Below are positions 1 through 62,119 of a DNA stretch of 62,119 bases, piece by piece (positions within the stretch are counted from its first letter, which is position 1; every line of letters begins with the position of its first letter). Made by a program: the position numbers and the translations under genes. The stretch comes from Gluconacetobacter tumulisoli (GTDB lineage Bacteria; Pseudomonadota; Alphaproteobacteria; Acetobacterales; Acetobacteraceae), in the NCBI RefSeq assembly GCF_014174155.1, contig NZ_JABEQM010000017.1, positions 1 to 62,119 on the forward strand, written 5' to 3'. Below the pieces are notes generated by a model. The model made no database searches and was not told where the DNA came from. It saw only the letters and a program-made list of their open reading frames with translations.

Positions 1-2
1 CA

Positions 3-188
3 CCTCTGGAAATCGGCTCGATTCAGCCCACCCCGGAACTGGTGGACCAATATTTCAATGATTCGACCGACGAAGATGGCGACGGCTCGACGGACATGGC
101 TGGATCCTGGTTGGGCAAAGAGGGCTTCAAGCGTGTCGACAGCCCCGCGTTCCATCCCGAGCTGATGGCGGTCGACGGACCGAACTGA
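3..188 (+). CDS. Unidentified protein, C-terminal end only
   Basis: An open frame enters from the left edge (frame 3) and stops with TGA at 186-188, giving 61 C-terminal residues. The segment is acidic in the middle (STDEDGDGSTD) and then reads GSWLGKEGFKRVDSPAFHPE before ending AVDGPN. Codon use looks like a real gene of this GC-rich genome, with G/C at most third positions. I do not recognise the family. There is a loose resemblance to the tail of manganese catalases, but no diagnostic residue is present, so I make no functional call. The start lies outside the window. Confidence 0.5.
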   Translation, partial: PLEIGSIQPTPELVDQYFNDSTDEDGDGSTDMAGSWLGKEGFKRVDSPAFHPELMAVDGPN

Positions 189-593
189 TACGATCCTGTC
201 CGCGATGATGTCACGGGAGTCGACCACGAAAGCGGTCCCTGCGCATGAGGTTTTCGGTAAACGCGATGGTTCGTACAGCCCGAAAATGTCGAGACGTCCG
301 TGACGCTCTCTGCCAGGAACCGCTTCAGCTTGGCGTTCTTCTCTTCCGGAGCCTTGATCGGCCGATCATGCCGAAGCCGGATGATGAGATGTTGAACTGA
401 TGTGTGATCCGCAGCGCGGTAAGGGAGATGTTGACCCGGTCGATCGCGTCCATGAAATAGCCTGTAACAGGACGGGCAGGATGCCGCCCCGTCTTCAGCG
501 CGATGGCCTGGCCGCGATCGGTCGCCATGCCCGGCAAGTTGCGTGCGGCTTCAAAGGGCGCTTCTAGCCTTCGGCTGAGTGTGATATTGATTT
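189..593. other. Intergenic region with decayed sequence
   Basis: About 400 bp between the left-edge gene and the end of the saccharide operon. Apart from the IS3-type OrfA remnant I see no intact gene. A minus-strand frame through about 366-560 is open but lacks a start and any family match. The run around 578-605 is AT-rich (TTGATTTCTATTTCGAAATA) and contains the short inverted repeat TATTTCGAAATA, so it may lie near a transcription end. Confidence 0.35.
295..375 (-). pseudogene. IS3-family OrfA transposase remnant
   Basis: The minus-strand translation at about 309-350 reads EEKNAKLKRFLAES, which matches the conserved leucine-zipper stretch of IS3-family OrfA proteins (EN-x-KLK-x-L-x-A). 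The homology dies out on both sides and there is no start, no OrfB and no visible terminal inverted repeat. It is therefore a relic. Together with the IS481 relic near 12.4 kb it brackets the saccharide operon. Confidence 0.45.
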
Positions 594-3320
594 CTATTTC
601 GAAATAAATGATCCGGCTTGACCCGAAATGTCCGGCGCGCGCAGGGGGCGCCATGCCTCGATCCGGGGTGGCGCGCGAAGGCCGGAGGGGTGGGGCGTTC
701 CGTCCCACAGGGGGGTGCCAGCATAATAGCGGTTCGCGGCCGTATTGCGGACATGGAGTTCGATCTCGGCCATCCCGGGCCGCCATGTCAGGGCGAAGAC
801 CGCCCGTGTCGTCACGCGTGTACCCACCGGCGCGCCGTCGAGCAGGCAGGTGACGGAGCCTGCGACGTGGGGCAGCACCAAATGCCATGTGGCGCCCTCG
901 GGCGGCGGGGGTAGCGCGATGGTCCGCCGATAGATGCCCGTCCCGGCGAAGCGGGGATATCCCTGTTGTTCCCAGCCGCACGTGGTGGAGATACTGGCCC
1001 AGTCGTCGCCGTCGGCCGGGCGGAACATCCATTCATCGATCAGTATTAGGCTGTCCGCGTCGTCGGCGGAGAGATGCGTGCCCATTGGACGGGGGACCAG
1101 TGCGATCGCGCGATCCGGCGTGTCGGAGGGGATGTCGCGGATGTCCAGGCACAGCAGCCCCTGTGCGGGAAGATCAAGGTGCAGGGTGGCGTTTTCCGGA
1201 ACCACCGCCAATGGATGGATCGTGCCGCTGGCGGCGTCCCAGCTGTCGACGGCACGGCGCACCGGCGCCGGGGCGAGCACGGCCGTGCGCGCGATGTCGC
1301 CGTCATTGACGCAGGCGAGCCTGAGGGTCTTCCCCAGCATCTGGGCGGCGACGCGCTGGGGGGCGCCTTCGATGCGCAGCGGCGCGGGGGAGAGATGTCG
1401 GGCTATGGCGCGGGCAATGGCGTCCGGCGTGTCGCAAGGGGGCGGCATTCCGGCGCGCAGGCGCGCGAGGGCGTCGGACGGTTCGGCGCGGCGGCAGTGC
1501 ACGGGCGGCGCGCCCGAGTGCAGCACGCGCCCCCCCGAGTCGAGAAACGCGGCCAGGCACGCCGCCGTGCGCCCGTCCTGGAACAGGGTGACATGCGGCA
1601 GGATGATGCAGGCGTAACGCCCGCCCGGCAGTACCAGTTCGCCGCCATCCAGCGTGGCCAGGGCGAGTTGGCGCTCGTCAACGATGTCGAACCCGACCCC
1701 GGCGTCGGTCAGCGCCTGTGCCCACCAGCCGAAGGATCGCGTGCAAGGCAGGTCGCCACCACCGGTCCACAGTGTGTCCAGCGGATAGAGCAGCGCCACC
1801 GCCCGCAGGGGCGTGCCGTCCTCGAGGAAGGCGGATAGGCGGGCGAGTTCGGTGAACGTGCCGGGCATGTCCTGCCACCAGGGCTGGAAGTTGAAGCCGG
1901 GCGGGAAGTCGAAGCGTGGATTGAACCCGTCCTGCGTACCGGGGTCGAACCCGTCGGTCAGATACAGCGCGTGCAGCACGACCCGGCGCGCGCCCGAGAG
2001 AAGATGGCGGATGCATTGCATGCGCAGCCGTTCCGCCGTCAGCCCCCATTGCCCGGCGAGGGACGGCGCGCCGGTTTCGCGGCCCGTGGCATATTGTTCG
2101 ACCGTGCAGCGGCTGCGCCCGTTGGCACGGGCGACCGAATCGCCCAGGCGCGCCGAGAGCTGCATGCGATAATCCGCCGCGTCGACCGACGTTGCGCTAC
2201 GGTATGAATCGAAGGCGAAATAATCGACCCCGGGCATGACGCGCGGGTCGATCCCGCCGATGCCCGCGCGCAGGTCCCAGCCGCCGACGTGGGTCAGCAG
2301 TTCGTGCCCGCTGAATTCCACCTGATGGGCGTCGCACCAGTAGCGCAGCGTGCCCAGGAAGGCGGTGCGGATGCGGCGCGCGTGGCGGGTGAAGAACCCT
2401 GCCCGCAGTATGTCCGTGCGTGGTCCGACATCCTGCACCAGCGCCAGCAATTCCGGCATTTCGGCGGTGGTGAGGAGGTCGTCCGCCCACGGCAGGCTGT
2501 TGCCCAGCGCGCCGTAATGGCCGTCCCAGATGTAGAAGCCGGCGTAGGGATGGTCGAAGAAGAAGCCGCCGCCGCCCAGCGCGTCGCGTAGCGGGGCGTA
2601 GACCTTCCGGGCGAACCGCGCGGCGGCCTCGGGCAGCAGGTAGTTCACGAGGCGCGACGTCGCGCAGCGCCCGGCAAGGAACAATGTCACCCGCGTGCCG
2701 TCGGCGCAGTCCGGCAGGAGGATGCGGATCGTACATCCGTCATCACGCGTCGCAATGACCTCAACCGCCGCGTTGGTCTCAAGCCGGTAGCCGGCCGGGG
2801 GGGACGCGCCTTCGACGAAGGTGGCCACGGGTTGCCAGTCGGCCCATCGGGGGGTGCCGTCCTCGTAGCACCAGGTGCGGACGGCGGGGCCGAGAAAGTC
2901 GAGGAAAGGGGAGCGGATGGCGCCGATGTCCAGGATCGCCTCGCCGCGCGTCACCTGCCCCCGGGTCCAGAACAGGTGGCGTTCGCGCAGATGATCCGCG
3001 CCCTGGACCACGCGGCCGCCGCCATGGCCGGACATCCAGCAATATTCGTCGTAGATCTCGATCCCCAGGCCGAGCCGCGTGGCCTCGGCGCCGACGAAGC
3101 GGCAGCGCGCGAGGTAGGCGGGCGAGAGATAATCATCCAGTGGCAGCGAGAGGCGTGCCTGCACCATCACGCTGCCCAGCCCCGCATCCTTCATCCCGGC
3201 GAGGGCCGCGCGGCATGTCGCCTCGTCGGGGATATGGTCCCAGAACCAGAAGGCGGCGGTGCGAAATCGCGCCTCGGGCGCGGTGAACCACGGCGGCGCG
3301 TCGAGGGTGTGACCGGTCAT
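594..3320 (-). CDS. GH106-like glycoside hydrolase (putative alpha-L-rhamnosidase)
   Basis: A 908-residue protein and the last gene of the saccharide operon. The N-terminus carries the signature layout of GH106-type rhamnosidases: AFWFWDHIPD near residue 24, then GLGSVMVQARLSL, LSPAYLARC, and IEIYDEYCWMSGHGGG near residues 85-100. In that family this forms the start of the catalytic barrel. The C-terminal third looks like a beta-sandwich sugar-binding domain (IYRRTIALPPPP, WHLVLPHVAGSVTCLLDG). No signal peptide is evident, so the enzyme probably works in the cytoplasm on sugars brought in by the linked symporter. Its ATG overlaps the stop of the GH63-like gene by 4 bp, implying translational coupling. 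The substrate specificity is inferred from the family; a related glycosidase activity is possible. Confidence 0.75.
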   Translation of the reverse strand: MTGHTLDAPPWFTAPEARFRTAAFWFWDHIPDEATCRAALAGMKDAGLGSVMVQARLSLPLDDYLSPAYLARCRFVGAEATRLGLGIEIYDEYCWMSGHGGGRVVQGADHLRERHLFWTRGQVTRGEAILDIGAIRSPFLDFLGPAVRTWCYEDGTPRWADWQPVATFVEGASPPAGYRLETNAAVEVIATRDDGCTIRILLPDCADGTRVTLFLAGRCATSRLVNYLLPEAAARFARKVYAPLRDALGGGGFFFDHPYAGFYIWDGHYGALGNSLPWADDLLTTAEMPELLALVQDVGPRTDILRAGFFTRHARRIRTAFLGTLRYWCDAHQVEFSGHELLTHVGGWDLRAGIGGIDPRVMPGVDYFAFDSYRSATSVDAADYRMQLSARLGDSVARANGRSRCTVEQYATGRETGAPSLAGQWGLTAERLRMQCIRHLLSGARRVVLHALYLTDGFDPGTQDGFNPRFDFPPGFNFQPWWQDMPGTFTELARLSAFLEDGTPLRAVALLYPLDTLWTGGGDLPCTRSFGWWAQALTDAGVGFDIVDERQLALATLDGGELVLPGGRYACIILPHVTLFQDGRTAACLAAFLDSGGRVLHSGAPPVHCRRAEPSDALARLRAGMPPPCDTPDAIARAIARHLSPAPLRIEGAPQRVAAQMLGKTLRLACVNDGDIARTAVLAPAPVRRAVDSWDAASGTIHPLAVVPENATLHLDLPAQGLLCLDIRDIPSDTPDRAIALVPRPMGTHLSADDADSLILIDEWMFRPADGDDWASISTTCGWEQQGYPRFAGTGIYRRTIALPPPPEGATWHLVLPHVAGSVTCLLDGAPVGTRVTTRAVFALTWRPGMAEIELHVRNTAANRYYAGTPLWDGTPHPSGLRAPPRIEAWRPLRAPDISGQAGSFISK

Positions 3321-5554
3321 TCGGCCGGCAGGAAATGCACACTCAGCCGTGCGCCCGGGGCCGCGTCACGCCATGTGACGTGGGTCGCGCCGTCCGGCCC
3401 GGCCTTGGGCGGCAGCACCCGGTCGTCGAGCCGGACCGAGACGACGCGGCCGTGCACGATGGCGGGCAGCGCGAGCGTGCCCTCGCCCGTGCAGTGCAGG
3501 CGGCACGAAAAGATCCCGTCGCCGAAGTGGAGATCGGTCAGTCGTCCGGTCGCGTCGGTGCGCAGGACCGGAATGTCCCCGTGCCGGAGCGTCGTCACCC
3601 CGCCGGTGGTCTCGAGCGTCACTCTGCCGATCGGGCTGCACACCGGCCCCAGCCGCGCATCCTCGCCCGCAAGGGTGATTTCCCAGCCCGACCACGGGTT
3701 GATGTCCATCACTTCCGCGACCCCCAGCATCGGTAGCATCGCCCCCCACGAGAGGAAAAGGTCCGCGTCGAGCTGGTCGGAGGCCTCGCCGTTGACCGCG
3801 CTGTAGTTTTCGCCCGAGATGCGCCGGTCGACCCACGACTGATCGAACAGGCGCATGCTGCGTTCGGCGAAGCGGGTGGCTTCCGCCACGAAGCCGTAGC
3901 GGCGCAGCGCGTGCCAGATGAAATAATTGACATTGGGCCAGATGCGTCCGCGCCAGTAGACATTGTCGGCGAAGGCCGGATGGTCGCGCGTGGCGTTCGG
4001 GATGACGTATTCGCCGCCGAAGGTCGCCGGGTCCTCCAGATGGCGCAGCAGCGATGCCGCCTGTTCCGCGGTCGCCGCCCCGCAGATCAGCGGATAGAAG
4101 CTGGTCGGTCCCAAGCCCTGGACGAAGTCGCCGTCGCGCTGGCGGTTGGCGAAGATGCCGCGCGCCTCGTCCCATAGTTCGGTGCGGATCAGCGTGCGGC
4201 TGCGGTCGGCCAGTGCCTCGAACCGTGCGGCGCTCTCTTCGCGCCCCGTCTCGCGCGCCATATGCGCCAGCATCTCCGCATCCAGCGCCAGGCTGCAGTT
4301 CAGTCCGACGTCGAGGGTCGAAAGCGTCCGGGTCGCGGGGTCGTAGAGCGCTTCGTCATGGGTCGTGGAATTGTCCATGCCGGTTTCGTTGCGCGCGCCG
4401 AAATGCGTGCCCTTGTACAGGGCCTGCCCCACGTCCGACGTGCCGCAGGAGACCAGGCCGCGCCCCTGCGGATCGCGATGGGCGCGCCACCACAGGTGGT
4501 TGCGGACATGGGGGCCGTACGTGGCCTCGAGCATCGTCCGGTCGCGGGAGCGCAGATACATCATCCACGCCATGAACGCGCCGTTGGGCGCCTGGGTGCG
4601 GTCCACCCAGGCGTCATTCGAGGTGACGATGCAGGCGAAATTGCCCTGTGGCGTAGCGCTGGCCAGCGCGGTCGCCATGTTTTCGCGCGCCATTTCGGTG
4701 TCAAACAGGCCGCACATCAGCGCCGCATAGGTCTGGTCGTTGTACCAGACGGCGAACCTGCCAAGGTTCCAGGTGCGGCTGACCGTGGTGTACGGCCGAC
4801 GGTTCAGCCCGTCGTACAGGGTGTTCCACGCCATGATGTCGCGCACCGCGTCCAGCGCGCCGGCGTGGCGGCCGGTCTGCGCCGGCAGGCACGCGGAGAC
4901 CTCGGGCACCGTGCCGAGCGCCGCGCGGGCCTTGGCGATGGCCAGCGCGGGGTCGTCGGAGACGGCGACGGCGAATGTTCCCTCGCGCATCATTTCGAGA
5001 TTGAAGCGCAGCGCGATGACCCGCCCCTCGGTCCCGCGGCTGCCGGTGTAGAAATAGCCGTTCGCTTCGAAATCGCGCGCGACGTCCTCGATGGTGTCGT
5101 GCGTGGTCACCTGCACCGCGCGGTCGGCCGATACCAGGGCGACATGACGATAGCCGATGGCGACGACCGCGGCCCCCCCTTCGGCACCGTCCTCGTAGCG
5201 CACGATGGCGCCATCCTCGGCCGAGAGGCACAGCGTCACCCAGTAGCGCAGGCCCCATTCGGCGAGCGCCAGCCCCGTCCACGCGCCGCGCATCACGTAG
5301 GGATCGGCCTTGTCGTAGCGAAAGGCGATGCGGGTGCCGGCGTGTCGGGTTTCGAACTCGACCAGGCTGGCGTCGGTCGCGTGCCGCCCCAACAGAAGCT
5401 GCGGCCCCGGGGGCAGCAGGCTGGCCGTGCGGGTGCTGGTGGCGTACAGGACCGGCGTGACATGCACGCCGAGCGGCAGGAAGCTCAGTGCCGCCGGCCG
5501 GTCGGACCAGCTGTTCCAGGCGCGTTCGGCCGGGATGGTGGTATCGAGAATCAT
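3317..5554 (-). CDS. GH63/GH37-clan (alpha/alpha)6-barrel glycosidase (YgjK-like)
   Basis: A 745-residue protein. The second half shows the trehalase/glucosidase I-type (alpha/alpha)6 barrel: TLYDGLNRRPYTTVSRTWN near residue 250, TGMDNSTTHDEA near 395 where the family keeps its catalytic acid, and YWRGRIWPNVNYFIWHALR near 540, the most conserved strip of the clan. The N-terminal about 220 residues resemble the beta-sandwich domain found in YgjK-like enzymes. Members cleave alpha-glucosidic or mannosylglycerate-type bonds; the exact substrate is unknown. No signal peptide is seen. It overlaps both neighbours by 4 bp (ATGA) and belongs to the same transcript as the GH3 and GH106-like genes. Confidence 0.78.
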   Translation of the reverse strand: MILDTTIPAERAWNSWSDRPAALSFLPLGVHVTPVLYATSTRTASLLPPGPQLLLGRHATDASLVEFETRHAGTRIAFRYDKADPYVMRGAWTGLALAEWGLRYWVTLCLSAEDGAIVRYEDGAEGGAAVVAIGYRHVALVSADRAVQVTTHDTIEDVARDFEANGYFYTGSRGTEGRVIALRFNLEMMREGTFAVAVSDDPALAIAKARAALGTVPEVSACLPAQTGRHAGALDAVRDIMAWNTLYDGLNRRPYTTVSRTWNLGRFAVWYNDQTYAALMCGLFDTEMARENMATALASATPQGNFACIVTSNDAWVDRTQAPNGAFMAWMMYLRSRDRTMLEATYGPHVRNHLWWRAHRDPQGRGLVSCGTSDVGQALYKGTHFGARNETGMDNSTTHDEALYDPATRTLSTLDVGLNCSLALDAEMLAHMARETGREESAARFEALADRSRTLIRTELWDEARGIFANRQRDGDFVQGLGPTSFYPLICGAATAEQAASLLRHLEDPATFGGEYVIPNATRDHPAFADNVYWRGRIWPNVNYFIWHALRRYGFVAEATRFAERSMRLFDQSWVDRRISGENYSAVNGEASDQLDADLFLSWGAMLPMLGVAEVMDINPWSGWEITLAGEDARLGPVCSPIGRVTLETTGGVTTLRHGDIPVLRTDATGRLTDLHFGDGIFSCRLHCTGEGTLALPAIVHGRVVSVRLDDRVLPPKAGPDGATHVTWRDAAPGARLSVHFLPAE

Positions 5555-7962
5555 GCTGTCCCTTCGTCCGTGACGATTCCGTTGGCATGGTTGATGCGAT
5601 CGAGCAGCGCGATCAGCCCGTCCTCGTCCGGCTCGCGCCCGAGCGACCAGCTCAACGTGTCATAAAGCCCGAGGAAGGAGGCGCCACAGCGTTCCAGCAG
5701 CGCGTCGGCCGCGGTGTCGTCGGCCGTCATCTGGCCGGCCAGCCAAGGCACCAGGAGCCGGCGCGCGTGATCGGTGGCCAGCACGATGCCCGGCGGTGTG
5801 TGCAGGGTCAGCCGCCGGGCGGCCGTGCCGTCGCCGGTTACGCGAAGCGGCGCACTCAGCCGGATGTCGCGCGAGGAAGCGCCGACCTCGATCGTGACCA
5901 TGCCATCGGGTACGCGCCAGCCGTTCGATGCCACGTCGAACCAGGCGAAATCGCGCGGGCCGAGGGTGAAGGTGACCTGCCGGCTTTCACCGGGGGCCAG
6001 TTCGACCACTGAAAAGGACTTGAGCGCGCGGTCGGGATGGTCCGGCCCCGTACCGCGCTGCGAGGCGTCCCGGCCCAGATAGAGCTGGCAGATTTCATGG
6101 CCGGCTCGGGTGCCGGTGTTGGTGACGGTGCAGTGCACCGCGAGATCCTGGCCCGGCGCCAGCGCCGCGGAGTCGAGGACCAGGTCGCTGTAGCGAAAGC
6201 GGGTATAGGACAGGCCGAATCCGAACGGGAACAACGGGGCGATGCGTTTGCGGTCGTAATGGCGATAGCCCACGAAGATTCCTTCGCGGTACAGATGTTT
6301 TCCGTTCTCGCCAGGAAAGCCGGGCAGAGCGGGACAATCCTCGATCCGCGCGGGCCAGGTGACCGACAGCTTGCCCGACGGGTTGGCATGGCCGAACAGC
6401 AGGTCGGCGATGGCGCCGCCGAACCCCTGGCCCGCGTATCCCGCGGACAGGATGGCGGCGACGTCGTCGGCCCAGGGCAGAAGCACCGCGTCGGGATGGG
6501 TGAGCACCACGATCACCCGGTCATGCGTGCGGGCAAGTTCGCTAATCAGCGCGTCGTGGGCCGCCAGCAGGTCGAGCGAGCGGCGGTCTGCGTTCTCGCC
6601 GCTGACGCTGGGGGGGGTGGAGGCGAAGACGACCACGCTGCGTGCCCCGCGTGCGGCGGCCAGGGCCTCGGCATGACGGGCCGTGTCGGGGGTGCCGTCG
6701 TCGGCCCAGCCGGGACAGTGCAGGAGGCGGACGCCGGGCGGCGCCAGTGCGCGCAGTGCGTCGAGTGGCACATCGCAGGCGCGGGGGCGTACCACGGCGC
6801 TGCCTGCCCCCTGGATCTGCGGCGAGCGGGCGCCCGTGCCGACGACGAGAAGCGTTTCGCCGTCCACGGGGGCCAGCGGCAGGGCGCCCCGCCGGTTGGC
6901 CAGCAGCACGCAGGACCGCGCCGCCAGATGCCGGGCAAGCCGGTGATGCGCCGCGAAGTCGGGCGTCGGCACGTGCGTGCGCGCAGCAGCGCGCGCGCGC
7001 GAGACGAGGGCCAGCATGTTGACGCACGCTTCGTCGAGCGCCTGGGGAGGAACCTGCCCGCCGGCAAGCGCCGCGCGCAGGCGGCGCTTGCGCGCGGCGC
7101 TGTGCGGCATGTCGAGGTCGTTGCCCGCGACCAGCGCGGCCGGACGGTCCTGGATGCCGTGCCAGTCGGATACCACCGTACCGCCGTATCCCCAGCGGTC
7201 GCGCAGCACCTGTCGGAGAAGCCAGGGGTCGGCCGAGGTGTGCGTGCCGTTGAGCCGGTTGTAGGAGGTCATCACCGTCCAGGGCGCGCTGGCGGCGATC
7301 GCGCGTTCGAAGCCCAGGAGGTAGAGTTCGTGCAGCGCCCGAGGCTCCACGACCGAATCCATGCTGGTGCGTTCGGCTTCGGCATTGTTGCAGGCGAGAT
7401 GCTTCAGCGACGCGCCTACGCCATTCCGTTGCAGCCCGTTGATCATGCCGGCCGCCATGTCGCCGGACAGCACCGGGTCCTCGCTGTAATATTCGAACCC
7501 CCGGCCGGCCAGCGGGCAGCGGCGCAGGTTGATGCCCGGACCGAGCAGGATGGAGACGCCGAGCGCGCGCGCCTCGGTGGCCAGCGCCGCCCCCATCCGG
7601 AAGGACAGCCCGACGTCCCAGCTGTTGGCGAGGGCGGAGGCGGCGGGAAAGCATGTCGCGGGCAGGCTGTCGCCCAGCAGCAGGCTGGCGCCCGCCTCCT
7701 CGTCCTCGCCGCCTGTCCGCACCGCGGCGAGGAAGGCGCCGAGATCGGCGTCCTCGCGCGTGATCTGGTCGGGGACGTAGCGCAGCCCGTTCGGACCGTC
7801 GACCATCACGATGGCGGGAATACCCAGACGGGGGATGGGCGCGGTGCTGAACAGGCCGCGACCGCTGACGAGGTCGATCTTCTCCTCGCGCGTCAGGCGG
7901 GCCGCCAGCTCGACCAGTGCGGCGCGATCGTCGGCGATGTCGGCGATGTCTTCGACGGTCAT
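5551..7962 (-). CDS. Glycoside hydrolase family 3 beta-glycosidase
   Basis: An 803-residue GH3 enzyme. The N-terminal TIM-barrel domain has IPAIVMVDGPNGLR, GPGINLRRCPLAGRGFEYYSEDP and the nucleophile motif GTVVSDWHG with Asp at about residue 265. The second alpha/beta domain follows (SVVVFASTPPSVSGENADR, ILSAGYAGQGFGGAIADLLF). The end is a fibronectin-III-like domain (VTNTGTRAGHEICQLYLG), the standard three-domain layout of bacterial beta-glucosidases. No signal peptide is visible, so it is likely cytoplasmic. It presumably removes beta-linked glucose or a related sugar from oligosaccharides imported by the upstream symporter. It sits between the symporter and the GH63-like gene with 4-bp overlaps at both ends. 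Confidence 0.9.
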   Translation of the reverse strand: MTVEDIADIADDRAALVELAARLTREEKIDLVSGRGLFSTAPIPRLGIPAIVMVDGPNGLRYVPDQITREDADLGAFLAAVRTGGEDEEAGASLLLGDSLPATCFPAASALANSWDVGLSFRMGAALATEARALGVSILLGPGINLRRCPLAGRGFEYYSEDPVLSGDMAAGMINGLQRNGVGASLKHLACNNAEAERTSMDSVVEPRALHELYLLGFERAIAASAPWTVMTSYNRLNGTHTSADPWLLRQVLRDRWGYGGTVVSDWHGIQDRPAALVAGNDLDMPHSAARKRRLRAALAGGQVPPQALDEACVNMLALVSRARAAARTHVPTPDFAAHHRLARHLAARSCVLLANRRGALPLAPVDGETLLVVGTGARSPQIQGAGSAVVRPRACDVPLDALRALAPPGVRLLHCPGWADDGTPDTARHAEALAAARGARSVVVFASTPPSVSGENADRRSLDLLAAHDALISELARTHDRVIVVLTHPDAVLLPWADDVAAILSAGYAGQGFGGAIADLLFGHANPSGKLSVTWPARIEDCPALPGFPGENGKHLYREGIFVGYRHYDRKRIAPLFPFGFGLSYTRFRYSDLVLDSAALAPGQDLAVHCTVTNTGTRAGHEICQLYLGRDASQRGTGPDHPDRALKSFSVVELAPGESRQVTFTLGPRDFAWFDVASNGWRVPDGMVTIEVGASSRDIRLSAPLRVTGDGTAARRLTLHTPPGIVLATDHARRLLVPWLAGQMTADDTAADALLERCGASFLGLYDTLSWSLGREPDEDGLIALLDRINHANGIVTDEGTA

Positions 7963-9329
7963 GGGTCAGTCTTCAGCGGGTTGGGGGCGGAGACGGCGGC
8001 GAGGTGACGCTCGGACGGGTAGAGGCAGATCAGCAGGATCGAGACGCAGGCCACGCACATCGGCACGCCGATGAAGCCGAAGGTGATGAAGGCGCGCGCG
8101 GTGGGCGTCTGGGTCGCGGCCTGCGGCACGTAGCCACCCCAGCCAAGCAGCGCCGCCGACAGCGCGCCGCCCATCGCCCAGGCGACCTTGCCGAAGAAGC
8201 TGTTGATCGAATAGGCCATCCCCGCCGCGCGTACCCCGGTGATGCGCGCGCCGAAATCGATCGAGTCGGCCAGCATCGCGTAGAAGACCGGCAGCGTCAT
8301 GCCTTCGAAAAAGCATGTCAAGGTAAAGAGCGCCGCCAGCGGCTCGGCCCGGTTGGGGCTGATATAGAACAGCGCGAGGCAGGCCATGGACAGGACATAG
8401 GGCGCAATGACCGTGCCGCGCGGGCCAAGGCGCCGCACCAGGAAGGGCGAGGCCATCGTGCCGAAGACCTTGCCGATGCCCATCAGGGAGATCAGCAGTC
8501 CGCCGAACATCTTCGGCCGGCCCAGGACCTCGGCAGCGTAATAGATCGAAAGACCGTAGAACGCCGTCATGTTGATGTAGAACAGACTCAGCACGATCGT
8601 CACAGCAATCCAGGCCCGGTTGCGCAGAAGCGAGCCGAGCAGGATCGGCAGGGGCGCCTGGTCGGCGTCGAGCGTGTAGCGTTCGCGGCAGGTGAAATAG
8701 GGGATCATCGCGACGAGGCCGCCGACGAGCCCGGCGACCGCCATCGTGATCGGGTAGCCCAGCCGTTCGTTGCCCTGTCCGAACATCTGCACGGCGGGCA
8801 GGGTACAGGCGCCAACGATGAAGGTGCCCAGCGTCGCCCCACACATCCGGAACATCGCGAGCGACAGCCGGTCCTGGCCGTTGCGCGTCATGACGTTGGG
8901 CAGCAGCCCGTATGGTACGATCACCAGCGAGAAGGTGATCCCCAGGGCGAGATTGCCAACATAGGCCCAGGCCAGCTTGCCGTGCGGCCCCAGGGGCAGC
9001 GGCAGGAAGCAGCAGAAGGTGGCCAGGCCGAACAGCAGCGGAAACCATTTGAGGTAGGGCCGCACCCGTCCCCCGAACAGGATCCGCCGGTCGATCATGT
9101 AGCCGATCAGGGGATCGGAGACACTGTCCACCACGCGGACCAGCAGCATCAGCATTGCGACGCTGGCCGCCGTCAGCCCGTAGACATTGGTGTAGAAATA
9201 AAGAAGGTACGAACCGGACAGGCCGAACAGGCCGTTTCCCACGATGTCCCCGAAGGCGAAGCTCATGCGTTCGGCAAGGCGTGGGCGAGCACCCTTTGCC
9301 TCGAGGCGCGCGGGTGCGTCGATCGTCAT
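7959..9329 (-). CDS. GPH-family sugar:cation symporter
   Basis: A 12-helix inner-membrane carrier of the glycoside-pentoside-hexuronide family (MelB relatives). Diagnostic stretches are MSFAFGDIVGNGLFG at the first helix and VRVVDSVSDPLIGYMIDR, the family's conserved D-P loop, followed by GRVRPYLKWF. I chose the ATG at 9329 because it gives the usual short tail before the first helix and has GGAG upstream. The frame is open to an ATG at 9407, which would add 26 unlikely residues. It is followed by GH3 with a 4-bp overlap and preceded by the TonB receptor, so together they form outer- and inner-membrane uptake of one oligosaccharide or glycoside. Confidence 0.88.
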   Translation of the reverse strand: MTIDAPARLEAKGARPRLAERMSFAFGDIVGNGLFGLSGSYLLYFYTNVYGLTAASVAMLMLLVRVVDSVSDPLIGYMIDRRILFGGRVRPYLKWFPLLFGLATFCCFLPLPLGPHGKLAWAYVGNLALGITFSLVIVPYGLLPNVMTRNGQDRLSLAMFRMCGATLGTFIVGACTLPAVQMFGQGNERLGYPITMAVAGLVGGLVAMIPYFTCRERYTLDADQAPLPILLGSLLRNRAWIAVTIVLSLFYINMTAFYGLSIYYAAEVLGRPKMFGGLLISLMGIGKVFGTMASPFLVRRLGPRGTVIAPYVLSMACLALFYISPNRAEPLAALFTLTCFFEGMTLPVFYAMLADSIDFGARITGVRAAGMAYSINSFFGKVAWAMGGALSAALLGWGGYVPQAATQTPTARAFITFGFIGVPMCVACVSILLICLYPSERHLAAVSAPNPLKTDP

Positions 9330-9436
9330 GCCTGCTGGTGCTCCATCAGCTCTGGTCCTTAGCCCGATATTTATCGCGACGGCCGGATAAGGAGAAGGGC
9401 AGGACATCGCTGTCCCGCCCCGGGGATCGCCGCCGG

Positions 9437-11818
9437 TCAGAAGTCGGCCCGCACGCCGCCGAAGAACTGGCGCGGCGCGCCGGTCAGCAGCGATTGGTAG
9501 TCGCCGCTGAGCGGGTTGCCCAGGTCGCCGCCCATCATCGAGATATAATTGATCCCGGTCAGGTTGGTGACGTTGAAGGTCGCAGCAAGGTTATGCATCG
9601 GACCGATCCGGCCGAAATCGTACCGTGCGCCGAAATTCACAAGCCAGTAGCCCGGAACCGAGGTGTCGTTGGTGTAGCTGAATTCGCGGCGGCCCATGTA
9701 CATCGCATCGATATGGAACGTCGCGCGGCGAAAGCTGTAATCGGCACCCGCCTTGTACATGAACTTCGGATAGTTCACGATCTGCTTGCCGTGGGTCGCA
9801 TAGACGACGCCCTGCTGGGTAATGTTGTTGTCGTAGGTGGCGTGGTTATAGCTGATCGAATTGAAGATGCTCAGCCCGCGCAGCGGACGAAGGGTCAGGG
9901 CCGCGTCCATGCCGTTCATGGTCACGCCGCCAAGGTTGGTGACGATCGTCTGCGGGTTGAGCTGGCTGCCGCTGACCAGCGCGCCGAGACGGTTGGAGAA
10001 ATCGACGTGATAGCCGCTGAGCGAGCCGTCGAGCAGTTTGTCGGTATAGCGGTAGCCCACCGAATAGGACCAGTCGGATTCCGGACGGATCGTCGAGCGC
10101 GACATGTCGAAGGCCGCCTGCGACACGGCGAAGGGCGAGGACGACAGGTGGTAGCCGCTTTCAGGATAGGCGCGCATGTTGCGCGACACGTCGAAATACA
10201 GCTCGTGATGGTGCAGGAAATGATAATCGGCGCTGAAGTGCGGCAGGAACGCGCCGAAGGTGGTGAGGCCCACGCCGCCTGCGACGTCCTGCACGCCGGT
10301 ATAGGACGGGTCGTTGCCCGTCTCGGAAACGCGCGTGTTGCTCAGCAGTGATTTGAAGCCGGCGTGCAGCGAGAGGTTCTGGATAGGCCGGTAGGTTTCC
10401 TCGATGAAGGTCTGAAGCGTGTTGGTGTTGTACGTCTGCCCCCACGGCATCATGAAGGCGTCAGTCCACTTTCGGAACGGATTCGGTGTCAGCGTCTGGC
10501 CGGGTTCGAGAACCGGGTCGGAATAGGCGAACATGGGGGAAATATATTTATTGTTCTCGTACCACAGGCCGGCATGGATCTCGTGCTTGCCGAGTTCATA
10601 GGTGGCGGCCGAGGTCAGGCCGTAGCGATGGATCTGGGGCTGCTTGACGATCTCAGACATCGGCGCGCCGTTGGGCGATGCCATCCACGGATCGGACCAT
10701 TCGGTATTCGAGTCCTGCCCGTGGCCGTAGATGACCGAATCCCAGCGCAAGTGTTCTGTCATCTGGAAGTTCAGGTTCACCCCGCCGAGGTAATCCACGG
10801 TGGTGGTGGTGCCATCATAATAGGAAACGTCGCGCGGATCGCTGGTCAAATCCTCGCCATGGGTGTAGATGCCCTGCGCGGCGAGATAGGCGGTCCGGTA
10901 GTCGGGATAGTAGTCCGACACCCCGTATCCCAGCTTGTGGATCATTTCCAGAGATTCGGCCTGGTAGTTCGTCTGCTGCAGGTCGGACCAGTCGAAGAAC
11001 AGCGATATCCTGCTGTTTTCATGGATGGGCTGCACCAGTTTGAAATTGACCTGTTGGAGGAACTGGTCGCCGCCTTTCCACGACCACAGGTCGGTGTCGT
11101 TGCGCATGTACGAGGCGAAGAACTTGGTGCCGCTCGGGTTCAGCAGGCCGCTGTCGAAGCGGAAGAAGCTGTGCACGGTAGTATTGCTGCCGCCCATCTG
11201 GGCGATGGTGCCGCCCATCTTGTCCTTCGGGTCGGAGGAATAGAGGCGGAAAGCGCCGCCGAGGCTGTTCGTGCTGGGCATGTCGAGCGCGCCCGAGCCC
11301 TGCGAAACGTCCATCCGGCCGACGTTTTCCGATGAGATCGCCTCGACTGTATTCAGGCCGTTGTAGTTACGGTAGACGGGTTCGCCGAGAGGAATGCCGT
11401 CGAGCGAGAAGCCGATCTGGTTCTGGGCGAAGCCGTGCATGTAAAGTTGCACGCCGCCGGTATCGAGCCCCTGTGGGTCGTCGGACTGGAAGACGACGCC
11501 GGGCACGTTGGCCAGGGCCTTTAGCACGGACGTGCCCGGCGCGGAAATCTTGAACACCGTTGTCGAAACAGGGGTTTCCAGCCCACGGCTGGCGCGCCGC
11601 TGCATGACGCCGATGTTCTCGGTCGTGGAGGCCAGGAAGGTGTCCTGGTGGGGGGTACGGGCCTGGGCCGCCGGCTGGCCGGCCGCCGGGTGGGACGCGG
11701 GCTTGCCGCCGACGGTCTTCTTCGGCGTCGTGGCGGCTTCGGCGACGAGAGGCGGCGTGACGAGCATGCCTGAAAGAAGGAGGAGCAGACGGGTCGAGCA
11801 GCGGTCGCGTGTCAGCAT
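9437..11818 (-). CDS. TonB-dependent outer-membrane receptor of the saccharide operon
   Basis: About 793 residues from the preferred ATG at 11818, which gives a good signal peptide (LLLLLSGMLVTPPLVAEA). Starting at 11884 would add an unlikely extension. The plug domain contains VLKALANVPGVVFQSDD, QLYMHGFAQNQIGFSLDG and ENVGRMDVSQGSGALDMPS. The rest is a beta-barrel with many alternating aromatic strands, ending in a terminal Phe (GGVRADF) as expected for insertion into the outer membrane. It lies about 110 bp upstream of the GPH symporter on the same strand. By position it imports the glycan or glycoside that the three hydrolases digest. Substrate specificity cannot be read from the sequence. 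Confidence 0.88.
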   Translation of the reverse strand: MLTRDRCSTRLLLLLSGMLVTPPLVAEAATTPKKTVGGKPASHPAAGQPAAQARTPHQDTFLASTTENIGVMQRRASRGLETPVSTTVFKISAPGTSVLKALANVPGVVFQSDDPQGLDTGGVQLYMHGFAQNQIGFSLDGIPLGEPVYRNYNGLNTVEAISSENVGRMDVSQGSGALDMPSTNSLGGAFRLYSSDPKDKMGGTIAQMGGSNTTVHSFFRFDSGLLNPSGTKFFASYMRNDTDLWSWKGGDQFLQQVNFKLVQPIHENSRISLFFDWSDLQQTNYQAESLEMIHKLGYGVSDYYPDYRTAYLAAQGIYTHGEDLTSDPRDVSYYDGTTTTVDYLGGVNLNFQMTEHLRWDSVIYGHGQDSNTEWSDPWMASPNGAPMSEIVKQPQIHRYGLTSAATYELGKHEIHAGLWYENNKYISPMFAYSDPVLEPGQTLTPNPFRKWTDAFMMPWGQTYNTNTLQTFIEETYRPIQNLSLHAGFKSLLSNTRVSETGNDPSYTGVQDVAGGVGLTTFGAFLPHFSADYHFLHHHELYFDVSRNMRAYPESGYHLSSSPFAVSQAAFDMSRSTIRPESDWSYSVGYRYTDKLLDGSLSGYHVDFSNRLGALVSGSQLNPQTIVTNLGGVTMNGMDAALTLRPLRGLSIFNSISYNHATYDNNITQQGVVYATHGKQIVNYPKFMYKAGADYSFRRATFHIDAMYMGRREFSYTNDTSVPGYWLVNFGARYDFGRIGPMHNLAATFNVTNLTGINYISMMGGDLGNPLSGDYQSLLTGAPRQFFGGVRADF

Positions 11819-12036
11819 CTTGCACCTTGCGGGCGTGGGGGCGGAAGGAAAAGGCAGGGCGGAGCAAAGGCCATGAAATATCATTACGTCCTGAGCTCGA
11901 TACGATACCGGATTATCACGTACAGACGATATTTACGCAATCAAAAAAATTGGACCGAAGCCCTGAAGTGCCGCTTTGCCGGTAATTTTTGCGGAAATCC
12001 CGACACGGAAAAAAGGGGTTGGGTATCGGATTAATG

Positions 12037-12046
12037 ACGTATACGT
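12037..12046. promoter_or_regulatory. Candidate operator upstream of the TonB receptor operon
   Basis: A perfect 10-bp palindrome ACGTATACGT lies in an AT-rich stretch (TTAATGACGTATACGTTATA) about 220 bp upstream of the receptor start. The flanks extend the symmetry imperfectly (AT-n-ACGTATACGT-n-AT). It is the best symmetric element in the upstream region. No regulator is encoded next to it, so this is inference from symmetry and position. Confidence 0.3.
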
Positions 12047-12199
12047 TATATTTGGTCTGGCTGGAGGATAGCTCGGCAGGCCGGGCGTGGCCCAGGCCCG
12101 CCGGGGCCGTGAAATCTGGAACCCGATCATGGAGCGGTTTTCAAGGCCGGCGGCCTTTGGGGGTTTCAGGCCGCGCCGCTGTACGTCGCCGAAAGATTC

Positions 12200-12540
12200 G
12201 TGACTCGGATGGCGTGAGATGACGGAGGCTGTGCCCCATCCAGTTTTGATGCCTCAGGCATCGTGTCTGGATGGTGTCGCGCATGATGCGCTCATGCTGG
12301 AGGTAGTCACCCGGCGGAAGCAGGGTATGCCGCCTGAATGCAACGCACATGGCTTCTTCCTCTCTGGACAGACTCGATGAGCTGGCAGCTTTTCAGCCGC
12401 CCTATCGGAGCCTTCCATAGTCTCATTCCTTCCGAACGGTCTTTTCATTCAGGTCATGTTTTGGGCGAGCGCCGCGACCGAAGCCTGCGATCGCTGCATT
12501 GCCGCTCGGACAGCGTGCGCCGTTCTGGCGCTTCCATGAA
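12200..12540 (-). pseudogene. IS481-family transposase relic
   Basis: Two blocks of the minus strand match the N-terminal part of IS481-type transposases. One, at about 12488-12524, reads TAHAVRAAMQRSQ and continues as ASVAALA. It is followed in a shifted frame by NEKTVRK, the recognition helix region that usually reads INPKTVAKW. The second, at about 12317-12350, reads VAFRRHTLLP, followed downstream by a blurred RCLRHQN. Frameshifts and stops separate the blocks and the catalytic DDE core is missing. It lies in the gap between the saccharide operon and kdgT. Confidence 0.6.
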
Positions 12541-12669
12541 ATAATCGTTCCATTCCGGGATGCGCTGAAAAATATGATCGAAACGCGCAAGTTATTTTTT
12601 AATGATTGACTCGATCATTTTGTCAGCCTATGCCTGATGCATGCTGCATGGATAAAAAAGAGAAAAATC

Positions 12670-13695
12670 ATGCAAATAGGTATCAAGCGAACCCTTGATC
12701 GCATACCCGGCGGCATGATGGTCGTCCCATTGCTGACCGGTTCCCTGTTCGCCACCTTCGCCCCAGGGACGGGGCAGTTCTTCGGGTCATTTACTGGCGC
12801 ATTATTTCGTGGGGCGCTGCCGATCCTTGCCGTGTTCTATGTCTGCATGGGCACGACGATCTCCCTGGATGCGCTTCCGGCCATGGCGCGCCGGGGTGGG
12901 ACGCTACTGGGATCCAAGATCGCGATGGGGGTGCTTGTGGGCGTCCTGCTCGGGCATGTCCTCGGGGAGCATCCGGTAACGGGAGGATGGTTTGCCGGGC
13001 TTTCCACCCTGGCCGTCGTCGCTGCCATCAATGATACGAATGGCGGTCTCTACATGGCGCTGATGAACCAGTTCGGCCGCGCGGACGAAGCCGGGGCCTA
13101 TGTGGTGATGACACTGGAATCGGGGCCGTTCCTGACAATGGTGACGTTGGGCGTGGCCGGCCTGTCGGCGTTTCCGTGGCAGACCCTGGTCGGGGCGATC
13201 CTGCCACTCGCCTTCGGGATCGCCTTGGGCAATATGGACCGGGACATGCGCGCTCTTCTGGGGGCCGCCAGTCCCGCGCTGATCCCGTTCTTCGCTTTCT
13301 CGCTGGGGACGACGCTCGACCTGCATCAGGTGTGGGGGGCAGGGTTGCTGGGGATCGGGCTGGGTGTCGGGGTGGTGGCCATGTCCGCCGTGGTACTGAT
13401 CGGCGCTGACCGGCTGGCGGGCGGAAACGGCACGGCCGGCGCGGCCGCTTCTTCCACGGCGGGAAACGCGGCGGCGGTGCCGGCCTTGATCGCGGCTGCG
13501 AACCCCGCCTATCAGGCGGCGGCGGGGCCGGCGACGATCCTGGTCGCGGCCTGCGTCGTGACCTCCAGCCTGCTGGTTCCGCTGCTGACGGCGCAATGGG
13601 CGCGTCTTATGCGCGGGAATGGGCTCCCGGCCGAAAGCGTGGCGGCACCCTCTCCACCTGACAAGTTGCCGCAGACTCGTCTGGTGAAAATGTAA
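12670..13695 (+). CDS. kdgT: 2-keto-3-deoxygluconate permease family transporter
   Basis: A 341-residue hydrophobic protein with about ten membrane segments. The start [20 protein letters not shown] is nearly the family signature for KdgT (K-R-x-I-x-x-I-P-G-G-M-M-x-V-P). [15 protein letters not shown] and [17 protein letters not shown] are further family blocks. I use the ATG at 12670; the frame is open 11 codons further upstream. KdgT moves 2-keto-3-deoxygluconate with protons across the inner membrane. Next to dtnK and pdxA2, 19 bp before dtnK, it more likely carries a four-carbon acid sugar such as D-threonate; that substrate shift is inferred from context. Confidence 0.88.
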
Positions 13696-13714
13696 GACCA
13701 TGAGGGGATGTTCC

Positions 13715-14965
13715 ATGATCATCATCGCCGATGACTTGTCGGGGGCCGCGGACTGCGCCATCACCTGCGTCGCTGCGGGCCATGAAGTATCGGTGGCGCT
13801 GACCGGTGACCTCGACATGGCGCGCAGCCATGTCGTCGCGATCGACGCGGACACCCGGGGCCTCTCCCCGGCCGAGGCGCAACTGGTCGCCAGGCGTATC
13901 GGCGACATCCACGCTCGCCCGGGGCGAACCGTGTTTCGGAAAATCGATTCCACCCTGCGGGGGCATCTGGCGATCGAACTGGCCGCAACCCTTGCCGCGC
14001 GGCGTGTCCATGGGCCCGCCGTCATCGTACTGGCCCCCGCGTTTCCCGTGATGGGGCGTACGACGCGCGGCGGCATCCAGTATCTTCACCGCCTTCCGCT
14101 GGAGGAAACTGAAATCTGGCGCTACGAGAAGATGCCCGGACGTGCCATCCTCTCTGACATGCTGGCCGTGGCCGGACTTCGCGCGTCGGTGCTGCCGCTG
14201 GATGTGGTCCGAAATGACGGACTGGCAACCGCGCTGCTGGCGGCCGAGGCGGGGGTGGACGTGCTGGTGTGCGATGCGGAAACGGATATGGATCTGGCAC
14301 GGATCGTGACGGCGGGGGCCGAACTGGGCGATCGCGCGATCTGGGCGGGGTCGGCGGGACTTGCGCGTTTCGTGTCGGGCAGCCTGCCGTCGGGTGCCAC
14401 GCGGCCTGTACCACGCGTACCGGTCGCGCAGTCGGCGGGCCCGATCCTGTTCGTGATCGCCAGCCTTTCGGCCGTATCCGCCCGACAGGTCGCAATGCTG
14501 GCGGAATGCGCCGATGTCGCCCATGTGCGGATCACGCCGACCACCCTGCGCGCCGGTGCCGGAACGCCGGACTGGCGTCGCGCGCGGGATGAACTGTCGC
14601 GGGTGCTGACTGGGGTGAAGCAGGACGGGAAGGATGTCGTCGTCTCGCTCGCGCCTGAACCGGGCGCGAGCCTGGCGGACGGCGCGTCGCTCAGTGTGGC
14701 GCTGGGGGCTCTCCTGGCCCCCTGGGCAGGGCATGTCGGGGCCCTCGTCGCCAGTGGCGGAGAAACCGCTCGGGCCATCCTGCTGGCGTTCGGCGCGACG
14801 GGCCTGCGGCTGGTCGGTGAGGTGCAACCCGGCGTGCCAGTCGCCATTGCCGAGGGGGCCGTGACATATCCCGTCATTACGAAAGCCGGTGCATTCGGTG
14901 ACGAGGCTACCCTGATGACCTGTCGCGCCCTTCTGAAGCAACAAGATCCTGCTCCCGCGAACTGA
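13715..14965 (+). CDS. dtnK: Four-carbon acid-sugar kinase (DUF1537 family), probable D-threonate kinase
   Basis: A 416-residue protein of the DUF1537 kinase family. The N-terminal substrate domain begins MIIIADDLSGAADCAI, with FRKIDSTLRGHLAIEL near residue 75, both hallmark motifs. VIVLAPAFPVMGRTTRGG follows near residue 107. The C-terminal nucleotide domain contains GALVASGGETARAILLAFG and ends with ITKAGAFGDE, the conserved glycine-rich ATP site. Family members phosphorylate D-threonate, L-threonate or D-erythronate with ATP. The adjacent pdxA2 points to D-threonate giving 4-phospho-D-threonate. I prefer the ATG at 13715, preceded by GAGGGG, over the ATG at 13700. It lies in an operon with kdgT, pdxA2 and deoR. 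Confidence 0.87.
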   Translation: MIIIADDLSGAADCAITCVAAGHEVSVALTGDLDMARSHVVAIDADTRGLSPAEAQLVARRIGDIHARPGRTVFRKIDSTLRGHLAIELAATLAARRVHGPAVIVLAPAFPVMGRTTRGGIQYLHRLPLEETEIWRYEKMPGRAILSDMLAVAGLRASVLPLDVVRNDGLATALLAAEAGVDVLVCDAETDMDLARIVTAGAELGDRAIWAGSAGLARFVSGSLPSGATRPVPRVPVAQSAGPILFVIASLSAVSARQVAMLAECADVAHVRITPTTLRAGAGTPDWRRARDELSRVLTGVKQDGKDVVVSLAPEPGASLADGASLSVALGALLAPWAGHVGALVASGGETARAILLAFGATGLRLVGEVQPGVPVAIAEGAVTYPVITKAGAFGDEATLMTCRALLKQQDPAPAN

Positions 14966-14979
14966 ACGGAGTCGTTCTC

Positions 14980-15984
14980 ATGTCCTTGCCACCTATTGCG
15001 ATCACGATGGGCGATGCCGCCGGCGTTGGTCCCGAAATCATCATGAAAAGCCTGGCCCACGCGGATCTGTACGACCGCTGTCGTCCGATCGTCATCGGCG
15101 ACGCGGAGCGACTGCGCCGCGCGGGTGACCTTGTCGGCACGGGCCTGCGGATCAATACGATCACGGCGGTGGAGCAGGCCCGTGCCCAGGCCGGCACCGT
15201 CGATTGCTTCGATCTGGGGCTGATCCCTGCGGATCTTCCGTTCGGTGCCCTTTCGCCCGTTGCGGGGGATGCCGCCTTCCATTACGTCCGGGTCGCAACC
15301 GAACTGGCGATGAAACGCAAGGTCTCGGCGATCTGCACCGCGCCGCTGAACAAGGAGGCCCTGCATGCCGGCGGGCACCATTTCCCCGGTCATACCGAGT
15401 TGCTGGCGGCCTTGACCGACACGGCGGAGGTTTCGATGATGCTGACGGCGCCGAATTTGCGCGTCATTCACGTGACCACGCATATCGGCCTGATCGATGC
15501 GATCGCGAAGATCGAGCCCGGATTGGTCGAACGGACGATTATGCGCGGCCATGCGGTGCTGGAGGCGGCGGGACTGCCGCGTCGGAAAATCGGCGTGTGC
15601 GCGATCAACCCCCACGCGGGCGAGAACGGTCTGTTCGGCCATGGGGAAGAAGCGGAAAAGATCGAACCGGCAATTCGCGCCTGTCGCGCCAGGGGATGGG
15701 ATGTGGAAGGGCCGCTGCCGGCCGACACATTGTTCTTTCGCGCCGGACGGGGGGATTTCGATATGGTCGTCGCCATGTATCACGACCAGGGGCATGGGCC
15801 GGTCAAGGTCCTGGGCCTGGAAGCCGGTGTAAACATCACGGTCGGCTTGCCGGTCATCCGCACGTCGGTCGATCATGGCACTGCCTTCGACATCGCCGGG
15901 ACCGGCGTGGCAGACGAGCGATCGCTGCTGGAAGCCCTGCGCCAAGCGGTGGCGCTGGCGCCGGCCGAGGGTATGACGACATGA
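14980..15984 (+). CDS. pdxA2: PdxA2-type 4-phospho-D-threonate 3-dehydrogenase
   Basis: A 334-residue member of the PdxA family of NAD-dependent, metal-requiring dehydrogenases. It begins PPIAITMGDAAGVGPEII and carries the strip APLNKEALHAGGHHFPGHTE and then MYHDQGHGPVKVLG near residue 265, which holds metal-ligand histidines. PdxA itself acts in vitamin B6 synthesis, but PdxA2 paralogues next to DUF1537 kinases oxidise and decarboxylate 4-phospho-D-threonate to DHAP. The neighbouring kinase, the permease and a DeoR regulator make the catabolic role much more likely here. GGAG precedes the ATG, and the stop overlaps the deoR start by 4 bp (ATGA). Confidence 0.87.
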   Translation: MSLPPIAITMGDAAGVGPEIIMKSLAHADLYDRCRPIVIGDAERLRRAGDLVGTGLRINTITAVEQARAQAGTVDCFDLGLIPADLPFGALSPVAGDAAFHYVRVATELAMKRKVSAICTAPLNKEALHAGGHHFPGHTELLAALTDTAEVSMMLTAPNLRVIHVTTHIGLIDAIAKIEPGLVERTIMRGHAVLEAAGLPRRKIGVCAINPHAGENGLFGHGEEAEKIEPAIRACRARGWDVEGPLPADTLFFRAGRGDFDMVVAMYHDQGHGPVKVLGLEAGVNITVGLPVIRTSVDHGTAFDIAGTGVADERSLLEALRQAVALAPAEGMTT

Positions 15985-16754
15985 AAATCGCGGCGGAACG
16001 GCGAGAGAGAATTCTGAAACATGTCGAGGCCGGCATGACAGACGCCGACGATCTTGCCGCGACGTTCGAGGTTTCGCTGTCCACGATCCGCCGCGACCTC
16101 GCACGACTGTCGCGCGAGGGCGTGCTGGTGCGGACGTATGGCGGCGGCACGCCCGTCAGCCATGCTGCGCCGGAACAATCCCTGGCACAGCGCGCCGACG
16201 AGCAGGTGAAGCAGAAACGCGCGATCGCACGCATGGCGGCTTCGTTGATCGAGGACGGCGAGACCATCATCCTGGATGCCGGCACGACGACCGGCGCGCT
16301 GGCCTTGGAACTGAAGCTGCGTGTCAATTTGCGCGTCGTGACCTGCGGCCTGACAAGCCTGCAGGTGCTGGCAGGGCAGCCCGGGATCGAATTGCTGTCA
16401 CTGGGCGGAACCTTGCGCCCGGTCAGCCTCGGCTTCGTCGGGCCGTATGCGGAACTGGCCCTGCGGCGCATGACGGCTGACCGGGTGTTCCTGGGGTGCG
16501 ACGGCATTGTCGCCAGCCGGGGGATCTGTGAATCTGCGGATGAGCAGGCCTCGCTCAAGGACCTGATGATCGCGCAGGCCAGCGAGATCTACGTGCTGGC
16601 GACGGCGGAAAAGCTGGGCCGCGCGACGTCGCACGCCTGGACCACCATCGACCGGCCCTGGACGCTGATCACCGATGCCGGAGCCACGCCGGAGCAGTTG
16701 GAGCCGTTCCATAAGCTGGGCCATGTCACCATCATGCGTGAGACTAAACTCTGA
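15981..16754 (+). CDS. DeoR-family transcriptional regulator of the acid-sugar operon
   Basis: 257 residues. The N-terminal winged helix is typical (ILKHVEAGMTDADDLAATFE, then VSLSTIRRDLARLSREGVLV, then RTYGGG). The C-terminal sugar-phosphate-sensing domain shows ILDAGTTTGALALEL, ELLSLGGTLRPVSLGFVGP and RVFLGCDGI. The start at 15981 overlaps the pdxA2 stop by 4 bp. DeoR proteins usually repress their own operon and are released by a phosphorylated intermediate, here plausibly 4-phospho-D-threonate or DHAP. A longer open frame from 15204 is only pdxA2 read in another phase. Confidence 0.88.
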   Translation: MKIAAERRERILKHVEAGMTDADDLAATFEVSLSTIRRDLARLSREGVLVRTYGGGTPVSHAAPEQSLAQRADEQVKQKRAIARMAASLIEDGETIILDAGTTTGALALELKLRVNLRVVTCGLTSLQVLAGQPGIELLSLGGTLRPVSLGFVGPYAELALRRMTADRVFLGCDGIVASRGICESADEQASLKDLMIAQASEIYVLATAEKLGRATSHAWTTIDRPWTLITDAGATPEQLEPFHKLGHVTIMRETKL

Positions 16755-17176
16755 CCCTTCAAGAGGGAAGCAGTCTACAAGGCGCACGTCGACAGGTCAG
16801 GTACAGGTCTGGGCACCGTGATCGACAGTCTCCTGCCCGTGGCATGATGTCCACGGCGGCATGGTGCTACGGAACGATCTTCTGCCGCTTTAACCGATCG
16901 ATAGCCCGTAGCAAGGACCGTGAGGAACTCATGCATTCCGCAAAGCCGAATTCGCAAATCTTGTGTGTAATGGAAATGACATCGGCCTCGGTACGGAAGA
17001 TGAAGTCTCCGAACCTCCGGCCGACGAGTCGCGCAAGGTCTCGCTCGAGAAGCCATTCGTGACGTTGAATATCTTACCTGCAGATTTTTTGAAGTTCGCT
17101 GCCTACAGGCTTGCGCGTACCAGCAATCCTGTCGATTGTTCTGCGCATCATATCCCCCTGGAGACCCTCATCGTCG
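16755..17176. other. Intergenic region with broken minus-strand frame
   Basis: About 420 bp between two convergent units. No complete gene is seen. The minus strand just past the NACHT-FGE stop has a 25-codon frame starting MMRRTIDRIAG behind AGGGGG. After its stop comes a further open stretch (HEWLLERDLARLVGRRFGDF) that resembles the interior of a coding region but has no start and no family I recognise. It may be the decayed remains of one more gene of the minus-strand operon. Confidence 0.35.
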
Positions 17177-19270
17177 TCAATTTGACGATGTCCGTGCCAC
17201 CACGATCCTGAATCCATTGCCGCGCCAGAATCCGTTCGGCTCGAGACTGCCGCGATAGGTGCAGCAGGCTTTCATCTTGCCGCTGGAGAAACATCCGCCG
17301 CGCAACACCCTGCGCACTGTGACATCGGCGTCGAGCGCTTCACGTCCATCGTCGCGGTAGGGATAGGTGAAGCTTGGATTCGCCATATCCGAGCCCCAGA
17401 GCGTGGTCGTCCACTCCCATATTTGGCCGGCCATATCATCAATGCCAAGCGGCGTACGGCCGCCGGGGCAGATCCCCACCGCGGTCACGACGTTCAGGCC
17501 GAGTTCCGCCGAATTCGACAGGCCCGGTGCCCACGGTCCGGCCCAGGGGTAGCGAACGCTGCCCGGCTGGTCGGGCTGCGCCCCGCGCGCGGCCCATTCC
17601 CACTCCGGTTCCGTCGGCAGACGAACATGCTGGTCGGGCGTAATCCTTCCGCTGGCACGCCACTGCTCGGTCAGCCACGCGCAATAGGCGCAGGCGTCGT
17701 ACCAGGTCAGGTCGGTCGCCGGGGCATTGGAACGTGTAGGCGACGCGGCGTCGGGAGAGGACCATGGCCGCCCGGTGAAAGAGGCGAACGCGCCGTAATC
17801 GGCGTTTGTGACCGGATAGCGCCCGATCAGGAAGGCAGCCACGTCTGCATGATGCACCGGCATCGAGTTGGGGTGGGTGTCCGAGCCGATGACCGCGCGG
17901 CCGGCGGGGATCGCGATCAACTCGCCCAGGTCGCGCGGATCGCCAATCAGCGCGAGGCTCTGCGCCGCGCGATCGCGCAGCGCCAGGGTCGCGTCCCCGC
18001 GTGCGATCATCTCGGCCAGTGCCGCGCGCGCGAACGCCAGCGCATCAGGCGAGGGGTCATAGGTCACGATCATGTCCGCGCCGATCAGGATACCGGTCGC
18101 GAAGGCATCACGCGTCGCGAGCAGGGCGCGGGCGAGTGGTCCGACTTCGCGGCCGTTTGCATGCCAGATTTCCGCAAGCAACGGTATGACTGTGCGCAAG
18201 GCGCGCGGATGTCCGGCGAATGTGCTGACAATCGTCGCAACCTGCGTGCGGGAGAGCGCGTGTGCGGCCAGCGCGGGGATCAGTACCGTACGGGCAAAAG
18301 CGCTGCCCATGACCGGGCCGAGTGAAGCCTCGTTGGATTGGAACGCCGTCTGGTCATCGCAAAGATAAGCAAGGGCCGCGTGCGCCAGCGCGTCGCGCGT
18401 TGCGCCGTCGAACGCCGAGGCAAGCCAGGCGTCGGCCAGAGCAAGCGCGCTGCCCTCAACGGCATGGCCAAGGACGGCGGCGGTCGCGAACAGATCAGGC
18501 CGCCCGCACATCAGGTCCGCATTCGCGACGAGTCCATAGGCCGCCACTGCATTTGCACGCTGTACGCTGTTGAAGTCGATCAGTGTGAATTGGGCGATGG
18601 CATCCGGCACCGGCAGGCTGCGGCAGTAATAATCGTTGCCAAGCAATATCAGGCGCAATGTCGCATGCCGGGCGAGCAGATCGCCCGCCTCCTGCAGTGC
18701 GGCAGAGGGATCCGAAAATTGCTCTATTCCGTCGATGATCAGCAGTACCGTCGGCGGTGCGGGCGCATCAAGTTCCGTATCGAGCCAGGGCGTATGCTCG
18801 TCAATCAGGTCGCTCAGGCTGATGCCGGCGCGTGCCGGGCAGTAGACAGGCCAGGGCACGTCGCCACACCATGACTCTTCCGCGGCCATGCCGAGATCGT
18901 TGCGCGCGACGACACGGCGCAGCTTCGCGAGACCATACTGCGGATCGCCCGTGTGCGCGCCGGCAAGATTGAGCGCAAGATCGAGTGCGAAGCTCGTCTT
19001 GCCTGCGCCCGTGCCGCCGAAGAACAGGCATCCCCGTTCCCGCGTCGCCATTTCCAATGCGGTGAAATGCACCGGCGGACGCGGCGCGTTCGGGTCGGCC
19101 AGCTTGCGCAGGCCTTTGGCCTCCATGTCTTCCTGCGTGTAGCTCACCAGCAGAGGGACGTAGAATGCGCCGATTGCGACAGGCGTGCGCGAACCATCCG
19201 GGAACCAGAGCAGAGGCATCGTGCCGAAACGTTCGATCAGAGATTCGGCCGAGGAGCGCAGGATCGACAT
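17177..19270 (-). CDS. NACHT-like NTPase fused to an FGE/SUMF1 (C-type-lectin-fold) domain
   Basis: A 697-residue two-part protein. Residues about 70-250 form a STAND/NACHT-type P-loop NTPase: Walker A LFFGGTGAGKTSFALDL near residue 87 and Walker B PPTVLLIIDGIEQFSDP near residue 177, followed by a helical stretch. Residues about 457-697 are a formylglycine-generating-enzyme-like domain: RYPVTNADYGAFASFTG, TWYDACAYCAWLTEQW, VRLPTEPEWEWAARG, GIDDMAGQIWEWTTT, VLRGGCF and NGFRIVVA. The two catalytic cysteines of true FGE (spacing CxxxxC four residues after RGG) are not in register here; the strip reads RGGCFSSGKMKACCTYRG. It may therefore bind a ligand rather than modify sulfatases, and no sulfatase gene is nearby. 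It has no signal peptide. It is the last gene of the transporter operon, 9 bp after the VOC gene. Its role is unknown. Confidence 0.8.
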   Translation of the reverse strand: MSILRSSAESLIERFGTMPLLWFPDGSRTPVAIGAFYVPLLVSYTQEDMEAKGLRKLADPNAPRPPVHFTALEMATRERGCLFFGGTGAGKTSFALDLALNLAGAHTGDPQYGLAKLRRVVARNDLGMAAEESWCGDVPWPVYCPARAGISLSDLIDEHTPWLDTELDAPAPPTVLLIIDGIEQFSDPSAALQEAGDLLARHATLRLILLGNDYYCRSLPVPDAIAQFTLIDFNSVQRANAVAAYGLVANADLMCGRPDLFATAAVLGHAVEGSALALADAWLASAFDGATRDALAHAALAYLCDDQTAFQSNEASLGPVMGSAFARTVLIPALAAHALSRTQVATIVSTFAGHPRALRTVIPLLAEIWHANGREVGPLARALLATRDAFATGILIGADMIVTYDPSPDALAFARAALAEMIARGDATLALRDRAAQSLALIGDPRDLGELIAIPAGRAVIGSDTHPNSMPVHHADVAAFLIGRYPVTNADYGAFASFTGRPWSSPDAASPTRSNAPATDLTWYDACAYCAWLTEQWRASGRITPDQHVRLPTEPEWEWAARGAQPDQPGSVRYPWAGPWAPGLSNSAELGLNVVTAVGICPGGRTPLGIDDMAGQIWEWTTTLWGSDMANPSFTYPYRDDGREALDADVTVRRVLRGGCFSSGKMKACCTYRGSLEPNGFWRGNGFRIVVARTSSN

Positions 19271-19279
19271 GGCAGGACC

Positions 19280-19666
19280 TCAGGCGCGGAACAGCGCCGC
19301 GACCGCGGGGTCGTGGAATCGCTGAATTTCGATGGCATACCCTTCGGGATCCTCAAAAAAGAAATGCTCACAGAAATTTCCTTTCTGGATCCCGGTCAAT
19401 TTCGCGACGCCGGCGGTCTGCATCCTCGCATGCCATCCCTCGACATCCTGGGCGACGATCGTCAGCAGGACGGCATTGGTCGGCTGGTGGCGCAAATGGC
19501 CGCGATTGCCGTCTACCATGCCGAAATAGCTGCTGTTGCCGATGCGGTAGATGCGCGCGAGTCCCTGATCCAGAACGAGCTCGAAACCGAGCGTGTGCTC
19601 GTAGAACGGGATGACCGATTCGAGCTTGTCATAGTAAAAAAAGGTGATCGAATAATCCTGTTTCAT
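19280..19666 (-). CDS. VOC-superfamily (glyoxalase/bleomycin-resistance fold) protein
   Basis: 128 residues with the beta-alpha-beta-beta-beta repeat of vicinal-oxygen-chelate proteins: ITFFYYDKLESVIPFYEHTL at the start, LGFELVLDQGLARIYRIGNS next, and FFFEDPEGYAIEIQRF at the end with the usual Glu metal ligand. The frame is open upstream, but the ATG at 19666 is used because it overlaps the stop of the binding-protein gene by 4 bp (ATGA), the junction style of this operon. VOC proteins are metal-dependent lyases, isomerases, dioxygenases or binding proteins. Which of these applies cannot be decided, but operon membership ties it to the imported substrate. Confidence 0.78.
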   Translation of the reverse strand: MKQDYSITFFYYDKLESVIPFYEHTLGFELVLDQGLARIYRIGNSSYFGMVDGNRGHLRHQPTNAVLLTIVAQDVEGWHARMQTAGVAKLTGIQKGNFCEHFFFEDPEGYAIEIQRFHDPAVAALFRA

Positions 19667-21075
19667 GTCCTGTGCTCCGGTTCGAGGTGAAGGATGCCCT
19701 TGTGGTCCAGGCCTATGCCGTGAAGGCCCGGGCGCGTGGCCACGAGCGTCTTGGGGTGCGCCAGATACAGCCACGGCGGTGCCTCGCGCAGATGCGCGAG
19801 GCATGCGCCATAGGCCGCTGCGCGCGCCGTGGGGTCGATGGTCTCGTTGGCGCGGGCGATCAACGTCTCGACGGCGTCGTCGTCGAAGCCCTGCCACCAG
19901 ACACCATGGCTTTCACGGCTGATCTTGTCGTTCAGGACACGGAAGGTGCTGTGCGGCGAGGAGTCGAAAATCGCGATATCGCCCATCGCCTTGTTGCCGA
20001 TCTCCCGCGCGTAGCCGGGCCGGTCGGTTGCGGTGTCGATCCGTACGTCCAGCCCGAGGTCTTCGAGTGCACGCTTGATGAATCCTGCGATTTTCGGTGC
20101 GTGTTCGGGCATGAAAGTGGGGGTGCGCAGCACGACCTCACCCGTGAAACCCAGGGGCGCGAGCAATGCGCGCGCGGCGTCCGGATCATATGGAAGCGGT
20201 GTGATGCCTGCCTCGGCGAACCCGTTATGATACGGGCTGACGATCGTGGCGGCCGGGATGGCGAGCCCGTCGTAGATCTCGCGGCACAGGGCGGCGTTGT
20301 CGATCGCAAGGTTCGCCGCGAGACGCGCCTCGGCCGAGCGAAAAAGCCCCCTGGAGCAATTGAGGTAGGCCATGACCGACAGGCAATGGGTGGCGCCGAG
20401 CCACTGCACGTCGGGTGTGAGGTCGGAAACGTCTTCGAGGCAGTCCATCTGGCATGCCAGGTCGATGCGTCCGGTGCGCAGGCGTTCAAGCCGATCTTCC
20501 GCCTTCGGGACGGCGAAGAAGGTCAGTTCCGGTTCGGTGCCGACCACAGCCGGGTGCAGCGTGGCGGACACGCCTGGCGTGAATTGAGTCACGCGGTAGC
20601 GGCCGGTGCCGATGACCGCACGCGCGTGGGCGTCCTGGCGCGACAGGTAGAATTCCGTGAAGATCTCGGGCAGGTCGCCCATCGGGCGTGCGGTGGTCAC
20701 ACGCAGCGTATCATCGGAGAGTGCGTCGAAATGAACGTCGGCGAAATAGCGTGCGTAGGACCATTTCATGCCGAACATATCGACCGATGTGCAGATCGCA
20801 TCGATAAAGGCGACCACGTCCATGGCCGTGCAGCGATGGCCGTCGTGAAAGACGGCATCGGGACGCAGATGGAAATGCCAGACGGTCCCCTGTGCGTCGC
20901 ATTCCCATCGCGCGAACAGAGCCGGGAAGATCCGGCCATCGCGCCACATGCACAACGGTTCCATGACCAGCGCCTTCAGCGTCAGGATGCTGCGGTCATC
21001 GGTCACACGATTGGCCGGGAAGAAGTCGACTTTTTCCTGCGCGATGGTCAGGGCCGGCGGGCTGGCGGTCGTCAT
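19663..21075 (-). CDS. Family 5 ABC solute-binding protein lacking an export signal
   Basis: 470 residues of the SBP_bac_5 (DppA/OppA/NikA) fold: ILTLKALVMEPLCMW, WHFHLRPDAVFHDGHRC, GTGRYRVTQF, RLAANLAIDNAALCREIYDG and PYHNGFAEAGITPLPYDPD. The true start is the ATG at 21075, which overlaps the upstream permease stop by 4 bp; a longer open frame to 21861 is the permease in another phase. The N-terminus (MTTASPPALTIAQEKVDFFP) has no signal peptide, no lipobox and no twin arginine. That is odd for a periplasmic binding protein. It could act in the cytoplasm as a sensor or sequestering protein, or be exported in another way. A second binding protein with a Tat-like signal is encoded in the same operon. 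Confidence 0.82.
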   Translation of the reverse strand: MTTASPPALTIAQEKVDFFPANRVTDDRSILTLKALVMEPLCMWRDGRIFPALFARWECDAQGTVWHFHLRPDAVFHDGHRCTAMDVVAFIDAICTSVDMFGMKWSYARYFADVHFDALSDDTLRVTTARPMGDLPEIFTEFYLSRQDAHARAVIGTGRYRVTQFTPGVSATLHPAVVGTEPELTFFAVPKAEDRLERLRTGRIDLACQMDCLEDVSDLTPDVQWLGATHCLSVMAYLNCSRGLFRSAEARLAANLAIDNAALCREIYDGLAIPAATIVSPYHNGFAEAGITPLPYDPDAARALLAPLGFTGEVVLRTPTFMPEHAPKIAGFIKRALEDLGLDVRIDTATDRPGYAREIGNKAMGDIAIFDSSPHSTFRVLNDKISRESHGVWWQGFDDDAVETLIARANETIDPTARAAAYGACLAHLREAPPWLYLAHPKTLVATRPGLHGIGLDHKGILHLEPEHRT

Positions 21076-21926
21076 TGTCCGGAGCGCCCTTTCGCGGTCT
21101 GTCGTCTTGGATTGAGATAGTCGGCGATCGCATCGGCGATCAGGTTGAAGGACAGCACGGTCAGCATGATCGACCCGCCAGCGCTGATCAGCACCCAGGG
21201 CGCCACACGCACGTAGTCGAGGTTGGCGGCGATATCGGCGCCCCACTCCGCCGTTGGCGGCTGTGCGCCAAGACCCAGGAACCCGAGGCTTGCCACCTGC
21301 AGGATCGCTGTTCCGACCGACAGGGCGCCCAGCGTCAACAGCGGTGCAATCCCGTTGCGCAGGACATGGCGCGTCATGATTCGCAGGCCCGGCACGCCGA
21401 TCACCCGTGCGGCTTCGACATAGAGGGTGCCGGCGATGCGTTGGGCCTGGCTGCGGGCGAGCCGCGCGAATTGCGGTGTCATGGTGATCGAGATCGCGAG
21501 CATGGCGTCCAGCAGCCCCGGACCGAGTGCCGCGGCCAGTGCGATCGCAAGCACGAGCGCCGGAAAGCTGAGGACCGCATCGACCAGGCGCATCGCGACA
21601 GCGTCGAACAGACCACCATAGAACCCCGCGAATGTGCCAAGCGTGACGCCGGCGACGAACGCGATCCCGACCACGCCCACACCGATGGCCAATGTGTGTC
21701 GCCCGCCGTACAGCGTGCGGGCGAGGACATCGCGACCGAAAAGGTCGGTGCCGAATGGATGCGTCAGCGACGGCGCGCGCAGCATGCGCGTCACGTCCAG
21801 CGCGGTTGGTGTATGGCCTGCGAACAGGGGCGCTGCACCGACCAGCACGACCATCGTACACAGGATCGCCAGTCCGAACCGGCCGCCGCGATGACGGAGC
21901 ATATGCCGCAGCAAGGGATTGTTCAT
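21072..21926 (-). CDS. Peptide-type ABC transporter permease (DppC/OppC-like)
   Basis: 284 residues with about six membrane helices. The start RFGLAILCTMVVLVGAAPLF and the block LTHPFGTDLFGRDVLARTLYGGRHTL are characteristic of DppC/OppC/NikC permeases. The EAA loop is ARVIGVPGLRIMTRHVLRNG near residue 165, the surface that touches the ATPase subunits. It pairs with the DppB-like permease, whose stop lies 10 bp upstream of this start. It overlaps the following binding-protein gene by 4 bp. It forms half of the inner-membrane channel; the two ATPases are in the separate unit at 29.1-31.1 kb. Confidence 0.88.
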   Translation of the reverse strand: MNNPLLRHMLRHRGGRFGLAILCTMVVLVGAAPLFAGHTPTALDVTRMLRAPSLTHPFGTDLFGRDVLARTLYGGRHTLAIGVGVVGIAFVAGVTLGTFAGFYGGLFDAVAMRLVDAVLSFPALVLAIALAAALGPGLLDAMLAISITMTPQFARLARSQAQRIAGTLYVEAARVIGVPGLRIMTRHVLRNGIAPLLTLGALSVGTAILQVASLGFLGLGAQPPTAEWGADIAANLDYVRVAPWVLISAGGSIMLTVLSFNLIADAIADYLNPRRQTAKGRSGQ

Positions 21927-21936
21927 GACAGGCGCC

Positions 21937-22953
21937 TCATCCCCGACCCCGGTCCTGACGGAGCCGCGGGTCGAGCGCGACGCTCAGCAGGTCCGCCGCC
22001 AGCGACATCAGCATGAACATCAGCGCAAAAACCAGGGTCGTGCTCTGGATCACCGGATAGTCGCGGGCGCGGATGGCTTCGAACATGTAGCGCCCGACGC
22101 CCGGCCAGGAAAAAACCGTCTCGGTCAGGATCGCGCCGCCCAGCATGTCGCCGAACTGCACGCCCAGGACCATGATCGACGGGCCGATGGCGTTGGGAAG
22201 CGCATGCTTCAGCAGGATCGCGCGCTCGGTCAGGCCTTTCGCGCGCGCGGTGCGGACGTAATCCTCGGACAGCGTGTCGATCATCGTATTGCGCAGGAAC
22301 CGCCCCAGCGTGGCGGCCAGAAACGCCGCCAGCACGGTCGCAGGCAGCAGGATATGCGCCGCAAGATCGCCGAACGTCGTCAGGTGGAATGTCAGAAGGC
22401 TTCTTGTCAGCGCGAAGCCGCCCTGCTCCTCGCCGACAGCAAAGGCGCTGTTTCGACCGGCGACCGGCAGCACGCCCAGCCACGCGCTGAACACATATTG
22501 CAGCCCGAACGCCAGCAGAAACGCCGGGATCGACACCCCGCACAGAGAGAGGAACTGCAGCGTGCGATCGACGGGGCCGCCGGGCCTGCGCGCGGCCAGG
22601 ATGCCTGCGGGAATGCCGCCCAGCAGCGCCAGCGCGAAGGCGGCGAACGCCAGTTCGATCGTGGCCGGCAGGCGCGCGGCCAGTTCGCTCGCGACCGTGC
22701 GGCCCGTCTTGATCGACGCGCCGAGATCCCCCCGTGCAAGGCCCCCGACATAGTCGATGAACTGCTGCAGGGCGGGTCGGTCGAGCCGCAGTTCGTGGCG
22801 GAGAGCGTCGATCTGGGCGGTTGTCGCGCCCGGGCCCAGCAGCGTTTCGGCGGGGTCGCCCGGGATCATGCGTGTCAGGCCGAAGACGATGACCAGAACG
22901 AGTGCCAGGACCGGCAGCATCGCGATCAGGCGCCGCAGCGCATAGGCGATCAT
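21937..22953 (-). CDS. Peptide-type ABC transporter permease (DppB/OppB-like)
   Basis: 338 residues. The opening MIAYALRRLIAMLPVLALVL and FGLTRMIPGDPAETLLGPGA is the classic DppB/OppB N-terminus. The EAA loop reads EDYVRTARAKGLTERAILLK near residue 230, followed by HALPNAIGPSIMVLGVQFGD, and the end LLSVALDPRLR is also family-typical. It starts with a 4-bp ATGA overlap on the stop of the Tat-type binding protein, so the two are translated together. With the DppC-like subunit it builds the transmembrane pore for a small peptide, ureide or amino-acid derivative. Confidence 0.9.
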   Translation of the reverse strand: MIAYALRRLIAMLPVLALVLVIVFGLTRMIPGDPAETLLGPGATTAQIDALRHELRLDRPALQQFIDYVGGLARGDLGASIKTGRTVASELAARLPATIELAFAAFALALLGGIPAGILAARRPGGPVDRTLQFLSLCGVSIPAFLLAFGLQYVFSAWLGVLPVAGRNSAFAVGEEQGGFALTRSLLTFHLTTFGDLAAHILLPATVLAAFLAATLGRFLRNTMIDTLSEDYVRTARAKGLTERAILLKHALPNAIGPSIMVLGVQFGDMLGGAILTETVFSWPGVGRYMFEAIRARDYPVIQSTTLVFALMFMLMSLAADLLSVALDPRLRQDRGRG

Positions 22954-24545
22954 GGATACGCCCGTGTCTTGGACACGCTCCAGTATTCGTTCAGTGGTGG
23001 GGTCGACTTGACCACAAGTCCCTGGACCTCCTTGCGGGCGAAGACGATGACCTTGTTGGTGAACAGGTACACCGCCGGGACGCGCGCCATCAGGCGCGCC
23101 TGGATCTGGCCATACAGGGTCTTGCGCCGCGTCGGGTCGATTTCGGTCTGCGCCTGCAGGATCAAGCCGTCGAGCGCCGTATCGGGCGGCATGCGAAACG
23201 TCATGGCGGTCTCGGCCAGTCCGGAGAGATAGCCGATGGTGATATGCGCGTCCGGATCATTGTACCACGGTTCGCGTCCGTCGAGGGCGGCCTCGAAACG
23301 ACCGGCGACGTGCAGGGCGCGCAGACTTGGAAATTCCATCTGCTCGATGCGCGCGTCGATCCCCACGGCGGCGAGGCTGGCCTGCAGGAACGTCGCGACC
23401 GCCGCCCAGAATGTGCCCTCGAATGTATAAAGCGAGATCTGGAGCGCGCCGGGCGCGTAGCCGGCCGCCGCGAGCAGCGCGCGCGACTGCTGCGGGTCGT
23501 AGTGGGGCGCCAGGGACCGCATGGCCGGATCGAACGCCCAGTTGGTGGTCGGCAGCGGCCCATAGGCCCGGTCGACCGTGCCCGCGAGCACGCCATCGAC
23601 CAGCCCGTCATAATCGACGGCGTGGGCGATGGCCTTGCGCACGCGCAGATCGGTGACGGGCCCCCCGGTTGCGCGGTTGTTGAACTCCAGTTGCCGCATG
23701 ATCTGGCTGGAGATCTCGATGACCTGAATCTCGGGATTGCGCCGGAACGAGTCGATGTCGGCCATGGGTAGCGACGTCAGCTGCGCATGCTGCTGGCAGA
23801 TGTCGATCTCGCCGCGCTCCAGTTCCAGCCTGCGCGTCGATGCGTCGGCAATGACGCGGTAGACAAGAAATTCCAGCGTCGATGGCCCGCGGAAATAGGA
23901 CGGATTGCGCACAAGCGTCAGGCCGACATCGGGCGTGTAGCTTTGCAGGCGAAAGGCCCCTGTTCCGACCGGGTGGCTGGCGAAATCCGGGCCGAGGCGG
24001 CGGACGGCGGTTGGACTGACGATGCCGCTCTGTGGCTGTGCCAGCAGGGACAGGAAGAACGGAACCGGGCGCAGGAGCACGATGTCGAGCGTCAACCGGC
24101 CCGTGACCTCGAAGCGTTCGACGGCATCGAGGCTGGCGCGCATGTACGGGTTGAGCCTGCGCGTGCGCTCGAGCGAGAAGCGCACGGCCTCGGCGTCACA
24201 CGGCGTGTCGTCGTGGAACGTGAGTCCCTCGCGCAGGGTGAAGGAATAGCGTCGGCCGTCGTCGCCGACGCGCCAGCTTTCGGCCAGACGACCTTGCGGT
24301 TCGGCGTCGCTGTCGCGCGCCCAGGACACCAGCGGGTCGAAGATATTGACGATGATCTCGCTGCCGATGGGCTCTGCCCGGTTCGCCGCGGGTTCCAGCC
24401 CCACGGGGTCGGACCCGATCGCGACGACCAGCACCTTTTCCCGGTCGATGGGGGCCGCGGCACGGCCGGGACGCAAGCGGCCGACGGCGAGGCCGGCACC
24501 GGCGAGACCGGCCAGAAGCAGGTCGCGACGGTCAGCGCAGAGCAT
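22950..24545 (-). CDS. Family 5 ABC solute-binding protein with Tat-like signal
   Basis: About 531 residues. The N-terminus has a twin-arginine motif and hydrophobic run (DRRDLLLAGLAGAGLAVG), so the protein is probably exported folded to the periplasm. The body is a family 5 binding protein: EPIGSEIIVNIFDPLVSW, RRYSFTLREGLTFHDDTPCD, GTGAFRLQSYTPDVGLTLVR and RVRKAIAHAVDYDGLVDGVL. I prefer the ATG at 24545 (AGG upstream) because the alternative ATG at 24602, which overlaps the previous stop by 4 bp, lies inside an AT-rich palindrome that is probably an operator. It captures the substrate and feeds it to the DppB/DppC-like channel encoded next. Confidence 0.85.
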   Translation of the reverse strand: MLCADRRDLLLAGLAGAGLAVGRLRPGRAAAPIDREKVLVVAIGSDPVGLEPAANRAEPIGSEIIVNIFDPLVSWARDSDAEPQGRLAESWRVGDDGRRYSFTLREGLTFHDDTPCDAEAVRFSLERTRRLNPYMRASLDAVERFEVTGRLTLDIVLLRPVPFFLSLLAQPQSGIVSPTAVRRLGPDFASHPVGTGAFRLQSYTPDVGLTLVRNPSYFRGPSTLEFLVYRVIADASTRRLELERGEIDICQQHAQLTSLPMADIDSFRRNPEIQVIEISSQIMRQLEFNNRATGGPVTDLRVRKAIAHAVDYDGLVDGVLAGTVDRAYGPLPTTNWAFDPAMRSLAPHYDPQQSRALLAAAGYAPGALQISLYTFEGTFWAAVATFLQASLAAVGIDARIEQMEFPSLRALHVAGRFEAALDGREPWYNDPDAHITIGYLSGLAETAMTFRMPPDTALDGLILQAQTEIDPTRRKTLYGQIQARLMARVPAVYLFTNKVIVFARKEVQGLVVKSTPPLNEYWSVSKTRAYP

Positions 24546-24598
24546 GGCGGGGACCTGGCATTGATGCTCCGGACATGGCGGCGCAGCAGCGCTCGGTC

Positions 24599-25609
24599 TC
24601 ATAATATCTTACGTGATATATTATTGGGAGCGGCGCAGTCAATTTTCCCATCTCGGATTGGGGCCGGGACAATATGGGCCGGGGTCCGCCCGGCAAGGCA
24701 ATCGATGACCTGTTCGGCGCACTGGCAGGCGGTGGCGCTGAGCGCCTCTTCGGTCGTGCCGCCGATGTGTGGGGTCAGCAGGGTGCGTGGCATCGTGCGT
24801 ACCGGATCGTCCTGCGCCGGGGGTTCGGTCGTGAAGACATCCAGCGCGGCAGCCATGACGCGCCGGTCTTCAAGAGCACGGCGCAGTGCGTCATTGTCGA
24901 CCAGCGCCCCGCGTCCGGTGTTGATCAGCAGGGCGCCTGGCTTGATCGCATGCAGTGCGGCGTCGTCGATCATGCCCTGCGTGTCGGGCCGGAGCGGACG
25001 ATGAAGCGAGACCACATCCGATGCCGCCAGAAGCGCATGCAGCGACGATGCGCGGGTTACGGGATACTGCGCCAGCAGTGCGTCGGGCGCGCCGGGCGAC
25101 CAGGCGGCCACATGCATGCCGAAACCGTCACGGGCGATCCGGGCGACCTGCTGCGCGATCGCGCCGAAGCCGACCAGGCCCAGGCACCTGCCGTGCAACT
25201 GGACCATCTCGGGACTGTAGCGAAAATCCCAGTTTCCGTCGCGTACGGCGCTGTCCGCCTCCGGGATGCGCCGTGCAAGCGCAAGCATGAGCCCGATCGT
25301 GTATTCCGCGACCGACCGGGCGTTGGTGCCGGGGGTATTGGTGACGATGACGGAACGTGCCCGGGCCTGATCGAAATCGATGCGGTTCACGCCCGCCCCG
25401 TGGCTGGCGATGATGCGCAGCGCGCCCGCTGCCGCGATGGCGTGGGCGTCCATCCCCGCATCGCGCGTGATGACCGCGCATGCGCTGCCGATTTCCCGCG
25501 CGACCACATTCATCGCGGGAGACGAGGCAAAGCGTACCGGAATGCCGGCGGCTTCAAGACGTGCCACCCCGTCGGGATGGATGGGCTGGACGATGAAGCA
25601 GCCGGTCAT
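24599..25609 (-). CDS. D-2-hydroxyacid dehydrogenase (NAD-dependent)
   Basis: 336 residues of the D-isomer 2-hydroxyacid dehydrogenase family. The Rossmann strip is CLGLVGFGAIAQQVARIARD near residue 145. The catalytic set is Arg in LLINTGRGALVDNDALR, Glu in DVFTTEPP, and His in LLTPHIGGTTEEAL near residue 290. HRPLRPDTQGMIDD is also conserved. It reversibly reduces 2-ketoacids with NAD(P)H. In this operon, with a C-S lyase and a mercaptopyruvate-type sulfurtransferase, a candidate substrate is 3-mercaptopyruvate or mercaptolactate, but hydroxypyruvate or glyoxylate fits equally well. The gene follows the CapA-family gene by 6 bp. Its last codons contain the palindrome at 24601-24624. Confidence 0.85.
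   Translation of the reverse strand: MTGCFIVQPIHPDGVARLEAAGIPVRFASSPAMNVVAREIGSACAVITRDAGMDAHAIAAAGALRIIASHGAGVNRIDFDQARARSVIVTNTPGTNARSVAEYTIGLMLALARRIPEADSAVRDGNWDFRYSPEMVQLHGRCLGLVGFGAIAQQVARIARDGFGMHVAAWSPGAPDALLAQYPVTRASSLHALLAASDVVSLHRPLRPDTQGMIDDAALHAIKPGALLINTGRGALVDNDALRRALEDRRVMAAALDVFTTEPPAQDDPVRTMPRTLLTPHIGGTTEEALSATACQCAEQVIDCLAGRTPAHIVPAPIRDGKIDCAAPNNISRKIL
24601..24624. promoter_or_regulatory. AT-rich palindrome, candidate GntR operator/promoter
   Basis: A 24-bp imperfect palindrome with 10 of 12 symmetric pairs; the arms are ATAATAT and ATATTAT around a TTACGTGA centre. It covers the last codons of the hydroxyacid dehydrogenase and the possible upstream ATG of the binding protein. 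It is strikingly AT-rich for this genome. It shares TGATATATTA with the element at 35358 and ATATTA with the operator at 28979, which suggests a common regulator and a separate promoter for the transporter genes. Confidence 0.45.
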
Positions 25610-25615
25610 GGGGCG

Positions 25616-26944
25616 TCAGGCCCCGACACGGACGCGCAGCGTGACGCCTGCGTCGTCGCCGTGCGTCTCGAAGTGCGTGCCGAACGGCGCTGACAGGGCC
25701 GCGAAATGCTCCAGGATTCTCTGGCCCTCCTTGCCTTGGGCAAGTGCCGGTACGCCGCGTGTATGGGCGGACGGCCCGAGATTCAGGGTGATCGGGTGGA
25801 TTTCGATCGACGCGACCCTGCCGTCATGGAAGGTACAGATCGGCATGACCGTCTCCCAGAACCGTTGCTCGGCCGGGAAACCCTTGGCGTCGTCGTTGCT
25901 GCGCGCCTTGTAGACCCGATGCGGCGTCAGATCGATGTCGACGCGGTTGACGGCGTGGGATTCGGCGGGCAGGCGCTCGACCAGCTCATTCTGGCCGATG
26001 AAATTGCCGAGGCTGTAGAAGATGGGCTTGCCTTTATAAATCTCCATGCCGCGCAGCAGGTGCGGGCCATGGGCCGCGACGATGTCCGCACCCTCGTCGA
26101 TCGCCTGACGTGCGAAGGTGACGAGAAATTCGGCTGGAATTTCAACGTCGATCTCGCCTGCGGCATTATAGCCGCTTTCGTGCGCATGAATGCTGACGAT
26201 GACGGTGTCCGAGACCATTCGTGCCTCGCCGATCCAGCGCGCGATGCCCTGCGTATCGATTGCGTTCGGGCTGGTACGGATTTCGGTCCTGTCGCCTGCC
26301 TTGAAGCTCAGATTCTCGAACGCCAACACGTCGGGCGCTGACGGAAAGGCAAAGCCGAGCTGGATCTTGTCGTCCTTGACCTGCTGAAGGCCCAGCTCTG
26401 CATAGATGCGGCGCAGGGTCTCGAGCTCTTCGGACGAGACATGGTGCATCGTGCTGAAGCGCAGAGGATTGATGCCCGGGCGCCCTTGCATCACATGCGT
26501 CTGTCCGGCGGCTTCCTGTCCGCGCGCGAAGGTCGAGGTGCACGACAGCATCGCGACCGTGCCCAAGGGGTGCGTGGCATAGGCCGGGCGGCGCGCATCG
26601 TCCAGATGTTTTCCGATGCCTGCATAGAGGATCTCGCGACGGTCGAGTTCCTCCATGGTCTTGCGCAGGCCGGAAATGCTGTAGTCGAGGCTGTGGTTCG
26701 TCGCGGCCGCGAACAGGTCGAACCCTGCTTCGACCAGTTCGTCCAGCACCCATGACGAGGCGCCGAAATGCGTGCCGCCCATGTCCAGCGCCGGATCGCC
26801 GATGAAATCGTTCGGCACGAGTTCCAGATTCGTGAAGGAGATGTCGCAGTCACGAATCATGTCGAATAAGGGAGCGATTTTCGGGTCGCTGAGGCTGTTG
26901 AGACGGCGGAAGAGGATGCTGTCGCCAGTCAGGCAGATTTTCAT
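25616..26944 (-). CDS. CapA-family (poly-gamma-glutamate synthesis-type) metallophosphatase-fold protein
   Basis: 442 residues of the CapA/PGA_cap family. Conserved strips are MKICLTGDSILFRRL, DISFTNLELVPND, DLFAAATNHSLDYSISGLRK, TVIVSIHAHESGYNAAGE, DEGADIVAAHGPHLLRGMEI and KPIFYSLGNFIGQNE, which carry the Asp, Asn and His residues of the metal site. No capsule-synthesis genes are nearby and there is no signal peptide or membrane anchor, unlike CapA of Bacillus. The protein sits between an M20 amidohydrolase and a hydroxyacid dehydrogenase. That argues for a catabolic hydrolase of an amide, phosphate or peptide bond rather than polymer synthesis. The exact reaction is unknown. Confidence 0.85.
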   Translation of the reverse strand: MKICLTGDSILFRRLNSLSDPKIAPLFDMIRDCDISFTNLELVPNDFIGDPALDMGGTHFGASSWVLDELVEAGFDLFAAATNHSLDYSISGLRKTMEELDRREILYAGIGKHLDDARRPAYATHPLGTVAMLSCTSTFARGQEAAGQTHVMQGRPGINPLRFSTMHHVSSEELETLRRIYAELGLQQVKDDKIQLGFAFPSAPDVLAFENLSFKAGDRTEIRTSPNAIDTQGIARWIGEARMVSDTVIVSIHAHESGYNAAGEIDVEIPAEFLVTFARQAIDEGADIVAAHGPHLLRGMEIYKGKPIFYSLGNFIGQNELVERLPAESHAVNRVDIDLTPHRVYKARSNDDAKGFPAEQRFWETVMPICTFHDGRVASIEIHPITLNLGPSAHTRGVPALAQGKEGQRILEHFAALSAPFGTHFETHGDDAGVTLRVRVGA

Positions 26945-26979
26945 GGATGTATCCGAAATGGGTGTGGCGGTTATGGGAG

Positions 26980-28230
26980 TCAGGCGGACTGGCGCTTCAA
27001 CGTGTCCGAGAGAACGGCGGCGGCTCTGGCGAAGTCGGATTCGTCCATTGCCTCGTCGGGGTTGTGGCTGCCGTTGGCGTTGCGGACGAACAGCATGGCG
27101 GTCGGCACGCCCAGATTGGCGAATATCGCCGAATCATGACCGGCCCCGCTGGGCATGCTGCATGCGGGGACGTCCAGCTGGTCCGCGATTTCCAGCAGGT
27201 CGCGTTGCAGCCCCGCATCCAGCCGTGCCGGCAGGCTGCCGGTGACGGGGCCGAGGTCGATGTGTACGCGGTGCGCCTGCTCGACCGAGAGGCGAGCCGC
27301 ATGAATGTGGGCATCCATACGCGACAGGAGTTCCGCATCACGCGAGCGGACGTCGATTGAAAGCGAAACCTTGCCTGAGATGGTGCTGAAATCGGCCTGT
27401 TGCGCGTCGGTATGGCAGACGCCGAAGGTCAGCGTCATTTCGCCGCCCTCGGCTTCGATCGTCAGCCAATGGTCCTGAAGGGTCGAGACGAAGGCGGCCA
27501 TCGCGACGACCGCGTCCTGACGGAAGGCGCGCGGTGTTGCGCCGGAATGGGCGTATGTGCCTTCGATGGTGACGGTGCGGTATCGCAGGCTGCCGCAGAT
27601 GCCGGTGACCACGCCGAGCGTCGTGTCGGTGCCGATCAGCACCGGCCCCTGCTCGATATGCAGTTCCAGGAAGCATCTGATGGTTGCGGGGCGGAGAACC
27701 TCGGCAGTCTCGCGCGTTTCCGGCGTGCCGCCCGATTGGACCATGTGTTCGGCCAGCGTGCGGCCGCTGCCGCGTTGCCGAACTTCAAGCGCGGGGGCGT
27801 CCAGCAGGCCGAATGCCGCCTTGCTTCCGATATAGGAAACGGGAAACCAGGCGCTTTCCTCCGCGCGGATCGCGACCACGGTGACGTCGCGACAGGGCTT
27901 GTATCCGTCCCTGATCCAGCCGGAGAGCGTGGCGAGACCCGCGACAACCCCGGCCGCTCCGTCGAAATTTCCGCCCATCGGGACGGAATCGACGTGCGAG
28001 CCGGTCATGACCGCAGGGGCCGCGCGATCAACGCCGGGCAATGTCATGAACAGGTTGCTGGCCCAGTCCGTGCGGACCTCCAGCCCCATCGATCGGGCCG
28101 TGTCGGCAAGCAGCCGGTGCGCGCGATTCTCGCCCGTGTCGTAGGAGGCGCGCGTGATGCCCGTGCCGTCGAAGCCGATCTCATGAAGATCGTGGAAAAG
28201 ACGGCGCGCGAGGTCGAGGTCGATGGTCAT
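26980..28230 (-). CDS. M20-family N-carbamoyl-L-amino-acid hydrolase / allantoate amidohydrolase
   Basis: 416 residues of the amidase/HyuC/AllC branch of M20 peptidases. Metal ligands are visible: His and Asp in VMTGSHVDSVPMGGNFDGAA near residues 75-90, and Glu-Glu in AIRAEESAWFP near residue 125, where most members have EEG. LHIEQGPVL and SGAGHDSAIFANLGVPTAML are also diagnostic. The enzymes cleave the carbamoyl or ureido group from N-carbamoyl amino acids or allantoate, releasing ammonia and CO2. The cyclic amidohydrolase and racemase in the same locus supply the logical upstream steps. The ATG overlaps the GntR stop by 4 bp, so regulator and enzyme share a transcript. Carbamoylase and allantoate hydrolase cannot be told apart here. 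Confidence 0.87.
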   Translation of the reverse strand: MTIDLDLARRLFHDLHEIGFDGTGITRASYDTGENRAHRLLADTARSMGLEVRTDWASNLFMTLPGVDRAAPAVMTGSHVDSVPMGGNFDGAAGVVAGLATLSGWIRDGYKPCRDVTVVAIRAEESAWFPVSYIGSKAAFGLLDAPALEVRQRGSGRTLAEHMVQSGGTPETRETAEVLRPATIRCFLELHIEQGPVLIGTDTTLGVVTGICGSLRYRTVTIEGTYAHSGATPRAFRQDAVVAMAAFVSTLQDHWLTIEAEGGEMTLTFGVCHTDAQQADFSTISGKVSLSIDVRSRDAELLSRMDAHIHAARLSVEQAHRVHIDLGPVTGSLPARLDAGLQRDLLEIADQLDVPACSMPSGAGHDSAIFANLGVPTAMLFVRNANGSHNPDEAMDESDFARAAAVLSDTLKRQSA

Positions 28231-28961
28231 GGACTTTGCCTGCCGTGGGTCGGTGTGGGCGGTATCGGGGATGGCGTTTCGATGTCCCCCGCGGTGATCG
28301 AGGCGACGATGGCGCCCTGCGCGGCATCGATGTGCTGCGTCATCAGTGCCGCGGCTTCGTCGGGATTGCGCGCGCGAATGGCGTCGAGGATCGCGCGATG
28401 TTCGTTCCGGCCACGTTCCACGCGGCAGGGCAGGCGGGTCGCGCCGAACATCCGCGTGCGCTGGCGCAGCTCGGCGACGATGCGTTCTATTTCAAGATTG
28501 GCGGTGGCCTGGGCGATGGCGGTATGAAACAGATCGTCCCGCCGCCAGTGGTCTTCATCCATCGCGCCCGGATCAGCGCATGCCGGGGCAGCGTGATCAC
28601 GTTCGAGCGCCATAAGGGATTCGATCGTCGCGTCGTTCATGTGTTGCGCAGCGCGGCGCGCAGCCTGGCTTTCGATCAAGCGGCGCACGTCGAAGATCGA
28701 AATCACTTCCTGGATGGAGACAGTCGCGACAAACAGCAGCCGCCCCTGGCGCTGCAGCATCCGCTCGCCTTCAAGGCGGCCGAGCGCGTCGCGCACCGGC
28801 GTGCGCGAAAGAGCCAGCTGCTCTGCGAGGCGGCGTTCCTGGACCAGGCTTCCGCCCGGAAGGATGCCCGTTACGATCATGGCGCGCAGTCGCTGGTAGG
28901 CGCGGGCGGACAACAGAAAGTCACCGCCTGGTGCCGGCTTGTCGTCGGAAGGATGCTCCAT
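28227..28961 (-). CDS. GntR-family (FadR/FCD type) regulator, first of two
   Basis: 244 residues. The N-terminal winged helix reads LRAMIVTGILPGGSLVQERR and LAEQLALSRTPVRDALGRLE, the standard GntR recognition helix. The C-terminal part is the all-helical FCD ligand domain (ISIFDVRRLIESQAARRAA, DLFHTAIAQATANLEIERIV, NEHRAILDAIRARNPDEAAA) with metal-binding histidines. It is the leading gene of the unit running down towards the transporter. A 24-bp palindrome 18 bp upstream of its start is the likely autoregulatory operator. The effector is probably an intermediate of the pathway, such as an N-carbamoyl amino acid or a keto acid. Confidence 0.88.
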   Translation of the reverse strand: MEHPSDDKPAPGGDFLLSARAYQRLRAMIVTGILPGGSLVQERRLAEQLALSRTPVRDALGRLEGERMLQRQGRLLFVATVSIQEVISIFDVRRLIESQAARRAAQHMNDATIESLMALERDHAAPACADPGAMDEDHWRRDDLFHTAIAQATANLEIERIVAELRQRTRMFGATRLPCRVERGRNEHRAILDAIRARNPDEAAALMTQHIDAAQGAIVASITAGDIETPSPIPPTPTHGRQSP

Positions 28962-28978
28962 CAGGATTCACACCTAAC

Positions 28979-29002
28979 ATATTAGTGGTATGCCAATAAT
29001 AT
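28979..29002. promoter_or_regulatory. 24-bp palindrome, probable GntR operator
   Basis: An imperfect palindrome with 10 of 12 symmetric pairs whose core is TTAGTGGTATGCCAATAA. The central TGG-TATG-CCA is the style of FadR-subfamily sites, and AT-rich wings extend it by three pairs on each side. It lies 18 bp upstream of the GntR start codon, in the 184-bp gap that separates the two minus-strand units. Position and symmetry make repression of the unit by its own GntR product likely. Confidence 0.55.
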
Positions 29003-29145
29003 TCCGTCATGGATCAGGGATCCTATCCAGATCGATCCGACCGGCCGGCATTGGAAATCGGATATCCGTCCTTCATGAATTGCGGAATGTATCGACCCGC
29101 CGGGCGATGTTGTTTCGGCCGTGACCGTACGGATGGGGGTTCGTT

Positions 29146-30102
29146 TCACACCAGATGGCAGGCTACTTCATGGCCCGGCGCGATGGTGCGAGACGGTGGA
29201 TCGACCTCGGCGCAATGGGGCTGTCGCAGCGTGCAGCGGGCATGAAAAGGGCAGCCTTGTCCGCCCGGTCCAGGCGCGGCGAGCGGCATTTCCGTTGCGG
29301 GTGCGTGATGCGTCCCGCGGCGCGGCGCGGCGGCGAGCAGCATCCGCGTGTAGGGGTGTTGCGCCCGGGTAAAGAGGTCGTCGCGGTCGGCCATCTCGAC
29401 GATCCGGCCGCGATAGAGAACGGCGACCCGATGACTCATGCGCCGGACGACGGCCAGGTCGTGCGCGATGAACAGATAGGACAGGCCCAGTGCGTCGCGC
29501 AGATCGCGCATCAGGTTGAGGATGTGCGCCTGCACCGAGACATCCAGCGCCGAAACCGCCTCATCCGCGACGATCAGTTCCGGTTCCACCGCCAGTGCGC
29601 GCGCGATGCCGATCCGCTGTTTCTGTCCGCCGGAGAATTCATGCGGTCGGCGTGTGGCGCAGGTGGGGCTGAGGCCGACCTGCGACAGAAGCGCGCCTAC
29701 GCGTTCCGATCGTTCCGTGGCGCCAAGCTCGGAGCGATGAATGTCGAGCGCCTCGGCAATGGACATGCCGACGGTCAACGACGGGTCCAGGGAATTGTGC
29801 GGATCCTGGAAGATCATCTGCATCTTCGTGCGGTATGCGCGAAGCCCGGCGGGCGTCAGGGCGTTGATGTCCTGGCCATCATACAGGATGCGCCCGCCTG
29901 TCGGCGTGGACAGGCGGAGCGCGAGACGGCCAAGGGTGGATTTTCCGCTGCCCGATTCGCCCACGATGCCCAGCGTTTCACCGCGCGCAAGGGCAAAGCT
30001 GATCCCGTGCAGGATCGGCGTGCTGCGGGGTCGTCCCCAGGGCATGAGCGATGGCCGCGCGTAGGCTTTTGTAACCCGGTCGTAGCGGAGGAGGGCGCTC
30101 AT
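29146..30102 (-). CDS. Peptide-type ABC transporter ATPase (OppF/DppF-like)
   Basis: 318 residues from the ATG at 30102, which overlaps the stop of the OppD-like gene by 4 bp; the frame is open to 30222. Walker A is GIVGESGSGKSTLGRLALRL, the Q-loop MQMIFQDPHNSLDP, the ABC signature EFSGGQKQRIGIARAL, and Walker B ELIVADEAVSALDVSVQ, with Ala in place of the usual Pro. The C-terminal GCPFHARCTLRQPHC is the oligopeptide-ATPase cysteine motif, which in relatives can bind a [4Fe-4S] cluster. It energises the DppB/DppC-like channel encoded 7-8 kb further along. Confidence 0.9.
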   Translation of the reverse strand: MSALLRYDRVTKAYARPSLMPWGRPRSTPILHGISFALARGETLGIVGESGSGKSTLGRLALRLSTPTGGRILYDGQDINALTPAGLRAYRTKMQMIFQDPHNSLDPSLTVGMSIAEALDIHRSELGATERSERVGALLSQVGLSPTCATRRPHEFSGGQKQRIGIARALAVEPELIVADEAVSALDVSVQAHILNLMRDLRDALGLSYLFIAHDLAVVRRMSHRVAVLYRGRIVEMADRDDLFTRAQHPYTRMLLAAAPRRGTHHAPATEMPLAAPGPGGQGCPFHARCTLRQPHCAEVDPPSRTIAPGHEVACHLV

Positions 30103-31097
30103 GCGTTGGCCTGCAACGGATGCCAGCATCGTACGAAACCACCCCCGGCGCGTTCGGACGGGGAGGGATAGTGTATGCGACAGCTGTCGGTGGCATGTGC
30201 GCAACGCGGCGCGAAGGTGCATCCCGATGGCAGTTCGCGCAGATCCGGCACGCTGCCTGGAATGGCGTAAAAGCGCTCTGCGTCGATATCGAGATCAGGC
30301 ATCGAGGCAAGAAGGCCACCCGTGTATGGATGGTCCGGCCTGGCAAACATCGTTTCGACGTCGCCGCTTTCGATGATCCGGCCCGCATACATCACCGCGA
30401 CGCGGTCGGCGTAGGACGCCACCACCCCCAGATCGTGCGTGATCATCAGAATGGCCATGCCGCGTCGCGTCCGGAGGGTATGCAGCAGGTCCATGATCTG
30501 CTTTTGAATCGTGACGTCGAGTGCGGTGGTCGGCTCGTCCGCGATCAGCAGCGCCGGGTCGCAGGCGATCGCCATCGCGATCATGACGCGCTGGCACATG
30601 CCGCCGGACAATTCATGTGGATAGGCGTCGTAACGGCGTGCCGGGTCGGTGATGCCGACCTCATCGAGCAGCGCGACGGAGCGCGCCCGCGCCTCGGCGC
30701 GCGAAAGCGGGACATGCGCGCGCAGCGTCTCCGCGATCTGTGCGCCGACGGTGCGCAGGGGGTTCAGCGCCGACATGGGGTTCTGGAAAATCATGGACAG
30801 ACGGCGGCCGCGCACACGACGCATCGCACGTTCGGACATCGTGCCGAGGTCCTCGCCCGAGAGGCGGATCGTCCCGCTGACATGCAGCCCCTCTGCCGCC
30901 CCGGCCAGTCGCATGATGGCCAGGGATGTCATGCTCTTGCCGCAGCCGGATTCACCCAGAAGCGCCAGCATCTCTCCCTGGCGAACATGCAAGCTCAGGT
31001 CGTCGACGATCGTCACCCCCCCGTCCGTCGTGGCGACGGTCAGATGACTGACCTCGAGCACCGGCGGCGCAGGGGAGAGGGCATGCGCAAGCTCCAT
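30099..31097 (-). CDS. Peptide-type ABC transporter ATPase (OppD/DppD-like)
   Basis: 332 residues. Walker [22 protein letters not shown]-loop [20 protein letters not shown], signature [16 protein letters not shown] and Walker [19 protein letters not shown] are all intact. The C-terminal [12 protein letters not shown] strip is typical of oligopeptide/dipeptide ATPases. Its start shares one base with the stop of the MalY/PatB gene (TGATG), and its stop overlaps the OppF-like ATPase by 4 bp. The ATPases are thus transcribed with the sulfur and ureide enzymes, while the channel and binding proteins lie in the neighbouring unit, an unusual split for one transporter. Confidence 0.9.
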
Positions 31098-32251
31098 CAG
31101 CGCCGAACGAGGCTCTGGTGGATCTGTTCCAGGCCCTGGGCTAGCGTCGCGCGCGTGCAGCCGAAATTCAGCCGGACGAAAGAGGCCGTGTCGGTTTCAT
31201 GGAATTCGTCCCCGGCGCTGAGCGCGACCTTCGCCTCGCGCAGGAAGAAAGCCTGGGGCGATTCCGGCAGATGGAGCTTCGAGCAGTCCAGCCACGCCAG
31301 GAACGTGGACTGAGGCGCGTGAATCCCGATTTCCGGGATCGTCCGCCGCAACGTCTCGACCATGAAGTCACGATTGCCCTGCAGGTAGCGCACCAGGGCG
31401 TCGCGCCAGGCGCCCCCACCGGCAAGGGCTGCCTCGGTGGCAACCAGGCCGAAGAGATTGACGCTGTCGACCATGCCCAGGCGATGGGCTTCGAACCGGC
31501 TGCGGAGGGCGGGGTCGGTGATGATCGCAAAGGCGGTTTTCAGGCCGGCGATGTTGTAGGTCTTGCTTGCGGCCATCAGGGTGATCGTCCGATGCGCGAT
31601 TTCAGGCGAGAGGCTGGCGATCGGGGTGTGGGCACGCCCGTCGAACACCAGGTCGCCATGAATCTCGTCCGAAATGATCAATACGTCCTCGCGGGCGCAG
31701 ATCTGCGCGATCTGGGTCAATTCCGCACGCGTGTAGACCTTTCCGGTCGGATTGTGCGGATTGCACAACAGGAACGCGCCGCATCCGTGCAGCCCTGCTG
31801 CGAATGCGTCGACATCAAGCGGCCAATCGCCCTGTGCGCCAGGGCTGAGGACGATATCCCGTCGCCGTAGATCCCAGTGGCCGGGTGCCCGCAGGATCGG
31901 GCGATAGATCGGTGTCTGGATGGCGATGGTATCGCCGGGCTGCATAAATGCCTTCATCGCCATGTTGAAACCGGGCTCTACGCCTGGAAGAAAGACGATA
32001 TCGCTGGTTTCGATCCGCCAGTCATAGCGGACGCGCATCTCCGAGACGATCTGCGCGCGCAGGCTGTCCTTCGCTGTGGCATAGCCGAGTACCGGATGGT
32101 CCAGACGTGCGCGCAGTGCCTCCGTGATGGACGGGGCGACGGCGAAATCCATGTCCGCGACCCACATCGGCAGCACGTCGGGCGCATAGCGCGTCCATTT
32201 GTTGCTTCCGGTGCCGCGCCGGTCGATCACCGCGTCGAAATCAAAGCTCAT
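31097..32251 (-). CDS. MalY/PatB-family PLP-dependent C-S beta-lyase (cystathionine beta-lyase type)
   Basis: 384 residues from the ATG at 32251; the longer frame to 32374 has a low-complexity leader. The opening FDAVIDRRGTGSNKW and VLPMWVADMDFAVAPSI is the MalY/PatB signature. GVEPGFNMAMKAFMQPGDTI and the active site ITLMAASKTYNIAGLKTAF, with the PLP-binding Lys in SKTYN near residue 225, follow, along with CNPHNPTGKVYTR and LIISDEIHGDLVF. Family enzymes split the C-S bond of cystathionine or S-substituted cysteines into pyruvate, ammonia and a thiol. A plain aminotransferase role is the alternative. Its place beside a mercaptopyruvate-type sulfurtransferase favours a sulfur amino acid as pathway intermediate. 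Confidence 0.87.
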   Translation of the reverse strand: MSFDFDAVIDRRGTGSNKWTRYAPDVLPMWVADMDFAVAPSITEALRARLDHPVLGYATAKDSLRAQIVSEMRVRYDWRIETSDIVFLPGVEPGFNMAMKAFMQPGDTIAIQTPIYRPILRAPGHWDLRRRDIVLSPGAQGDWPLDVDAFAAGLHGCGAFLLCNPHNPTGKVYTRAELTQIAQICAREDVLIISDEIHGDLVFDGRAHTPIASLSPEIAHRTITLMAASKTYNIAGLKTAFAIITDPALRSRFEAHRLGMVDSVNLFGLVATEAALAGGGAWRDALVRYLQGNRDFMVETLRRTIPEIGIHAPQSTFLAWLDCSKLHLPESPQAFFLREAKVALSAGDEFHETDTASFVRLNFGCTRATLAQGLEQIHQSLVRR

Positions 32252-32285
32252 ATCCGGTGTCCGTCTCTGCGTGCTTTGCGTGGTT

Positions 32286-33683
32286 TCAGTGGAACCAGCA
32301 TGTGTCGCCGCGCCGCACATAGGCGCCACGTCCGGGTGTGTTGACGATGGCGCTGCCGTCCCAGGCAAGGTCACCGCGCAGATAGGTTTTCGTCACGCGA
32401 CCGGCAAAACGATGGCCGTCGAACGGACTCCAGTTCAACGCGTCATGGGCGTGTGCACTGTCCCACACATGTTCGCCGGGCGTGAAGATGACGATGTCGG
32501 CGTCGGCGCCAATGCGCAGTGCACCCTTGCGCGGCCAGAGGCCGAAGAACCGGGCGGGTCGCTCGCTCAGTTGCGCGGCCGTCAGCCTGGGGGCGTCGAG
32601 CCCGCGACGCGCGGCCTCGGTAAAGAACGCGGGCAGCAGCGTCTCGAGACCCGGTACGCCCGCGCCCGCATCGAAGATCGATGCCGCATTCTTGTTGTCG
32701 ATCGGCCAGCTGGAATGATCGGAGCTGACGAACGCCACGCGCCCGTCGAGGATTTCCTGCCACAGGCCGTCGCGCGCGTTCGGCCGGATCGGTGGATTGA
32801 CCTTCATGCGCGCGCCGAGCGCCGGACCATGTTCCTGCGGGTCGAGGACCAGGTAATGCACGCAGGTCTCCCCCGTCGCGCGGTGGCCGAGTGCGCGGTA
32901 CTGTTCGGTAAGCTGGAAGCCGCGGGCGGTGGAGAAATGCACGAGATGCGCATGCGCGCCGCTTGCCGCACCGAGTTCCAGAAAGGCCGCCGAGGCCGCC
33001 AGTTCGGCCGCGATGGGGCGGCTGTCCGAATGGGCGGCGATTCCCTCGCGCCCCGCCGACCGGGCGGCGGCAATTCCGGCGCGCACCATTTCCTGATCCT
33101 CGTTGTGCAGGCCGAGCGGGATATCGGTGCCGGAGAGTGCCGCGAAGATCGCGTGGGTCTGGTCTGCGGTGATGCGCGGGAAACGTGTCGGGCTGCTTTC
33201 GAACGAGGAGATCTTGAACGCGACGACCCCCCCTTCGACCAGCGGCGCGATGTCGTCGATGCCTTGTCCCGGCATGACGGTCGCGTAGAGCGCGACATCG
33301 CAATGTGCAGACGTTTCGATGGCCTCTATTTTTGCCGCAAGGCGTTCCTGGTTGTTCAGCGGTGCGGGATTGTCGTACGGCATGTCGACAATGGTGGTGA
33401 TGCCGCCTGCGATCGCGGATCGGGTCGTCGACTCGATGCCCGGCAGGCCACGGCAACTTCCCGCATGTGTCTGGCCGTCCACGACGCCCGGCAGGATGTA
33501 GCTGCCGGTGGCGTCGGTCGTTCTCGTGGCCGCAGGCGGCTTGCCCGCGCCGATTGCCGCGATCACGCCGTCACGCATGCCGATCCAGCCGTTCTCGATA
33601 GTCTCTGTCGGGGTCACGATATGACCCAGGATGATTTCGTCCACGGCCGTATGTCTTTCCGGATGCCGCAAAGGGGAGGGCAC
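32286..33683 (-). CDS. Cyclic amidohydrolase (allantoinase/dihydropyrimidinase-like) with altered metal motif
   Basis: 465 residues of the dihydroorotase/allantoinase/hydantoinase superfamily. Visible are the leading beta-sandwich strip (IGMRDGVIAAIGAG), the entry motif ILPGVVDGQTHAG near residue 70, the lysine that is carboxylated in the family (VVAFKISSF near 155), His in IPLGLHNEDQ and in AHLVHFSTARG, and Asp in FVSSDHSSW. In the family the entry motif is D-x-H-x-H; here its first His is replaced by Gln (D-G-Q-T-H). One metal site may be weakened or changed. The enzyme would hydrolyse a cyclic amide such as a hydantoin or allantoin. A GTG near 33644 is a possible alternative start. It follows the rhodanese gene by 6 bp. 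Confidence 0.83.
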   Translation of the reverse strand: MPSPLRHPERHTAVDEIILGHIVTPTETIENGWIGMRDGVIAAIGAGKPPAATRTTDATGSYILPGVVDGQTHAGSCRGLPGIESTTRSAIAGGITTIVDMPYDNPAPLNNQERLAAKIEAIETSAHCDVALYATVMPGQGIDDIAPLVEGGVVAFKISSFESSPTRFPRITADQTHAIFAALSGTDIPLGLHNEDQEMVRAGIAAARSAGREGIAAHSDSRPIAAELAASAAFLELGAASGAHAHLVHFSTARGFQLTEQYRALGHRATGETCVHYLVLDPQEHGPALGARMKVNPPIRPNARDGLWQEILDGRVAFVSSDHSSWPIDNKNAASIFDAGAGVPGLETLLPAFFTEAARRGLDAPRLTAAQLSERPARFFGLWPRKGALRIGADADIVIFTPGEHVWDSAHAHDALNWSPFDGHRFAGRVTKTYLRGDLAWDGSAIVNTPGRGAYVRRGDTCWFH

Positions 33684-33689
33684 GGCGAT

Positions 33690-34550
33690 TCAGCCGGGTT
33701 CCGGACCGATGGCGACGGGGCGCCGGGGGTCAGCGGACCAGGCGGACCACGATCCGGGATACATCGGCGCTTCGATCCCCAGCATCATCAGCACGGCGAC
33801 ATTGTGCGCCGCCGATACGCCCGCGCCGCAATAAACGCCAACCGGCGCGCTTCCATCGGCTTTTGCCGCGGCATAGAGACGGCGCAGGGTTTCCAGATCG
33901 GCGAAATGACCGTCGACGGTCAGATTGTCGGGTGCGGGGATGTTGCGCGCGCCCGGGATATGGCCGCGCGGCGGCGTGCCGGGCGACGTCGCCCCGCCAC
34001 GATAGTTCGGTGCGATGCGGGAATCGAGCAGCACGCCGGAGCGGGCGAGGGATGCCGCGGCATCGATATCGAGTTCCGGCATGCCGCCCGCGCGCAGGAT
34101 CACGTCACTGGGCGTGGCGGGCGCGGGGACCGTGTCGGTCACAGCCAGGCCGGCCGCCGACCAGGCCGGGAACCCGCCGTCCAGCATCAGAACATTTGTG
34201 AAGCCGGCCCATTTGAGCACCCACCAGGCCCGTGCCGCCTGCAGGTTGCCGTCATGGTCGTAGACGACGACGGGCTGGTCGAGCCGCAGCCCCCAGCGAC
34301 GCGCGGCTGCCTGTAACGCCTCGATCGCAGGCAGGGGGCGTGACCCATGCACCGGATGGCTGGGGCTGGCGAAATCCGTCCCCAGTTCGGTGTCGATCGC
34401 GCCCGGGATGCGCGGTGCCTGCGCGAAGGGGCGGGGGCATGATGTGTCGTCCGATCGGACAGCAAGGATGGCAGGCGCCTGACCGGCCGCGATCAGGGCC
34501 GACAGGGTCGGCACCGATATCAGAACTGTATCGCGTTGGTCATCGGGCAT
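33690..34550 (-). CDS. Two-domain rhodanese / 3-mercaptopyruvate-type sulfurtransferase
   Basis: 286 residues with tandem rhodanese domains. The first has PRIPGAIDTELGTDFASPSH, VVVYDHDGNLQAARAWWVLK and VLMLDGGFPAWSAAGL, with Asp where an active Cys would be. The second ends with the catalytic loop VGVYCGAGVSAAHNVAVL: Cys-Gly-x-Gly-Val, the form found in 3-mercaptopyruvate sulfurtransferases (CGSGVTA) rather than thiosulfate rhodaneses. It transfers sulfane sulfur to a thiol or cyanide acceptor. It is the leading gene of the 34.5-29.1 kb unit, directly before the cyclic amidohydrolase and C-S lyase. That makes it a key hint that the substrate carries sulfur. It is likely cytoplasmic. Confidence 0.88.
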   Translation of the reverse strand: MPDDQRDTVLISVPTLSALIAAGQAPAILAVRSDDTSCPRPFAQAPRIPGAIDTELGTDFASPSHPVHGSRPLPAIEALQAAARRWGLRLDQPVVVYDHDGNLQAARAWWVLKWAGFTNVLMLDGGFPAWSAAGLAVTDTVPAPATPSDVILRAGGMPELDIDAAASLARSGVLLDSRIAPNYRGGATSPGTPPRGHIPGARNIPAPDNLTVDGHFADLETLRRLYAAAKADGSAPVGVYCGAGVSAAHNVAVLMMLGIEAPMYPGSWSAWSADPRRPVAIGPEPG

Positions 34551-34578
34551 TCTGTGTCCTTTGCCGGCTGATCCGGGC

Positions 34579-35337
34579 TTAGAGTGGAACGGTGGAGTTG
34601 TGCGCGCTGAGCAGGGAAGTCGTCAGACCGGCGCGCGTGCTTTCGGTATGTTTCGCCATGATCTGGCCTGCGGCGACGTGGTCGCGGCTGCGCAGAACTG
34701 TGACGATCTCGGCATGTTCCTGGTTTGTCTCCATATTGACGTCGCGTTTGCGGGCGCCGATGTAGAAAAACCGTTCGCTTTCCTCGAGATGGCTGATGAC
34801 CAGTGCACTCAGGCGCGGGTTCTGCGAGCCTTTTGCGATCGCGACATGAAAGTCGCGGTTCGCATTGATGAAATAATCGATGCTGCTTTCTTCGGCGACG
34901 TCATAGGACGCACTCGCCAGCCTCTCCAGACGATCGAGGTCCTCGGTCGTCATGTTCTGCGCCGCGAACGAGGCGGCTGTTCGTTCAAGGACGGTGCGCA
35001 CGGCGAACAGGTCGTTGATATCCTTGATCGTAACCGGGCGAATACGATAGCCGCGCCGGGGGTAGATATCGAGGAGGCCCTCCATCGCAAGGCGGGCCAG
35101 GGCCTCACGGACCGGCGTCTTGCTCATGCCGAGGCGCTCGGCCAGGTCGAGCTCGGAGACATCGCTGTCCGGCGGAAGCTGGCAGGTGATGATCTCCCGT
35201 CGCAGCAGGGCATAGGCCTGATCCGTTAGAGACGGCTCGCGACGGGATCCGGCGCGTGTTCCTTGGTTCAGCGCAAGCTTGCTCAAAATCCGGCCTTTCA
35301 CAGATGGAATGCGATGCCGAGCATAAGCGCCTTCCAT
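34579..35337 (-). CDS. GntR-family (FCD type) regulator, second of two
   Basis: 252 residues. The winged helix is LTDQAYALLRREIITCQLPP followed by LDLAERLGMSKTPVREALAR, and the FCD domain shows INDLFAVRTVLERTAASFA, YFINANRDFHVAIAKGSQNP and EHAEIVTVLRSRDHVAAGQI. The first about 30 residues (before PSLTDQAY) are not conserved, so the real start may be a downstream GTG. It stands divergent to the racemase gene across a 102-bp gap that contains the inverted repeat at 35358-35379. It could therefore control both directions: the racemase and TonB receptor side, and the rhodanese operon 28 bp beyond its own stop. Confidence 0.87.
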   Translation of the reverse strand: MEGAYARHRIPSVKGRILSKLALNQGTRAGSRREPSLTDQAYALLRREIITCQLPPDSDVSELDLAERLGMSKTPVREALARLAMEGLLDIYPRRGYRIRPVTIKDINDLFAVRTVLERTAASFAAQNMTTEDLDRLERLASASYDVAEESSIDYFINANRDFHVAIAKGSQNPRLSALVISHLEESERFFYIGARKRDVNMETNQEHAEIVTVLRSRDHVAAGQIMAKHTESTRAGLTTSLLSAHNSTVPL

Positions 35338-35357
35338 CTCTCTGGTAAGGTATCCTA

Positions 35358-35379
35358 TGATATATTAAGAGGCATATCA
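35358..35379. promoter_or_regulatory. Inverted repeat TGATAT-N10-ATATCA, candidate operator
   Basis: An inverted repeat of TGATAT and ATATCA separated by ten bases lies in the 102-bp divergent gap between the second GntR gene and the racemase gene. The left arm continues as TGATATATTA, the same string as in the palindrome at 24601-24624. Either GntR protein could bind it and control both promoters. Confidence 0.45.
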
Positions 35380-35439
35380 AGCGGCCGCATGCGTTGATCC
35401 CCGCCCTTCGGGCGCGGTCGTCAGGAGAACTGTTTCGCA

Positions 35440-36108
35440 ATGGGTAAGATATTGGTTGTCAATCCGAACTCATCACGTTCGGTGACGGAGTCGATGCGCG
35501 CCTGCACGAAAGGCCTGGAGGCGCTGGTTCCGCATCGTATTGAGTGGAAAACGAATGAAAAGGGGCCAGCCGGGATCGAAACCGACGCGCATGTCGGCGA
35601 GGTCGTGCCGCATCTGCAGGAAATCGTAGCCTCATCCGATGCCGATGCTTTCGTGGTGGGATGCTTCTCCGATCCGGCCGTGCCGCTGCTGCGCCATGAG
35701 ACGGGGCGTCCCGTGGTCGGCCTGGCCGAAGCCGCATGCCGATATGCGATGTCACTGACGCGGCGTTTCGGGATCATTTCGATCGTCGATGCGTCCGTTG
35801 TGCGCCACAGGGCGCAGGTGGAGGCCATCGGAATTGAAGGATGGCTTGCCGGCGATCGCGCGCTGCAACTTGGGGTTGCGGAACTTGGAGGGGGTGGCAC
35901 GCTCGAGCGCTTGCGCGTGGTAGGCCAGCAACTGCGTGACGATGACGGCGCGGAAGCGCTGATCCTGGGCTGCGCGGGGCTGGGGCGCTATCGATCGTCG
36001 TTGGAAGCCGTGCTGGAGGTGCCTGTCATCGATCCGGTCATGGCATCGGTCGCCCACGTTAACATGGCGCTCATGCTCGCCAGGTCCGATGGTGGCCCGG
36101 TCTCATAA
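35440..36108 (+). CDS. Asp/Glu/hydantoin racemase family protein (hydantoin or allantoin racemase type)
   Basis: 222 residues. It begins KILVVNPNSSRSVTESM, the usual N-P-N-S/T start of hydantoin racemases. The two active-site cysteines are present in DAFVVGCFSDPAVPLLR near residue 79 and EALILGCAGLGRYRS near residue 180, in the two-base geometry of this family. The enzyme would interconvert enantiomers of a 5-substituted hydantoin or allantoin so that the stereospecific amidohydrolase and carbamoylase can use both. It is divergent from the second GntR gene and lies about 200 bp before the TonB receptor, probably on one transcript or under the same control. Confidence 0.87.
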   Translation: MGKILVVNPNSSRSVTESMRACTKGLEALVPHRIEWKTNEKGPAGIETDAHVGEVVPHLQEIVASSDADAFVVGCFSDPAVPLLRHETGRPVVGLAEAACRYAMSLTRRFGIISIVDASVVRHRAQVEAIGIEGWLAGDRALQLGVAELGGGGTLERLRVVGQQLRDDDGAEALILGCAGLGRYRSSLEAVLEVPVIDPVMASVAHVNMALMLARSDGGPVS

Positions 36109-36240
36109 CGGCCGCATAAAAAAACTGACCCTGTCGCGCCGTGAACACGCCCCGAATTAAGTTGCGGAATAAAAACAAAAAAATCTGCCGGTGGCGTGTG
36201 CCTTGAGCGCGCGCAATGTGTGAGTGGGTCATAAATCAGT

Positions 36241-36271
36241 TGATATTTGTTTTGATATTCCATCTGATATT
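36241..36271 (+). repeat. Three TGATATT direct repeats at exact 12-bp spacing upstream of the TonB receptor
   Basis: TGATATT occurs at 36241, 36253 and 36265, each exactly 12 bp apart, within the AT-rich 200 bp before the receptor gene. A degenerate fourth copy (TCATAAA) sits at 36229. The 12-bp period is close to one helical turn, so a regulator could bind in series along one face of the DNA. The unit resembles the TGATAT arms of the element at 35358. Confidence 0.5.
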
Positions 36272-36311
36272 TCAGGACTGGAATTTCCTCAGGTGAAGAG
36301 TTCGTTTTGAA

Positions 36312-38696
36312 ATGAGCATGACCCCCAGACGCGTCGCACTCCTTACCTTCACGGCGTTGAGCGCACTGTCCTCGACAGCTGTCGCACAGAGCGTCAACAG
36401 CAACGTCACCGAACGCGGCGTGCAGGCGTCGGGTGACGAGGCCGTCATCGTCACCGGCACGCGTGAAAGCGGAAAGCGCGCCCGCGACAGCCTCAATCCG
36501 ATTGACGTGATCTCGTCCCGGGAATTGTTGCGGACGGGCCAGACCAACGTTCGTGACGCGCTGATGCAACTGCTGCCGTCGGTCAGTCACCAGACCCAGG
36601 GTACGACGGTCGGTGCGCTGACCGACTCGATTAATCTGCGCGGCCTCAGCCCGAACCAGACGCTGATCCTGGTCAATGGCAAGCGTCGCCATACGACGAC
36701 GAACATCCAGACCGACGCGGGTCCGTTCCGCGGTTCGACGCCCGTGGATATCGACCTGATCCCGATTTCGATGATCGATCATATCGAGGTCCTGCGTGAC
36801 GGCGCGTCCGCGCAGTACGGCTCGGACGCGGTCGCGGGGGTGGTCAACATCATTCTGAAATCGTCCGACCATGGCGGGACGGCGTCCGACGAAGCGGGCG
36901 CGTATGGCGAAGGCGACGGTTTTACCAATAACTTCAATATTGATCATGGCTTCAGCCTCGGCAGTCGCGGCTGGCTGCATGCGGGCCTGAGCTACCTGCA
37001 CCGCGACCGCACCGACCGCACGAGCGTCGACGCCCGCACGGGACTATATGACAGCCACTGGATCGGCGATCCGGAGACCGACCGCATCGCCGCGGCGATC
37101 ACGGGGGCGTACAGCCTGACACGGGGGATCGAGGCCTATACGACCCTGACCTACGCCCATCGCACGGCGGACACGTTCCAGATCTTCCGCCTGCCCAGCA
37201 CCCTGCCGACGCTGTATCCCAACGGCTTTTCGCCGATGCTTGGGATCACCGAAAACGACTATGCGGCGACGCTGGGCCTGCGCGGTGGCAACCTCGGCGG
37301 GTGGGACTGGGATCTGAGCAGTACCTATGGCGGTGATCGCACGAATATCGGCATGACGAATTCGGCGAATCTGAACATTTACCAAGCGACCGGCGCCACG
37401 GATACGAGCTTCCACCTCTCGGATTCCGCCGCGACGCAGCTGACGAACAATTTCGACGTCAAGCGGGCGTTCAAGCCCTCGTTCTGGGCCTTCCCGATTA
37501 ACGTCGCCCTCGGTGCCGAGCAGCGGTTCGAAACCTATTCGATCGGCCAGGGCAGCTACGAGTCCTATGCGATGGGCGGCTCGCAGGCGGTGGTCGGTGT
37601 GCAGCCGCAGAGCGCGGGCACGCATTCGCGCGTGGTCTATGGTGTCTATGGCGATGTCTCGACGAAACTGACGAGCAAGCTCCAGGTCGACCTTGCCGGA
37701 CGTTTCGAGCATTATACCGATTTCGGTAATACCGAGGCGGGAAAAATCGCAGCGCGTTACGACTTCAACAAGTATTTCGGTATCCGCGGCACCGTCAACA
37801 ATTCCATCCGTGCGCCGACGCTGGCGGAAGAATATCACACGTCGGCTACCGTCACGACGACCGGCGCGACGGGCGAACTGCCTCCGAACTCGCCGGGTGC
37901 GCGCCTTCTGGGCGCCAGCGCGCTGAAGCCGGAGCGTTCGACGAATGTCACCGCAGGGTTCGTATTGCATCCGCTGCATGATTTCGACATCGCGGTGGAT
38001 GCTTATCAGCTCGATATCCGCGATCGTATCCTTGACGGGGGCACCTATAGCGGTGCGATGGCAATCGCCGCGTATGAAGCGAATGGGCGCACGCTTCCTT
38101 CGAACGTGGCTCTGTCGGGTGTTTCCGCGTCATATCTGACGAACGGGGCGAGCACCCGGACGCGCGGCGTGGACATCACGGGCAATTATCGCATCGATCT
38201 GAAGAGCCATGGCCGTCTGGTGGTGGATGCCGCGTTGAACCTCAATGAGACAAGCATTCGCCATATCGGAACGAACACGCTGGGCCGCAGCCTGCTGAAT
38301 GCGCAGCAGGTCGCGTATCTGACGACCGATGCGCCGCGCAACGTCCTGATCTTTGGCGGCACGTGGACGCAGGGCCGTTGGAGTGTGAGCCTGCATGAGA
38401 TGCGTTATGGTCACATCTTCGACCAGATGACGATCCAGCAGGGCACGAATGCCTATTCGACCAGCGTCTTCGCGCCCTACACACTGCATCCGCGGTTCAT
38501 CACGAATCTCAGCGTCTCCTACAGCCCGGCAGAGCGCTGGACGGTTACGGTGGGGGCGAACAATCTGTTCAATACTTATCCCAACCACGTACCGTATGCC
38601 GCCACCTACTACAACCAGACCCATTATGATCGCTACGCCCAGCAGATCGGGTTCAATGGCGGGTTCTACTATTCGAACGTCTCCTACCGGTTCTGA
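36312..38696 (+). CDS. TonB-dependent outer-membrane receptor of the ureide/sulfur locus
   Basis: 794 residues. A signal peptide (ALLTFTALSALSSTAVAQ) is followed by a TonB-box-like strip (DEAVIVTGTRESGKRARDS) and a plug domain with VRDALMQLLPSVSHQTQGTT, LILVNGKRRHTTTN and IDHIEVLRDGASAQYGSDAV. The barrel ends in Phe after NVSYRF. Plug wording such as the R-D-G-A-S-A-Q-Y-G-S-D stretch is typical of receptors for organic substrates and siderophores alike. It is the only outer-membrane transporter of the 17-39 kb locus, so it presumably brings in the compound handled by the ABC transporter and the amidohydrolases. It is preceded by the 12-bp direct repeats and followed by a long hairpin. Confidence 0.9.
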   Translation: MSMTPRRVALLTFTALSALSSTAVAQSVNSNVTERGVQASGDEAVIVTGTRESGKRARDSLNPIDVISSRELLRTGQTNVRDALMQLLPSVSHQTQGTTVGALTDSINLRGLSPNQTLILVNGKRRHTTTNIQTDAGPFRGSTPVDIDLIPISMIDHIEVLRDGASAQYGSDAVAGVVNIILKSSDHGGTASDEAGAYGEGDGFTNNFNIDHGFSLGSRGWLHAGLSYLHRDRTDRTSVDARTGLYDSHWIGDPETDRIAAAITGAYSLTRGIEAYTTLTYAHRTADTFQIFRLPSTLPTLYPNGFSPMLGITENDYAATLGLRGGNLGGWDWDLSSTYGGDRTNIGMTNSANLNIYQATGATDTSFHLSDSAATQLTNNFDVKRAFKPSFWAFPINVALGAEQRFETYSIGQGSYESYAMGGSQAVVGVQPQSAGTHSRVVYGVYGDVSTKLTSKLQVDLAGRFEHYTDFGNTEAGKIAARYDFNKYFGIRGTVNNSIRAPTLAEEYHTSATVTTTGATGELPPNSPGARLLGASALKPERSTNVTAGFVLHPLHDFDIAVDAYQLDIRDRILDGGTYSGAMAIAAYEANGRTLPSNVALSGVSASYLTNGASTRTRGVDITGNYRIDLKSHGRLVVDAALNLNETSIRHIGTNTLGRSLLNAQQVAYLTTDAPRNVLIFGGTWTQGRWSVSLHEMRYGHIFDQMTIQQGTNAYSTSVFAPYTLHPRFITNLSVSYSPAERWTVTVGANNLFNTYPNHVPYAATYYNQTHYDRYAQQIGFNGGFYYSNVSYRF

Positions 38697-38736
38697 TGAA
38701 TCTGTTTTCGTAACCGTCAATCTGATGAACGGCAAC

Positions 38737-38780
38737 TGGATCACCACCATGAGGATGCCGTGCCTCATGGTGGTGATCCA
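38737..38780 (+). terminator. 18-bp perfect-stem hairpin after the TonB receptor gene
   Basis: An uninterrupted 18-bp inverted repeat (TGGATCACCACCATGAGG and its complement) with an 8-nt loop starts 40 bp after the receptor stop. It is an obvious transcript-end hairpin, but there is no T-run after it, so it may instead stabilise the mRNA 3' end or depend on Rho. The stem is unusually long and exact. Confidence 0.6.
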
Positions 38781-38915
38781 CGAAGTGCGCCTGCGGCGTG
38801 TCCCGTTGCCTGCGCCCTTTCGGAATGTCGGTCTGCCGTGGGAAGCGCTGCCGCGCGTTCGGGCAGATTGCCGTCTATCTTTAGCTATATCCAATCACTC
38901 TGACAGAGCGGACCG

Positions 38916-39338
38916 ATGTCGAAACCTTTTCACCTCGCATTTTCAGTCGACGATCTTGATGCGGCTCGTCATTTCTACGGAACGGTCCTGGGGTGCGCCG
39001 AAGGGCGCAGCAGCGAGACCTGGATCGACTTCGACCTCTATGGGAACCAGATTGTCACGCACAAAGTCCTGACGGCACCGAAGCCCACCGATTGCGGTGG
39101 TGCGGTTGACGGCCACAATGTACCGATCCCGCATTTTGGTGTGGTTATGGACATGGAGTCCTGGCACGTGCTGGCGGCGCGCATGAAGGCCGCGAATGTG
39201 CGCTTCGGCATGGAGCCGTACGTTCGTTTTCAGGGACAACCTGGCGAGCAGGCGACGATGTTTGTCTTCGACCCCGCCGGAAATGCGCTCGAATTCAAGG
39301 CATTCAAAGATATATCATCTCTTTTTGAAAAAAACTGA
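38916..39338 (+). CDS. VOC-superfamily protein, second of the locus
   Basis: 140 residues of the glyoxalase/VOC fold with plausible metal ligands: His in KPFHLAFSVDDLDAARHFYG, His in VPIPHFGVVMDMESW, and Glu in FVFDPAGNALEFKAFK. The spacing fits the H-H-E pattern of extradiol or lyase-type members. It follows the TonB receptor, separated by the long hairpin, and so may have its own promoter. It is not a duplicate of the VOC gene at 19.3 kb; the sequences differ throughout. The substrate is unknown, but two VOC genes at opposite ends of one catabolic locus suggest a metal-dependent ring or C-S chemistry step. Confidence 0.82.
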   Translation: MSKPFHLAFSVDDLDAARHFYGTVLGCAEGRSSETWIDFDLYGNQIVTHKVLTAPKPTDCGGAVDGHNVPIPHFGVVMDMESWHVLAARMKAANVRFGMEPYVRFQGQPGEQATMFVFDPAGNALEFKAFKDISSLFEKN

Positions 39339-39539
39339 TTCAAGACAAGGCGAATGCTCCTTCCTGATCGAAAGCTCACGATTCGTGCACGAGAAGGAGC
39401 CGACAGTGAAGGCCAAGGCGGCCTCAGCGTGGAATGAGCGTTTGTTCTATTCCGACGCTGGGTTTCCTCACTATAGATTGGTATCGATGCGGTCTTTCAT
39501 CCATTGGCGGTGGAACGACGTCAGCGGTTTTTTGCCTGC

Positions 39540-40742
39540 TCAGGTACTGCTCGTCAGCGCGATGCAGAGATAATACAGGCCGGCCACCGCAATCCCCGCT
39601 GACCCGGTGCGCTGGAACGTGCGCGCGAGAGGGGCGCGCGGCCTGGTGTCGGATGGTGAATGGCGGACAGCCTTCAGGAGACCGAACAAGGGTAGCAGCA
39701 CCATCTGGTTCCCGGCCTCGACGCCGAGGCTGAAGCCGAGGATTGCCAGCAGGATCGTTCCCTTCGGCATCTGATGCATGAGGTCGAGCAGGCCGCCGGC
39801 GAAGCCCAGTCCATGGAAGAGGCCGAAGACGAACGCCGCGGCGAGCCGGGTCCGCCCCCGTGTCTGATCAGGCAATACGATATTCTGCACCGCCACGAAG
39901 ACGATGCTCGCCGCGATCAGTGGCTCGACGACGGCGTCGGGCAGATGGATGAGGTTCAAGGCCGCCAGCGTCAGGGTGATCGAATGCGCCACCGTAAAGG
40001 CGGTCACGACCTTGACCAGATCCCATAGCGTCGCGGCCCCGAGCACCAGGGCGCTGATGAACAGCAGGTGATCGTAGCCGGTGAGGATGTGGTGAATGCC
40101 GTGCCAGAAGAAGGTTTGGACAATGGGCAGGGCATTCTGCCACCGGGATTGCCGCTGTACGCCCGATGTTTCGCTCGGAGCCAGTCGGACCACGGGGGTA
40201 TCCAGCGCGAACGCCAGCCGATAGGTGGACTGATTGTAAGACCGCTCCTGCCTAAGGATATGGATGTCCGGATCGCGCGGCAGCAAGGTATTGACGAGGT
40301 AGACTGCGAGCGCGCTGTCGTGACGGTTTTCGAATGTCAGTTCATGTGTCGAGCCGCCCGACGGCATGCAGGCCTCGAACCCGAGCACGATCTCGCCGAC
40401 ACCGTTCCGTATCGCGTCCTTGGGCGGAAAGGATGAGGAGACCAGCCGAAGGGGCGCGGCGTGGCCGTCGATCGCCAGGGACAGATCCTGTCGGACCTGC
40501 GCCGCATAGGCCTGTTGTTCGGCCGTCGAGACGAGGTCATCGCCGTTGGGGTCGATACCGGCCAGCACCTTCGGGGCGACATCGATGCCAGGGGTCAGGC
40601 GAAGCTTTGCCGTGACATGGTCCTTCTCCACGGCGATCGTCGCCGCCTGCAGATACTCATCCAGCCGATGGGCGAGGGCGGGTGTTGCCAGGCCTGCCAA
40701 CCCTCCCAGGGCGGCAGCGAGGACGAGCAGGCGCGCCCTCAT
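39540..40742 (-). CDS. HupE/UreJ_2-type membrane protein
   Basis: 400 residues. A signal peptide (LAAALGGLAGLATPALA) leads into a soluble N-terminal domain (HRLDEYLQAATIAVEKDHVT) of about 200 residues. The C-terminal half is a membrane domain with HGIHHILTGYDHLLFISAL, VVTAFTVAHSITLTLAAL and FVFGLFHGLGFAGGLLDLM, the histidine-rich helices of the HupE/UreJ_2 family. Relatives are associated with nickel or cobalt handling; others are only of unknown function. The ATG overlaps the stop of the DUF3500 gene by 4 bp, so the pair are translated together. No hydrogenase or urease genes are in the window, so a nickel role is only a possibility. Confidence 0.78.
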   Translation of the reverse strand: MRARLLVLAAALGGLAGLATPALAHRLDEYLQAATIAVEKDHVTAKLRLTPGIDVAPKVLAGIDPNGDDLVSTAEQQAYAAQVRQDLSLAIDGHAAPLRLVSSSFPPKDAIRNGVGEIVLGFEACMPSGGSTHELTFENRHDSALAVYLVNTLLPRDPDIHILRQERSYNQSTYRLAFALDTPVVRLAPSETSGVQRQSRWQNALPIVQTFFWHGIHHILTGYDHLLFISALVLGAATLWDLVKVVTAFTVAHSITLTLAALNLIHLPDAVVEPLIAASIVFVAVQNIVLPDQTRGRTRLAAAFVFGLFHGLGFAGGLLDLMHQMPKGTILLAILGFSLGVEAGNQMVLLPLFGLLKAVRHSPSDTRPRAPLARTFQRTGSAGIAVAGLYYLCIALTSST

Positions 40743-42001
40743 GGAAGCGTCAGGGCATGGCCGTAATCATTCGTTGGATCGCGGTAAATGGTGTGGACAT
40801 GCATGGTCGGGTCACCCCCCACGCCCTGTGGTGAGAATTCGATGACCAGCTTCGGCCCCTGGATGCGGTAGTAGGACGAGCCGTTCCGGCCTGGCTCATG
40901 GGTGGTGGGGCCGCTCCAGGCGAAATAAGTGTCGTTCAGACCGGCCTTGATCTCCTCCATGCGGGGCCTGGCATAAATGTCGTTCACGATGCCGGCCCAT
41001 TCCGAAATCACGTCCAGCAGCAATGCGCGTTGCTGCGTCGTCATTGCCGAGGCTTTCAGCCCTTCCGGCACGATCGTCTCTCCATCATGGCCCGGCCCGA
41101 GCACCAGGTCGCCGATTGCATAGTTCAGGATTGCCTGCTTGCGCTGCGTATCATCCAGAGCGTCCAGCAAGGCGAATGCCTTGTCGTTCTCACCCGCGAG
41201 CACGCGCACAATCTTTCCGTTTTCCGTGTAGACGGAGGGCTGGGCGCCCGTCAGGGTGGGTGTCATCACGCCGGATGTCCCTGCAATCACGACATTGAGG
41301 CCCAGATGATGGCCGCCGAACTGGATCATCCAAGGCGCGCCGGCACCGGTCGTGCCGAAAATGCCGATCGTATAGACATCCCGACCGGAGGCGAAAGGTT
41401 GGCCGGCTTCTGACAGGGCCTGGTCGGAACCCATGATGTCGAGTATTTTCCGGTAGCCTTTGGGGCTGAGCAATACCTGGAACAAATGCATGGCGGCGGC
41501 GCGTTGCGAAGCGGTCAGGCTGCTCAGCCGCAGACCGGGGCGCGGCACGTCGCTGACCGGATAGTTCGACCAGACCGCAGCACCATATTTCTCGCCGACG
41601 AAACCGCCGGGCGGACCCATGCCGGGACGATCTCCAGGGCCGGGACGGCCTCCGGGACCGCCATCGGGACCACGATGATCCCCTCCGGGACCGCCCACAA
41701 ATCCTCCCCCGGGGCTGTTTCTGGCGAACCTGGCAACCGTGGCTGTCTTTTGCGGTGTGAAGGGGAACAACAGTTTTGCGCGCTGATCGGCGCCGAGCGT
41801 GTTCAGGAAAGCCGTCGCGGCAATGGTCACAGCCTGCGTTTCAGTGTCCGACACGGTGTCCGCTCTGGCCGCCGGCATGGAGCCTGCCGTGCCGAAACCG
41901 TAATCTAATGCGGCGACGGGTAGGGCCAGGGCGAATAACAGGGGCATTTTCTTCACGGTCGCACGCCGGTCCCGGTGCGTCGTTCGATTGACTTTGCGCA
42001 T
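40739..42001 (-). CDS. DUF3500 secreted protein
   Basis: Up to 420 residues. The hydrophobic leader PLLFALALPVAALDYGF, followed by AARA, looks like an export signal, with a start at 42001 or slightly downstream at a GTG. The body matches DUF3500: FLNTLGADQRAKLLFPF near the start, WMIQFGGHHLGLNVVIAG, YTENGKIVRVLAGENDKAFA and SSYYRIQGPKLVIEFSPQ. Between residues of about 95 and 135 there is a low-complexity insert of Gly, Pro, Asp and Arg (GGPGGDHRGPDGGPGGRPGP). DUF3500 proteins have no assigned chemistry; the conserved GGHH suggests metal binding. It is paired with the HupE-like gene through a 4-bp overlap, a coupling that may reflect metal trafficking. Confidence 0.8.
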   Translation of the reverse strand: MRKVNRTTHRDRRATVKKMPLLFALALPVAALDYGFGTAGSMPAARADTVSDTETQAVTIAATAFLNTLGADQRAKLLFPFTPQKTATVARFARNSPGGGFVGGPGGDHRGPDGGPGGRPGPGDRPGMGPPGGFVGEKYGAAVWSNYPVSDVPRPGLRLSSLTASQRAAAMHLFQVLLSPKGYRKILDIMGSDQALSEAGQPFASGRDVYTIGIFGTTGAGAPWMIQFGGHHLGLNVVIAGTSGVMTPTLTGAQPSVYTENGKIVRVLAGENDKAFALLDALDDTQRKQAILNYAIGDLVLGPGHDGETIVPEGLKASAMTTQQRALLLDVISEWAGIVNDIYARPRMEEIKAGLNDTYFAWSGPTTHEPGRNGSSYYRIQGPKLVIEFSPQGVGGDPTMHVHTIYRDPTNDYGHALTLP

Positions 42002-42451
42002 GTCTCTGTCCCGTCTGAAGGCTCCTCACGCATGCGCTGTGTTTCTATCGGGAGGAAGTCTCAATTTGTTTCAGCGGTGCCCCGCGACGTCCAGGGAATG
42101 CGTCGGCTCTTCGGAAACGGGTGCGTAGATCATGGCGGTCATCAAGGACATAGCGCAGGACAAATGCATCGATGACGATGTGCTAATCTGACGACAAGCG
42201 TAGATGAGGCACGCCCCTGCAGGGACATAGACCGTCATCGGCGCTGACAATGGTCAGCGCAGGCAGGCAGGAGGCCGCGGCAGCACGCGAAGGTATTGCC
42301 TTCCGCGGCGAGCATTTGCGCGCCGGCCGCTGCTGCCAGAGGACGATCGGTGACGCGACGCCGCCTGGCCTGCGGCCGGCGTCTTGTCGCAGCCAAAGCG
42401 GTAGATGCGCCGGGTCTCAGTGGGCCTCTTCCATAGGGTATGTACTCGGCT
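42002..42451. other. Intergenic region with hairpin
   Basis: About 450 bp before the aminotransferase end, with no convincing gene on either strand. A perfect hairpin GCGCTGAC-AATG-GTCAGCGC sits at 42241-42260. A longer GC-rich interrupted inverted repeat (GACGCCG at 42357 with CGGCGTC at 42377) lies nearer the aminotransferase stop and could end that minus-strand transcript. Otherwise I see nothing. Confidence 0.4.
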
Positions 42452-43813
42452 TCACCCAGCAGCCGGCCGTTCTGCGGCGAGGCGATCCAGAGCGCGGCCA
42501 ACGGCTGCGAAGAGATCGTCGAGCTGGTCGCCCGTGATGATCAGGGGCGGGCAGAAACAGAGCGCTTCGCCCACGCTGCGACAGATCACGCCCTCTTCCT
42601 CGACCATTGCAGCAACGGCCTTCGCCGCGGTTGAGGCCGGAAGGTCGGGCCACGGATGAATTTCGAGGGCACCGATCAGGCCCAGTGAACGCGAGGAATG
42701 GACCAGCGGGTGTTCCGCCAGCTTTTCGAGACCCGCCTTGAACTGTCCCGACAGTGCGGCGGCATTCCCCACGAGGTCACGCTCTTCGATGATCCGGATG
42801 TTCTCCAGCGCAACGGCGGCGGCGACAGGGTGACCGGATGCGGTGAAACCGTGTCCGAAGCTGCCGATGCGTGCGGATTCATCTGCGATTGGCTGATAGA
42901 ACCGATCGTTTACCAGAATGGCCGAAATCGGCATGTATGACGACGAGATCTGCTTGGAAACCACCAGGGCGTCAGGCTCGATACCCAGGCTCTGGCAGCC
43001 GAACATCTTGCCGGTGCGGCCAAAGCCGCAGATCACTTCATCGGCAACGAGCAGAATATCGTGCTTGCGCAGGATTTTCTGCACGCCTTCCCAGTATCCG
43101 GCCGGCGGAATCAGGACGCCGCCAGCCCCCATCACGGGCTCCCCCCAGAAGGCCGCAATGGTCTCGGGACCTTCACGCTCGATGAGGTCCTCAAGATCCT
43201 GAAGCATACGCCGGGTAAATTCGGCCTCGGTCTCTCCCGGGCGGCCGAAATGGACATAGGAGGGGCAGGAAGTGTGCTTCATCCTGTCCAGCGGCAGGTC
43301 GAAGCTTCCATGGTTCAGCGGCAGTCCGGTGATTGAACCGGCGGCGATGGTGACGCCGTGATATCCCTTTTCGCGACCGATGATTTTTTTCTTGTCGGGC
43401 TTGCCCAGCGCGTTCGAACGATACCAGACCATCTTGCAGGTCAGGTCGTTGGCTTCCGAGCCCGAAGAGGTGAAGTGAACCTTGGACATCGGGACGGGAG
43501 CGAGTTCGAGCAGTTTCTCGGCCAGTTCGATGGACGGACCGTGCGTCTTGTAGGAAAAAGTGTGATAATACGGAAGCTTGTCCATCTGCGCGCAGGCGGC
43601 TTCCTTGAGACGTGGCTCGCTGAACCCGACCGCCACCGACCAGAGGCCGGCCATGGCCTCGATATAACGCTTGCCGCTATTGTCGAAGACATAGATGCCT
43701 TCGCCCGATTCGATCACAAGGCCGCCAGATTTTTCATACTGGCGAAAATTGACCATCGGATGCATCTGGCTCGCTGCATCGCGGGCCTCGATCGAGTTGG
43801 GGCGCATGATCAT
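42452..43813 (-). CDS. Class III PLP-dependent aminotransferase (omega-amino acid:pyruvate type)
   Basis: 453 residues. Class III hallmarks are visible: IEAMAGLWSVAVGFSEPRLK, VHFTSSGSEANDLTCKMVWY, KGYHGVTIAAGSITGLPLN, ILLVADEVICGFGRTGKMFG with the PLP-contacting Asp near residue 260, and DALVVSKQISSSYMPISAIL with the Schiff-base lysine near 289. FTASGHPVAAAVALENI is also conserved. Members move amino groups from omega-amino acids, diamines or beta-alanine to pyruvate. It is followed upstream by the remains of a DeoR regulator and an FAD oxidoreductase, so it may be the intact survivor of a degraded amine-catabolism operon. Confidence 0.88.
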   Translation of the reverse strand: MIMRPNSIEARDAASQMHPMVNFRQYEKSGGLVIESGEGIYVFDNSGKRYIEAMAGLWSVAVGFSEPRLKEAACAQMDKLPYYHTFSYKTHGPSIELAEKLLELAPVPMSKVHFTSSGSEANDLTCKMVWYRSNALGKPDKKKIIGREKGYHGVTIAAGSITGLPLNHGSFDLPLDRMKHTSCPSYVHFGRPGETEAEFTRRMLQDLEDLIEREGPETIAAFWGEPVMGAGGVLIPPAGYWEGVQKILRKHDILLVADEVICGFGRTGKMFGCQSLGIEPDALVVSKQISSSYMPISAILVNDRFYQPIADESARIGSFGHGFTASGHPVAAAVALENIRIIEERDLVGNAAALSGQFKAGLEKLAEHPLVHSSRSLGLIGALEIHPWPDLPASTAAKAVAAMVEEEGVICRSVGEALCFCPPLIITGDQLDDLFAAVGRALDRLAAERPAAG

Positions 43814-43846
43814 GGCTGTGTCTTTCGGAAGCTCGGGGAAGGTGGA

Positions 43847-44523
43847 CTAGGAGGCGGCCAGCAGATCGACGTCGTGGCGGTCGGCCAGACGCCTGAATTC
43901 TTCCGGCGGAAAATTGCCGGAGGCAATCCCGTTTGCATCGGTGAATCCGCAGGGTTTCGTGAGCGCGGAGTTGTCGAATGTGGTGCTGACGGCAAGGACG
44001 GTCGTACGATGGGTCCGGACGATCATTGCCTGGCCGAACTGTGCTTCTTGTGGATCGTGATCCGTCAGTTCACCGCTTTCGCTGATCGCACCAATGCCCA
44101 GGCCAGCATGATCGGCATGAAGATTGTCCAATTGGTCAAGACAGGATGTGCCCATCGTCTATTGCGTTTCCGCTCTGAATGCGCCGTCGGGAAGATAGAT
44201 ATCGCGTCGGGCCGCCGCATTTGAAAGAATAACCGCAATACGGAATGAATTGATGACGATTGTCAACTCGACATCGGGACGCGGAGCCGGTGCGAAGCAG
44301 CCGTTGTACCTCTGGTGCCGATCGCCCGCGTTTCGCCCGGCTCGATGATGGAAGCGGCCGTGCGTCGGCATCGACGGTCTCTGTCGACGCAAGGGAACGG
44401 CTCCTCGCGGGTGACGACGGCCGGTGCCCTGACACCGTCAGGCACGGCGACGCAGGAGACCATGCGCATCAAGGTCGGCAAAGTCCTGCGGACGGTCTCG
44501 CGCCGGGCGCCGGGCATGCCCAT
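43847..44523 (-). pseudogene. DeoR-family regulator pseudogene (in-frame stop plus frameshift)
   Basis: The minus strand holds most of a DeoR protein in pieces. In one frame near 44390-44330 comes RTAASIIEPGETRAIGT with a TTAA motif, the start of the sensing domain. In the next frame is VELTIVINSFRIAVILSNAA followed by YLPDGAFRAETQ. A TAG at 44159-44161 interrupts it, after which the same frame continues TMGTSCLDQLDNLHADHAGL and then ELTDHDPQEAQFGQAMIVRT, the C-terminal end of the domain, to 43847. A start at 44155 would yield a 102-residue fragment, but without DNA-binding or upstream sensor parts. It lies 33 bp upstream of the aminotransferase, so it was probably the operon's regulator. Confidence 0.7.
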
Positions 44524-44749
44524 GCCGTGAACGGGCCGTGCAATTGCTCACCGCAGGATCTTCCGATCGGGCAGAAGAAGCGCGCCTGATCGGTCAATCG
44601 ATCGAACGCAGCCAGGGCCGAAAGCGCCAGGGGCCCCTTGGCGGGACAATTCGCCATGTGACGGAGAGGCGTCTCATTTCCTCGGTCCCGGCGATGGACA
44701 GAGCGCCGGGTCTGGTGGACAGTTCGAGCACAGCGGGGGTTCCGGTCCT

Positions 44750-44866
44750 CTTTTTGAGCACATTGTTCGGGGCCGCGAGGGAGCATTCGCGGAAGGTGGC
44801 GCAGCCGACGACGCCGGCATCCATAATCGCGGCATCATAATCCCGAGAGGATGAATGACACGCCAC
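44750..44866 (-). pseudogene. FAD-dependent oxidoreductase, N-terminal remnant
   Basis: The minus-strand frame starting at the ATG at 44866 reads DYDAAIMDAGVVGCATFREC, which is the dinucleotide-binding start of glycerol-3-phosphate-dehydrogenase-like FAD enzymes (Y-D-x-A-I-I-G-A-G-V-V-G-C). A key Gly has become Asp. After about 35 residues the resemblance is lost and no FAD enzyme body follows. It is a deletion remnant, located between the DeoR pseudogene and a TetR-type palindrome, and probably once led the same operon. Confidence 0.5.
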
Positions 44867-44878
44867 ACGCCAATAAAA

Positions 44879-44894
44879 TTGACCGTACGGTCAA
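44879..44894. promoter_or_regulatory. Perfect 16-bp palindrome TTGACCGTACGGTCAA, TetR-type operator candidate
   Basis: TTGACCGTACGGTCAA is exactly self-complementary and lies 12 bp upstream of the ATG of the FAD-oxidoreductase remnant, also near the 3' end of the LysR gene. GACCG-TA-CGGTC is the look of many TetR-family sites. No tetR gene is present in the window. A similar core, GACCG-AT-CGGTC, occurs at 46007. Confidence 0.5.
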
Positions 44895-44946
44895 ATTTTG
44901 GATGAGACCCACAAATCACCAGGAGGCCAAAACAAGCCCCTTCGGG

Positions 44947-45867
44947 TCAGCTCAGGACCGCATGTTCGTCTGGCAGTTCATTGCAGAACGCCTCGACTTC
45001 CCGACGGACAAGGGCCGCAAGCGTCATGACATCTTCGCTCGTTCTCGTGTCTCCGACATAGAGTTCGTAGTGCACCGTGGGGAAGGCCTCCTCGGTCGGC
45101 AGGATACGAAGCTGGCTGCTTGCAAGCTCATCGAGAACAGCCACTGCCGGGATCGGCGCGATGCCAAGACCATTCCGAAGCAGATGTACGAGCATTGCCA
45201 GGGAATCGGCATGATTCAGACGCAGGTCTGCCGCGCGTTCCCTGCCGAAATAATGCAGGATGGATTGATGACCCGGCGATGTCGGAGAATATGAGACGAT
45301 AGGCTTGCAGGCGAGTTTCCTTTTCGAAAAAAGCGATGGGCCGTCGGCCGCAAGCGCTGCGGACCCGATCCAGTACATCGGAAACGAGCAGAGCGGTTCG
45401 GCAGAAAATCCGCGCGTGGACAGGCCGGCCCGGGCCATTGCGATATCAATCCTTCTCTCGCGGAGCATCCGGACGACCTCTCCGGACTCTGCCGTATGGA
45501 CACTCAGCCTCAGGCCCGATGCGAGACTTGCAACCTGCCGGCTCACACGCGGCAGGATGCTGCCCGCCAGGCTGCCGACCGCGCCGATGTGTACGGTCCG
45601 AACGCCGTTTCCCGCGGCGCGCACCTCCTGCTTCATGACTTCACGCGCCTGCAGAAGAGCCTCCGCGTGAGGAATAAGGCATCTCCCGGCGCTGGTGAGC
45701 GCGAATTCCCTGCCTTGCCGATTGATAAGCGTGCAGCCGAGATCCGCCTCCAGGGCGGCAATCCGGCTCGAGATAGCCGCCTGGGAAATGTGGCAGACCT
45801 CCGCAGCCTGACGAAAACTCCGGAACCGGCTGACGGCCAGAAAGGCTTCGAGAAATTTCATGTTCAT
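44947..45867 (-). CDS. LysR-type transcriptional regulator
   Basis: 306 residues from the ATG at 45867; the frame is open to 45900. The N-terminal winged helix is FLEAFLAVSRFRSFRQAAEV, ISQAAISSRIAALEADLG and NRQGREFALTSAGRCLIPHA, fully conserved in LysR proteins. The rest is the two-lobed effector domain (VHIGAVGSLAGSILPRVSRQ, LLRNGLGIAPIPAVAVLDEL). It is divergent from the TonB receptor across a 275-bp AT-rich gap and so is the likely activator of the receptor-MFS-RraA operon. Its inducer would be the substrate of that operon, perhaps an aromatic or dicarboxylic acid. Confidence 0.88.
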   Translation of the reverse strand: MNMKFLEAFLAVSRFRSFRQAAEVCHISQAAISSRIAALEADLGCTLINRQGREFALTSAGRCLIPHAEALLQAREVMKQEVRAAGNGVRTVHIGAVGSLAGSILPRVSRQVASLASGLRLSVHTAESGEVVRMLRERRIDIAMARAGLSTRGFSAEPLCSFPMYWIGSAALAADGPSLFSKRKLACKPIVSYSPTSPGHQSILHYFGRERAADLRLNHADSLAMLVHLLRNGLGIAPIPAVAVLDELASSQLRILPTEEAFPTVHYELYVGDTRTSEDVMTLAALVRREVEAFCNELPDEHAVLS

Positions 45868-46006
45868 CGCGCAACCACCGTGACCGAACAGACACTGCAA
45901 CCTCCTGTTTAGGCACCAAGCAGGGCTGTTGATAGAAATTTCTTATCGATTGAACAAAAAAAAATGTTTGATGTGTCGATCCGGATCCCAATACGATGTT
46001 GAAACG

Positions 46007-46060
46007 GACCGATCGGTCATTCTGAAATAGCCAAACGGTCATCATCTATCACGTCGGTCA
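46007..46060. promoter_or_regulatory. GACCGATCGGTC palindrome and CGGTCA repeats upstream of the TonB receptor
   Basis: The perfect 12-bp palindrome GACCGATCGGTC is at 46007-46018. CGGTCA then recurs in the same orientation at 46014, 46036 and 46055. These elements fill the promoter side of the LysR/TonB divergent gap. The palindrome shares its half-site with the one at 44879, pointing to one TetR-type or other dimeric regulator that acts on both sides of the LysR gene. Confidence 0.45.
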
Positions 46061-46141
46061 CGTCACTCCCGGAACGTGGAGCGGCCGCAGAATGTGGCGA
46101 TGGCTCGATTTGCTGGAATCTTACTGCGAAGTGGGGAAAAT

Positions 46142-48589
46142 GTGAGAAAAGCCTCTCGAAAGTCGGTTCTTGTAAACGGCGCGTCACTCACGGCGCTCGC
46201 CCTGGGCGGGTGTCTTTCCGCCACCCAGGCGCAGGCTGCCGCACACACCGACAGCGTTGCCGATGCGCACAGGACACCGGCTGTCACCAGGCATGCCTCG
46301 CCGGCTCCGGCCCGGTCATCTCAGGCGGCCGCGCCGCGTGACGGCGGCAATGGCGTTGTCAACCCCGAGGAAATTGCCGTTACGCACACGCGCAACATCG
46401 GGGGCGGCCTGATGAAGCACCAGAGGGCTCCGGAAAGTGTGTATTCGGTTACCGAGGCGGCGATCGCGCAGAAGCTGGCGGCTGCATCCCCGCTCCAGCT
46501 GATGTCGACCATGCCTGGCGCCAACTTCGGCACGAGTGACGCCTACGGGCTCTCCATCCGGAACTTCATGTCTGTTCGCGGTCTGGACCAGACGGAAATG
46601 GGCTTTTCCGTCGAAGGCGTTCCGGGCACGGACATGATGTCATATTTTCCTTATACGGAAACATATGCGGATAACGAGAACATTGCCGAGGTTACCCTGA
46701 TTTCGGGCAACTCACGCCTTCAGGATCCGATCATCAGTGCTTCCGGCGGCGAGTTTTACGAAACGGTTCGTACGCCTTCGGACAGGATGGGAGGAAAGCT
46801 GACCTATTCCGCCGGATCGTATCGCGGGCAGCGCGCCTTCGGGCGTTTTGATACGGGTTATATCGGAAACACCGGCGTCAAGGCGTTCGTTTCGTATTCC
46901 TATTCCGGGGCCGACAACTTCATCGGCAGCGGGCGGAACCAGAGGCAGCATGTCGATCTCAAGCTGCACAAGGACTGGGCGCCGAACTCCTTCAGTTCGC
47001 TGTTCATGTCCTACACCGGATGGGTCAACTCCCGCATTGCGCCGATATCGCTTGCCAACTGGGAAAAAGCCAATGCCGCTGGAAATGGTTTCAGCGCGTA
47101 CACCTATGCGGGCAGCTATACACCCGGCACGACGACCAACTACTGGCCGAGCAACGTCTACAACCGGCAGTCGGTTCTTCTTTCACTACAGAACAAGTTC
47201 CAGCTGACAGACAAGCTGACATTCCATTTCACGCCCTATTTCCGCTACACCTATTATAACAGCCCCGGCCAGACGACGTTGAACCCGGCGTCTGTGTACA
47301 ACGGCGACCAGCTCGTGACGCCCGTGTTCGACTCAAGCTATCTGCAGGGGGGAAAGCTTGCAGCCGCGTCGGTCGGTCCGACGACGCAGTACCAGACCGG
47401 CGTGAACGCCTACATCGAATACGACATCACCAAGACGAATCACTTCATGTTCGGCTACTGGCATGACAGCTGGAACGGCAAGTCGGATACCAGCCTGGCG
47501 CTCATGAACCAGCAGGGTCTGACCGAGAGCCTGCAGGGGCAATATCCTCTTCTGGACACGGCAGGCCAGGCGATTTCCGGAAGCCGTTTCCAGATCGCCA
47601 CCGACACAAACCAGTTCTTCGTTGGCGACACACAGTCGTTCTTCAACAACAAGCTTCAGCTCAGCGCCGGCTTCAAGGAGCTGATGTACTACGCTTCCGG
47701 CACGGATCAGGTGCCCGGTCCCCAGTACAAGTTCTCCGCCGCGATCAGCGAACCCATGCCGCGCGTGAGCATTTCCTATGACGTCAACCGGCACATGCAG
47801 GTCTATTTCAACGCGACCACCAATTCGCGCATGCCGGTTGCGGCCACGACCTACGTCAACAAGTACAATCTTTCCACGGGCGGCTATTCCCAGGCCGGAA
47901 ATGTGCAGACGAAGCCTGAGTACTCGATCGGTGAACAGATCGGATTCCGCTACTACGGGATGTTCAATGCCGACCTGAGCCTGTTCAATACGAATCTGAC
48001 GAATCATCAGGTTTCATCGCTGCAGATCATCAATGGCTCCCTGGTCGGGCAGTCGATTTCTGCCGGCGGAGAGACCATCCAGGGCATCGCAGCCGAGGTC
48101 TCGACCCATCGCTACTGGGGGCTGCAGGCCTACCTGAACGGGCAGTATCTGCACACCCGCATGGGGAACAACATGATGGTCGGAAACGATCTGCTTCCCA
48201 CAAAGGGGAAGCAGATGGTGGAAAGTCCGAAATACATGTTCAACCTGGGACTCAACTATACCAAGGGTCCGTTCTTTTTCGACCTTTCGTTCAAGTGGGT
48301 TGATTCCCAATACTCCACATTCATGAACGACCAGAGCATGCCGGCCTACAAGACCGTCGATGTCGGGCTTGGCTATCATTTTCCATCCTATCGGTTCCTC
48401 CGGAACCCGATTGTCCGCCTGAACTTCAACAACCTGACGAATGTCAAATATCTTGGCAGCCTGGCGGGCGTCACCACGAACGCGAACCCGACGAAAGGGA
48501 TTTACGGCACGACCATCAGTGGCAGCGCGCCGTCGTACTACCTCTCGGCGCCGTTCGCCGCGATGATGACGGCCTCGGTAGACCTGTGA
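46142..48589 (+). CDS. TonB-dependent outer-membrane receptor (LysR-linked operon)
   Basis: 815 residues from a GTG at 46142, chosen because GGGGAAAAT directly precedes it and because it yields a proper signal peptide (RKSVLVNGASLTALALGGCL and SATQAQA). The frame is open to an ATG at 46076. The plug contains QLMSTMPGANFGTSDAYGLS, MSVRGLDQTEMGFSVEGVPG and ISASGGEFYETVRTPSDRMG. The beta-barrel is rich in Tyr, Asn and Thr. It heads an operon with an MFS transporter and an RraA-family lyase. The import target is probably a plant-derived organic acid, inferred from those partners. Confidence 0.88.
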   Translation: MRKASRKSVLVNGASLTALALGGCLSATQAQAAAHTDSVADAHRTPAVTRHASPAPARSSQAAAPRDGGNGVVNPEEIAVTHTRNIGGGLMKHQRAPESVYSVTEAAIAQKLAAASPLQLMSTMPGANFGTSDAYGLSIRNFMSVRGLDQTEMGFSVEGVPGTDMMSYFPYTETYADNENIAEVTLISGNSRLQDPIISASGGEFYETVRTPSDRMGGKLTYSAGSYRGQRAFGRFDTGYIGNTGVKAFVSYSYSGADNFIGSGRNQRQHVDLKLHKDWAPNSFSSLFMSYTGWVNSRIAPISLANWEKANAAGNGFSAYTYAGSYTPGTTTNYWPSNVYNRQSVLLSLQNKFQLTDKLTFHFTPYFRYTYYNSPGQTTLNPASVYNGDQLVTPVFDSSYLQGGKLAAASVGPTTQYQTGVNAYIEYDITKTNHFMFGYWHDSWNGKSDTSLALMNQQGLTESLQGQYPLLDTAGQAISGSRFQIATDTNQFFVGDTQSFFNNKLQLSAGFKELMYYASGTDQVPGPQYKFSAAISEPMPRVSISYDVNRHMQVYFNATTNSRMPVAATTYVNKYNLSTGGYSQAGNVQTKPEYSIGEQIGFRYYGMFNADLSLFNTNLTNHQVSSLQIINGSLVGQSISAGGETIQGIAAEVSTHRYWGLQAYLNGQYLHTRMGNNMMVGNDLLPTKGKQMVESPKYMFNLGLNYTKGPFFFDLSFKWVDSQYSTFMNDQSMPAYKTVDVGLGYHFPSYRFLRNPIVRLNFNNLTNVKYLGSLAGVTTNANPTKGIYGTTISGSAPSYYLSAPFAAMMTASVDL

Positions 48590-48626
48590 TGCCTGTCCCG
48601 GCCTGTGCGGGTGTGATGGCCTGCCC

Positions 48627-49886
48627 ATGCTGAACCGAGGCTCCTCGAAAGGCGCCTCCGGCGTTTCATGGGCAGTTCTGTTCGGCCTGATCGTGCCGTC
48701 CGCGGTGCTGATGGCCGTGGACAAGCAGGCCATGGTGGTGCTGGCACCGACCATTCGCGATCATTATCACCTCACGGTGGCCCAGACGACGGATGTGCTA
48801 TCGGTTGCCGTTGCGTCCTACGCACTCAGTCAGATCCCGGCAGGCTGGCTGTGCCAGCGTCTGGGGCCGCCGCTCATGCTTGGCCTTGCCTGCCTGAGCT
48901 GGTCCCTGTCGGTCATGGCCCTGCCACTTGCATCGACCATCGTAGGGCTGTCGGTCGCCCGCTTTGCCATGGGCGTCTTCCAGTCGCCCGACTGGGCGGC
49001 AAGTGTCATGATGATCCGCAGCCGCTTTCCCGTCGAGCTTCGGGGACGGGCGAGTTCGGCATTGCTGTCCGGTCTCTATTTCGGGATGGTGATCGGCGGA
49101 CCGATCTGTGTCAGCTTCCTGAGCTTTGGGACATGGCAGTGGTGCTTCTACGCTCTTGGCGCCCTGGGGCTCGGCCTTGGTGCGATCGTCCTCTGGACGC
49201 AGCGCAAGGACCTGAAGGCCGACGCTCCGAAACGCAGGGCTTCAGGTCCGATTTTTCGCACGGCGCTGTGGTTTCTGAAGCCGCAATGCCTTGCCATCGG
49301 CCTGACCTATTTTTTCCTTCTCGGGATTCAGAGCTTTTTCACAACCCTGATGCCGCTGTATCTTACGGACGTGCGCCATCTGACACCGACTGAAATGGGA
49401 CGAAGCTCGTCGCTTTCCTTCATGTTTCTTTATGGGTCCGTTATCCTCTGCGGCGCGGCAAGCGACTTTTTTTCGCGACGCTTCTCGGGCCTGTGGGCGG
49501 CACGTATCCCGCTGGGGATTGCAGGCGTGGCCGGGTCGAGTCTGTGCCAGTATCTGGCTCTACAGGCCGGTTCGGCAACCATGGCAGTCGCCTTCATGTG
49601 CCTGTCGCTCTTCATGATCGGAGCAGGGCAGGTCTGCGTCTGGACATCCATTCAGGATCTTGGACGCGAAAACGCAGGGCTTCTTGTCGGCTGGACACAG
49701 CTTCTCGGGAACGGGGCCAGCGCCCTGGTCCCCGTGGTGGGGGCGTATCTTGTTCAGGCGGCACATGGCAACTGGAACGTGATCGGCTACATCGTTCTCC
49801 TGTGCGGCCTGATGGGAATGCTTGCCGTCCTGTTCGTCAATCCGCAGAACCCTCTCTCTGCACCTCATCACGAACAATCAACTTAA
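48627..49886 (+). CDS. MFS transporter (anion:cation symporter-like)
   Basis: 419 residues with twelve probable membrane helices. The N-terminus VLFGLIVPSAVLMAVDKQAM and the loop-2 motif region GWLCQRLGPPLMLGLACLSW fit the ACS branch of the major facilitator superfamily, which takes up organic acids, hexuronates and aromatic acids. GRASSALLSGLYFGMVIGGP forms the fourth and fifth helices. It lies 37 bp after the TonB receptor and 18 bp before the RraA-family gene, so it provides the inner-membrane step of the same uptake route. Confidence 0.87.
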   Translation: MLNRGSSKGASGVSWAVLFGLIVPSAVLMAVDKQAMVVLAPTIRDHYHLTVAQTTDVLSVAVASYALSQIPAGWLCQRLGPPLMLGLACLSWSLSVMALPLASTIVGLSVARFAMGVFQSPDWAASVMMIRSRFPVELRGRASSALLSGLYFGMVIGGPICVSFLSFGTWQWCFYALGALGLGLGAIVLWTQRKDLKADAPKRRASGPIFRTALWFLKPQCLAIGLTYFFLLGIQSFFTTLMPLYLTDVRHLTPTEMGRSSSLSFMFLYGSVILCGAASDFFSRRFSGLWAARIPLGIAGVAGSSLCQYLALQAGSATMAVAFMCLSLFMIGAGQVCVWTSIQDLGRENAGLLVGWTQLLGNGASALVPVVGAYLVQAAHGNWNVIGYIVLLCGLMGMLAVLFVNPQNPLSAPHHEQST

Positions 49887-49904
49887 ATTTCGAGGAATTT
49901 CCAT

Positions 49905-50576
49905 ATGCTTCCGAAATACGTCGTAAATCCGATGCCGGCCCAGTGCAGTTCCGAGGTCGTGGATCTTCTCTCGGGCGTCGAGACGGCTACAATCGGGCAC
50001 TGGCGCCTGATGGGATTCTGCAATCGGCGGATCCAGCCGATGCTGCGCGGCAAGCATGTCGTCGGGACGGCCGTTACGCTCGCGATTGCCGGGCCGGATT
50101 CAACATTGCTTCACCATGCTGCGGGCCTGCTGCGTCCTGGCGACATCCTGCTTGTCGACCGGCTGGGCGATGATCGCTATGCGTGCTGGGGTGGCGGGGT
50201 GACCGCGGCAGTCAAGGCTTCCGGTGCCACGGCCGGCGTCGTCGACGGTCCCGTGACCGACCTAGCGGAAATCGAGGAATCCGACCTGCCGATGTGGGCG
50301 GCCGGCATCGCGCCGATCACGACCCGTCTGTACGATCTCGGCGGGCGGATGAATGTTCCCGTCTCTATCGGCGGTGCCGTTGTGCAGCCGGGTGACTACG
50401 TCCTGGCCGATGAGAGCGGCGTTCTCGTCCTGCCGGCCGCCGAGGCCGAGGCGGAAGCACGGCGTGCGCTCGAAGTTCAGGCGCGTGGCAAGGCAAACGA
50501 AGCCATGATCCGCAAGCGCGAGGTCAAGCTTGGTGAACGCAGTGGCGCGTCGGCAAAGGTCGAAGCCGGGCTGTAA
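49905..50576 (+). CDS. RraA-family aldolase/decarboxylase-like protein
   Basis: 223 residues of the RraA/4-hydroxy-4-methyl-2-oxoglutarate aldolase fold. GKHVVGTAVTLAIAGPDSTL, RPGDILLVDRLGDDRYACWG, GGVTAAVKASGATAGVVDGP and VTDLAEIEES, followed by VQPGDYVLADESGVLVLP near the end, carry the usual Asp and Gly residues that hold the metal. In most aldolases the central motif is G-G-x-x-x-x-x-A-x-x-x-G-x-x-G-x-x-x-D-G-x-x-R-D; here it is DGPVTD, with Thr where Arg is usual. This departs from the pyruvate-binding Arg of HMG aldolases, so the reaction may differ. It is probably involved in breaking down the compound imported by the adjacent MFS and TonB proteins. Confidence 0.85.
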   Translation: MLPKYVVNPMPAQCSSEVVDLLSGVETATIGHWRLMGFCNRRIQPMLRGKHVVGTAVTLAIAGPDSTLLHHAAGLLRPGDILLVDRLGDDRYACWGGGVTAAVKASGATAGVVDGPVTDLAEIEESDLPMWAAGIAPITTRLYDLGGRMNVPVSIGGAVVQPGDYVLADESGVLVLPAAEAEAEARRALEVQARGKANEAMIRKREVKLGERSGASAKVEAGL

Positions 50577-50694
50577 GATAGAACGCTTCCTGCCGTGAGC
50601 CCACAGATCCGGACGATCATGGCCACGAAAACGGAAACCGTGAATGCCGGCGGGGATGTAGGTATCTGCCGCATTGCCGCCGAGTAAATCAATG

Positions 50695-50720
50695 GGGCCG
50701 GAGCCGCGTGGCTCCGGTCC
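50695..50720 (+). terminator. GC-rich hairpin after the RraA-family gene
   Basis: An 11-bp stem (GGGCCGGAGCC with GGCTCCGGTCC, one G-T pair) and a GCGT loop lie 119 bp downstream of the RraA-family stop. The stem is strong but no T-run follows. It probably ends or protects the LysR-linked operon transcript. Confidence 0.4.
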
Positions 50721-50759
50721 TGCCGTGGATCTGCGTGCGCTGGCATGTCCGGCCGGACG

Positions 50760-51080
50760 CACGTCCACGGCGCGCGGCCGGTTGATCTCGGCAGGACTCC
50801 GGCCCGCATATGTGCGGAAAGGGCCTTGGCGGGATCGTGAACATCGCATCCCGGGCCGCCCTGGTCGCTCCTGTATGGACACGCGGCTTACGCGGCCAGC
50901 AAGGCCGGTACCCTCGGCCAGACAAAAGTTCCGGCCTTCGAATGGGGGCCGCACGGTTTCACGACCAATGCGATTTCGCCTGCCGTCGTCGAAACCGAAC
51001 TGGTTGAGCAGGTCTGGTCCGGCCCCGTCAGCGTGGAGTTGGCTGATTCGGTCCTGCGCCTTGTCCTTCGGGCAGGGTAG
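50760..51080 (+). pseudogene. Short-chain dehydrogenase/reductase remnant
   Basis: Fragments of an SDR enzyme survive on the plus strand. GGIVNIASRAALVA at 50827-50868 is the strand before the catalytic Ser region. After a frameshift come GHAAYAASKAG, the Tyr-x-x-x-Lys active site, and then EWGPHGF and TNAISPAVVETELVEQ. A stop follows at 51078-51080. No start and no nucleotide-binding GxxxGxG remain. It lies between two intact operons on opposite strands and is clearly decayed. Confidence 0.65.
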
Positions 51081-51209
51081 GGACCGAAGGGCGGATCCGC
51101 AGTCGTTCGTCCAGGCGGGATCGACATCCATCGTGATTCGAACATATGCGCCACTGCATCTTCCGCGCCCTCGTGACATGGTTTTGAGAGGCGCTCCTGG
51201 TCAGCCTGC

Positions 51210-53522
51210 TCACAGCAGCTTGTCCAGCGTGATCGGCAGGTCGCGGATGCGCCGTCCCGTCGCGTTGTAGACGGCATTGGCGACCGCCGCACCGACCCCG
51301 GTGATGCCGATTTCCCCGATGCCGTGCGCGCCAAGCGGCGCATGGGGATCGGGAGAGTCGGTCCAGATCACGTCGATCTGGGGCACGTCCAGATGGACGG
51401 GCACATGATAGTCCGCGAGGCTCGGGTTCATGATCCGGCCCGTGCGCGCGTCAAACAGCGTCTCTTCGGTCAGCGCGAGGCCGAGACCCATGATGATGCC
51501 GCCGCGGAACTGGCTCGCGGCGGTACGGGGATTGAGGACGCGGCCCGCATCGAAGGAGCCAAGAAAGCGGCTGATGCGCGTTTCGCCCGTCACCGCGTTC
51601 ACCCGGACCTCGCAGAACTGCGCGCCATAGGAATGCATCGCGTATTTCTGAACCTCGAGAGGCATCGGCGCTTCGGCCTCGGCCGAGATCTCGTCGCGGT
51701 TCGCGCGTGACAGGATGGAGGCATAGCTCTCGAACCGCTCGGGAAGGCTCCTGTGACCCAGGCCGCCGTCGCGTGCCTCGACATCGCCCGCTCTCAGCCC
51801 GGCCAGCGGCGAATCATTCCCGACGAGCTTCAGCAGCGCCGGAACCAGCTTTTCGCTCGCGGCGGTCACCGCGGCGGCGATGGACGCCGTCTGCGACGAC
51901 CCCCCCGCGATGGTGCCCGGCGGCAGCGCCGTATCGCCATAGGCGAAGGTGACGTGCGCGATGGGCAGGCCGAGCCGGTCGGCCGCGGCCTGCACCTGCA
52001 CGGTGGCGGTGCCCATTCCCATCTCGTGGCTCGCCATCGCGACGCGGGCCTGACCCTCGCGCGTCAGCGTGATCCGTGCGGCGCCCCCGGGCATGCGGTA
52101 ATAGGGATAGGTCGCGGTGGCGACGCCCATGCCGATCAGCCATTCGCCCTCGCGGCGCGCGCGCGGCGTGGGGTTGCGCGCCGACCAGCCGAATCGTTCG
52201 GCACCCCGCGCATAGGCGTCCAGCAGATGCCGCGCCGAAAAGGCGTGGCCCGATGTCGGGTCTTTCACGGGTTCGATCCGGCGCCGCAGTTCGATCGGAT
52301 CCAGCCCCATGCTGTCCGCCAGTTCGTCGATCGCGGATTCCAGCGCGAACGTGCCGATGGATTCCCCCGGTGCGCGCATGAAAGTGTTGGCGACCATGTC
52401 CAGGTCCGCCACCTTCTGCTCCAGCTTGAAGCTGTCGGCGGCATAGAGATGCCGGGCGGGGAAGCTGAACTGTTCGGGGCAATTGTTATAGGCCGTCATG
52501 GCGGCGATCCCGGTGTGGATCAGCGCCGAAAGCGTGCCGTCCGCCCGGGCGCCGAGCGCCACGCGCTGCCGCGTCGTGGTGCGGCCGCCGGAGACGCGGA
52601 ACACGCCTTCGCGCGACAGGGAGACACGGACCGGCCGGCCCGAAAGCCGGGATGCGGCGATCGCCAGGATCTGGTGATTCCACAGCGTCTTGCCGCCGAA
52701 GCCGCCCCCCACGAACGGGGAGAGGATGCGGATCTGTTCTTCCTTCAGACCGAAGATGCCCGCGAGGGTCCAGCGCGTGCCGTTCAGCATCTGGGTCGCG
52801 TCATGGACGACCAGCCGCCCGTCGGCTTCCCACCAGACAGTTGCCGCGTGGGGTTCGATCGCGGCATGGCTGTGGCGCGGGGTATGGTAGGTCCGGTCGA
52901 TTTGATGCGCCGCTTCGGCGAGGGCCGCCTCGGCGTTCCCGATTTCGATCACCGCCGGCTCGCCCAGCACGCTGTCGGGCCGGTGCGCCTGGGCCGTGGC
53001 GGCGTCGAAGGATGTGCTTGCCGTCTCCTTCGTGTACGTGACGCGTACCAGCGTGGCGGCATGGTCCGCCTGTTCCTGGGTTTCGGCCAGGATCACCGCG
53101 ATCGGTTCGCCGTTCCAGTGGATGGTGTCATCCTGCATGACCGGCAGGCTGCTTGCCCCCGCCGCACGGGGATCGGACATGAAGAGGGCGGGCGGCGCCA
53201 TGCGCGGCGCGTTACGGTAGGTCATGACCAGCACGACGCCGGGCACCGCCTGCGTCGCGTCCGTATCGAGGGTCGCGATGCGACCGCGCGCGATCGTCGA
53301 ATAGACCAGCGCCGCATAGACCATGTTCCCGGCCGGTACCTCGGCGGCAAAGCGCGCCTCCCCCTTCACCTTGCGCGGACCATCGATGCGCGGCACGGAA
53401 CTGCCGATCGCACCGTGCCTGCCGATCAGCGGGTCCGGTGTCCCGCCGGGCAGCCAGCGTTCCGGCGCCAGGCCGATGGCGGTCTGCATCAGTTTTTGGG
53501 CGGCATCCCGGATCGTGGTCAT
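51210..53522 (-). CDS. paoC: Molybdenum-cofactor subunit of a PaoABC-type aldehyde oxidoreductase (xanthine dehydrogenase family)
   Basis: 770 residues from the ATG at 53522, which overlaps the FAD-subunit stop by 4 bp; the frame is open to 53648. The cofactor-binding pieces are [20 protein letters not shown] near residue 265, [20 protein letters not shown] near 375, [20 protein letters not shown] and [14 protein letters not shown]. The catalytic Glu lies in [18 protein letters not shown] at the C-terminus. It oxidises aldehydes to carboxylic acids with water as oxygen source, passing electrons to the FAD and Fe-S subunits. No PaoD-type chaperone or cytosine-dinucleotide transferase gene is in the window. 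An isoquinoline or purine substrate cannot be excluded. Confidence 0.87.
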
Positions 53523-54505
53523 GCCGTTTCTCCCGCCAGCTCGTTCAACACGGCGACAATCGTCCGCCTGGCCAGCTCGATCTTGAACCCATTGTCGCGC
53601 AGGGGCGCCGCGTCCGCGAGTTCGGCTTCCGCCGCGGCCCGGAAGCACGCTTCACTCGCCGGCCGACCGCGTAACGCGGCCTCGGCGGCGAATGCCCGCC
53701 ACGGCTTGTGCGCGACGCCGCCCAGGGCCAGGCGCACGTCGCGGACCATCCCATCCCCGGACCGGTCGAGTACTGCCGCAACGGACACCAGGGCGAAGGC
53801 GTAGCTGGCCCGATCGCGCACCTTGCGGTAGGTCGAGCGAACCGCCCAGGGCAGCGGGGGCAGTTCGATCGCGGTGATCAGCTCGCCCGGTTCCAGCAGC
53901 GTCTCGACCTCCGGCCGGCCCATGGGCAGGCGGTGCAGATCGACCAGTGGCAGGGTGCGGGCGCCAGCCGTATTTTCGAGATGGACGACCGCGCCCAGCG
54001 CGGCGAGGGCCACGCACATGTCGGAGGGATGCGTCGCGACACAGGCGGGTGACGCGCCCAGGATCGCATGGGTGCGGTTGAAGCCGTCGATCGCATCGCA
54101 ACCCGCCCCTGGCACGCGTTTGTTGCACCGCGCGGCATCGTCGTAGAAATAGGCGCAGCGCGTCCGCTGGAGGATGTTGCCGCCCACCGTCGCCATGTTT
54201 CGAATCTGCCCGCTGGCGCCGGAAAGAATTGCGCGCGCCAGGACGGGGTAGCGTTCCCGGACCGCCTGATGCTCGGCAACGGCGGTGTTGCGCACCGCCG
54301 CCCCGATCATCAGGCTGCCATCGTCGCGTTCTGCGATCATGCGTGAAAGACCCGTCACGTCGACGAGCCTGTCGGGACGCTCGATCGTCTCGCGCATCAA
54401 ATCGACAAGATTCGTCCCGCCGCCAAGATATTTGGCCCCTTCGGCCATGCCCAGCCCGGTTGCGGTGGCGGCATCGCCCGCGCGGGCGTAGCTGAACGGG
54501 GTCAT
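53519..54505 (-). CDS. paoB: FAD-binding subunit of the PaoABC-type oxidoreductase, with extra [4Fe-4S] motif
   Basis: 328 residues of the CO-dehydrogenase/xanthine-dehydrogenase flavoprotein family. The FAD pocket is seen at [20 protein letters not shown] near residue 30 and [17 protein letters not shown] near residue 105. The following insert, [20 protein letters not shown] followed by Cys, matches the PaoB feature that in E. coli holds an additional [4Fe-4S] cluster, and is the main reason for choosing PaoABC over ordinary xanthine dehydrogenase. It relays electrons from the [2Fe-2S] subunit to an acceptor. Both junctions to its neighbours are 4-bp overlaps. Confidence 0.87.
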
Positions 54506-55011
54506 TCTGCCGCCTCCGCGCTATAGATTTCTGTGATTGCGTCGATGATGCCGTTATGCGCGCCGCAGCGGCATAAATTGCCGCTCATCCGCTCGCGCAG
54601 TTCGTCGCGGGTGGGTGGGATCGTCGTGGCCGCAAGGTCGGCCGTGACGGCGCTGGGCACACCGCGCCCGATTTCAGCCGCCATCCCGATCGCCGAACAG
54701 ATCTGTCCCGGCGTGCAATAGCCGCATTGGAACCCGTCATGGTCGATGAAGGCCTGCTGCAACGGATGAAGCCTGCCGTCGTCGGCCAACCCTTCCACCG
54801 TGCTGATGGACCGGCCTTCATACTGCACGGCCAGCGCCAGGCAGGACAGGATGCGCTCGCCATCCGCCAGCACGGTGCAGGCGCCGCACGCCCCCTGATC
54901 GCAGCCCTTCTTGGTCCCATGCAGTTCGAGATGCTCGCGCAGCAGGTCCAGCAATGAGGTGCGCGGATCCAGCGCGACCTCCATGCCCTGTCCGTTGATG
55001 GTGATGAGCAT
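54502..55011 (-). CDS. paoA: [2Fe-2S] subunit of the PaoABC-type oxidoreductase
   Basis: 169 residues with two iron-sulfur domains. The plant-ferredoxin-like part has [20 protein letters not shown] and a further Cys in RILSCLALA; the helical C-terminal part has [17 protein letters not shown] and [14 protein letters not shown], all eight cysteines in place. Unlike E. coli PaoA there is no twin-arginine leader in front of MLITINGQG, so the complex should stay in the cytoplasm unless the start is upstream. It is the first gene of the operon; the 5' region holds no regulator gene. Confidence 0.87.
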
Positions 55012-55189
55012 GATGCCTACATCCGGAAAGCTGCCGCGATTTTAAAGGAGCGTGCCTGCTCCGGCTATCTGAATCGATGTCACGATCACGCGCCGGTCGC
55101 GGCGCCCGCACTTCGCGTCGCCGGAACGCGCGGCACGGGCAGCGGTTGTCCCCGGGAAAATCATCAGGGCGTCGAACGGCTTTTGCGTG

Positions 55190-55595
55190 GGAACAGGAGA
55201 TCAACCATGAACGTCCTGACCTCAGTCAGGTCATGTGGGAAGAACGTATCCAGGGAGGCGTCGGCAAGACGGAGGCAACGCAGAGCATTCCGGATTTTCC
55301 CTACCATAAATACGCGGAACTGATCGGCCTCCGGGGCATCTATGCGGATGACCCCGCAAAGGTCGGCGCTGCCTGGGACGCGGCATTGTCAGCCGACCGG
55401 CCGGTGACCCTGGAGGCCCGGACGGACCCCAACGTGCCACCGCTGCTGCCGCATATCACGCTGCAACGGGCGAAGGTCTTCCTGTCCATGCTGCCGGAGG
55501 AACCGGAGCGCGGCAGCGTCCTGAAAAACACGACCCGCCAGGTCATGACATCCCTGCTGCCTGCCCCAAAGGAATGGCGACCGGGACATGCATGA
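55190..55595 (+). pseudogene. C-terminal fragment of a ThDP-dependent (pyruvate oxidase-like) enzyme
   Basis: From about 55205 the plus-strand frame reads RPDLSQVMWEERIQGG, IPDFPYHKYAELIGLRGIYA, DPAKVGAAWDAALSADRPVT and VPPLLPHITLQRAKVFLSML. This is the C-terminal portion of the thiamine-binding domain of the pyruvate oxidase/acetolactate synthase-like family. The catalytic N-terminal and central domains and the GDG(X)nN motif are absent. The frame stays open back to an ATG at 55077 but that leader is unrelated Arg-rich sequence. It is a truncated relic; expression as a 172-residue product is possible but it could not bind ThDP. Confidence 0.6.
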
Positions 55596-55693
55596 CCGAC
55601 GGCCGGTCTGCGGGGTTGCATCGGGGGGCGGTCGCAACCCCATGGACGAAGGCTCGTTTCCTCCAGAGGTTCATGACGACGGAGGGAATGACC

Positions 55694-55936
55694 ATGAGAC
55701 ACGCGTCGGAAACGGCCGCCTCGCACCACGGCGACGACGAGAAGCGCCGACCGGCCCCGGGCGTCAGTTCGCCGCCCGAGGCCCGGCCGGACCCCGATGC
55801 GGACGTGCCTCCGTCACCGGAGGAGGAGCCGCAGGATCTGCCGGAACCGCTCACCCTGCCGCAGCATGACGGTCCATCGGACAAGACGGCGTCCGACAGG
55901 ACATCGCGCCGGCATATGGCGGATATCGAAAAATGA
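55694..55936 (+). CDS. Small acidic, proline-rich hypothetical protein
   Basis: 80 residues, very hydrophilic, rich in Asp, Glu, Pro, Ser and Arg (PEARPDPDADVPPSPEEEPQ) with no membrane segment or recognisable fold; it is probably disordered. A strong ribosome site GGAGGG lies 7 bases before the ATG at 55694, which supports a real gene and fixes the start over two upstream in-frame ATGs. It lies 63 bp before the SDR gene and may be transcribed with it. Function unknown. Confidence 0.5.
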   Translation: MRHASETAASHHGDDEKRRPAPGVSSPPEARPDPDADVPPSPEEEPQDLPEPLTLPQHDGPSDKTASDRTSRRHMADIEK

Positions 55937-55999
55937 AGGTCAACCGGATCGCCTTCCACTCGTTCGGCGTGCATTCGCAGCAGACCGCAGGAGACGAAG

Positions 56000-56782
56000 A
56001 TGCCCGTACATGAAACACACCACGGCAATCCGCCGCACGGCCGGATTGAGGACAAGGTTGCCGTGATCACGGGGGCGGCCAACGGCATGGGCCGTGCCAC
56101 GGCGGAACGTTTCGCGGCCGAGGGTGCGCGGCTGGTCCTGGCCGACCTCGATGGGGAGAAGCTGGGAGCCTTCGTCGAGGAAATCGGGGCGGGAGGCAGC
56201 GATGTTGTCGGCGTGCGCGGCGATGTTTCCAGCGAAGCCGACGTCCAGTTCCTGATGTGCGAAGCCGTTCGCCATTTCGGCCGGATCGATATCCTGATCG
56301 CCAATGCCGGCATCATCCCGGAGGCGGATCTGGCCTCGGCCACCGTTGATCTGTGGGATCACACGATGGCTGTCGACGGGCGTGGCATGTTCCTGAGCTG
56401 CAAATATGCGGCGGCCGAGATGGTTAAGGCCGGGAAGGGGGCCATCGTCTGCCTGTCGTCGATTTCCGCGTTCGCGGGTCAGAAGGGCCAGGCCGTCTAC
56501 GGGCCCGCGAAATTCGTGGCGTCCGGGTTGACGAAGCACCTGGCCATCGACCTTGCCGACAAGGGCGTGCGCGTCAATGCCGTTGCCCCGGGTACGATCG
56601 ATACGCCCGCCGTGGCCCAGCTCGGCAAGGAAGGCATCGAAAAGGTGATCTCGATGCATCCCCTCGGCCGGATGGGCAAGCCGGAAGAAGTCGCCAGCGC
56701 GATCCTGTTCCTGGCGTCCGACGAAGCGTCCTTCATCACCGGCGCCGTCCTGCCCGTCGACGGCGGGTATCTCGCCCAGTAA
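56000..56782 (+). CDS. Short-chain dehydrogenase/reductase (classical SDR)
   Basis: 260 residues of the classical SDR family. The cofactor loop is VAVITGAANGMGRATAERFA near residue 20 (GxxxGxG), ILIANAGIIPEADL gives the NAG motif, and the catalytic triad is Ser in LSSISAFAGQ with Tyr and Lys in VYGPAKFVASG near residue 165. An acidic ADLD after the second strand favours NAD over NADP. The C-terminal end ASFITGAVLPVDGGYLAQ is standard. It oxidises an alcohol or reduces a ketone; the substrate is not evident. A poorly conserved first 15 residues suggests that the start may be slightly further in. Confidence 0.88.
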   Translation: MPVHETHHGNPPHGRIEDKVAVITGAANGMGRATAERFAAEGARLVLADLDGEKLGAFVEEIGAGGSDVVGVRGDVSSEADVQFLMCEAVRHFGRIDILIANAGIIPEADLASATVDLWDHTMAVDGRGMFLSCKYAAAEMVKAGKGAIVCLSSISAFAGQKGQAVYGPAKFVASGLTKHLAIDLADKGVRVNAVAPGTIDTPAVAQLGKEGIEKVISMHPLGRMGKPEEVASAILFLASDEASFITGAVLPVDGGYLAQ

Positions 56783-56972
56783 TCAGTCCCGCACCGCCGC
56801 CCGGCAGGTTTTCGCGCATGGCGGCAGCACCCGCGGGGCAGGGGCGATCATTCTCATCTAACGACACAGCAGGATTTCCGAAGGGGCCTGCTCTTTCCGC
56901 CGGCGACGGGCGTGCCGCTCCGGCCATCGGGTCATGCTGTGCCTGACCCAAGACAAGCGAGGAGAAACCGCC

Positions 56973-59396
56973 TTGTTCCCATCGCGATCCACACCTGCCC
57001 TCATACAGATCACGGGGGCTGCGCTGGCCCTCCTCGGCGCGGCTCTCGTGGTTCCGGGCATCTGGCTGATCCTGCTGGGTGACAGCGGTTACTACGCCAT
57101 CGCAGGCGCGCTGACGGTTGTCAGCGGCATTCTGATTGCCATGGGGCGACGCGTGGGGCTCTGGGTCTATGCCGCCATGCTGGCCTATACCCTGGTCTGG
57201 GCCCTGTCGCGGGTAGGCTTGGATGGATGGCGCCTGATGCCGCCGCTGGCCTTGCCGTCCGGCGTCGGCCTGTGGGTTTTCGGCCCCTGGGTCGGGGGGC
57301 GCATGAATGACCCGAATGGCCGCATCCGCGTCAACGCGATCGTGCTCGGCGGCATGGGCGGCTGCGCTGCGTTGTTCGTGTTCATGTTCGCCTGCGGATG
57401 GGCCATCACGGCATCGCGGACCATCCAGCATAATCCCTTCCCAGCGGATCGGGGCGGCGGCACGTTGACGAATGCCGAATCCCTGGCGAACAATGAATGG
57501 CGCTACATGGGGGGTACCTCGGCCGGTGACCGGTTCGGCATCGCGAACCAGATCACGGCGGAAAATGCCCATAATCTCAAGCCCGCATGGGTTTTCCACA
57601 CCGGGGACCTGCCACGGCCCGGCGAGAACGCGCGCGGCCGCGAATTCAGCTTCGAAGCCACACCGCTGAAGATCGGCGACAATCTGGTCTTCTGCACGCC
57701 GCATCGCGATGTCGTGGCGCTGGACGCCACCACCGGAAAGCAGGTGTGGCGCTACAGCCCCGGCGGGAATTACGGACAGAATATCTATCAGGCCTGCCGC
57801 GGGGTTTCCTATTTCGAGGCGCCTGCGGGATCGCCGTGCCCGCATCGCATCATTTCGACGGATTCCGGCTCGCCGCCGACGCTTTTCGCGCTCGATGCCG
57901 ATACCGGCCGCCTTTGCCCGGCCTTCGGCACGAACGGCATCGTCGATCTGCGGCAGGGCATGGGCGTCGTTCCACCGGGATTTCATTTCATCACGTCCCC
58001 ACCGATGGTGATGAATAATCGCATCATGCTCAGCGGCTGGGTCTACGACAACCAAACCGTGGGCGAACCCTCGGGCGTCATCCGCGGCTTCGACGCGACC
58101 ACCGGCCAGCTCGCCTGGGGATGGGACATCGGGCACACGCCGGCCAACCGTTCGCTGAATCCCGGTGAAATCTTCACGCGCGGCACCCCCAATGGCTGGG
58201 GCGTCTATACAGCCGACCCCGGCCTCAACATGGTCTATGTGCCGCTTGGCATCGCCACGCCCGACTATTATGGCGTCAGGCGCCGCCCCTTCGACGAACA
58301 ATATGACACGTCGCTGGTCGCGCTCGACATCACGACGGGCCAGGAACGCTGGCATTTCCAGACCGTCCATCACGACCTGTGGGATTTCGACCTGCCCGTC
58401 GGCCCGTCGCTGGTGGATCTGCCGGACCGCACCGGACAGATGACGCCCGCTCTGGTCCAGACGACCAAACAGGGCGAGCTTTTCGTGCTGGACCGCCGCA
58501 CTGGCAAGCCGTTCTACCGTGTGGAAGAGCGACCGGTGCCGGGAGGCACAATCGCGGACGAACGGTATTCCCGGACGCAGCCCTATTCGCCGGATATGCC
58601 CAACCTGCGCCGGGCCGACCCGTCGACGGACGACCTGTGGGGGATCACGCCGTTCGACCAGATGGCCTGCCGCATCGCCTTCAAGCGCATGAGTTTCCAT
58701 GGCCTGTTCACGCCCCCCAGCCTGCAGGGAACGATCGGCTTCCCGGCGTTCGATGGGGTGGACGACTGGTACGGCGCAACGATCGATCCCACGCGCGGCG
58801 TGCTGTATGTCAACACGACCTACATCCCCTTCACCATGCAGCTCGTCCCGCGCGACAAGGCGGTGAAGGAAGGTCTGTTCAAGCCGTGGACTGATTGGAA
58901 CCAGCCCTATCCCGAACCGGTCTTCACGAATAACCCCGAGCATGGCCTGCCTTACGCCGCCGTCGTCAAGCCCTGGCTGGGTCTCTTCGGGGCCCCGTGC
59001 CTGGTACCGCCCTGGGGCAGGACACAGGCCATCGACCTCGTGCATCATCGGATGATCTGGGAACGCGCCCTGGGCACGACCAGAAATGTCGGCCCGACCA
59101 ATGCCCTGCGCATGCCCATCGGTCTGCCAACCGGCATCTTCAGCATGGGCGGCACGCTGACGACCCCGACCGGGCTGGTCTTCATGGGGGCCACGGCCGA
59201 CCAGGCGTTCCGCGTCCTCGATGGCCGGAATGGGAACATCCTCTATGAGACCGAACTCGACGCCGGCGGCAATGCAACCCCGATGACCTATACGGGCAAG
59301 GACGGGCGGCAGTACGTGGTGCTTGCGGTGGGGGGACATGGCGGCCTTCAGACCCGGAACGGCGATGAGGTCGTCGCTTTCGCCTTGCCGAAATGA
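56973..59396 (+). CDS. gcd: Membrane-bound PQQ-dependent glucose dehydrogenase (glucose/quinate/shikimate family)
   Basis: 807 residues from a TTG at 56973 with GAGGAG 9 bases upstream; an in-frame ATG at 56934 has no ribosome site and sits inside an inverted repeat. The first about 140 residues form five membrane helices (GAALALLGAALVVPGIWLIL onward). The rest is the eight-bladed quinoprotein propeller in the periplasm: EWRYMGGTSAGDRFG, SFEATPLKIGDNLVFCTPHR, GQERWHFQTVHHDLWDFDLP and a C-terminal VVLAVGGHGGLQTRNGDEVV. It oxidises glucose to gluconolactone outside the cell and delivers electrons to ubiquinone. Quinate or another polyol is a possible substrate for members with this layout, but the glucose type is most usual in acetic acid bacteria. 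No pqq genes are present here. Confidence 0.88.
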   Translation: MFPSRSTPALIQITGAALALLGAALVVPGIWLILLGDSGYYAIAGALTVVSGILIAMGRRVGLWVYAAMLAYTLVWALSRVGLDGWRLMPPLALPSGVGLWVFGPWVGGRMNDPNGRIRVNAIVLGGMGGCAALFVFMFACGWAITASRTIQHNPFPADRGGGTLTNAESLANNEWRYMGGTSAGDRFGIANQITAENAHNLKPAWVFHTGDLPRPGENARGREFSFEATPLKIGDNLVFCTPHRDVVALDATTGKQVWRYSPGGNYGQNIYQACRGVSYFEAPAGSPCPHRIISTDSGSPPTLFALDADTGRLCPAFGTNGIVDLRQGMGVVPPGFHFITSPPMVMNNRIMLSGWVYDNQTVGEPSGVIRGFDATTGQLAWGWDIGHTPANRSLNPGEIFTRGTPNGWGVYTADPGLNMVYVPLGIATPDYYGVRRRPFDEQYDTSLVALDITTGQERWHFQTVHHDLWDFDLPVGPSLVDLPDRTGQMTPALVQTTKQGELFVLDRRTGKPFYRVEERPVPGGTIADERYSRTQPYSPDMPNLRRADPSTDDLWGITPFDQMACRIAFKRMSFHGLFTPPSLQGTIGFPAFDGVDDWYGATIDPTRGVLYVNTTYIPFTMQLVPRDKAVKEGLFKPWTDWNQPYPEPVFTNNPEHGLPYAAVVKPWLGLFGAPCLVPPWGRTQAIDLVHHRMIWERALGTTRNVGPTNALRMPIGLPTGIFSMGGTLTTPTGLVFMGATADQAFRVLDGRNGNILYETELDAGGNATPMTYTGKDGRQYVVLAVGGHGGLQTRNGDEVVAFALPK

Positions 59397-59581
59397 GGCG
59401 CGTCAGGCGTGTGGCCGCCGCGGGGCCACCCGCCGGATGAAGCACAGGCCGAGAAGCGCCACGCTGGCGGCCCCGGCTACCCCGACGGTGCGTGACTGAC
59501 GACACGCGCAACCACCCCCGTCGCTGCCCCGGTCAAGCCGCGCGTCGGTGGCACCTGTGCCGCGTGCGTCATCACCAGGGT

Positions 59582-59617
59582 GACAACAGGCGAGCGGGAG
59601 GTGTGCCGCCTGTTGTC
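59582..59617 (-). terminator. 11-bp-stem hairpin between convergent gcd and membrane-protein genes
   Basis: GACAACAGGCG and CGCCTGTTGTC form a perfect 11-bp stem with a 14-nt loop. It begins 12 bp after the stop of the minus-strand membrane-protein gene, with a second weak hairpin nearer the gcd stop (GTGGCC-GGCCAC at about 59411). It probably ends the minus-strand transcript, and may act in both directions. Confidence 0.5.
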
Positions 59618-59629
59618 GGGTGTGCCAGC

Positions 59630-60469
59630 TTAGAAAGCGTCCCTGCGGCGGCCGCCGATCGCGCCGGAAACACAGGATATGAATGCCCCGATCAGCATGG
59701 AAAAGAATGTATAGAGCGCGAACGAAGAGACGGCTTTACGGGTGACGTCGGCGATATGCCTGGCTTTTGCCACGGCGTCCCTCTCGGCGGCGACCGCCTG
59801 ATCCACCCGTTTTCCGGCGTCCTCGGGCGAAATGCCCGTTCGGGTTGCGACCAGCTGGGCCAGGTAATCATGGTCCGCCGGCGTGATTTCGCCGGTGGCA
59901 GCGGTTGCCAGGATGCGTCCGGCTTCGGATTTCACGTCCTGACTGGAGGACGATGTGTCCGGTTGGGTGGTACGAAATAGGGTATCAAGCATGTAGTCGC
60001 TCGGACTCGATGCAGAATGGCTGAGGGCGCCTGCCCCCAGGCCGGCGACCGTTGCAGTGGCACTTTTTCCGATGCCCCCGGCCACCGACCACGCGCTTGA
60101 ACCCGCCAGTCCGACCACGAGCACGGCCGCGACCGCCCAGGCGATGAAACCGGCCGCGGTATCGCGGAACGTGACCTCGCGGCGATGAACGTCACCCGCG
60201 GCCGGGCGCAGCCGACCGGCCAGATATCCTCCGAAGAACGAGGAAACCCACTGGACCACGATCAGCCAGATCGCGGTCACCACGGTAAAGGTCATGCCGG
60301 ATGGGTTGTTTTCGGAAACAGGTGAAACCCACGCGAGGCCAAGACCCGAGCCAAGCGACATCAACATGATGGCCACCGCCGTCGCGACGATGGCACCACC
60401 AAGAACGGCTGCCCACGATATCCCCACGCGTGGGGATATTGCAACCATGTCATCCCTCAATATGGGCAT
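59630..60469 (-). CDS. Small-membrane-domain protein of unknown function (YrzE/PhnA-like hypothetical)
   Basis: 279 residues from the ATG at 60469; the open frame extends further upstream without homology. Hydrophobic segments are SWAAVLGGAIVATAVAIMLM, TVVTAIWLIVVQWVSSFFGG, FIAWAVAAVLVVGLAGSSAW and a last one before the C-terminus (FALYTFFSMLIGAFISCVSG), with about 100 polar residues (ITPADHDYLAQLVATRTGIS) between the last two. Proteins of this layout are common in Acetobacteraceae and other alphaproteobacteria next to stress genes, but have no known function. It lies beside the 23-residue membrane peptide and near the DUF892 gene, a setting typical of envelope or desiccation stress. Confidence 0.65.
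   Translation of the reverse strand: MPILRDDMVAISPRVGISWAAVLGGAIVATAVAIMLMSLGSGLGLAWVSPVSENNPSGMTFTVVTAIWLIVVQWVSSFFGGYLAGRLRPAAGDVHRREVTFRDTAAGFIAWAVAAVLVVGLAGSSAWSVAGGIGKSATATVAGLGAGALSHSASSPSDYMLDTLFRTTQPDTSSSSQDVKSEAGRILATAATGEITPADHDYLAQLVATRTGISPEDAGKRVDQAVAAERDAVAKARHIADVTRKAVSSFALYTFFSMLIGAFISCVSGAIGGRRRDAF
60418..60439. repeat. Perfect 22-bp palindrome inside the membrane-protein gene
   Basis: From 60418 to 60439 the sequence is exactly self-complementary, with arms ATATCCCCACG and CGTGGGGATAT and no loop. It encodes residues 10-17 of the membrane protein (ISPRVGIS), so it is early in the coding region and could form a cruciform or bind a dimeric protein. A perfect palindrome of this length is rarely due to chance. 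Confidence 0.5.
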
Positions 60470-60480
60470 GGCGGACTCTT

Positions 60481-60552
60481 TCAATGATAGAGCAGAAGAA
60501 CGAGAATGATGATCGGAATGGGAATGCCAAGAAGCCACAGCAGAATTGGCAT
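60481..60552 (-). CDS. 23-residue membrane peptide
   Basis: The peptide is one helix: MPILLWLLGIPIPIIILVLL followed by three residues. It starts with an ATG at 60552 behind AAGGAT and ends at the TGA at 60481-60483. Very short open frames with the same WLLGIPIPI core are common near stress genes in proteobacteria, so I take it as real although the length gives little statistical support. It lies 11 bp upstream of the 279-residue membrane-protein gene on the same strand, so both are probably co-transcribed. The upstream in-frame ATG at 60693 adds 47 unrelated residues and is unlikely. Confidence 0.55.
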   Translation of the reverse strand: MPILLWLLGIPIPIIILVLLLYH

Positions 60553-61126
60553 GATATGATCCTTCTGTGAGGATTGCTGCAACGTGCTGCCTTCCTCGAA
60601 GTTCGCCAGAGGATATCGTATTTCCGGACAATGGAAGATAGTGTCGGAAAGATTGCGGAAAAACGATCCGTTCTTCGATCTCGGCTGCGACATTATCGCC
60701 GTTCGGGCGCGACAGGATGGAAGCAGGACTCTCGAAAGAGATGATATCGGGCTGGAAGATGGCGTTGCCGCCCACGAGCCTGAAGCCGCCGATGGTGGAG
60801 AAATGCCTGCACGTCGGAGTGTCGAGAGAAACTCTCGATGTCCAGAAACTATTCATGAAGACATGCGTATTTTTAAAGCGATTCGTGATTGCAAACGCCG
60901 CGGCGTTGGTGCTGCGCGACTGACGGACGCCACATGCGAAGGCTGCCGGGAAGCATACCTGCTGAAGGGTGTTGCACCGCCCGAGTGGGCCGGCTGGTAT
61001 CCTGCGGATACGATTTCGCTGTCTTAAGAAAAAATTGCAGATACGCAGGTGGTCTTTCGGGACAATCAATTCGGTATGACGTTTTCTGATCCCTTGCGTG
61101 GCGTAAAAAATGGAAAGGAACTCATC
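60553..61126. other. Divergent intergenic region
   Basis: About 570 bp between the minus-strand membrane peptide and the plus-strand DUF892 gene. Open frames exist on both strands but none has a ribosome site or a recognisable family, and they overlap each other. A hairpin TCGAGAG-AAA-CTCTCGA sits at about 60827-60843. The last 100 bp before DUF892 are AT-richer and should contain its promoter. Confidence 0.4.
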
Positions 61127-61633
61127 ATGGCGACCCAGGCGAAGACTCTGTCCGATGCGTTTTATGAAACGCTGAAGGATATTTATTTTGCCGAAAAGCA
61201 GATCCTGAAGGCGCTCAAGAAGTCGGTGCGCGCCGCTCAGGCCCCGGAACTCAAGCAAGCGTTCGAAACCCACGCAACCGAGACCGCCAATCACGTCGAA
61301 CGACTGAATGAGGTATTCGGAATCATCGGCAAGGCGCCCCGTGCCAAGACCTGCGAGGCGACGCAGGGCATCCTGGCCGAAATGGAAGAGGACCTCGAAG
61401 ATTTCGGGACGACGGAAGCGGCGGACGCGGTCCTGATTGGGGGCGCCCAGGCCATCGAGCATTATGAGATTTCGCGGTATGGGACGCTGAAGGCGTGGGC
61501 TGCCAACCTCGGGCTGGCCGATGCCGAGAAATTACTTGGCGAAACTCTTGAAGAGGAGAAGCGGACCGATGCTCTGCTCTCCGAGATCGCGGGGCGCGAG
61601 AGTAATCCGAAGGCGCAGCACAAGACGGCCTGA
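61127..61633 (+). CDS. DUF892 (YciE/YciF-type) ferritin-like protein
   Basis: 168 residues of the four-helix DUF892 family. FYETLKDIYFAEKQILKALK near the start, FETHATETANHVERLNEVF near residue 47 and AQAIEHYEISRYGTLKAWA near residue 110 carry the Glu, His and Glu residues that place two metal ions in ferritin-like proteins. The start is the ATG at 61127 with AAAGGAA upstream; an ATG 26 codons earlier would add an unconserved leader. Relatives YciE/YciF are induced by osmotic and general stress, but their chemistry is not established. A clear terminator follows the stop. Confidence 0.88.
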   Translation: MATQAKTLSDAFYETLKDIYFAEKQILKALKKSVRAAQAPELKQAFETHATETANHVERLNEVFGIIGKAPRAKTCEATQGILAEMEEDLEDFGTTEAADAVLIGGAQAIEHYEISRYGTLKAWAANLGLADAEKLLGETLEEEKRTDALLSEIAGRESNPKAQHKTA

Positions 61634-61654
61634 CCTCCCCTGTTACGGATATCG

Positions 61655-61683
61655 AGGGGAGTCGCCAGATCAGCGACTCCCCT
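61655..61683 (+). terminator. Terminator after the DUF892 gene
   Basis: AGGGGAGTCGC and GCGACTCCCCT form a perfect 11-bp stem with a 7-nt loop, 21 bp after the DUF892 stop, followed by TTCC. The stem is strong and correctly placed for transcription ending, although the T-run is short. Confidence 0.7.
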
Positions 61684-61783
61684 TCCAGGACGGCTGCCGA
61701 AAATATTCAGTCAGCTATTCATCGGGTCCGTCACGATGCGGCATCTGCCGGCGTGACCTGTCATTCGAAGGATCGAGCCGAAT

Positions 61784-61924
61784 ATGAAGAATTCAGACTG
61801 GGCATGCAGGATCGTTGATGAGGCCGATCCGCCTTCACCCTTCCCGCCCGAACAGCCTGCACCCCCGCCGCCGCCGGGCCAGCCGCCACCGATGCCTCAG
61901 GACCCTGGAAACCCGCTGAATTGA
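61784..61924 (+). CDS. Small proline-rich hypothetical protein
   Basis: 46 residues, starting MKNSDWACRIVDEADPPSPF and continuing with poly-proline runs (PAPPPPPGQPPPMP), ending GNPLN. No membrane or signal features. An AAGGA lies about 11 bases before the ATG at 61784, which is acceptable but not strong. Short Pro-rich peptides of this style are often found next to stress genes in this group, but I know of no function. The opposite strand is also open across this stretch, so the call rests mainly on the ribosome site and composition. Confidence 0.4.
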   Translation: MKNSDWACRIVDEADPPSPFPPEQPAPPPPPGQPPPMPQDPGNPLN

Positions 61925-61968
61925 GATTCGCAGATATTTCGAACGATAGTCCGAAATCGAGCTCGGTG

Positions 61969-62000
61969 TGGACACCCGTCCAATTCACCCGGGGTGTCCA
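61969..62000 (-). terminator. Hairpin between the Pro-rich gene and the alcohol dehydrogenase
   Basis: TGGACACCC and GGGTGTCCA form a 9-bp stem with a 14-nt loop, placed 15 bp downstream of the stop of the minus-strand alcohol dehydrogenase and 45 bp after the plus-strand Pro-rich gene. It can serve as a shared terminator of the two convergent genes. Confidence 0.5.
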
Positions 62001-62014
62001 TTATCCATGCTTCG

Positions 62015-62119
62015 TCAAGGCTTCATGACGACCTTGATGCATCCGTCCCGCTTGTCGCGGAATGTCTTGTAGAGCTCGGGCCCCTCTTCCAGGGTGGCCC
62101 GATGCGTGATGACGAAGGA
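62015..62119 (-). CDS. Zinc-dependent alcohol dehydrogenase, C-terminal end only
   Basis: The minus strand enters from the right edge and ends at 62015 with 34 residues reading [20 protein letters not shown], then [14 protein letters not shown]. This tail (I-T-H-x-x-x-L-E-E-x-P-E-x-Y-x-x-F-x-x-K-x-D-x-C-I-K-V-V) is characteristic of the formaldehyde-dehydrogenase-like branch of medium-chain zinc alcohol dehydrogenases. These are cytoplasmic NAD-dependent enzymes; the catalytic zinc residues lie beyond the window. Confidence 0.75.

Follow-up and report, generated by a model that had tools for sequence, protein, structure and literature searches.

The locus at positions 17177-39338 of the window, the whole 62,119-nucleotide stretch of Gluconacetobacter tumulisoli DNA analyzed here, is best explained as a system for the inducible import and catabolism of a sulfur-containing cyclic amide or ureide. 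The ring of this compound would most likely derive from cysteine or an S-substituted cysteine, and we give the reading about an even chance of being right. The set is discrete, about 12 genes that are inherited together and have a testable operator, so that a direct search for both inducer and substrate is possible. No pathway matching this gene set was found in the open-licence PMC literature searched.

Gene content of the locus

Gene families were assigned by Pfam, NCBIfam, and PDB searches, and the start codons of OppF, VOC1, the second solute-binding protein (SBP2), PatB, and the amidohydrolase were chosen by us. All gene families named in an earlier reading of the DNA made without database searches (the sequence-only reading) are present, and its claim that the locus has its own transport was borne out by a TonB-dependent receptor and a complete Opp/Dpp-type ABC transporter with two binding proteins. 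Its list lacked both GntR/FCD regulators, the second SBP_bac_5 protein, and a P-loop NTPase with a SUMF1/FGE domain.

The transporter genes all lie on the minus strand and encode the second solute-binding protein (SBP_bac_5; 19663-21075; PF00496, 145.7 bits), permease C (21072-21926; PF00528), permease B (21937-22953; PF00528 and PF19300), the first solute-binding protein (SBP_bac_5; 22950-24602; PF00496, 257.9 bits), ATPase F (29146-30102), and ATPase D (30099-31097), with PF00005 and PF08352 matched by each ATPase. The TonB-dependent receptor is encoded on the plus strand at 36312-38696 (PF00593 and PF07715) and adjoins the racemase gene in Ameyamaea (81%) and Lichenicola (69%).

The 697-aa P-loop NTPase with a C-terminal SUMF1/FGE domain (17177-19270, minus strand) carries Walker A/B-like motifs and matches PF03781 at 127 bits. 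A TonB receptor at these coordinates was considered and ruled out, the SUMF1 domain lying there and the receptor at 36312-38696. A role in defence was likewise unsupported (PADLOC match with E 0.00018, 19 bits). Two VOC family proteins (PF00903) complete this part of the inventory: VOC1 (19280-19666, minus strand) and VOC2 (38916-39338, plus strand).

Conservation of the sulfur and ring-opening genes

To assess how far the set is conserved, we compared it with 72,556 plasmid records and with genomes of the family. The same eight plasmid records rank best for the 3-mercaptopyruvate-sulfurtransferase (MST)-type rhodanese, VOC1, and the SUMF1/P-loop protein; these records also supply 8 of the best 9 for PatB and 8 of the 19 amidohydrolase relatives listed at ≥56% identity. 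The five genes fall within ~16 kb in five of the eight records, and in a sixth (Alloyangia) they lie close together across the record's origin; PatB is ~51 kb and ~300 kb away in the remaining two (~303 kb by coordinates in R. rhizoryzae). VOC1 is 65-73% identical in the eight records, where the next match reaches 41%. The SUMF1/P-loop protein is retained in all eight, with an RGGCF motif in 7/7 readable C-termini and a CC pair in 6/7. In four of seven family genomes with a SUMF1-like protein, the fetched stretch has, from the set, only the transporter, VOC1, and SUMF1.

The ErtD-like amidohydrolase occurs at 66-100% identity in 3 of 397 family genomes, and the locus recurs in two further Acetobacteraceae genera, Ameyamaea and Lichenicola. 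That reading had named sulfur genes lying apart from the amidohydrolase in related genomes as evidence against itself; the opposite was observed, with MST and PatB beside the amidohydrolase or at most one gene off in all three genomes. Together with the shared eight best plasmid records, this supports its view that sulfur and ring-opening enzymes belong together. A rhizobial-type set is also present in G1129, a genome of the phylum sample. The gene arrangement recurs in other genera, distant relatives among them, and thus reflects more than chance.

Of the 19 amidohydrolase relatives listed at ≥56%, eleven are not in the group of eight records that rank best for MST, VOC1, and SUMF1. Among the eight of these that were inspected, no MST or PatB matches were found, whereas a DapA-like gene is present in seven and a racemase in six. 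A racemase-amidohydrolase pair therefore does not by itself imply sulfur. A passenger status of the sulfur genes was considered, since neither annotation nor similarity pointed to MST or PatB in the first six amidohydrolase relatives, but was rejected because the eight plasmid records carry them.

Sulfur enzymes, racemase, and amidohydrolase

PatB, a MalY-type, PLP-dependent C-S lyase (31097-32251, minus strand), scores 410.5 bits against TIGR04350, over the cut-off of 340, and contains the PLP lysine motif SKTYNIAGLK. MST-type active loops follow the rule CGxG, and the rhodanese (33690-34550, minus strand; PF00581) reads CGAGVSA, with CGAGMSA in relatives. MST models and structures are its best matches, yet it reaches only 99.4 bits against the NCBIfam MST model (cut-off 250). 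The PatB and MST families also serve other roles, which weighs against a sulfur-ring reading.

The Asp/Glu/hydantoin racemase family protein (35440-36108, plus strand; PF01177, 158.2 bits) has both family cysteine motifs, whose two cysteines we take to be catalytic, and its best solved relatives in the PDB search are putative hydantoin racemases (3qvj). The presence of this plus-strand gene ruled out the idea that a racemase is lacking and that CapA stands in its place.

For the cyclic amidohydrolase (32286-33644, minus strand), the best NCBIfam model is ErtD (NF058538), at 513 bits and under the cut-off of 600; against the allantoinase model it scores 279.3 bits, short of the cut-off of 357.85. 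In its metal site, the first His of HxH is replaced by Gln, and Lys, both further His, and Asp are retained. Gln-x-His recurs in 9/9 distinct relatives at ≥56% identity, the window's own copy not counted, and the amidohydrolase has Gln-x-His as well as an RFP loop motif in common with L075, which scores over the ErtD cut-off. With Gln in place of His, the predicted metal site is uncertain.

A separate M20-CapA-HADH module

Three neighbouring minus-strand genes encode a D-2-hydroxyacid dehydrogenase (HADH; 24599-25609; PF02826, 189.7 bits), a CapA/PGA_cap-family protein of the MslH (peptide epimerase) type (25616-26944), and an M20 amidase of the hydantoinase/carbamoylase type (26980-28230). 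The amidase exceeds the cut-offs of TIGR01879 (263.7 versus 204 bits) and PRK12891 (510.6 versus 461 bits), has the L-carbamoylase 3n5f as its best solved relative, and stays below the equivalog cut-offs of ErtE (284/520 bits) and AllC (218.1/597.75 bits).

CapA is homologous over its full length to the MslH chain 8gq9 (E 2.9e-101) and scores 361 bits against the NCBIfam MslH model, under the cut-off of 700. It keeps 8/8 MslH catalytic residues, as listed in the excerpted text of PMC10406935: the Ca ligands E44, N87, H259, and H261 and the dyads H88/D91 and H295/D11. After removal of duplicates and ORFs shorter than 250 aa, all eight residues were kept in 40/43 MslH-like rows (which include the window's own gene and fragment L086) versus 0/18 weaker PGA_cap rows, the split being set at a score gap (192 versus 97 bits). 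We propose that MslH-like CapA may epimerise open-chain N-acyl or N-carbamoyl amino acids, which would give MslH-like "CapA family" proteins a concrete role. Plasmid records label many of them as capsule-synthesis proteins, yet in several loci their neighbours are amidases, peptidases, and importers.

With duplicate loci and loci without a full-length CapA removed, HADH lies near CapA in 8/29 loci and VOC2 in 9/29; other acetic acid bacteria have relatives of VOC2 close to an MslH-like CapA. The M20 profile rests on 11 seeds, and of eight own-genome ones three fell out; the counted loci L046, L098, L101, and L106 are profile seeds and match by construction.

M20, CapA, and HADH form a module separate from the conserved sulfur/ring set. 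None of the five mapped plasmid loci has the module (the single partial exception is a 30% HADH match in Neorhizobium), and neither M20 nor CapA occurs in the fetched Lichenicola stretches; the core must therefore work without it. DapA-like genes are present in four of the five mapped loci and an SDR gene in three. Consequently, the overall claim of the sequence-only reading holds in part: the sulfur genes are not passengers, but racemase, amidohydrolase, and carbamoylase, which it had taken as three classical steps of one unit, are not conserved together.

Regulators and operator-like site

Both regulators are encoded on the minus strand and match PF07729 and PF00392. The gene for GntR1 (34579-35337; start possibly further in) adjoins the racemase gene in relatives, and GntR2 (28227-28961) has no counterpart in the Ameyamaea locus. 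A motif search located a probable GntR operator, TGATAT-N10-ATATCA, at 35358-35379, the sole perfect occurrence in the whole 3.96 Mb genome. Such a site lies between GntR1 and the racemase in 10/10 loci tested, with mismatches at no more than 2 of 12 positions, a count made solely on loci with adjacent GntR1 and racemase genes (L143, L100, L168, Alloyangia, and G1129 left out); the shuffles used for comparison preserve only the letter composition, and the AT richness of promoters may make such a motif likelier. None was seen by eye in two L143 stretches. Upstream of the TonB gene, TGATAT occurs three times with 12-bp spacing (36241-36274), and 36253-36274 fits the operator pattern with one mismatch. 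Through the TGATAT-N10-ATATCA site, GntR1 probably regulates the divergent genes.

Proposed pathway and alternative explanations

Every reaction, the step order, and the substrate in the following scheme are proposed from the observed gene families, co-conservation, catalytic residues, and operator-like site. Judging from families and co-conservation, the TonB receptor and the Opp-type transporter, served by two binding proteins, would bring the compound in. Early steps on the compound or on its sulfur may fall to VOC1 and the SUMF1/P-loop protein, the racemase would equilibrate the alpha carbon of the ring, and the ErtD-like amidohydrolase would open it. In this genome and in Ameyamaea, the M20 amidase could then take off an N-carbamoyl or N-acyl group, and the MslH-like CapA could epimerise the open-chain N-acyl amino acid, making both forms usable; loci of Rhizobiales and Rhodobacterales have DapA-like and, in many cases, SDR enzymes, which would take the place of M20 and CapA. 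PatB would eliminate the sulfur, yielding a thiol or sulfide, pyruvate, and ammonia, while MST and the hydroxyacid dehydrogenase may process sulfane sulfur or mercaptopyruvate-like products. More tentatively, and on the doubtful side of even, the locus may represent an undescribed pathway of Alphaproteobacteria, carried on plasmids and chromosomes and using a SUMF1/P-loop fusion and a VOC protein early, in which the MslH-kind, calcineurin-fold, Ca-dependent epimerase of acetic acid bacteria is a catabolic N-carbamoyl/N-acyl amino acid racemase. The locus in any case supplies a context for the SUMF1/P-loop fusion.

An unlikely but serious competitor is that two independent systems are interleaved, the sulfur/ring set and an embedded M20-CapA-HADH(-VOC2) module acting on another N-acyl amino acid or peptide. 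Loci that have the module but neither MST nor PatB do exist in Gluconobacter, Acetobacter, Komagataeibacter, and Gluconacetobacter, and GntR2 may regulate the module separately. However, in both this genome and Ameyamaea the module separates the ATPase genes of one ABC transporter from its permease genes, all on the same strand, and two loci of the same genus have an ErtD-like gene (one was scored, over the ErtD cut-off) one gene away from an MslH-like CapA. A special case of our preferred explanation, to which we assign a small probability, is a cysteine heterocycle of the 2-aminothiazoline-4-carboxylate (ATC) kind, as in Pseudomonas. The excerpted text of PMC10821248 gives the DL-ATC route as a racemase, then a ring hydrolase, a hydrolase of N- or S-carbamoyl-cysteine, and a cysteine desulfhydrase, and credits E. 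coli MalY with cysteine desulfhydrase activity; the order of functions is equal, with racemase, M20 amidase, and PatB/MalY all here. Yet the ring opener at the locus is an ErtD-like amidohydrolase, M20 lies outside the conserved set, and MST, VOC1, and SUMF1 have no place in the route as excerpted there.

Allantoin and ergothioneine use both fit worse than a sulfur-containing ring. For ergothioneine or thiohydantoin, the amidohydrolase would open hydantoin-5-propionate or its 2-thio form and M20 would release glutamate; this has a slim chance. ErtD is the top NCBIfam model (513 bits), the M20 matches include ErtE (284 bits), and Gln-x-His and the RFP loop motif are as in L075. Nevertheless, both scores stay under their cut-offs (600 and 520), and the locus genes scanned include no aromatic lyase or urocanase-like gene, with neither ergothionase nor thiourocanate hydratase among them; the genome's sole urocanase match sits on another contig (C3). 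We know of no part for PatB or MST in the Ert route. Allantoin use with unrelated passengers, the simpler alternative offered by the sequence-only reading, is very improbable: the racemase, amidohydrolase, and M20 families would fit its three steps, but the allantoinase (279 versus 358 bits) and AllC (218 versus 598 bits) models remain under their cut-offs, the sulfur genes are conserved partners, and the five mapped plasmid loci lack M20.

Comparison with known systems

The locus resembles the DL-ATC route of Pseudomonas in the order of functions, as excerpted in PMC10821248, and differs by its extra conserved genes. With ergothioneine utilisation it shares an amidohydrolase closest to ErtD that has the Gln-x-His of an ErtD-type protein but falls below the model cut-off. 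Relative to the lasso peptide epimerase MslH, the locus CapA is homologous over its full length and has the same eight catalytic residues; unlike MslH, it is found beside amidase and transporter genes, with no lasso peptide gene among the annotated locus genes. The racemase, hydantoinase, and N-carbamoylase families of hydantoin utilisation are all at the locus. In contrast to that system, however, the conserved set is without a carbamoylase and includes PatB, MST, VOC1, and a SUMF1-type protein, and the locus has an Opp-type transporter together with a TonB receptor that is found in three genera.

Gene content and order of the locus

All genes named in the sequence-only reading were found in the window, along with several not listed there. 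Running downward from 35337 on the minus strand are genes for a GntR/FCD regulator (GntR1), a 3-mercaptopyruvate-sulfurtransferase-type (MST-type) rhodanese, an ErtD-like cyclic amidohydrolase (32286..33644), a PatB/MalY-type C-S lyase (PatB), OppD, OppF, a second GntR/FCD regulator (GntR2), a carbamoylase-type M20 amidase, a CapA-family protein resembling the lasso peptide epimerase MslH, a 2-hydroxyacid dehydrogenase (HADH), a solute-binding protein (SBP1), OppB, OppC, a second binding protein (SBP2), VOC1 (19280..19666) and a P-loop/SUMF1 protein (17177..19270). With the start codons chosen for this analysis, minus-strand neighbors overlap or lie at most 50 bases apart, the sole exception being the 184 bases from OppF to GntR2. 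The plus strand carries the racemase, a TonB receptor and VOC2 (38916..39338).

Outside the locus, Trehalase/MGH1-like and GH3 glycosidases adjoin an MFS_2 sugar transporter and a TonB receptor (3317-11884, minus strand) in what looks like a glycoside-use locus. Consecutive genes for a KdgT permease, an SBD_N/NBD_C (DUF1537-type) kinase and a PdxA-family dehydrogenase (12637-15984, plus strand) suggest a four-carbon acid-sugar (threonate/erythronate-type) catabolic operon, and a DUF3500 protein adjoins a HupE/UreJ-type membrane protein (39540-42001, minus strand).

Association of sulfur and ring-opening genes

Among 397 Acetobacteraceae genomes, an amidohydrolase of at least 66% identity occurs in three: the window's own, Ameyamaea and Lichenicola. 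All three share TonB and racemase genes divergent from GntR1-MST-amidohydrolase, followed by PatB-OppD-OppF; in Lichenicola, an SDR gene precedes PatB, and SBP1-OppB-OppC-SBP2-VOC1-SUMF1 lies about 4 kb further on, on the opposite strand. Across 72,556 plasmid records, the best eight matches for MST, the SUMF1 protein and VOC1 were the identical eight records, which also provided eight of the top nine for PatB and eight of the 19 amidohydrolase matches listed at 56% or more. Gene order, mapped in five of these records (the other three were placed by match coordinates alone), runs SUMF1-VOC1-SBP2-OppC-OppB-SBP1-MST, then OppDF, then GntR1 and racemase-amidohydrolase-DapA-SDR-PatB, in a single piece in three and spanning the record origin in two. 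The Neorhizobium locus has fragmented SUMF1 and DapA genes and no SDR ahead of PatB; that of Terrarubrum lacks DapA, SDR and PatB downstream of the amidohydrolase, PatB being about 51 kb away (about 300 kb in R. rhizoryzae); and that of Alloyangia has GntR1 after PatB and the amidohydrolase in pieces. These three family loci and eight plasmid records uphold the earlier linking of the sulfur enzymes to the amidohydrolase: the sulfur genes belong to the locus with the ring-opening genes.

On the Alloyangia pacifica plasmid (L171 226-1634 plus flanks, and L172), the fragmented amidohydrolase matches are annotated as hypothetical proteins, and IS elements flank the system on both sides.

The SUMF1-like protein occurs in seven of the 397 family genomes, four of which carry, of the locus set, the transporter, VOC1 and SUMF1 genes alone in the stretch examined. 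In genome G412, whose contig ends there, a D-hydantoinase scoring over its cut-off lies immediately upstream of these genes. A phylum sample (398 genomes) yielded one SUMF1-like protein besides the window's own, in a locus of plasmid-type arrangement, and a class sample at a stricter E-value yielded the window's own genome only (1/385).

In the window's amidohydrolase, Gln replaces the first metal His. The nine distinct relatives with an identity of 56% or higher all share this Gln, as do the ErtD-like proteins L075 and L076; the position is His in 25 of 29 relatives at 40-49%. Orthologues of the racemase, MST and PatB retain their family motifs wherever readable, and the SUMF1 domain shows RGGCF in all seven C-termini that could be read, six of which also have a CC pair.

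The remaining 11 of the 19 listed amidohydrolase relatives fall outside the best eight MST, VOC1 or SUMF1 records. In the eight of these inspected, including an unannotated Ensifer relative, neither MST nor PatB was found; the racemase adjoins the amidohydrolase in six and a DapA-like gene is present in seven. Microvirga and Ensifer additionally possess an Opp-type transporter that has two binding proteins, as well as a VOC1 relative (about 40%). Racemase and amidohydrolase are therefore a general front end joined to differing back ends.

A separate M20-CapA module

The carbamoylase-type M20 forms part of a module of its own. In further acetic acid bacteria, M20 is paired with CapA, frequently alongside HADH and VOC2, in loci that have neither MST nor PatB; one Gluconobacter M20/CapA locus has an amidohydrolase relative about 9 kb away. 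Among 29 loci with a CapA of at least 50%, this M20 occurs in 11, HADH in eight, VOC2 in nine and an ErtD-like gene in three, with MST and PatB within the set distance in one (Ameyamaea). M20 and CapA are absent from all five mapped plasmid loci. Of the two nearest plasmid-borne M20 relatives, one belongs to Terrarubrum, where it sits on a plasmid other than that of the locus, and the second to Rhizobium sp. SSA_523, where roughly 430 kb separate it from the locus. HADH is matched weakly, at 30% in Neorhizobium and 39% in Lichenicola. The proposal that racemase, amidohydrolase and carbamoylase form one unit is therefore not sustained.

CapA aligns with MslH nearly end to end (E 2.9e-101). It keeps every MslH Ca ligand and both His/Asp dyads, as these are described in PMC10406935; by the same positions, all eight residues are present in 40/43 MslH-like rows versus 0/18 weaker PGA_cap rows. 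Of those 18 (L030-L033, L035-L038, L057-L066), 17 carry Gly in place of His at position 261 of MslH, which separates them from the MslH-like rows and offers a possible annotation test.

In 18 of 50 loci, an MslH-like CapA has an M20 gene on its own strand no more than 2 kb away, a count in which many loci come from close kin and four match by construction; these M20 genes come from different subfamilies. Further neighbors are D-aminoacylase plus alanine racemase, or peptidases with ABC transporter genes. By contrast, in several loci no amidase or peptidase partner of such kinds was seen. We infer that CapA epimerises N-acyl or N-carbamoyl amino acids.

On two roseobacter plasmids (L098 6355-14287, L101 1372-9287), an MslH-like CapA stands in one row with a 'dapE' M20 amidase and the genes of an Opp-type transporter. 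In L075 and L076 (same-genus genomes G011 and G010), an MslH-like CapA is followed by a PuuE-like allantoinase gene, an ErtD-type amidohydrolase and an MFS transporter; in L075, the one scored, ErtD was over cut-off and PuuE stood at 350/425 bits. No relative of the window's racemase was found with them, and CapA might serve as racemase there.

Putative regulatory sites

Between GntR1 and the racemase lies the genome's sole perfect copy of TGATAT-N10-ATATCA; seven sites have at most one mismatch, two of them inside the locus, and the backward pattern, as control, gave one site. At the equivalent spot, nine other loci show at most 2/12 mismatches, each at 0.01 or less in letter shuffles. TGATAT repeats with 12-bp spacing also lie upstream of the window's TonB gene, and comparable repeats, by eye and with some mismatch, precede the TonB genes of Ameyamaea and Lichenicola.

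Proposed function and known systems

The locus is most economically explained as a system that takes up and degrades a sulfur-containing cyclic amide, and cysteine or an S-substituted cysteine is the likely sulfur carrier, since PatB and the MST-type enzyme are conserved. Within the open-licence PMC literature, no paper on this gene set was found. The Pseudomonas DL-ATC route, as presented in PMC10821248, follows the same logic as our reading of this locus.
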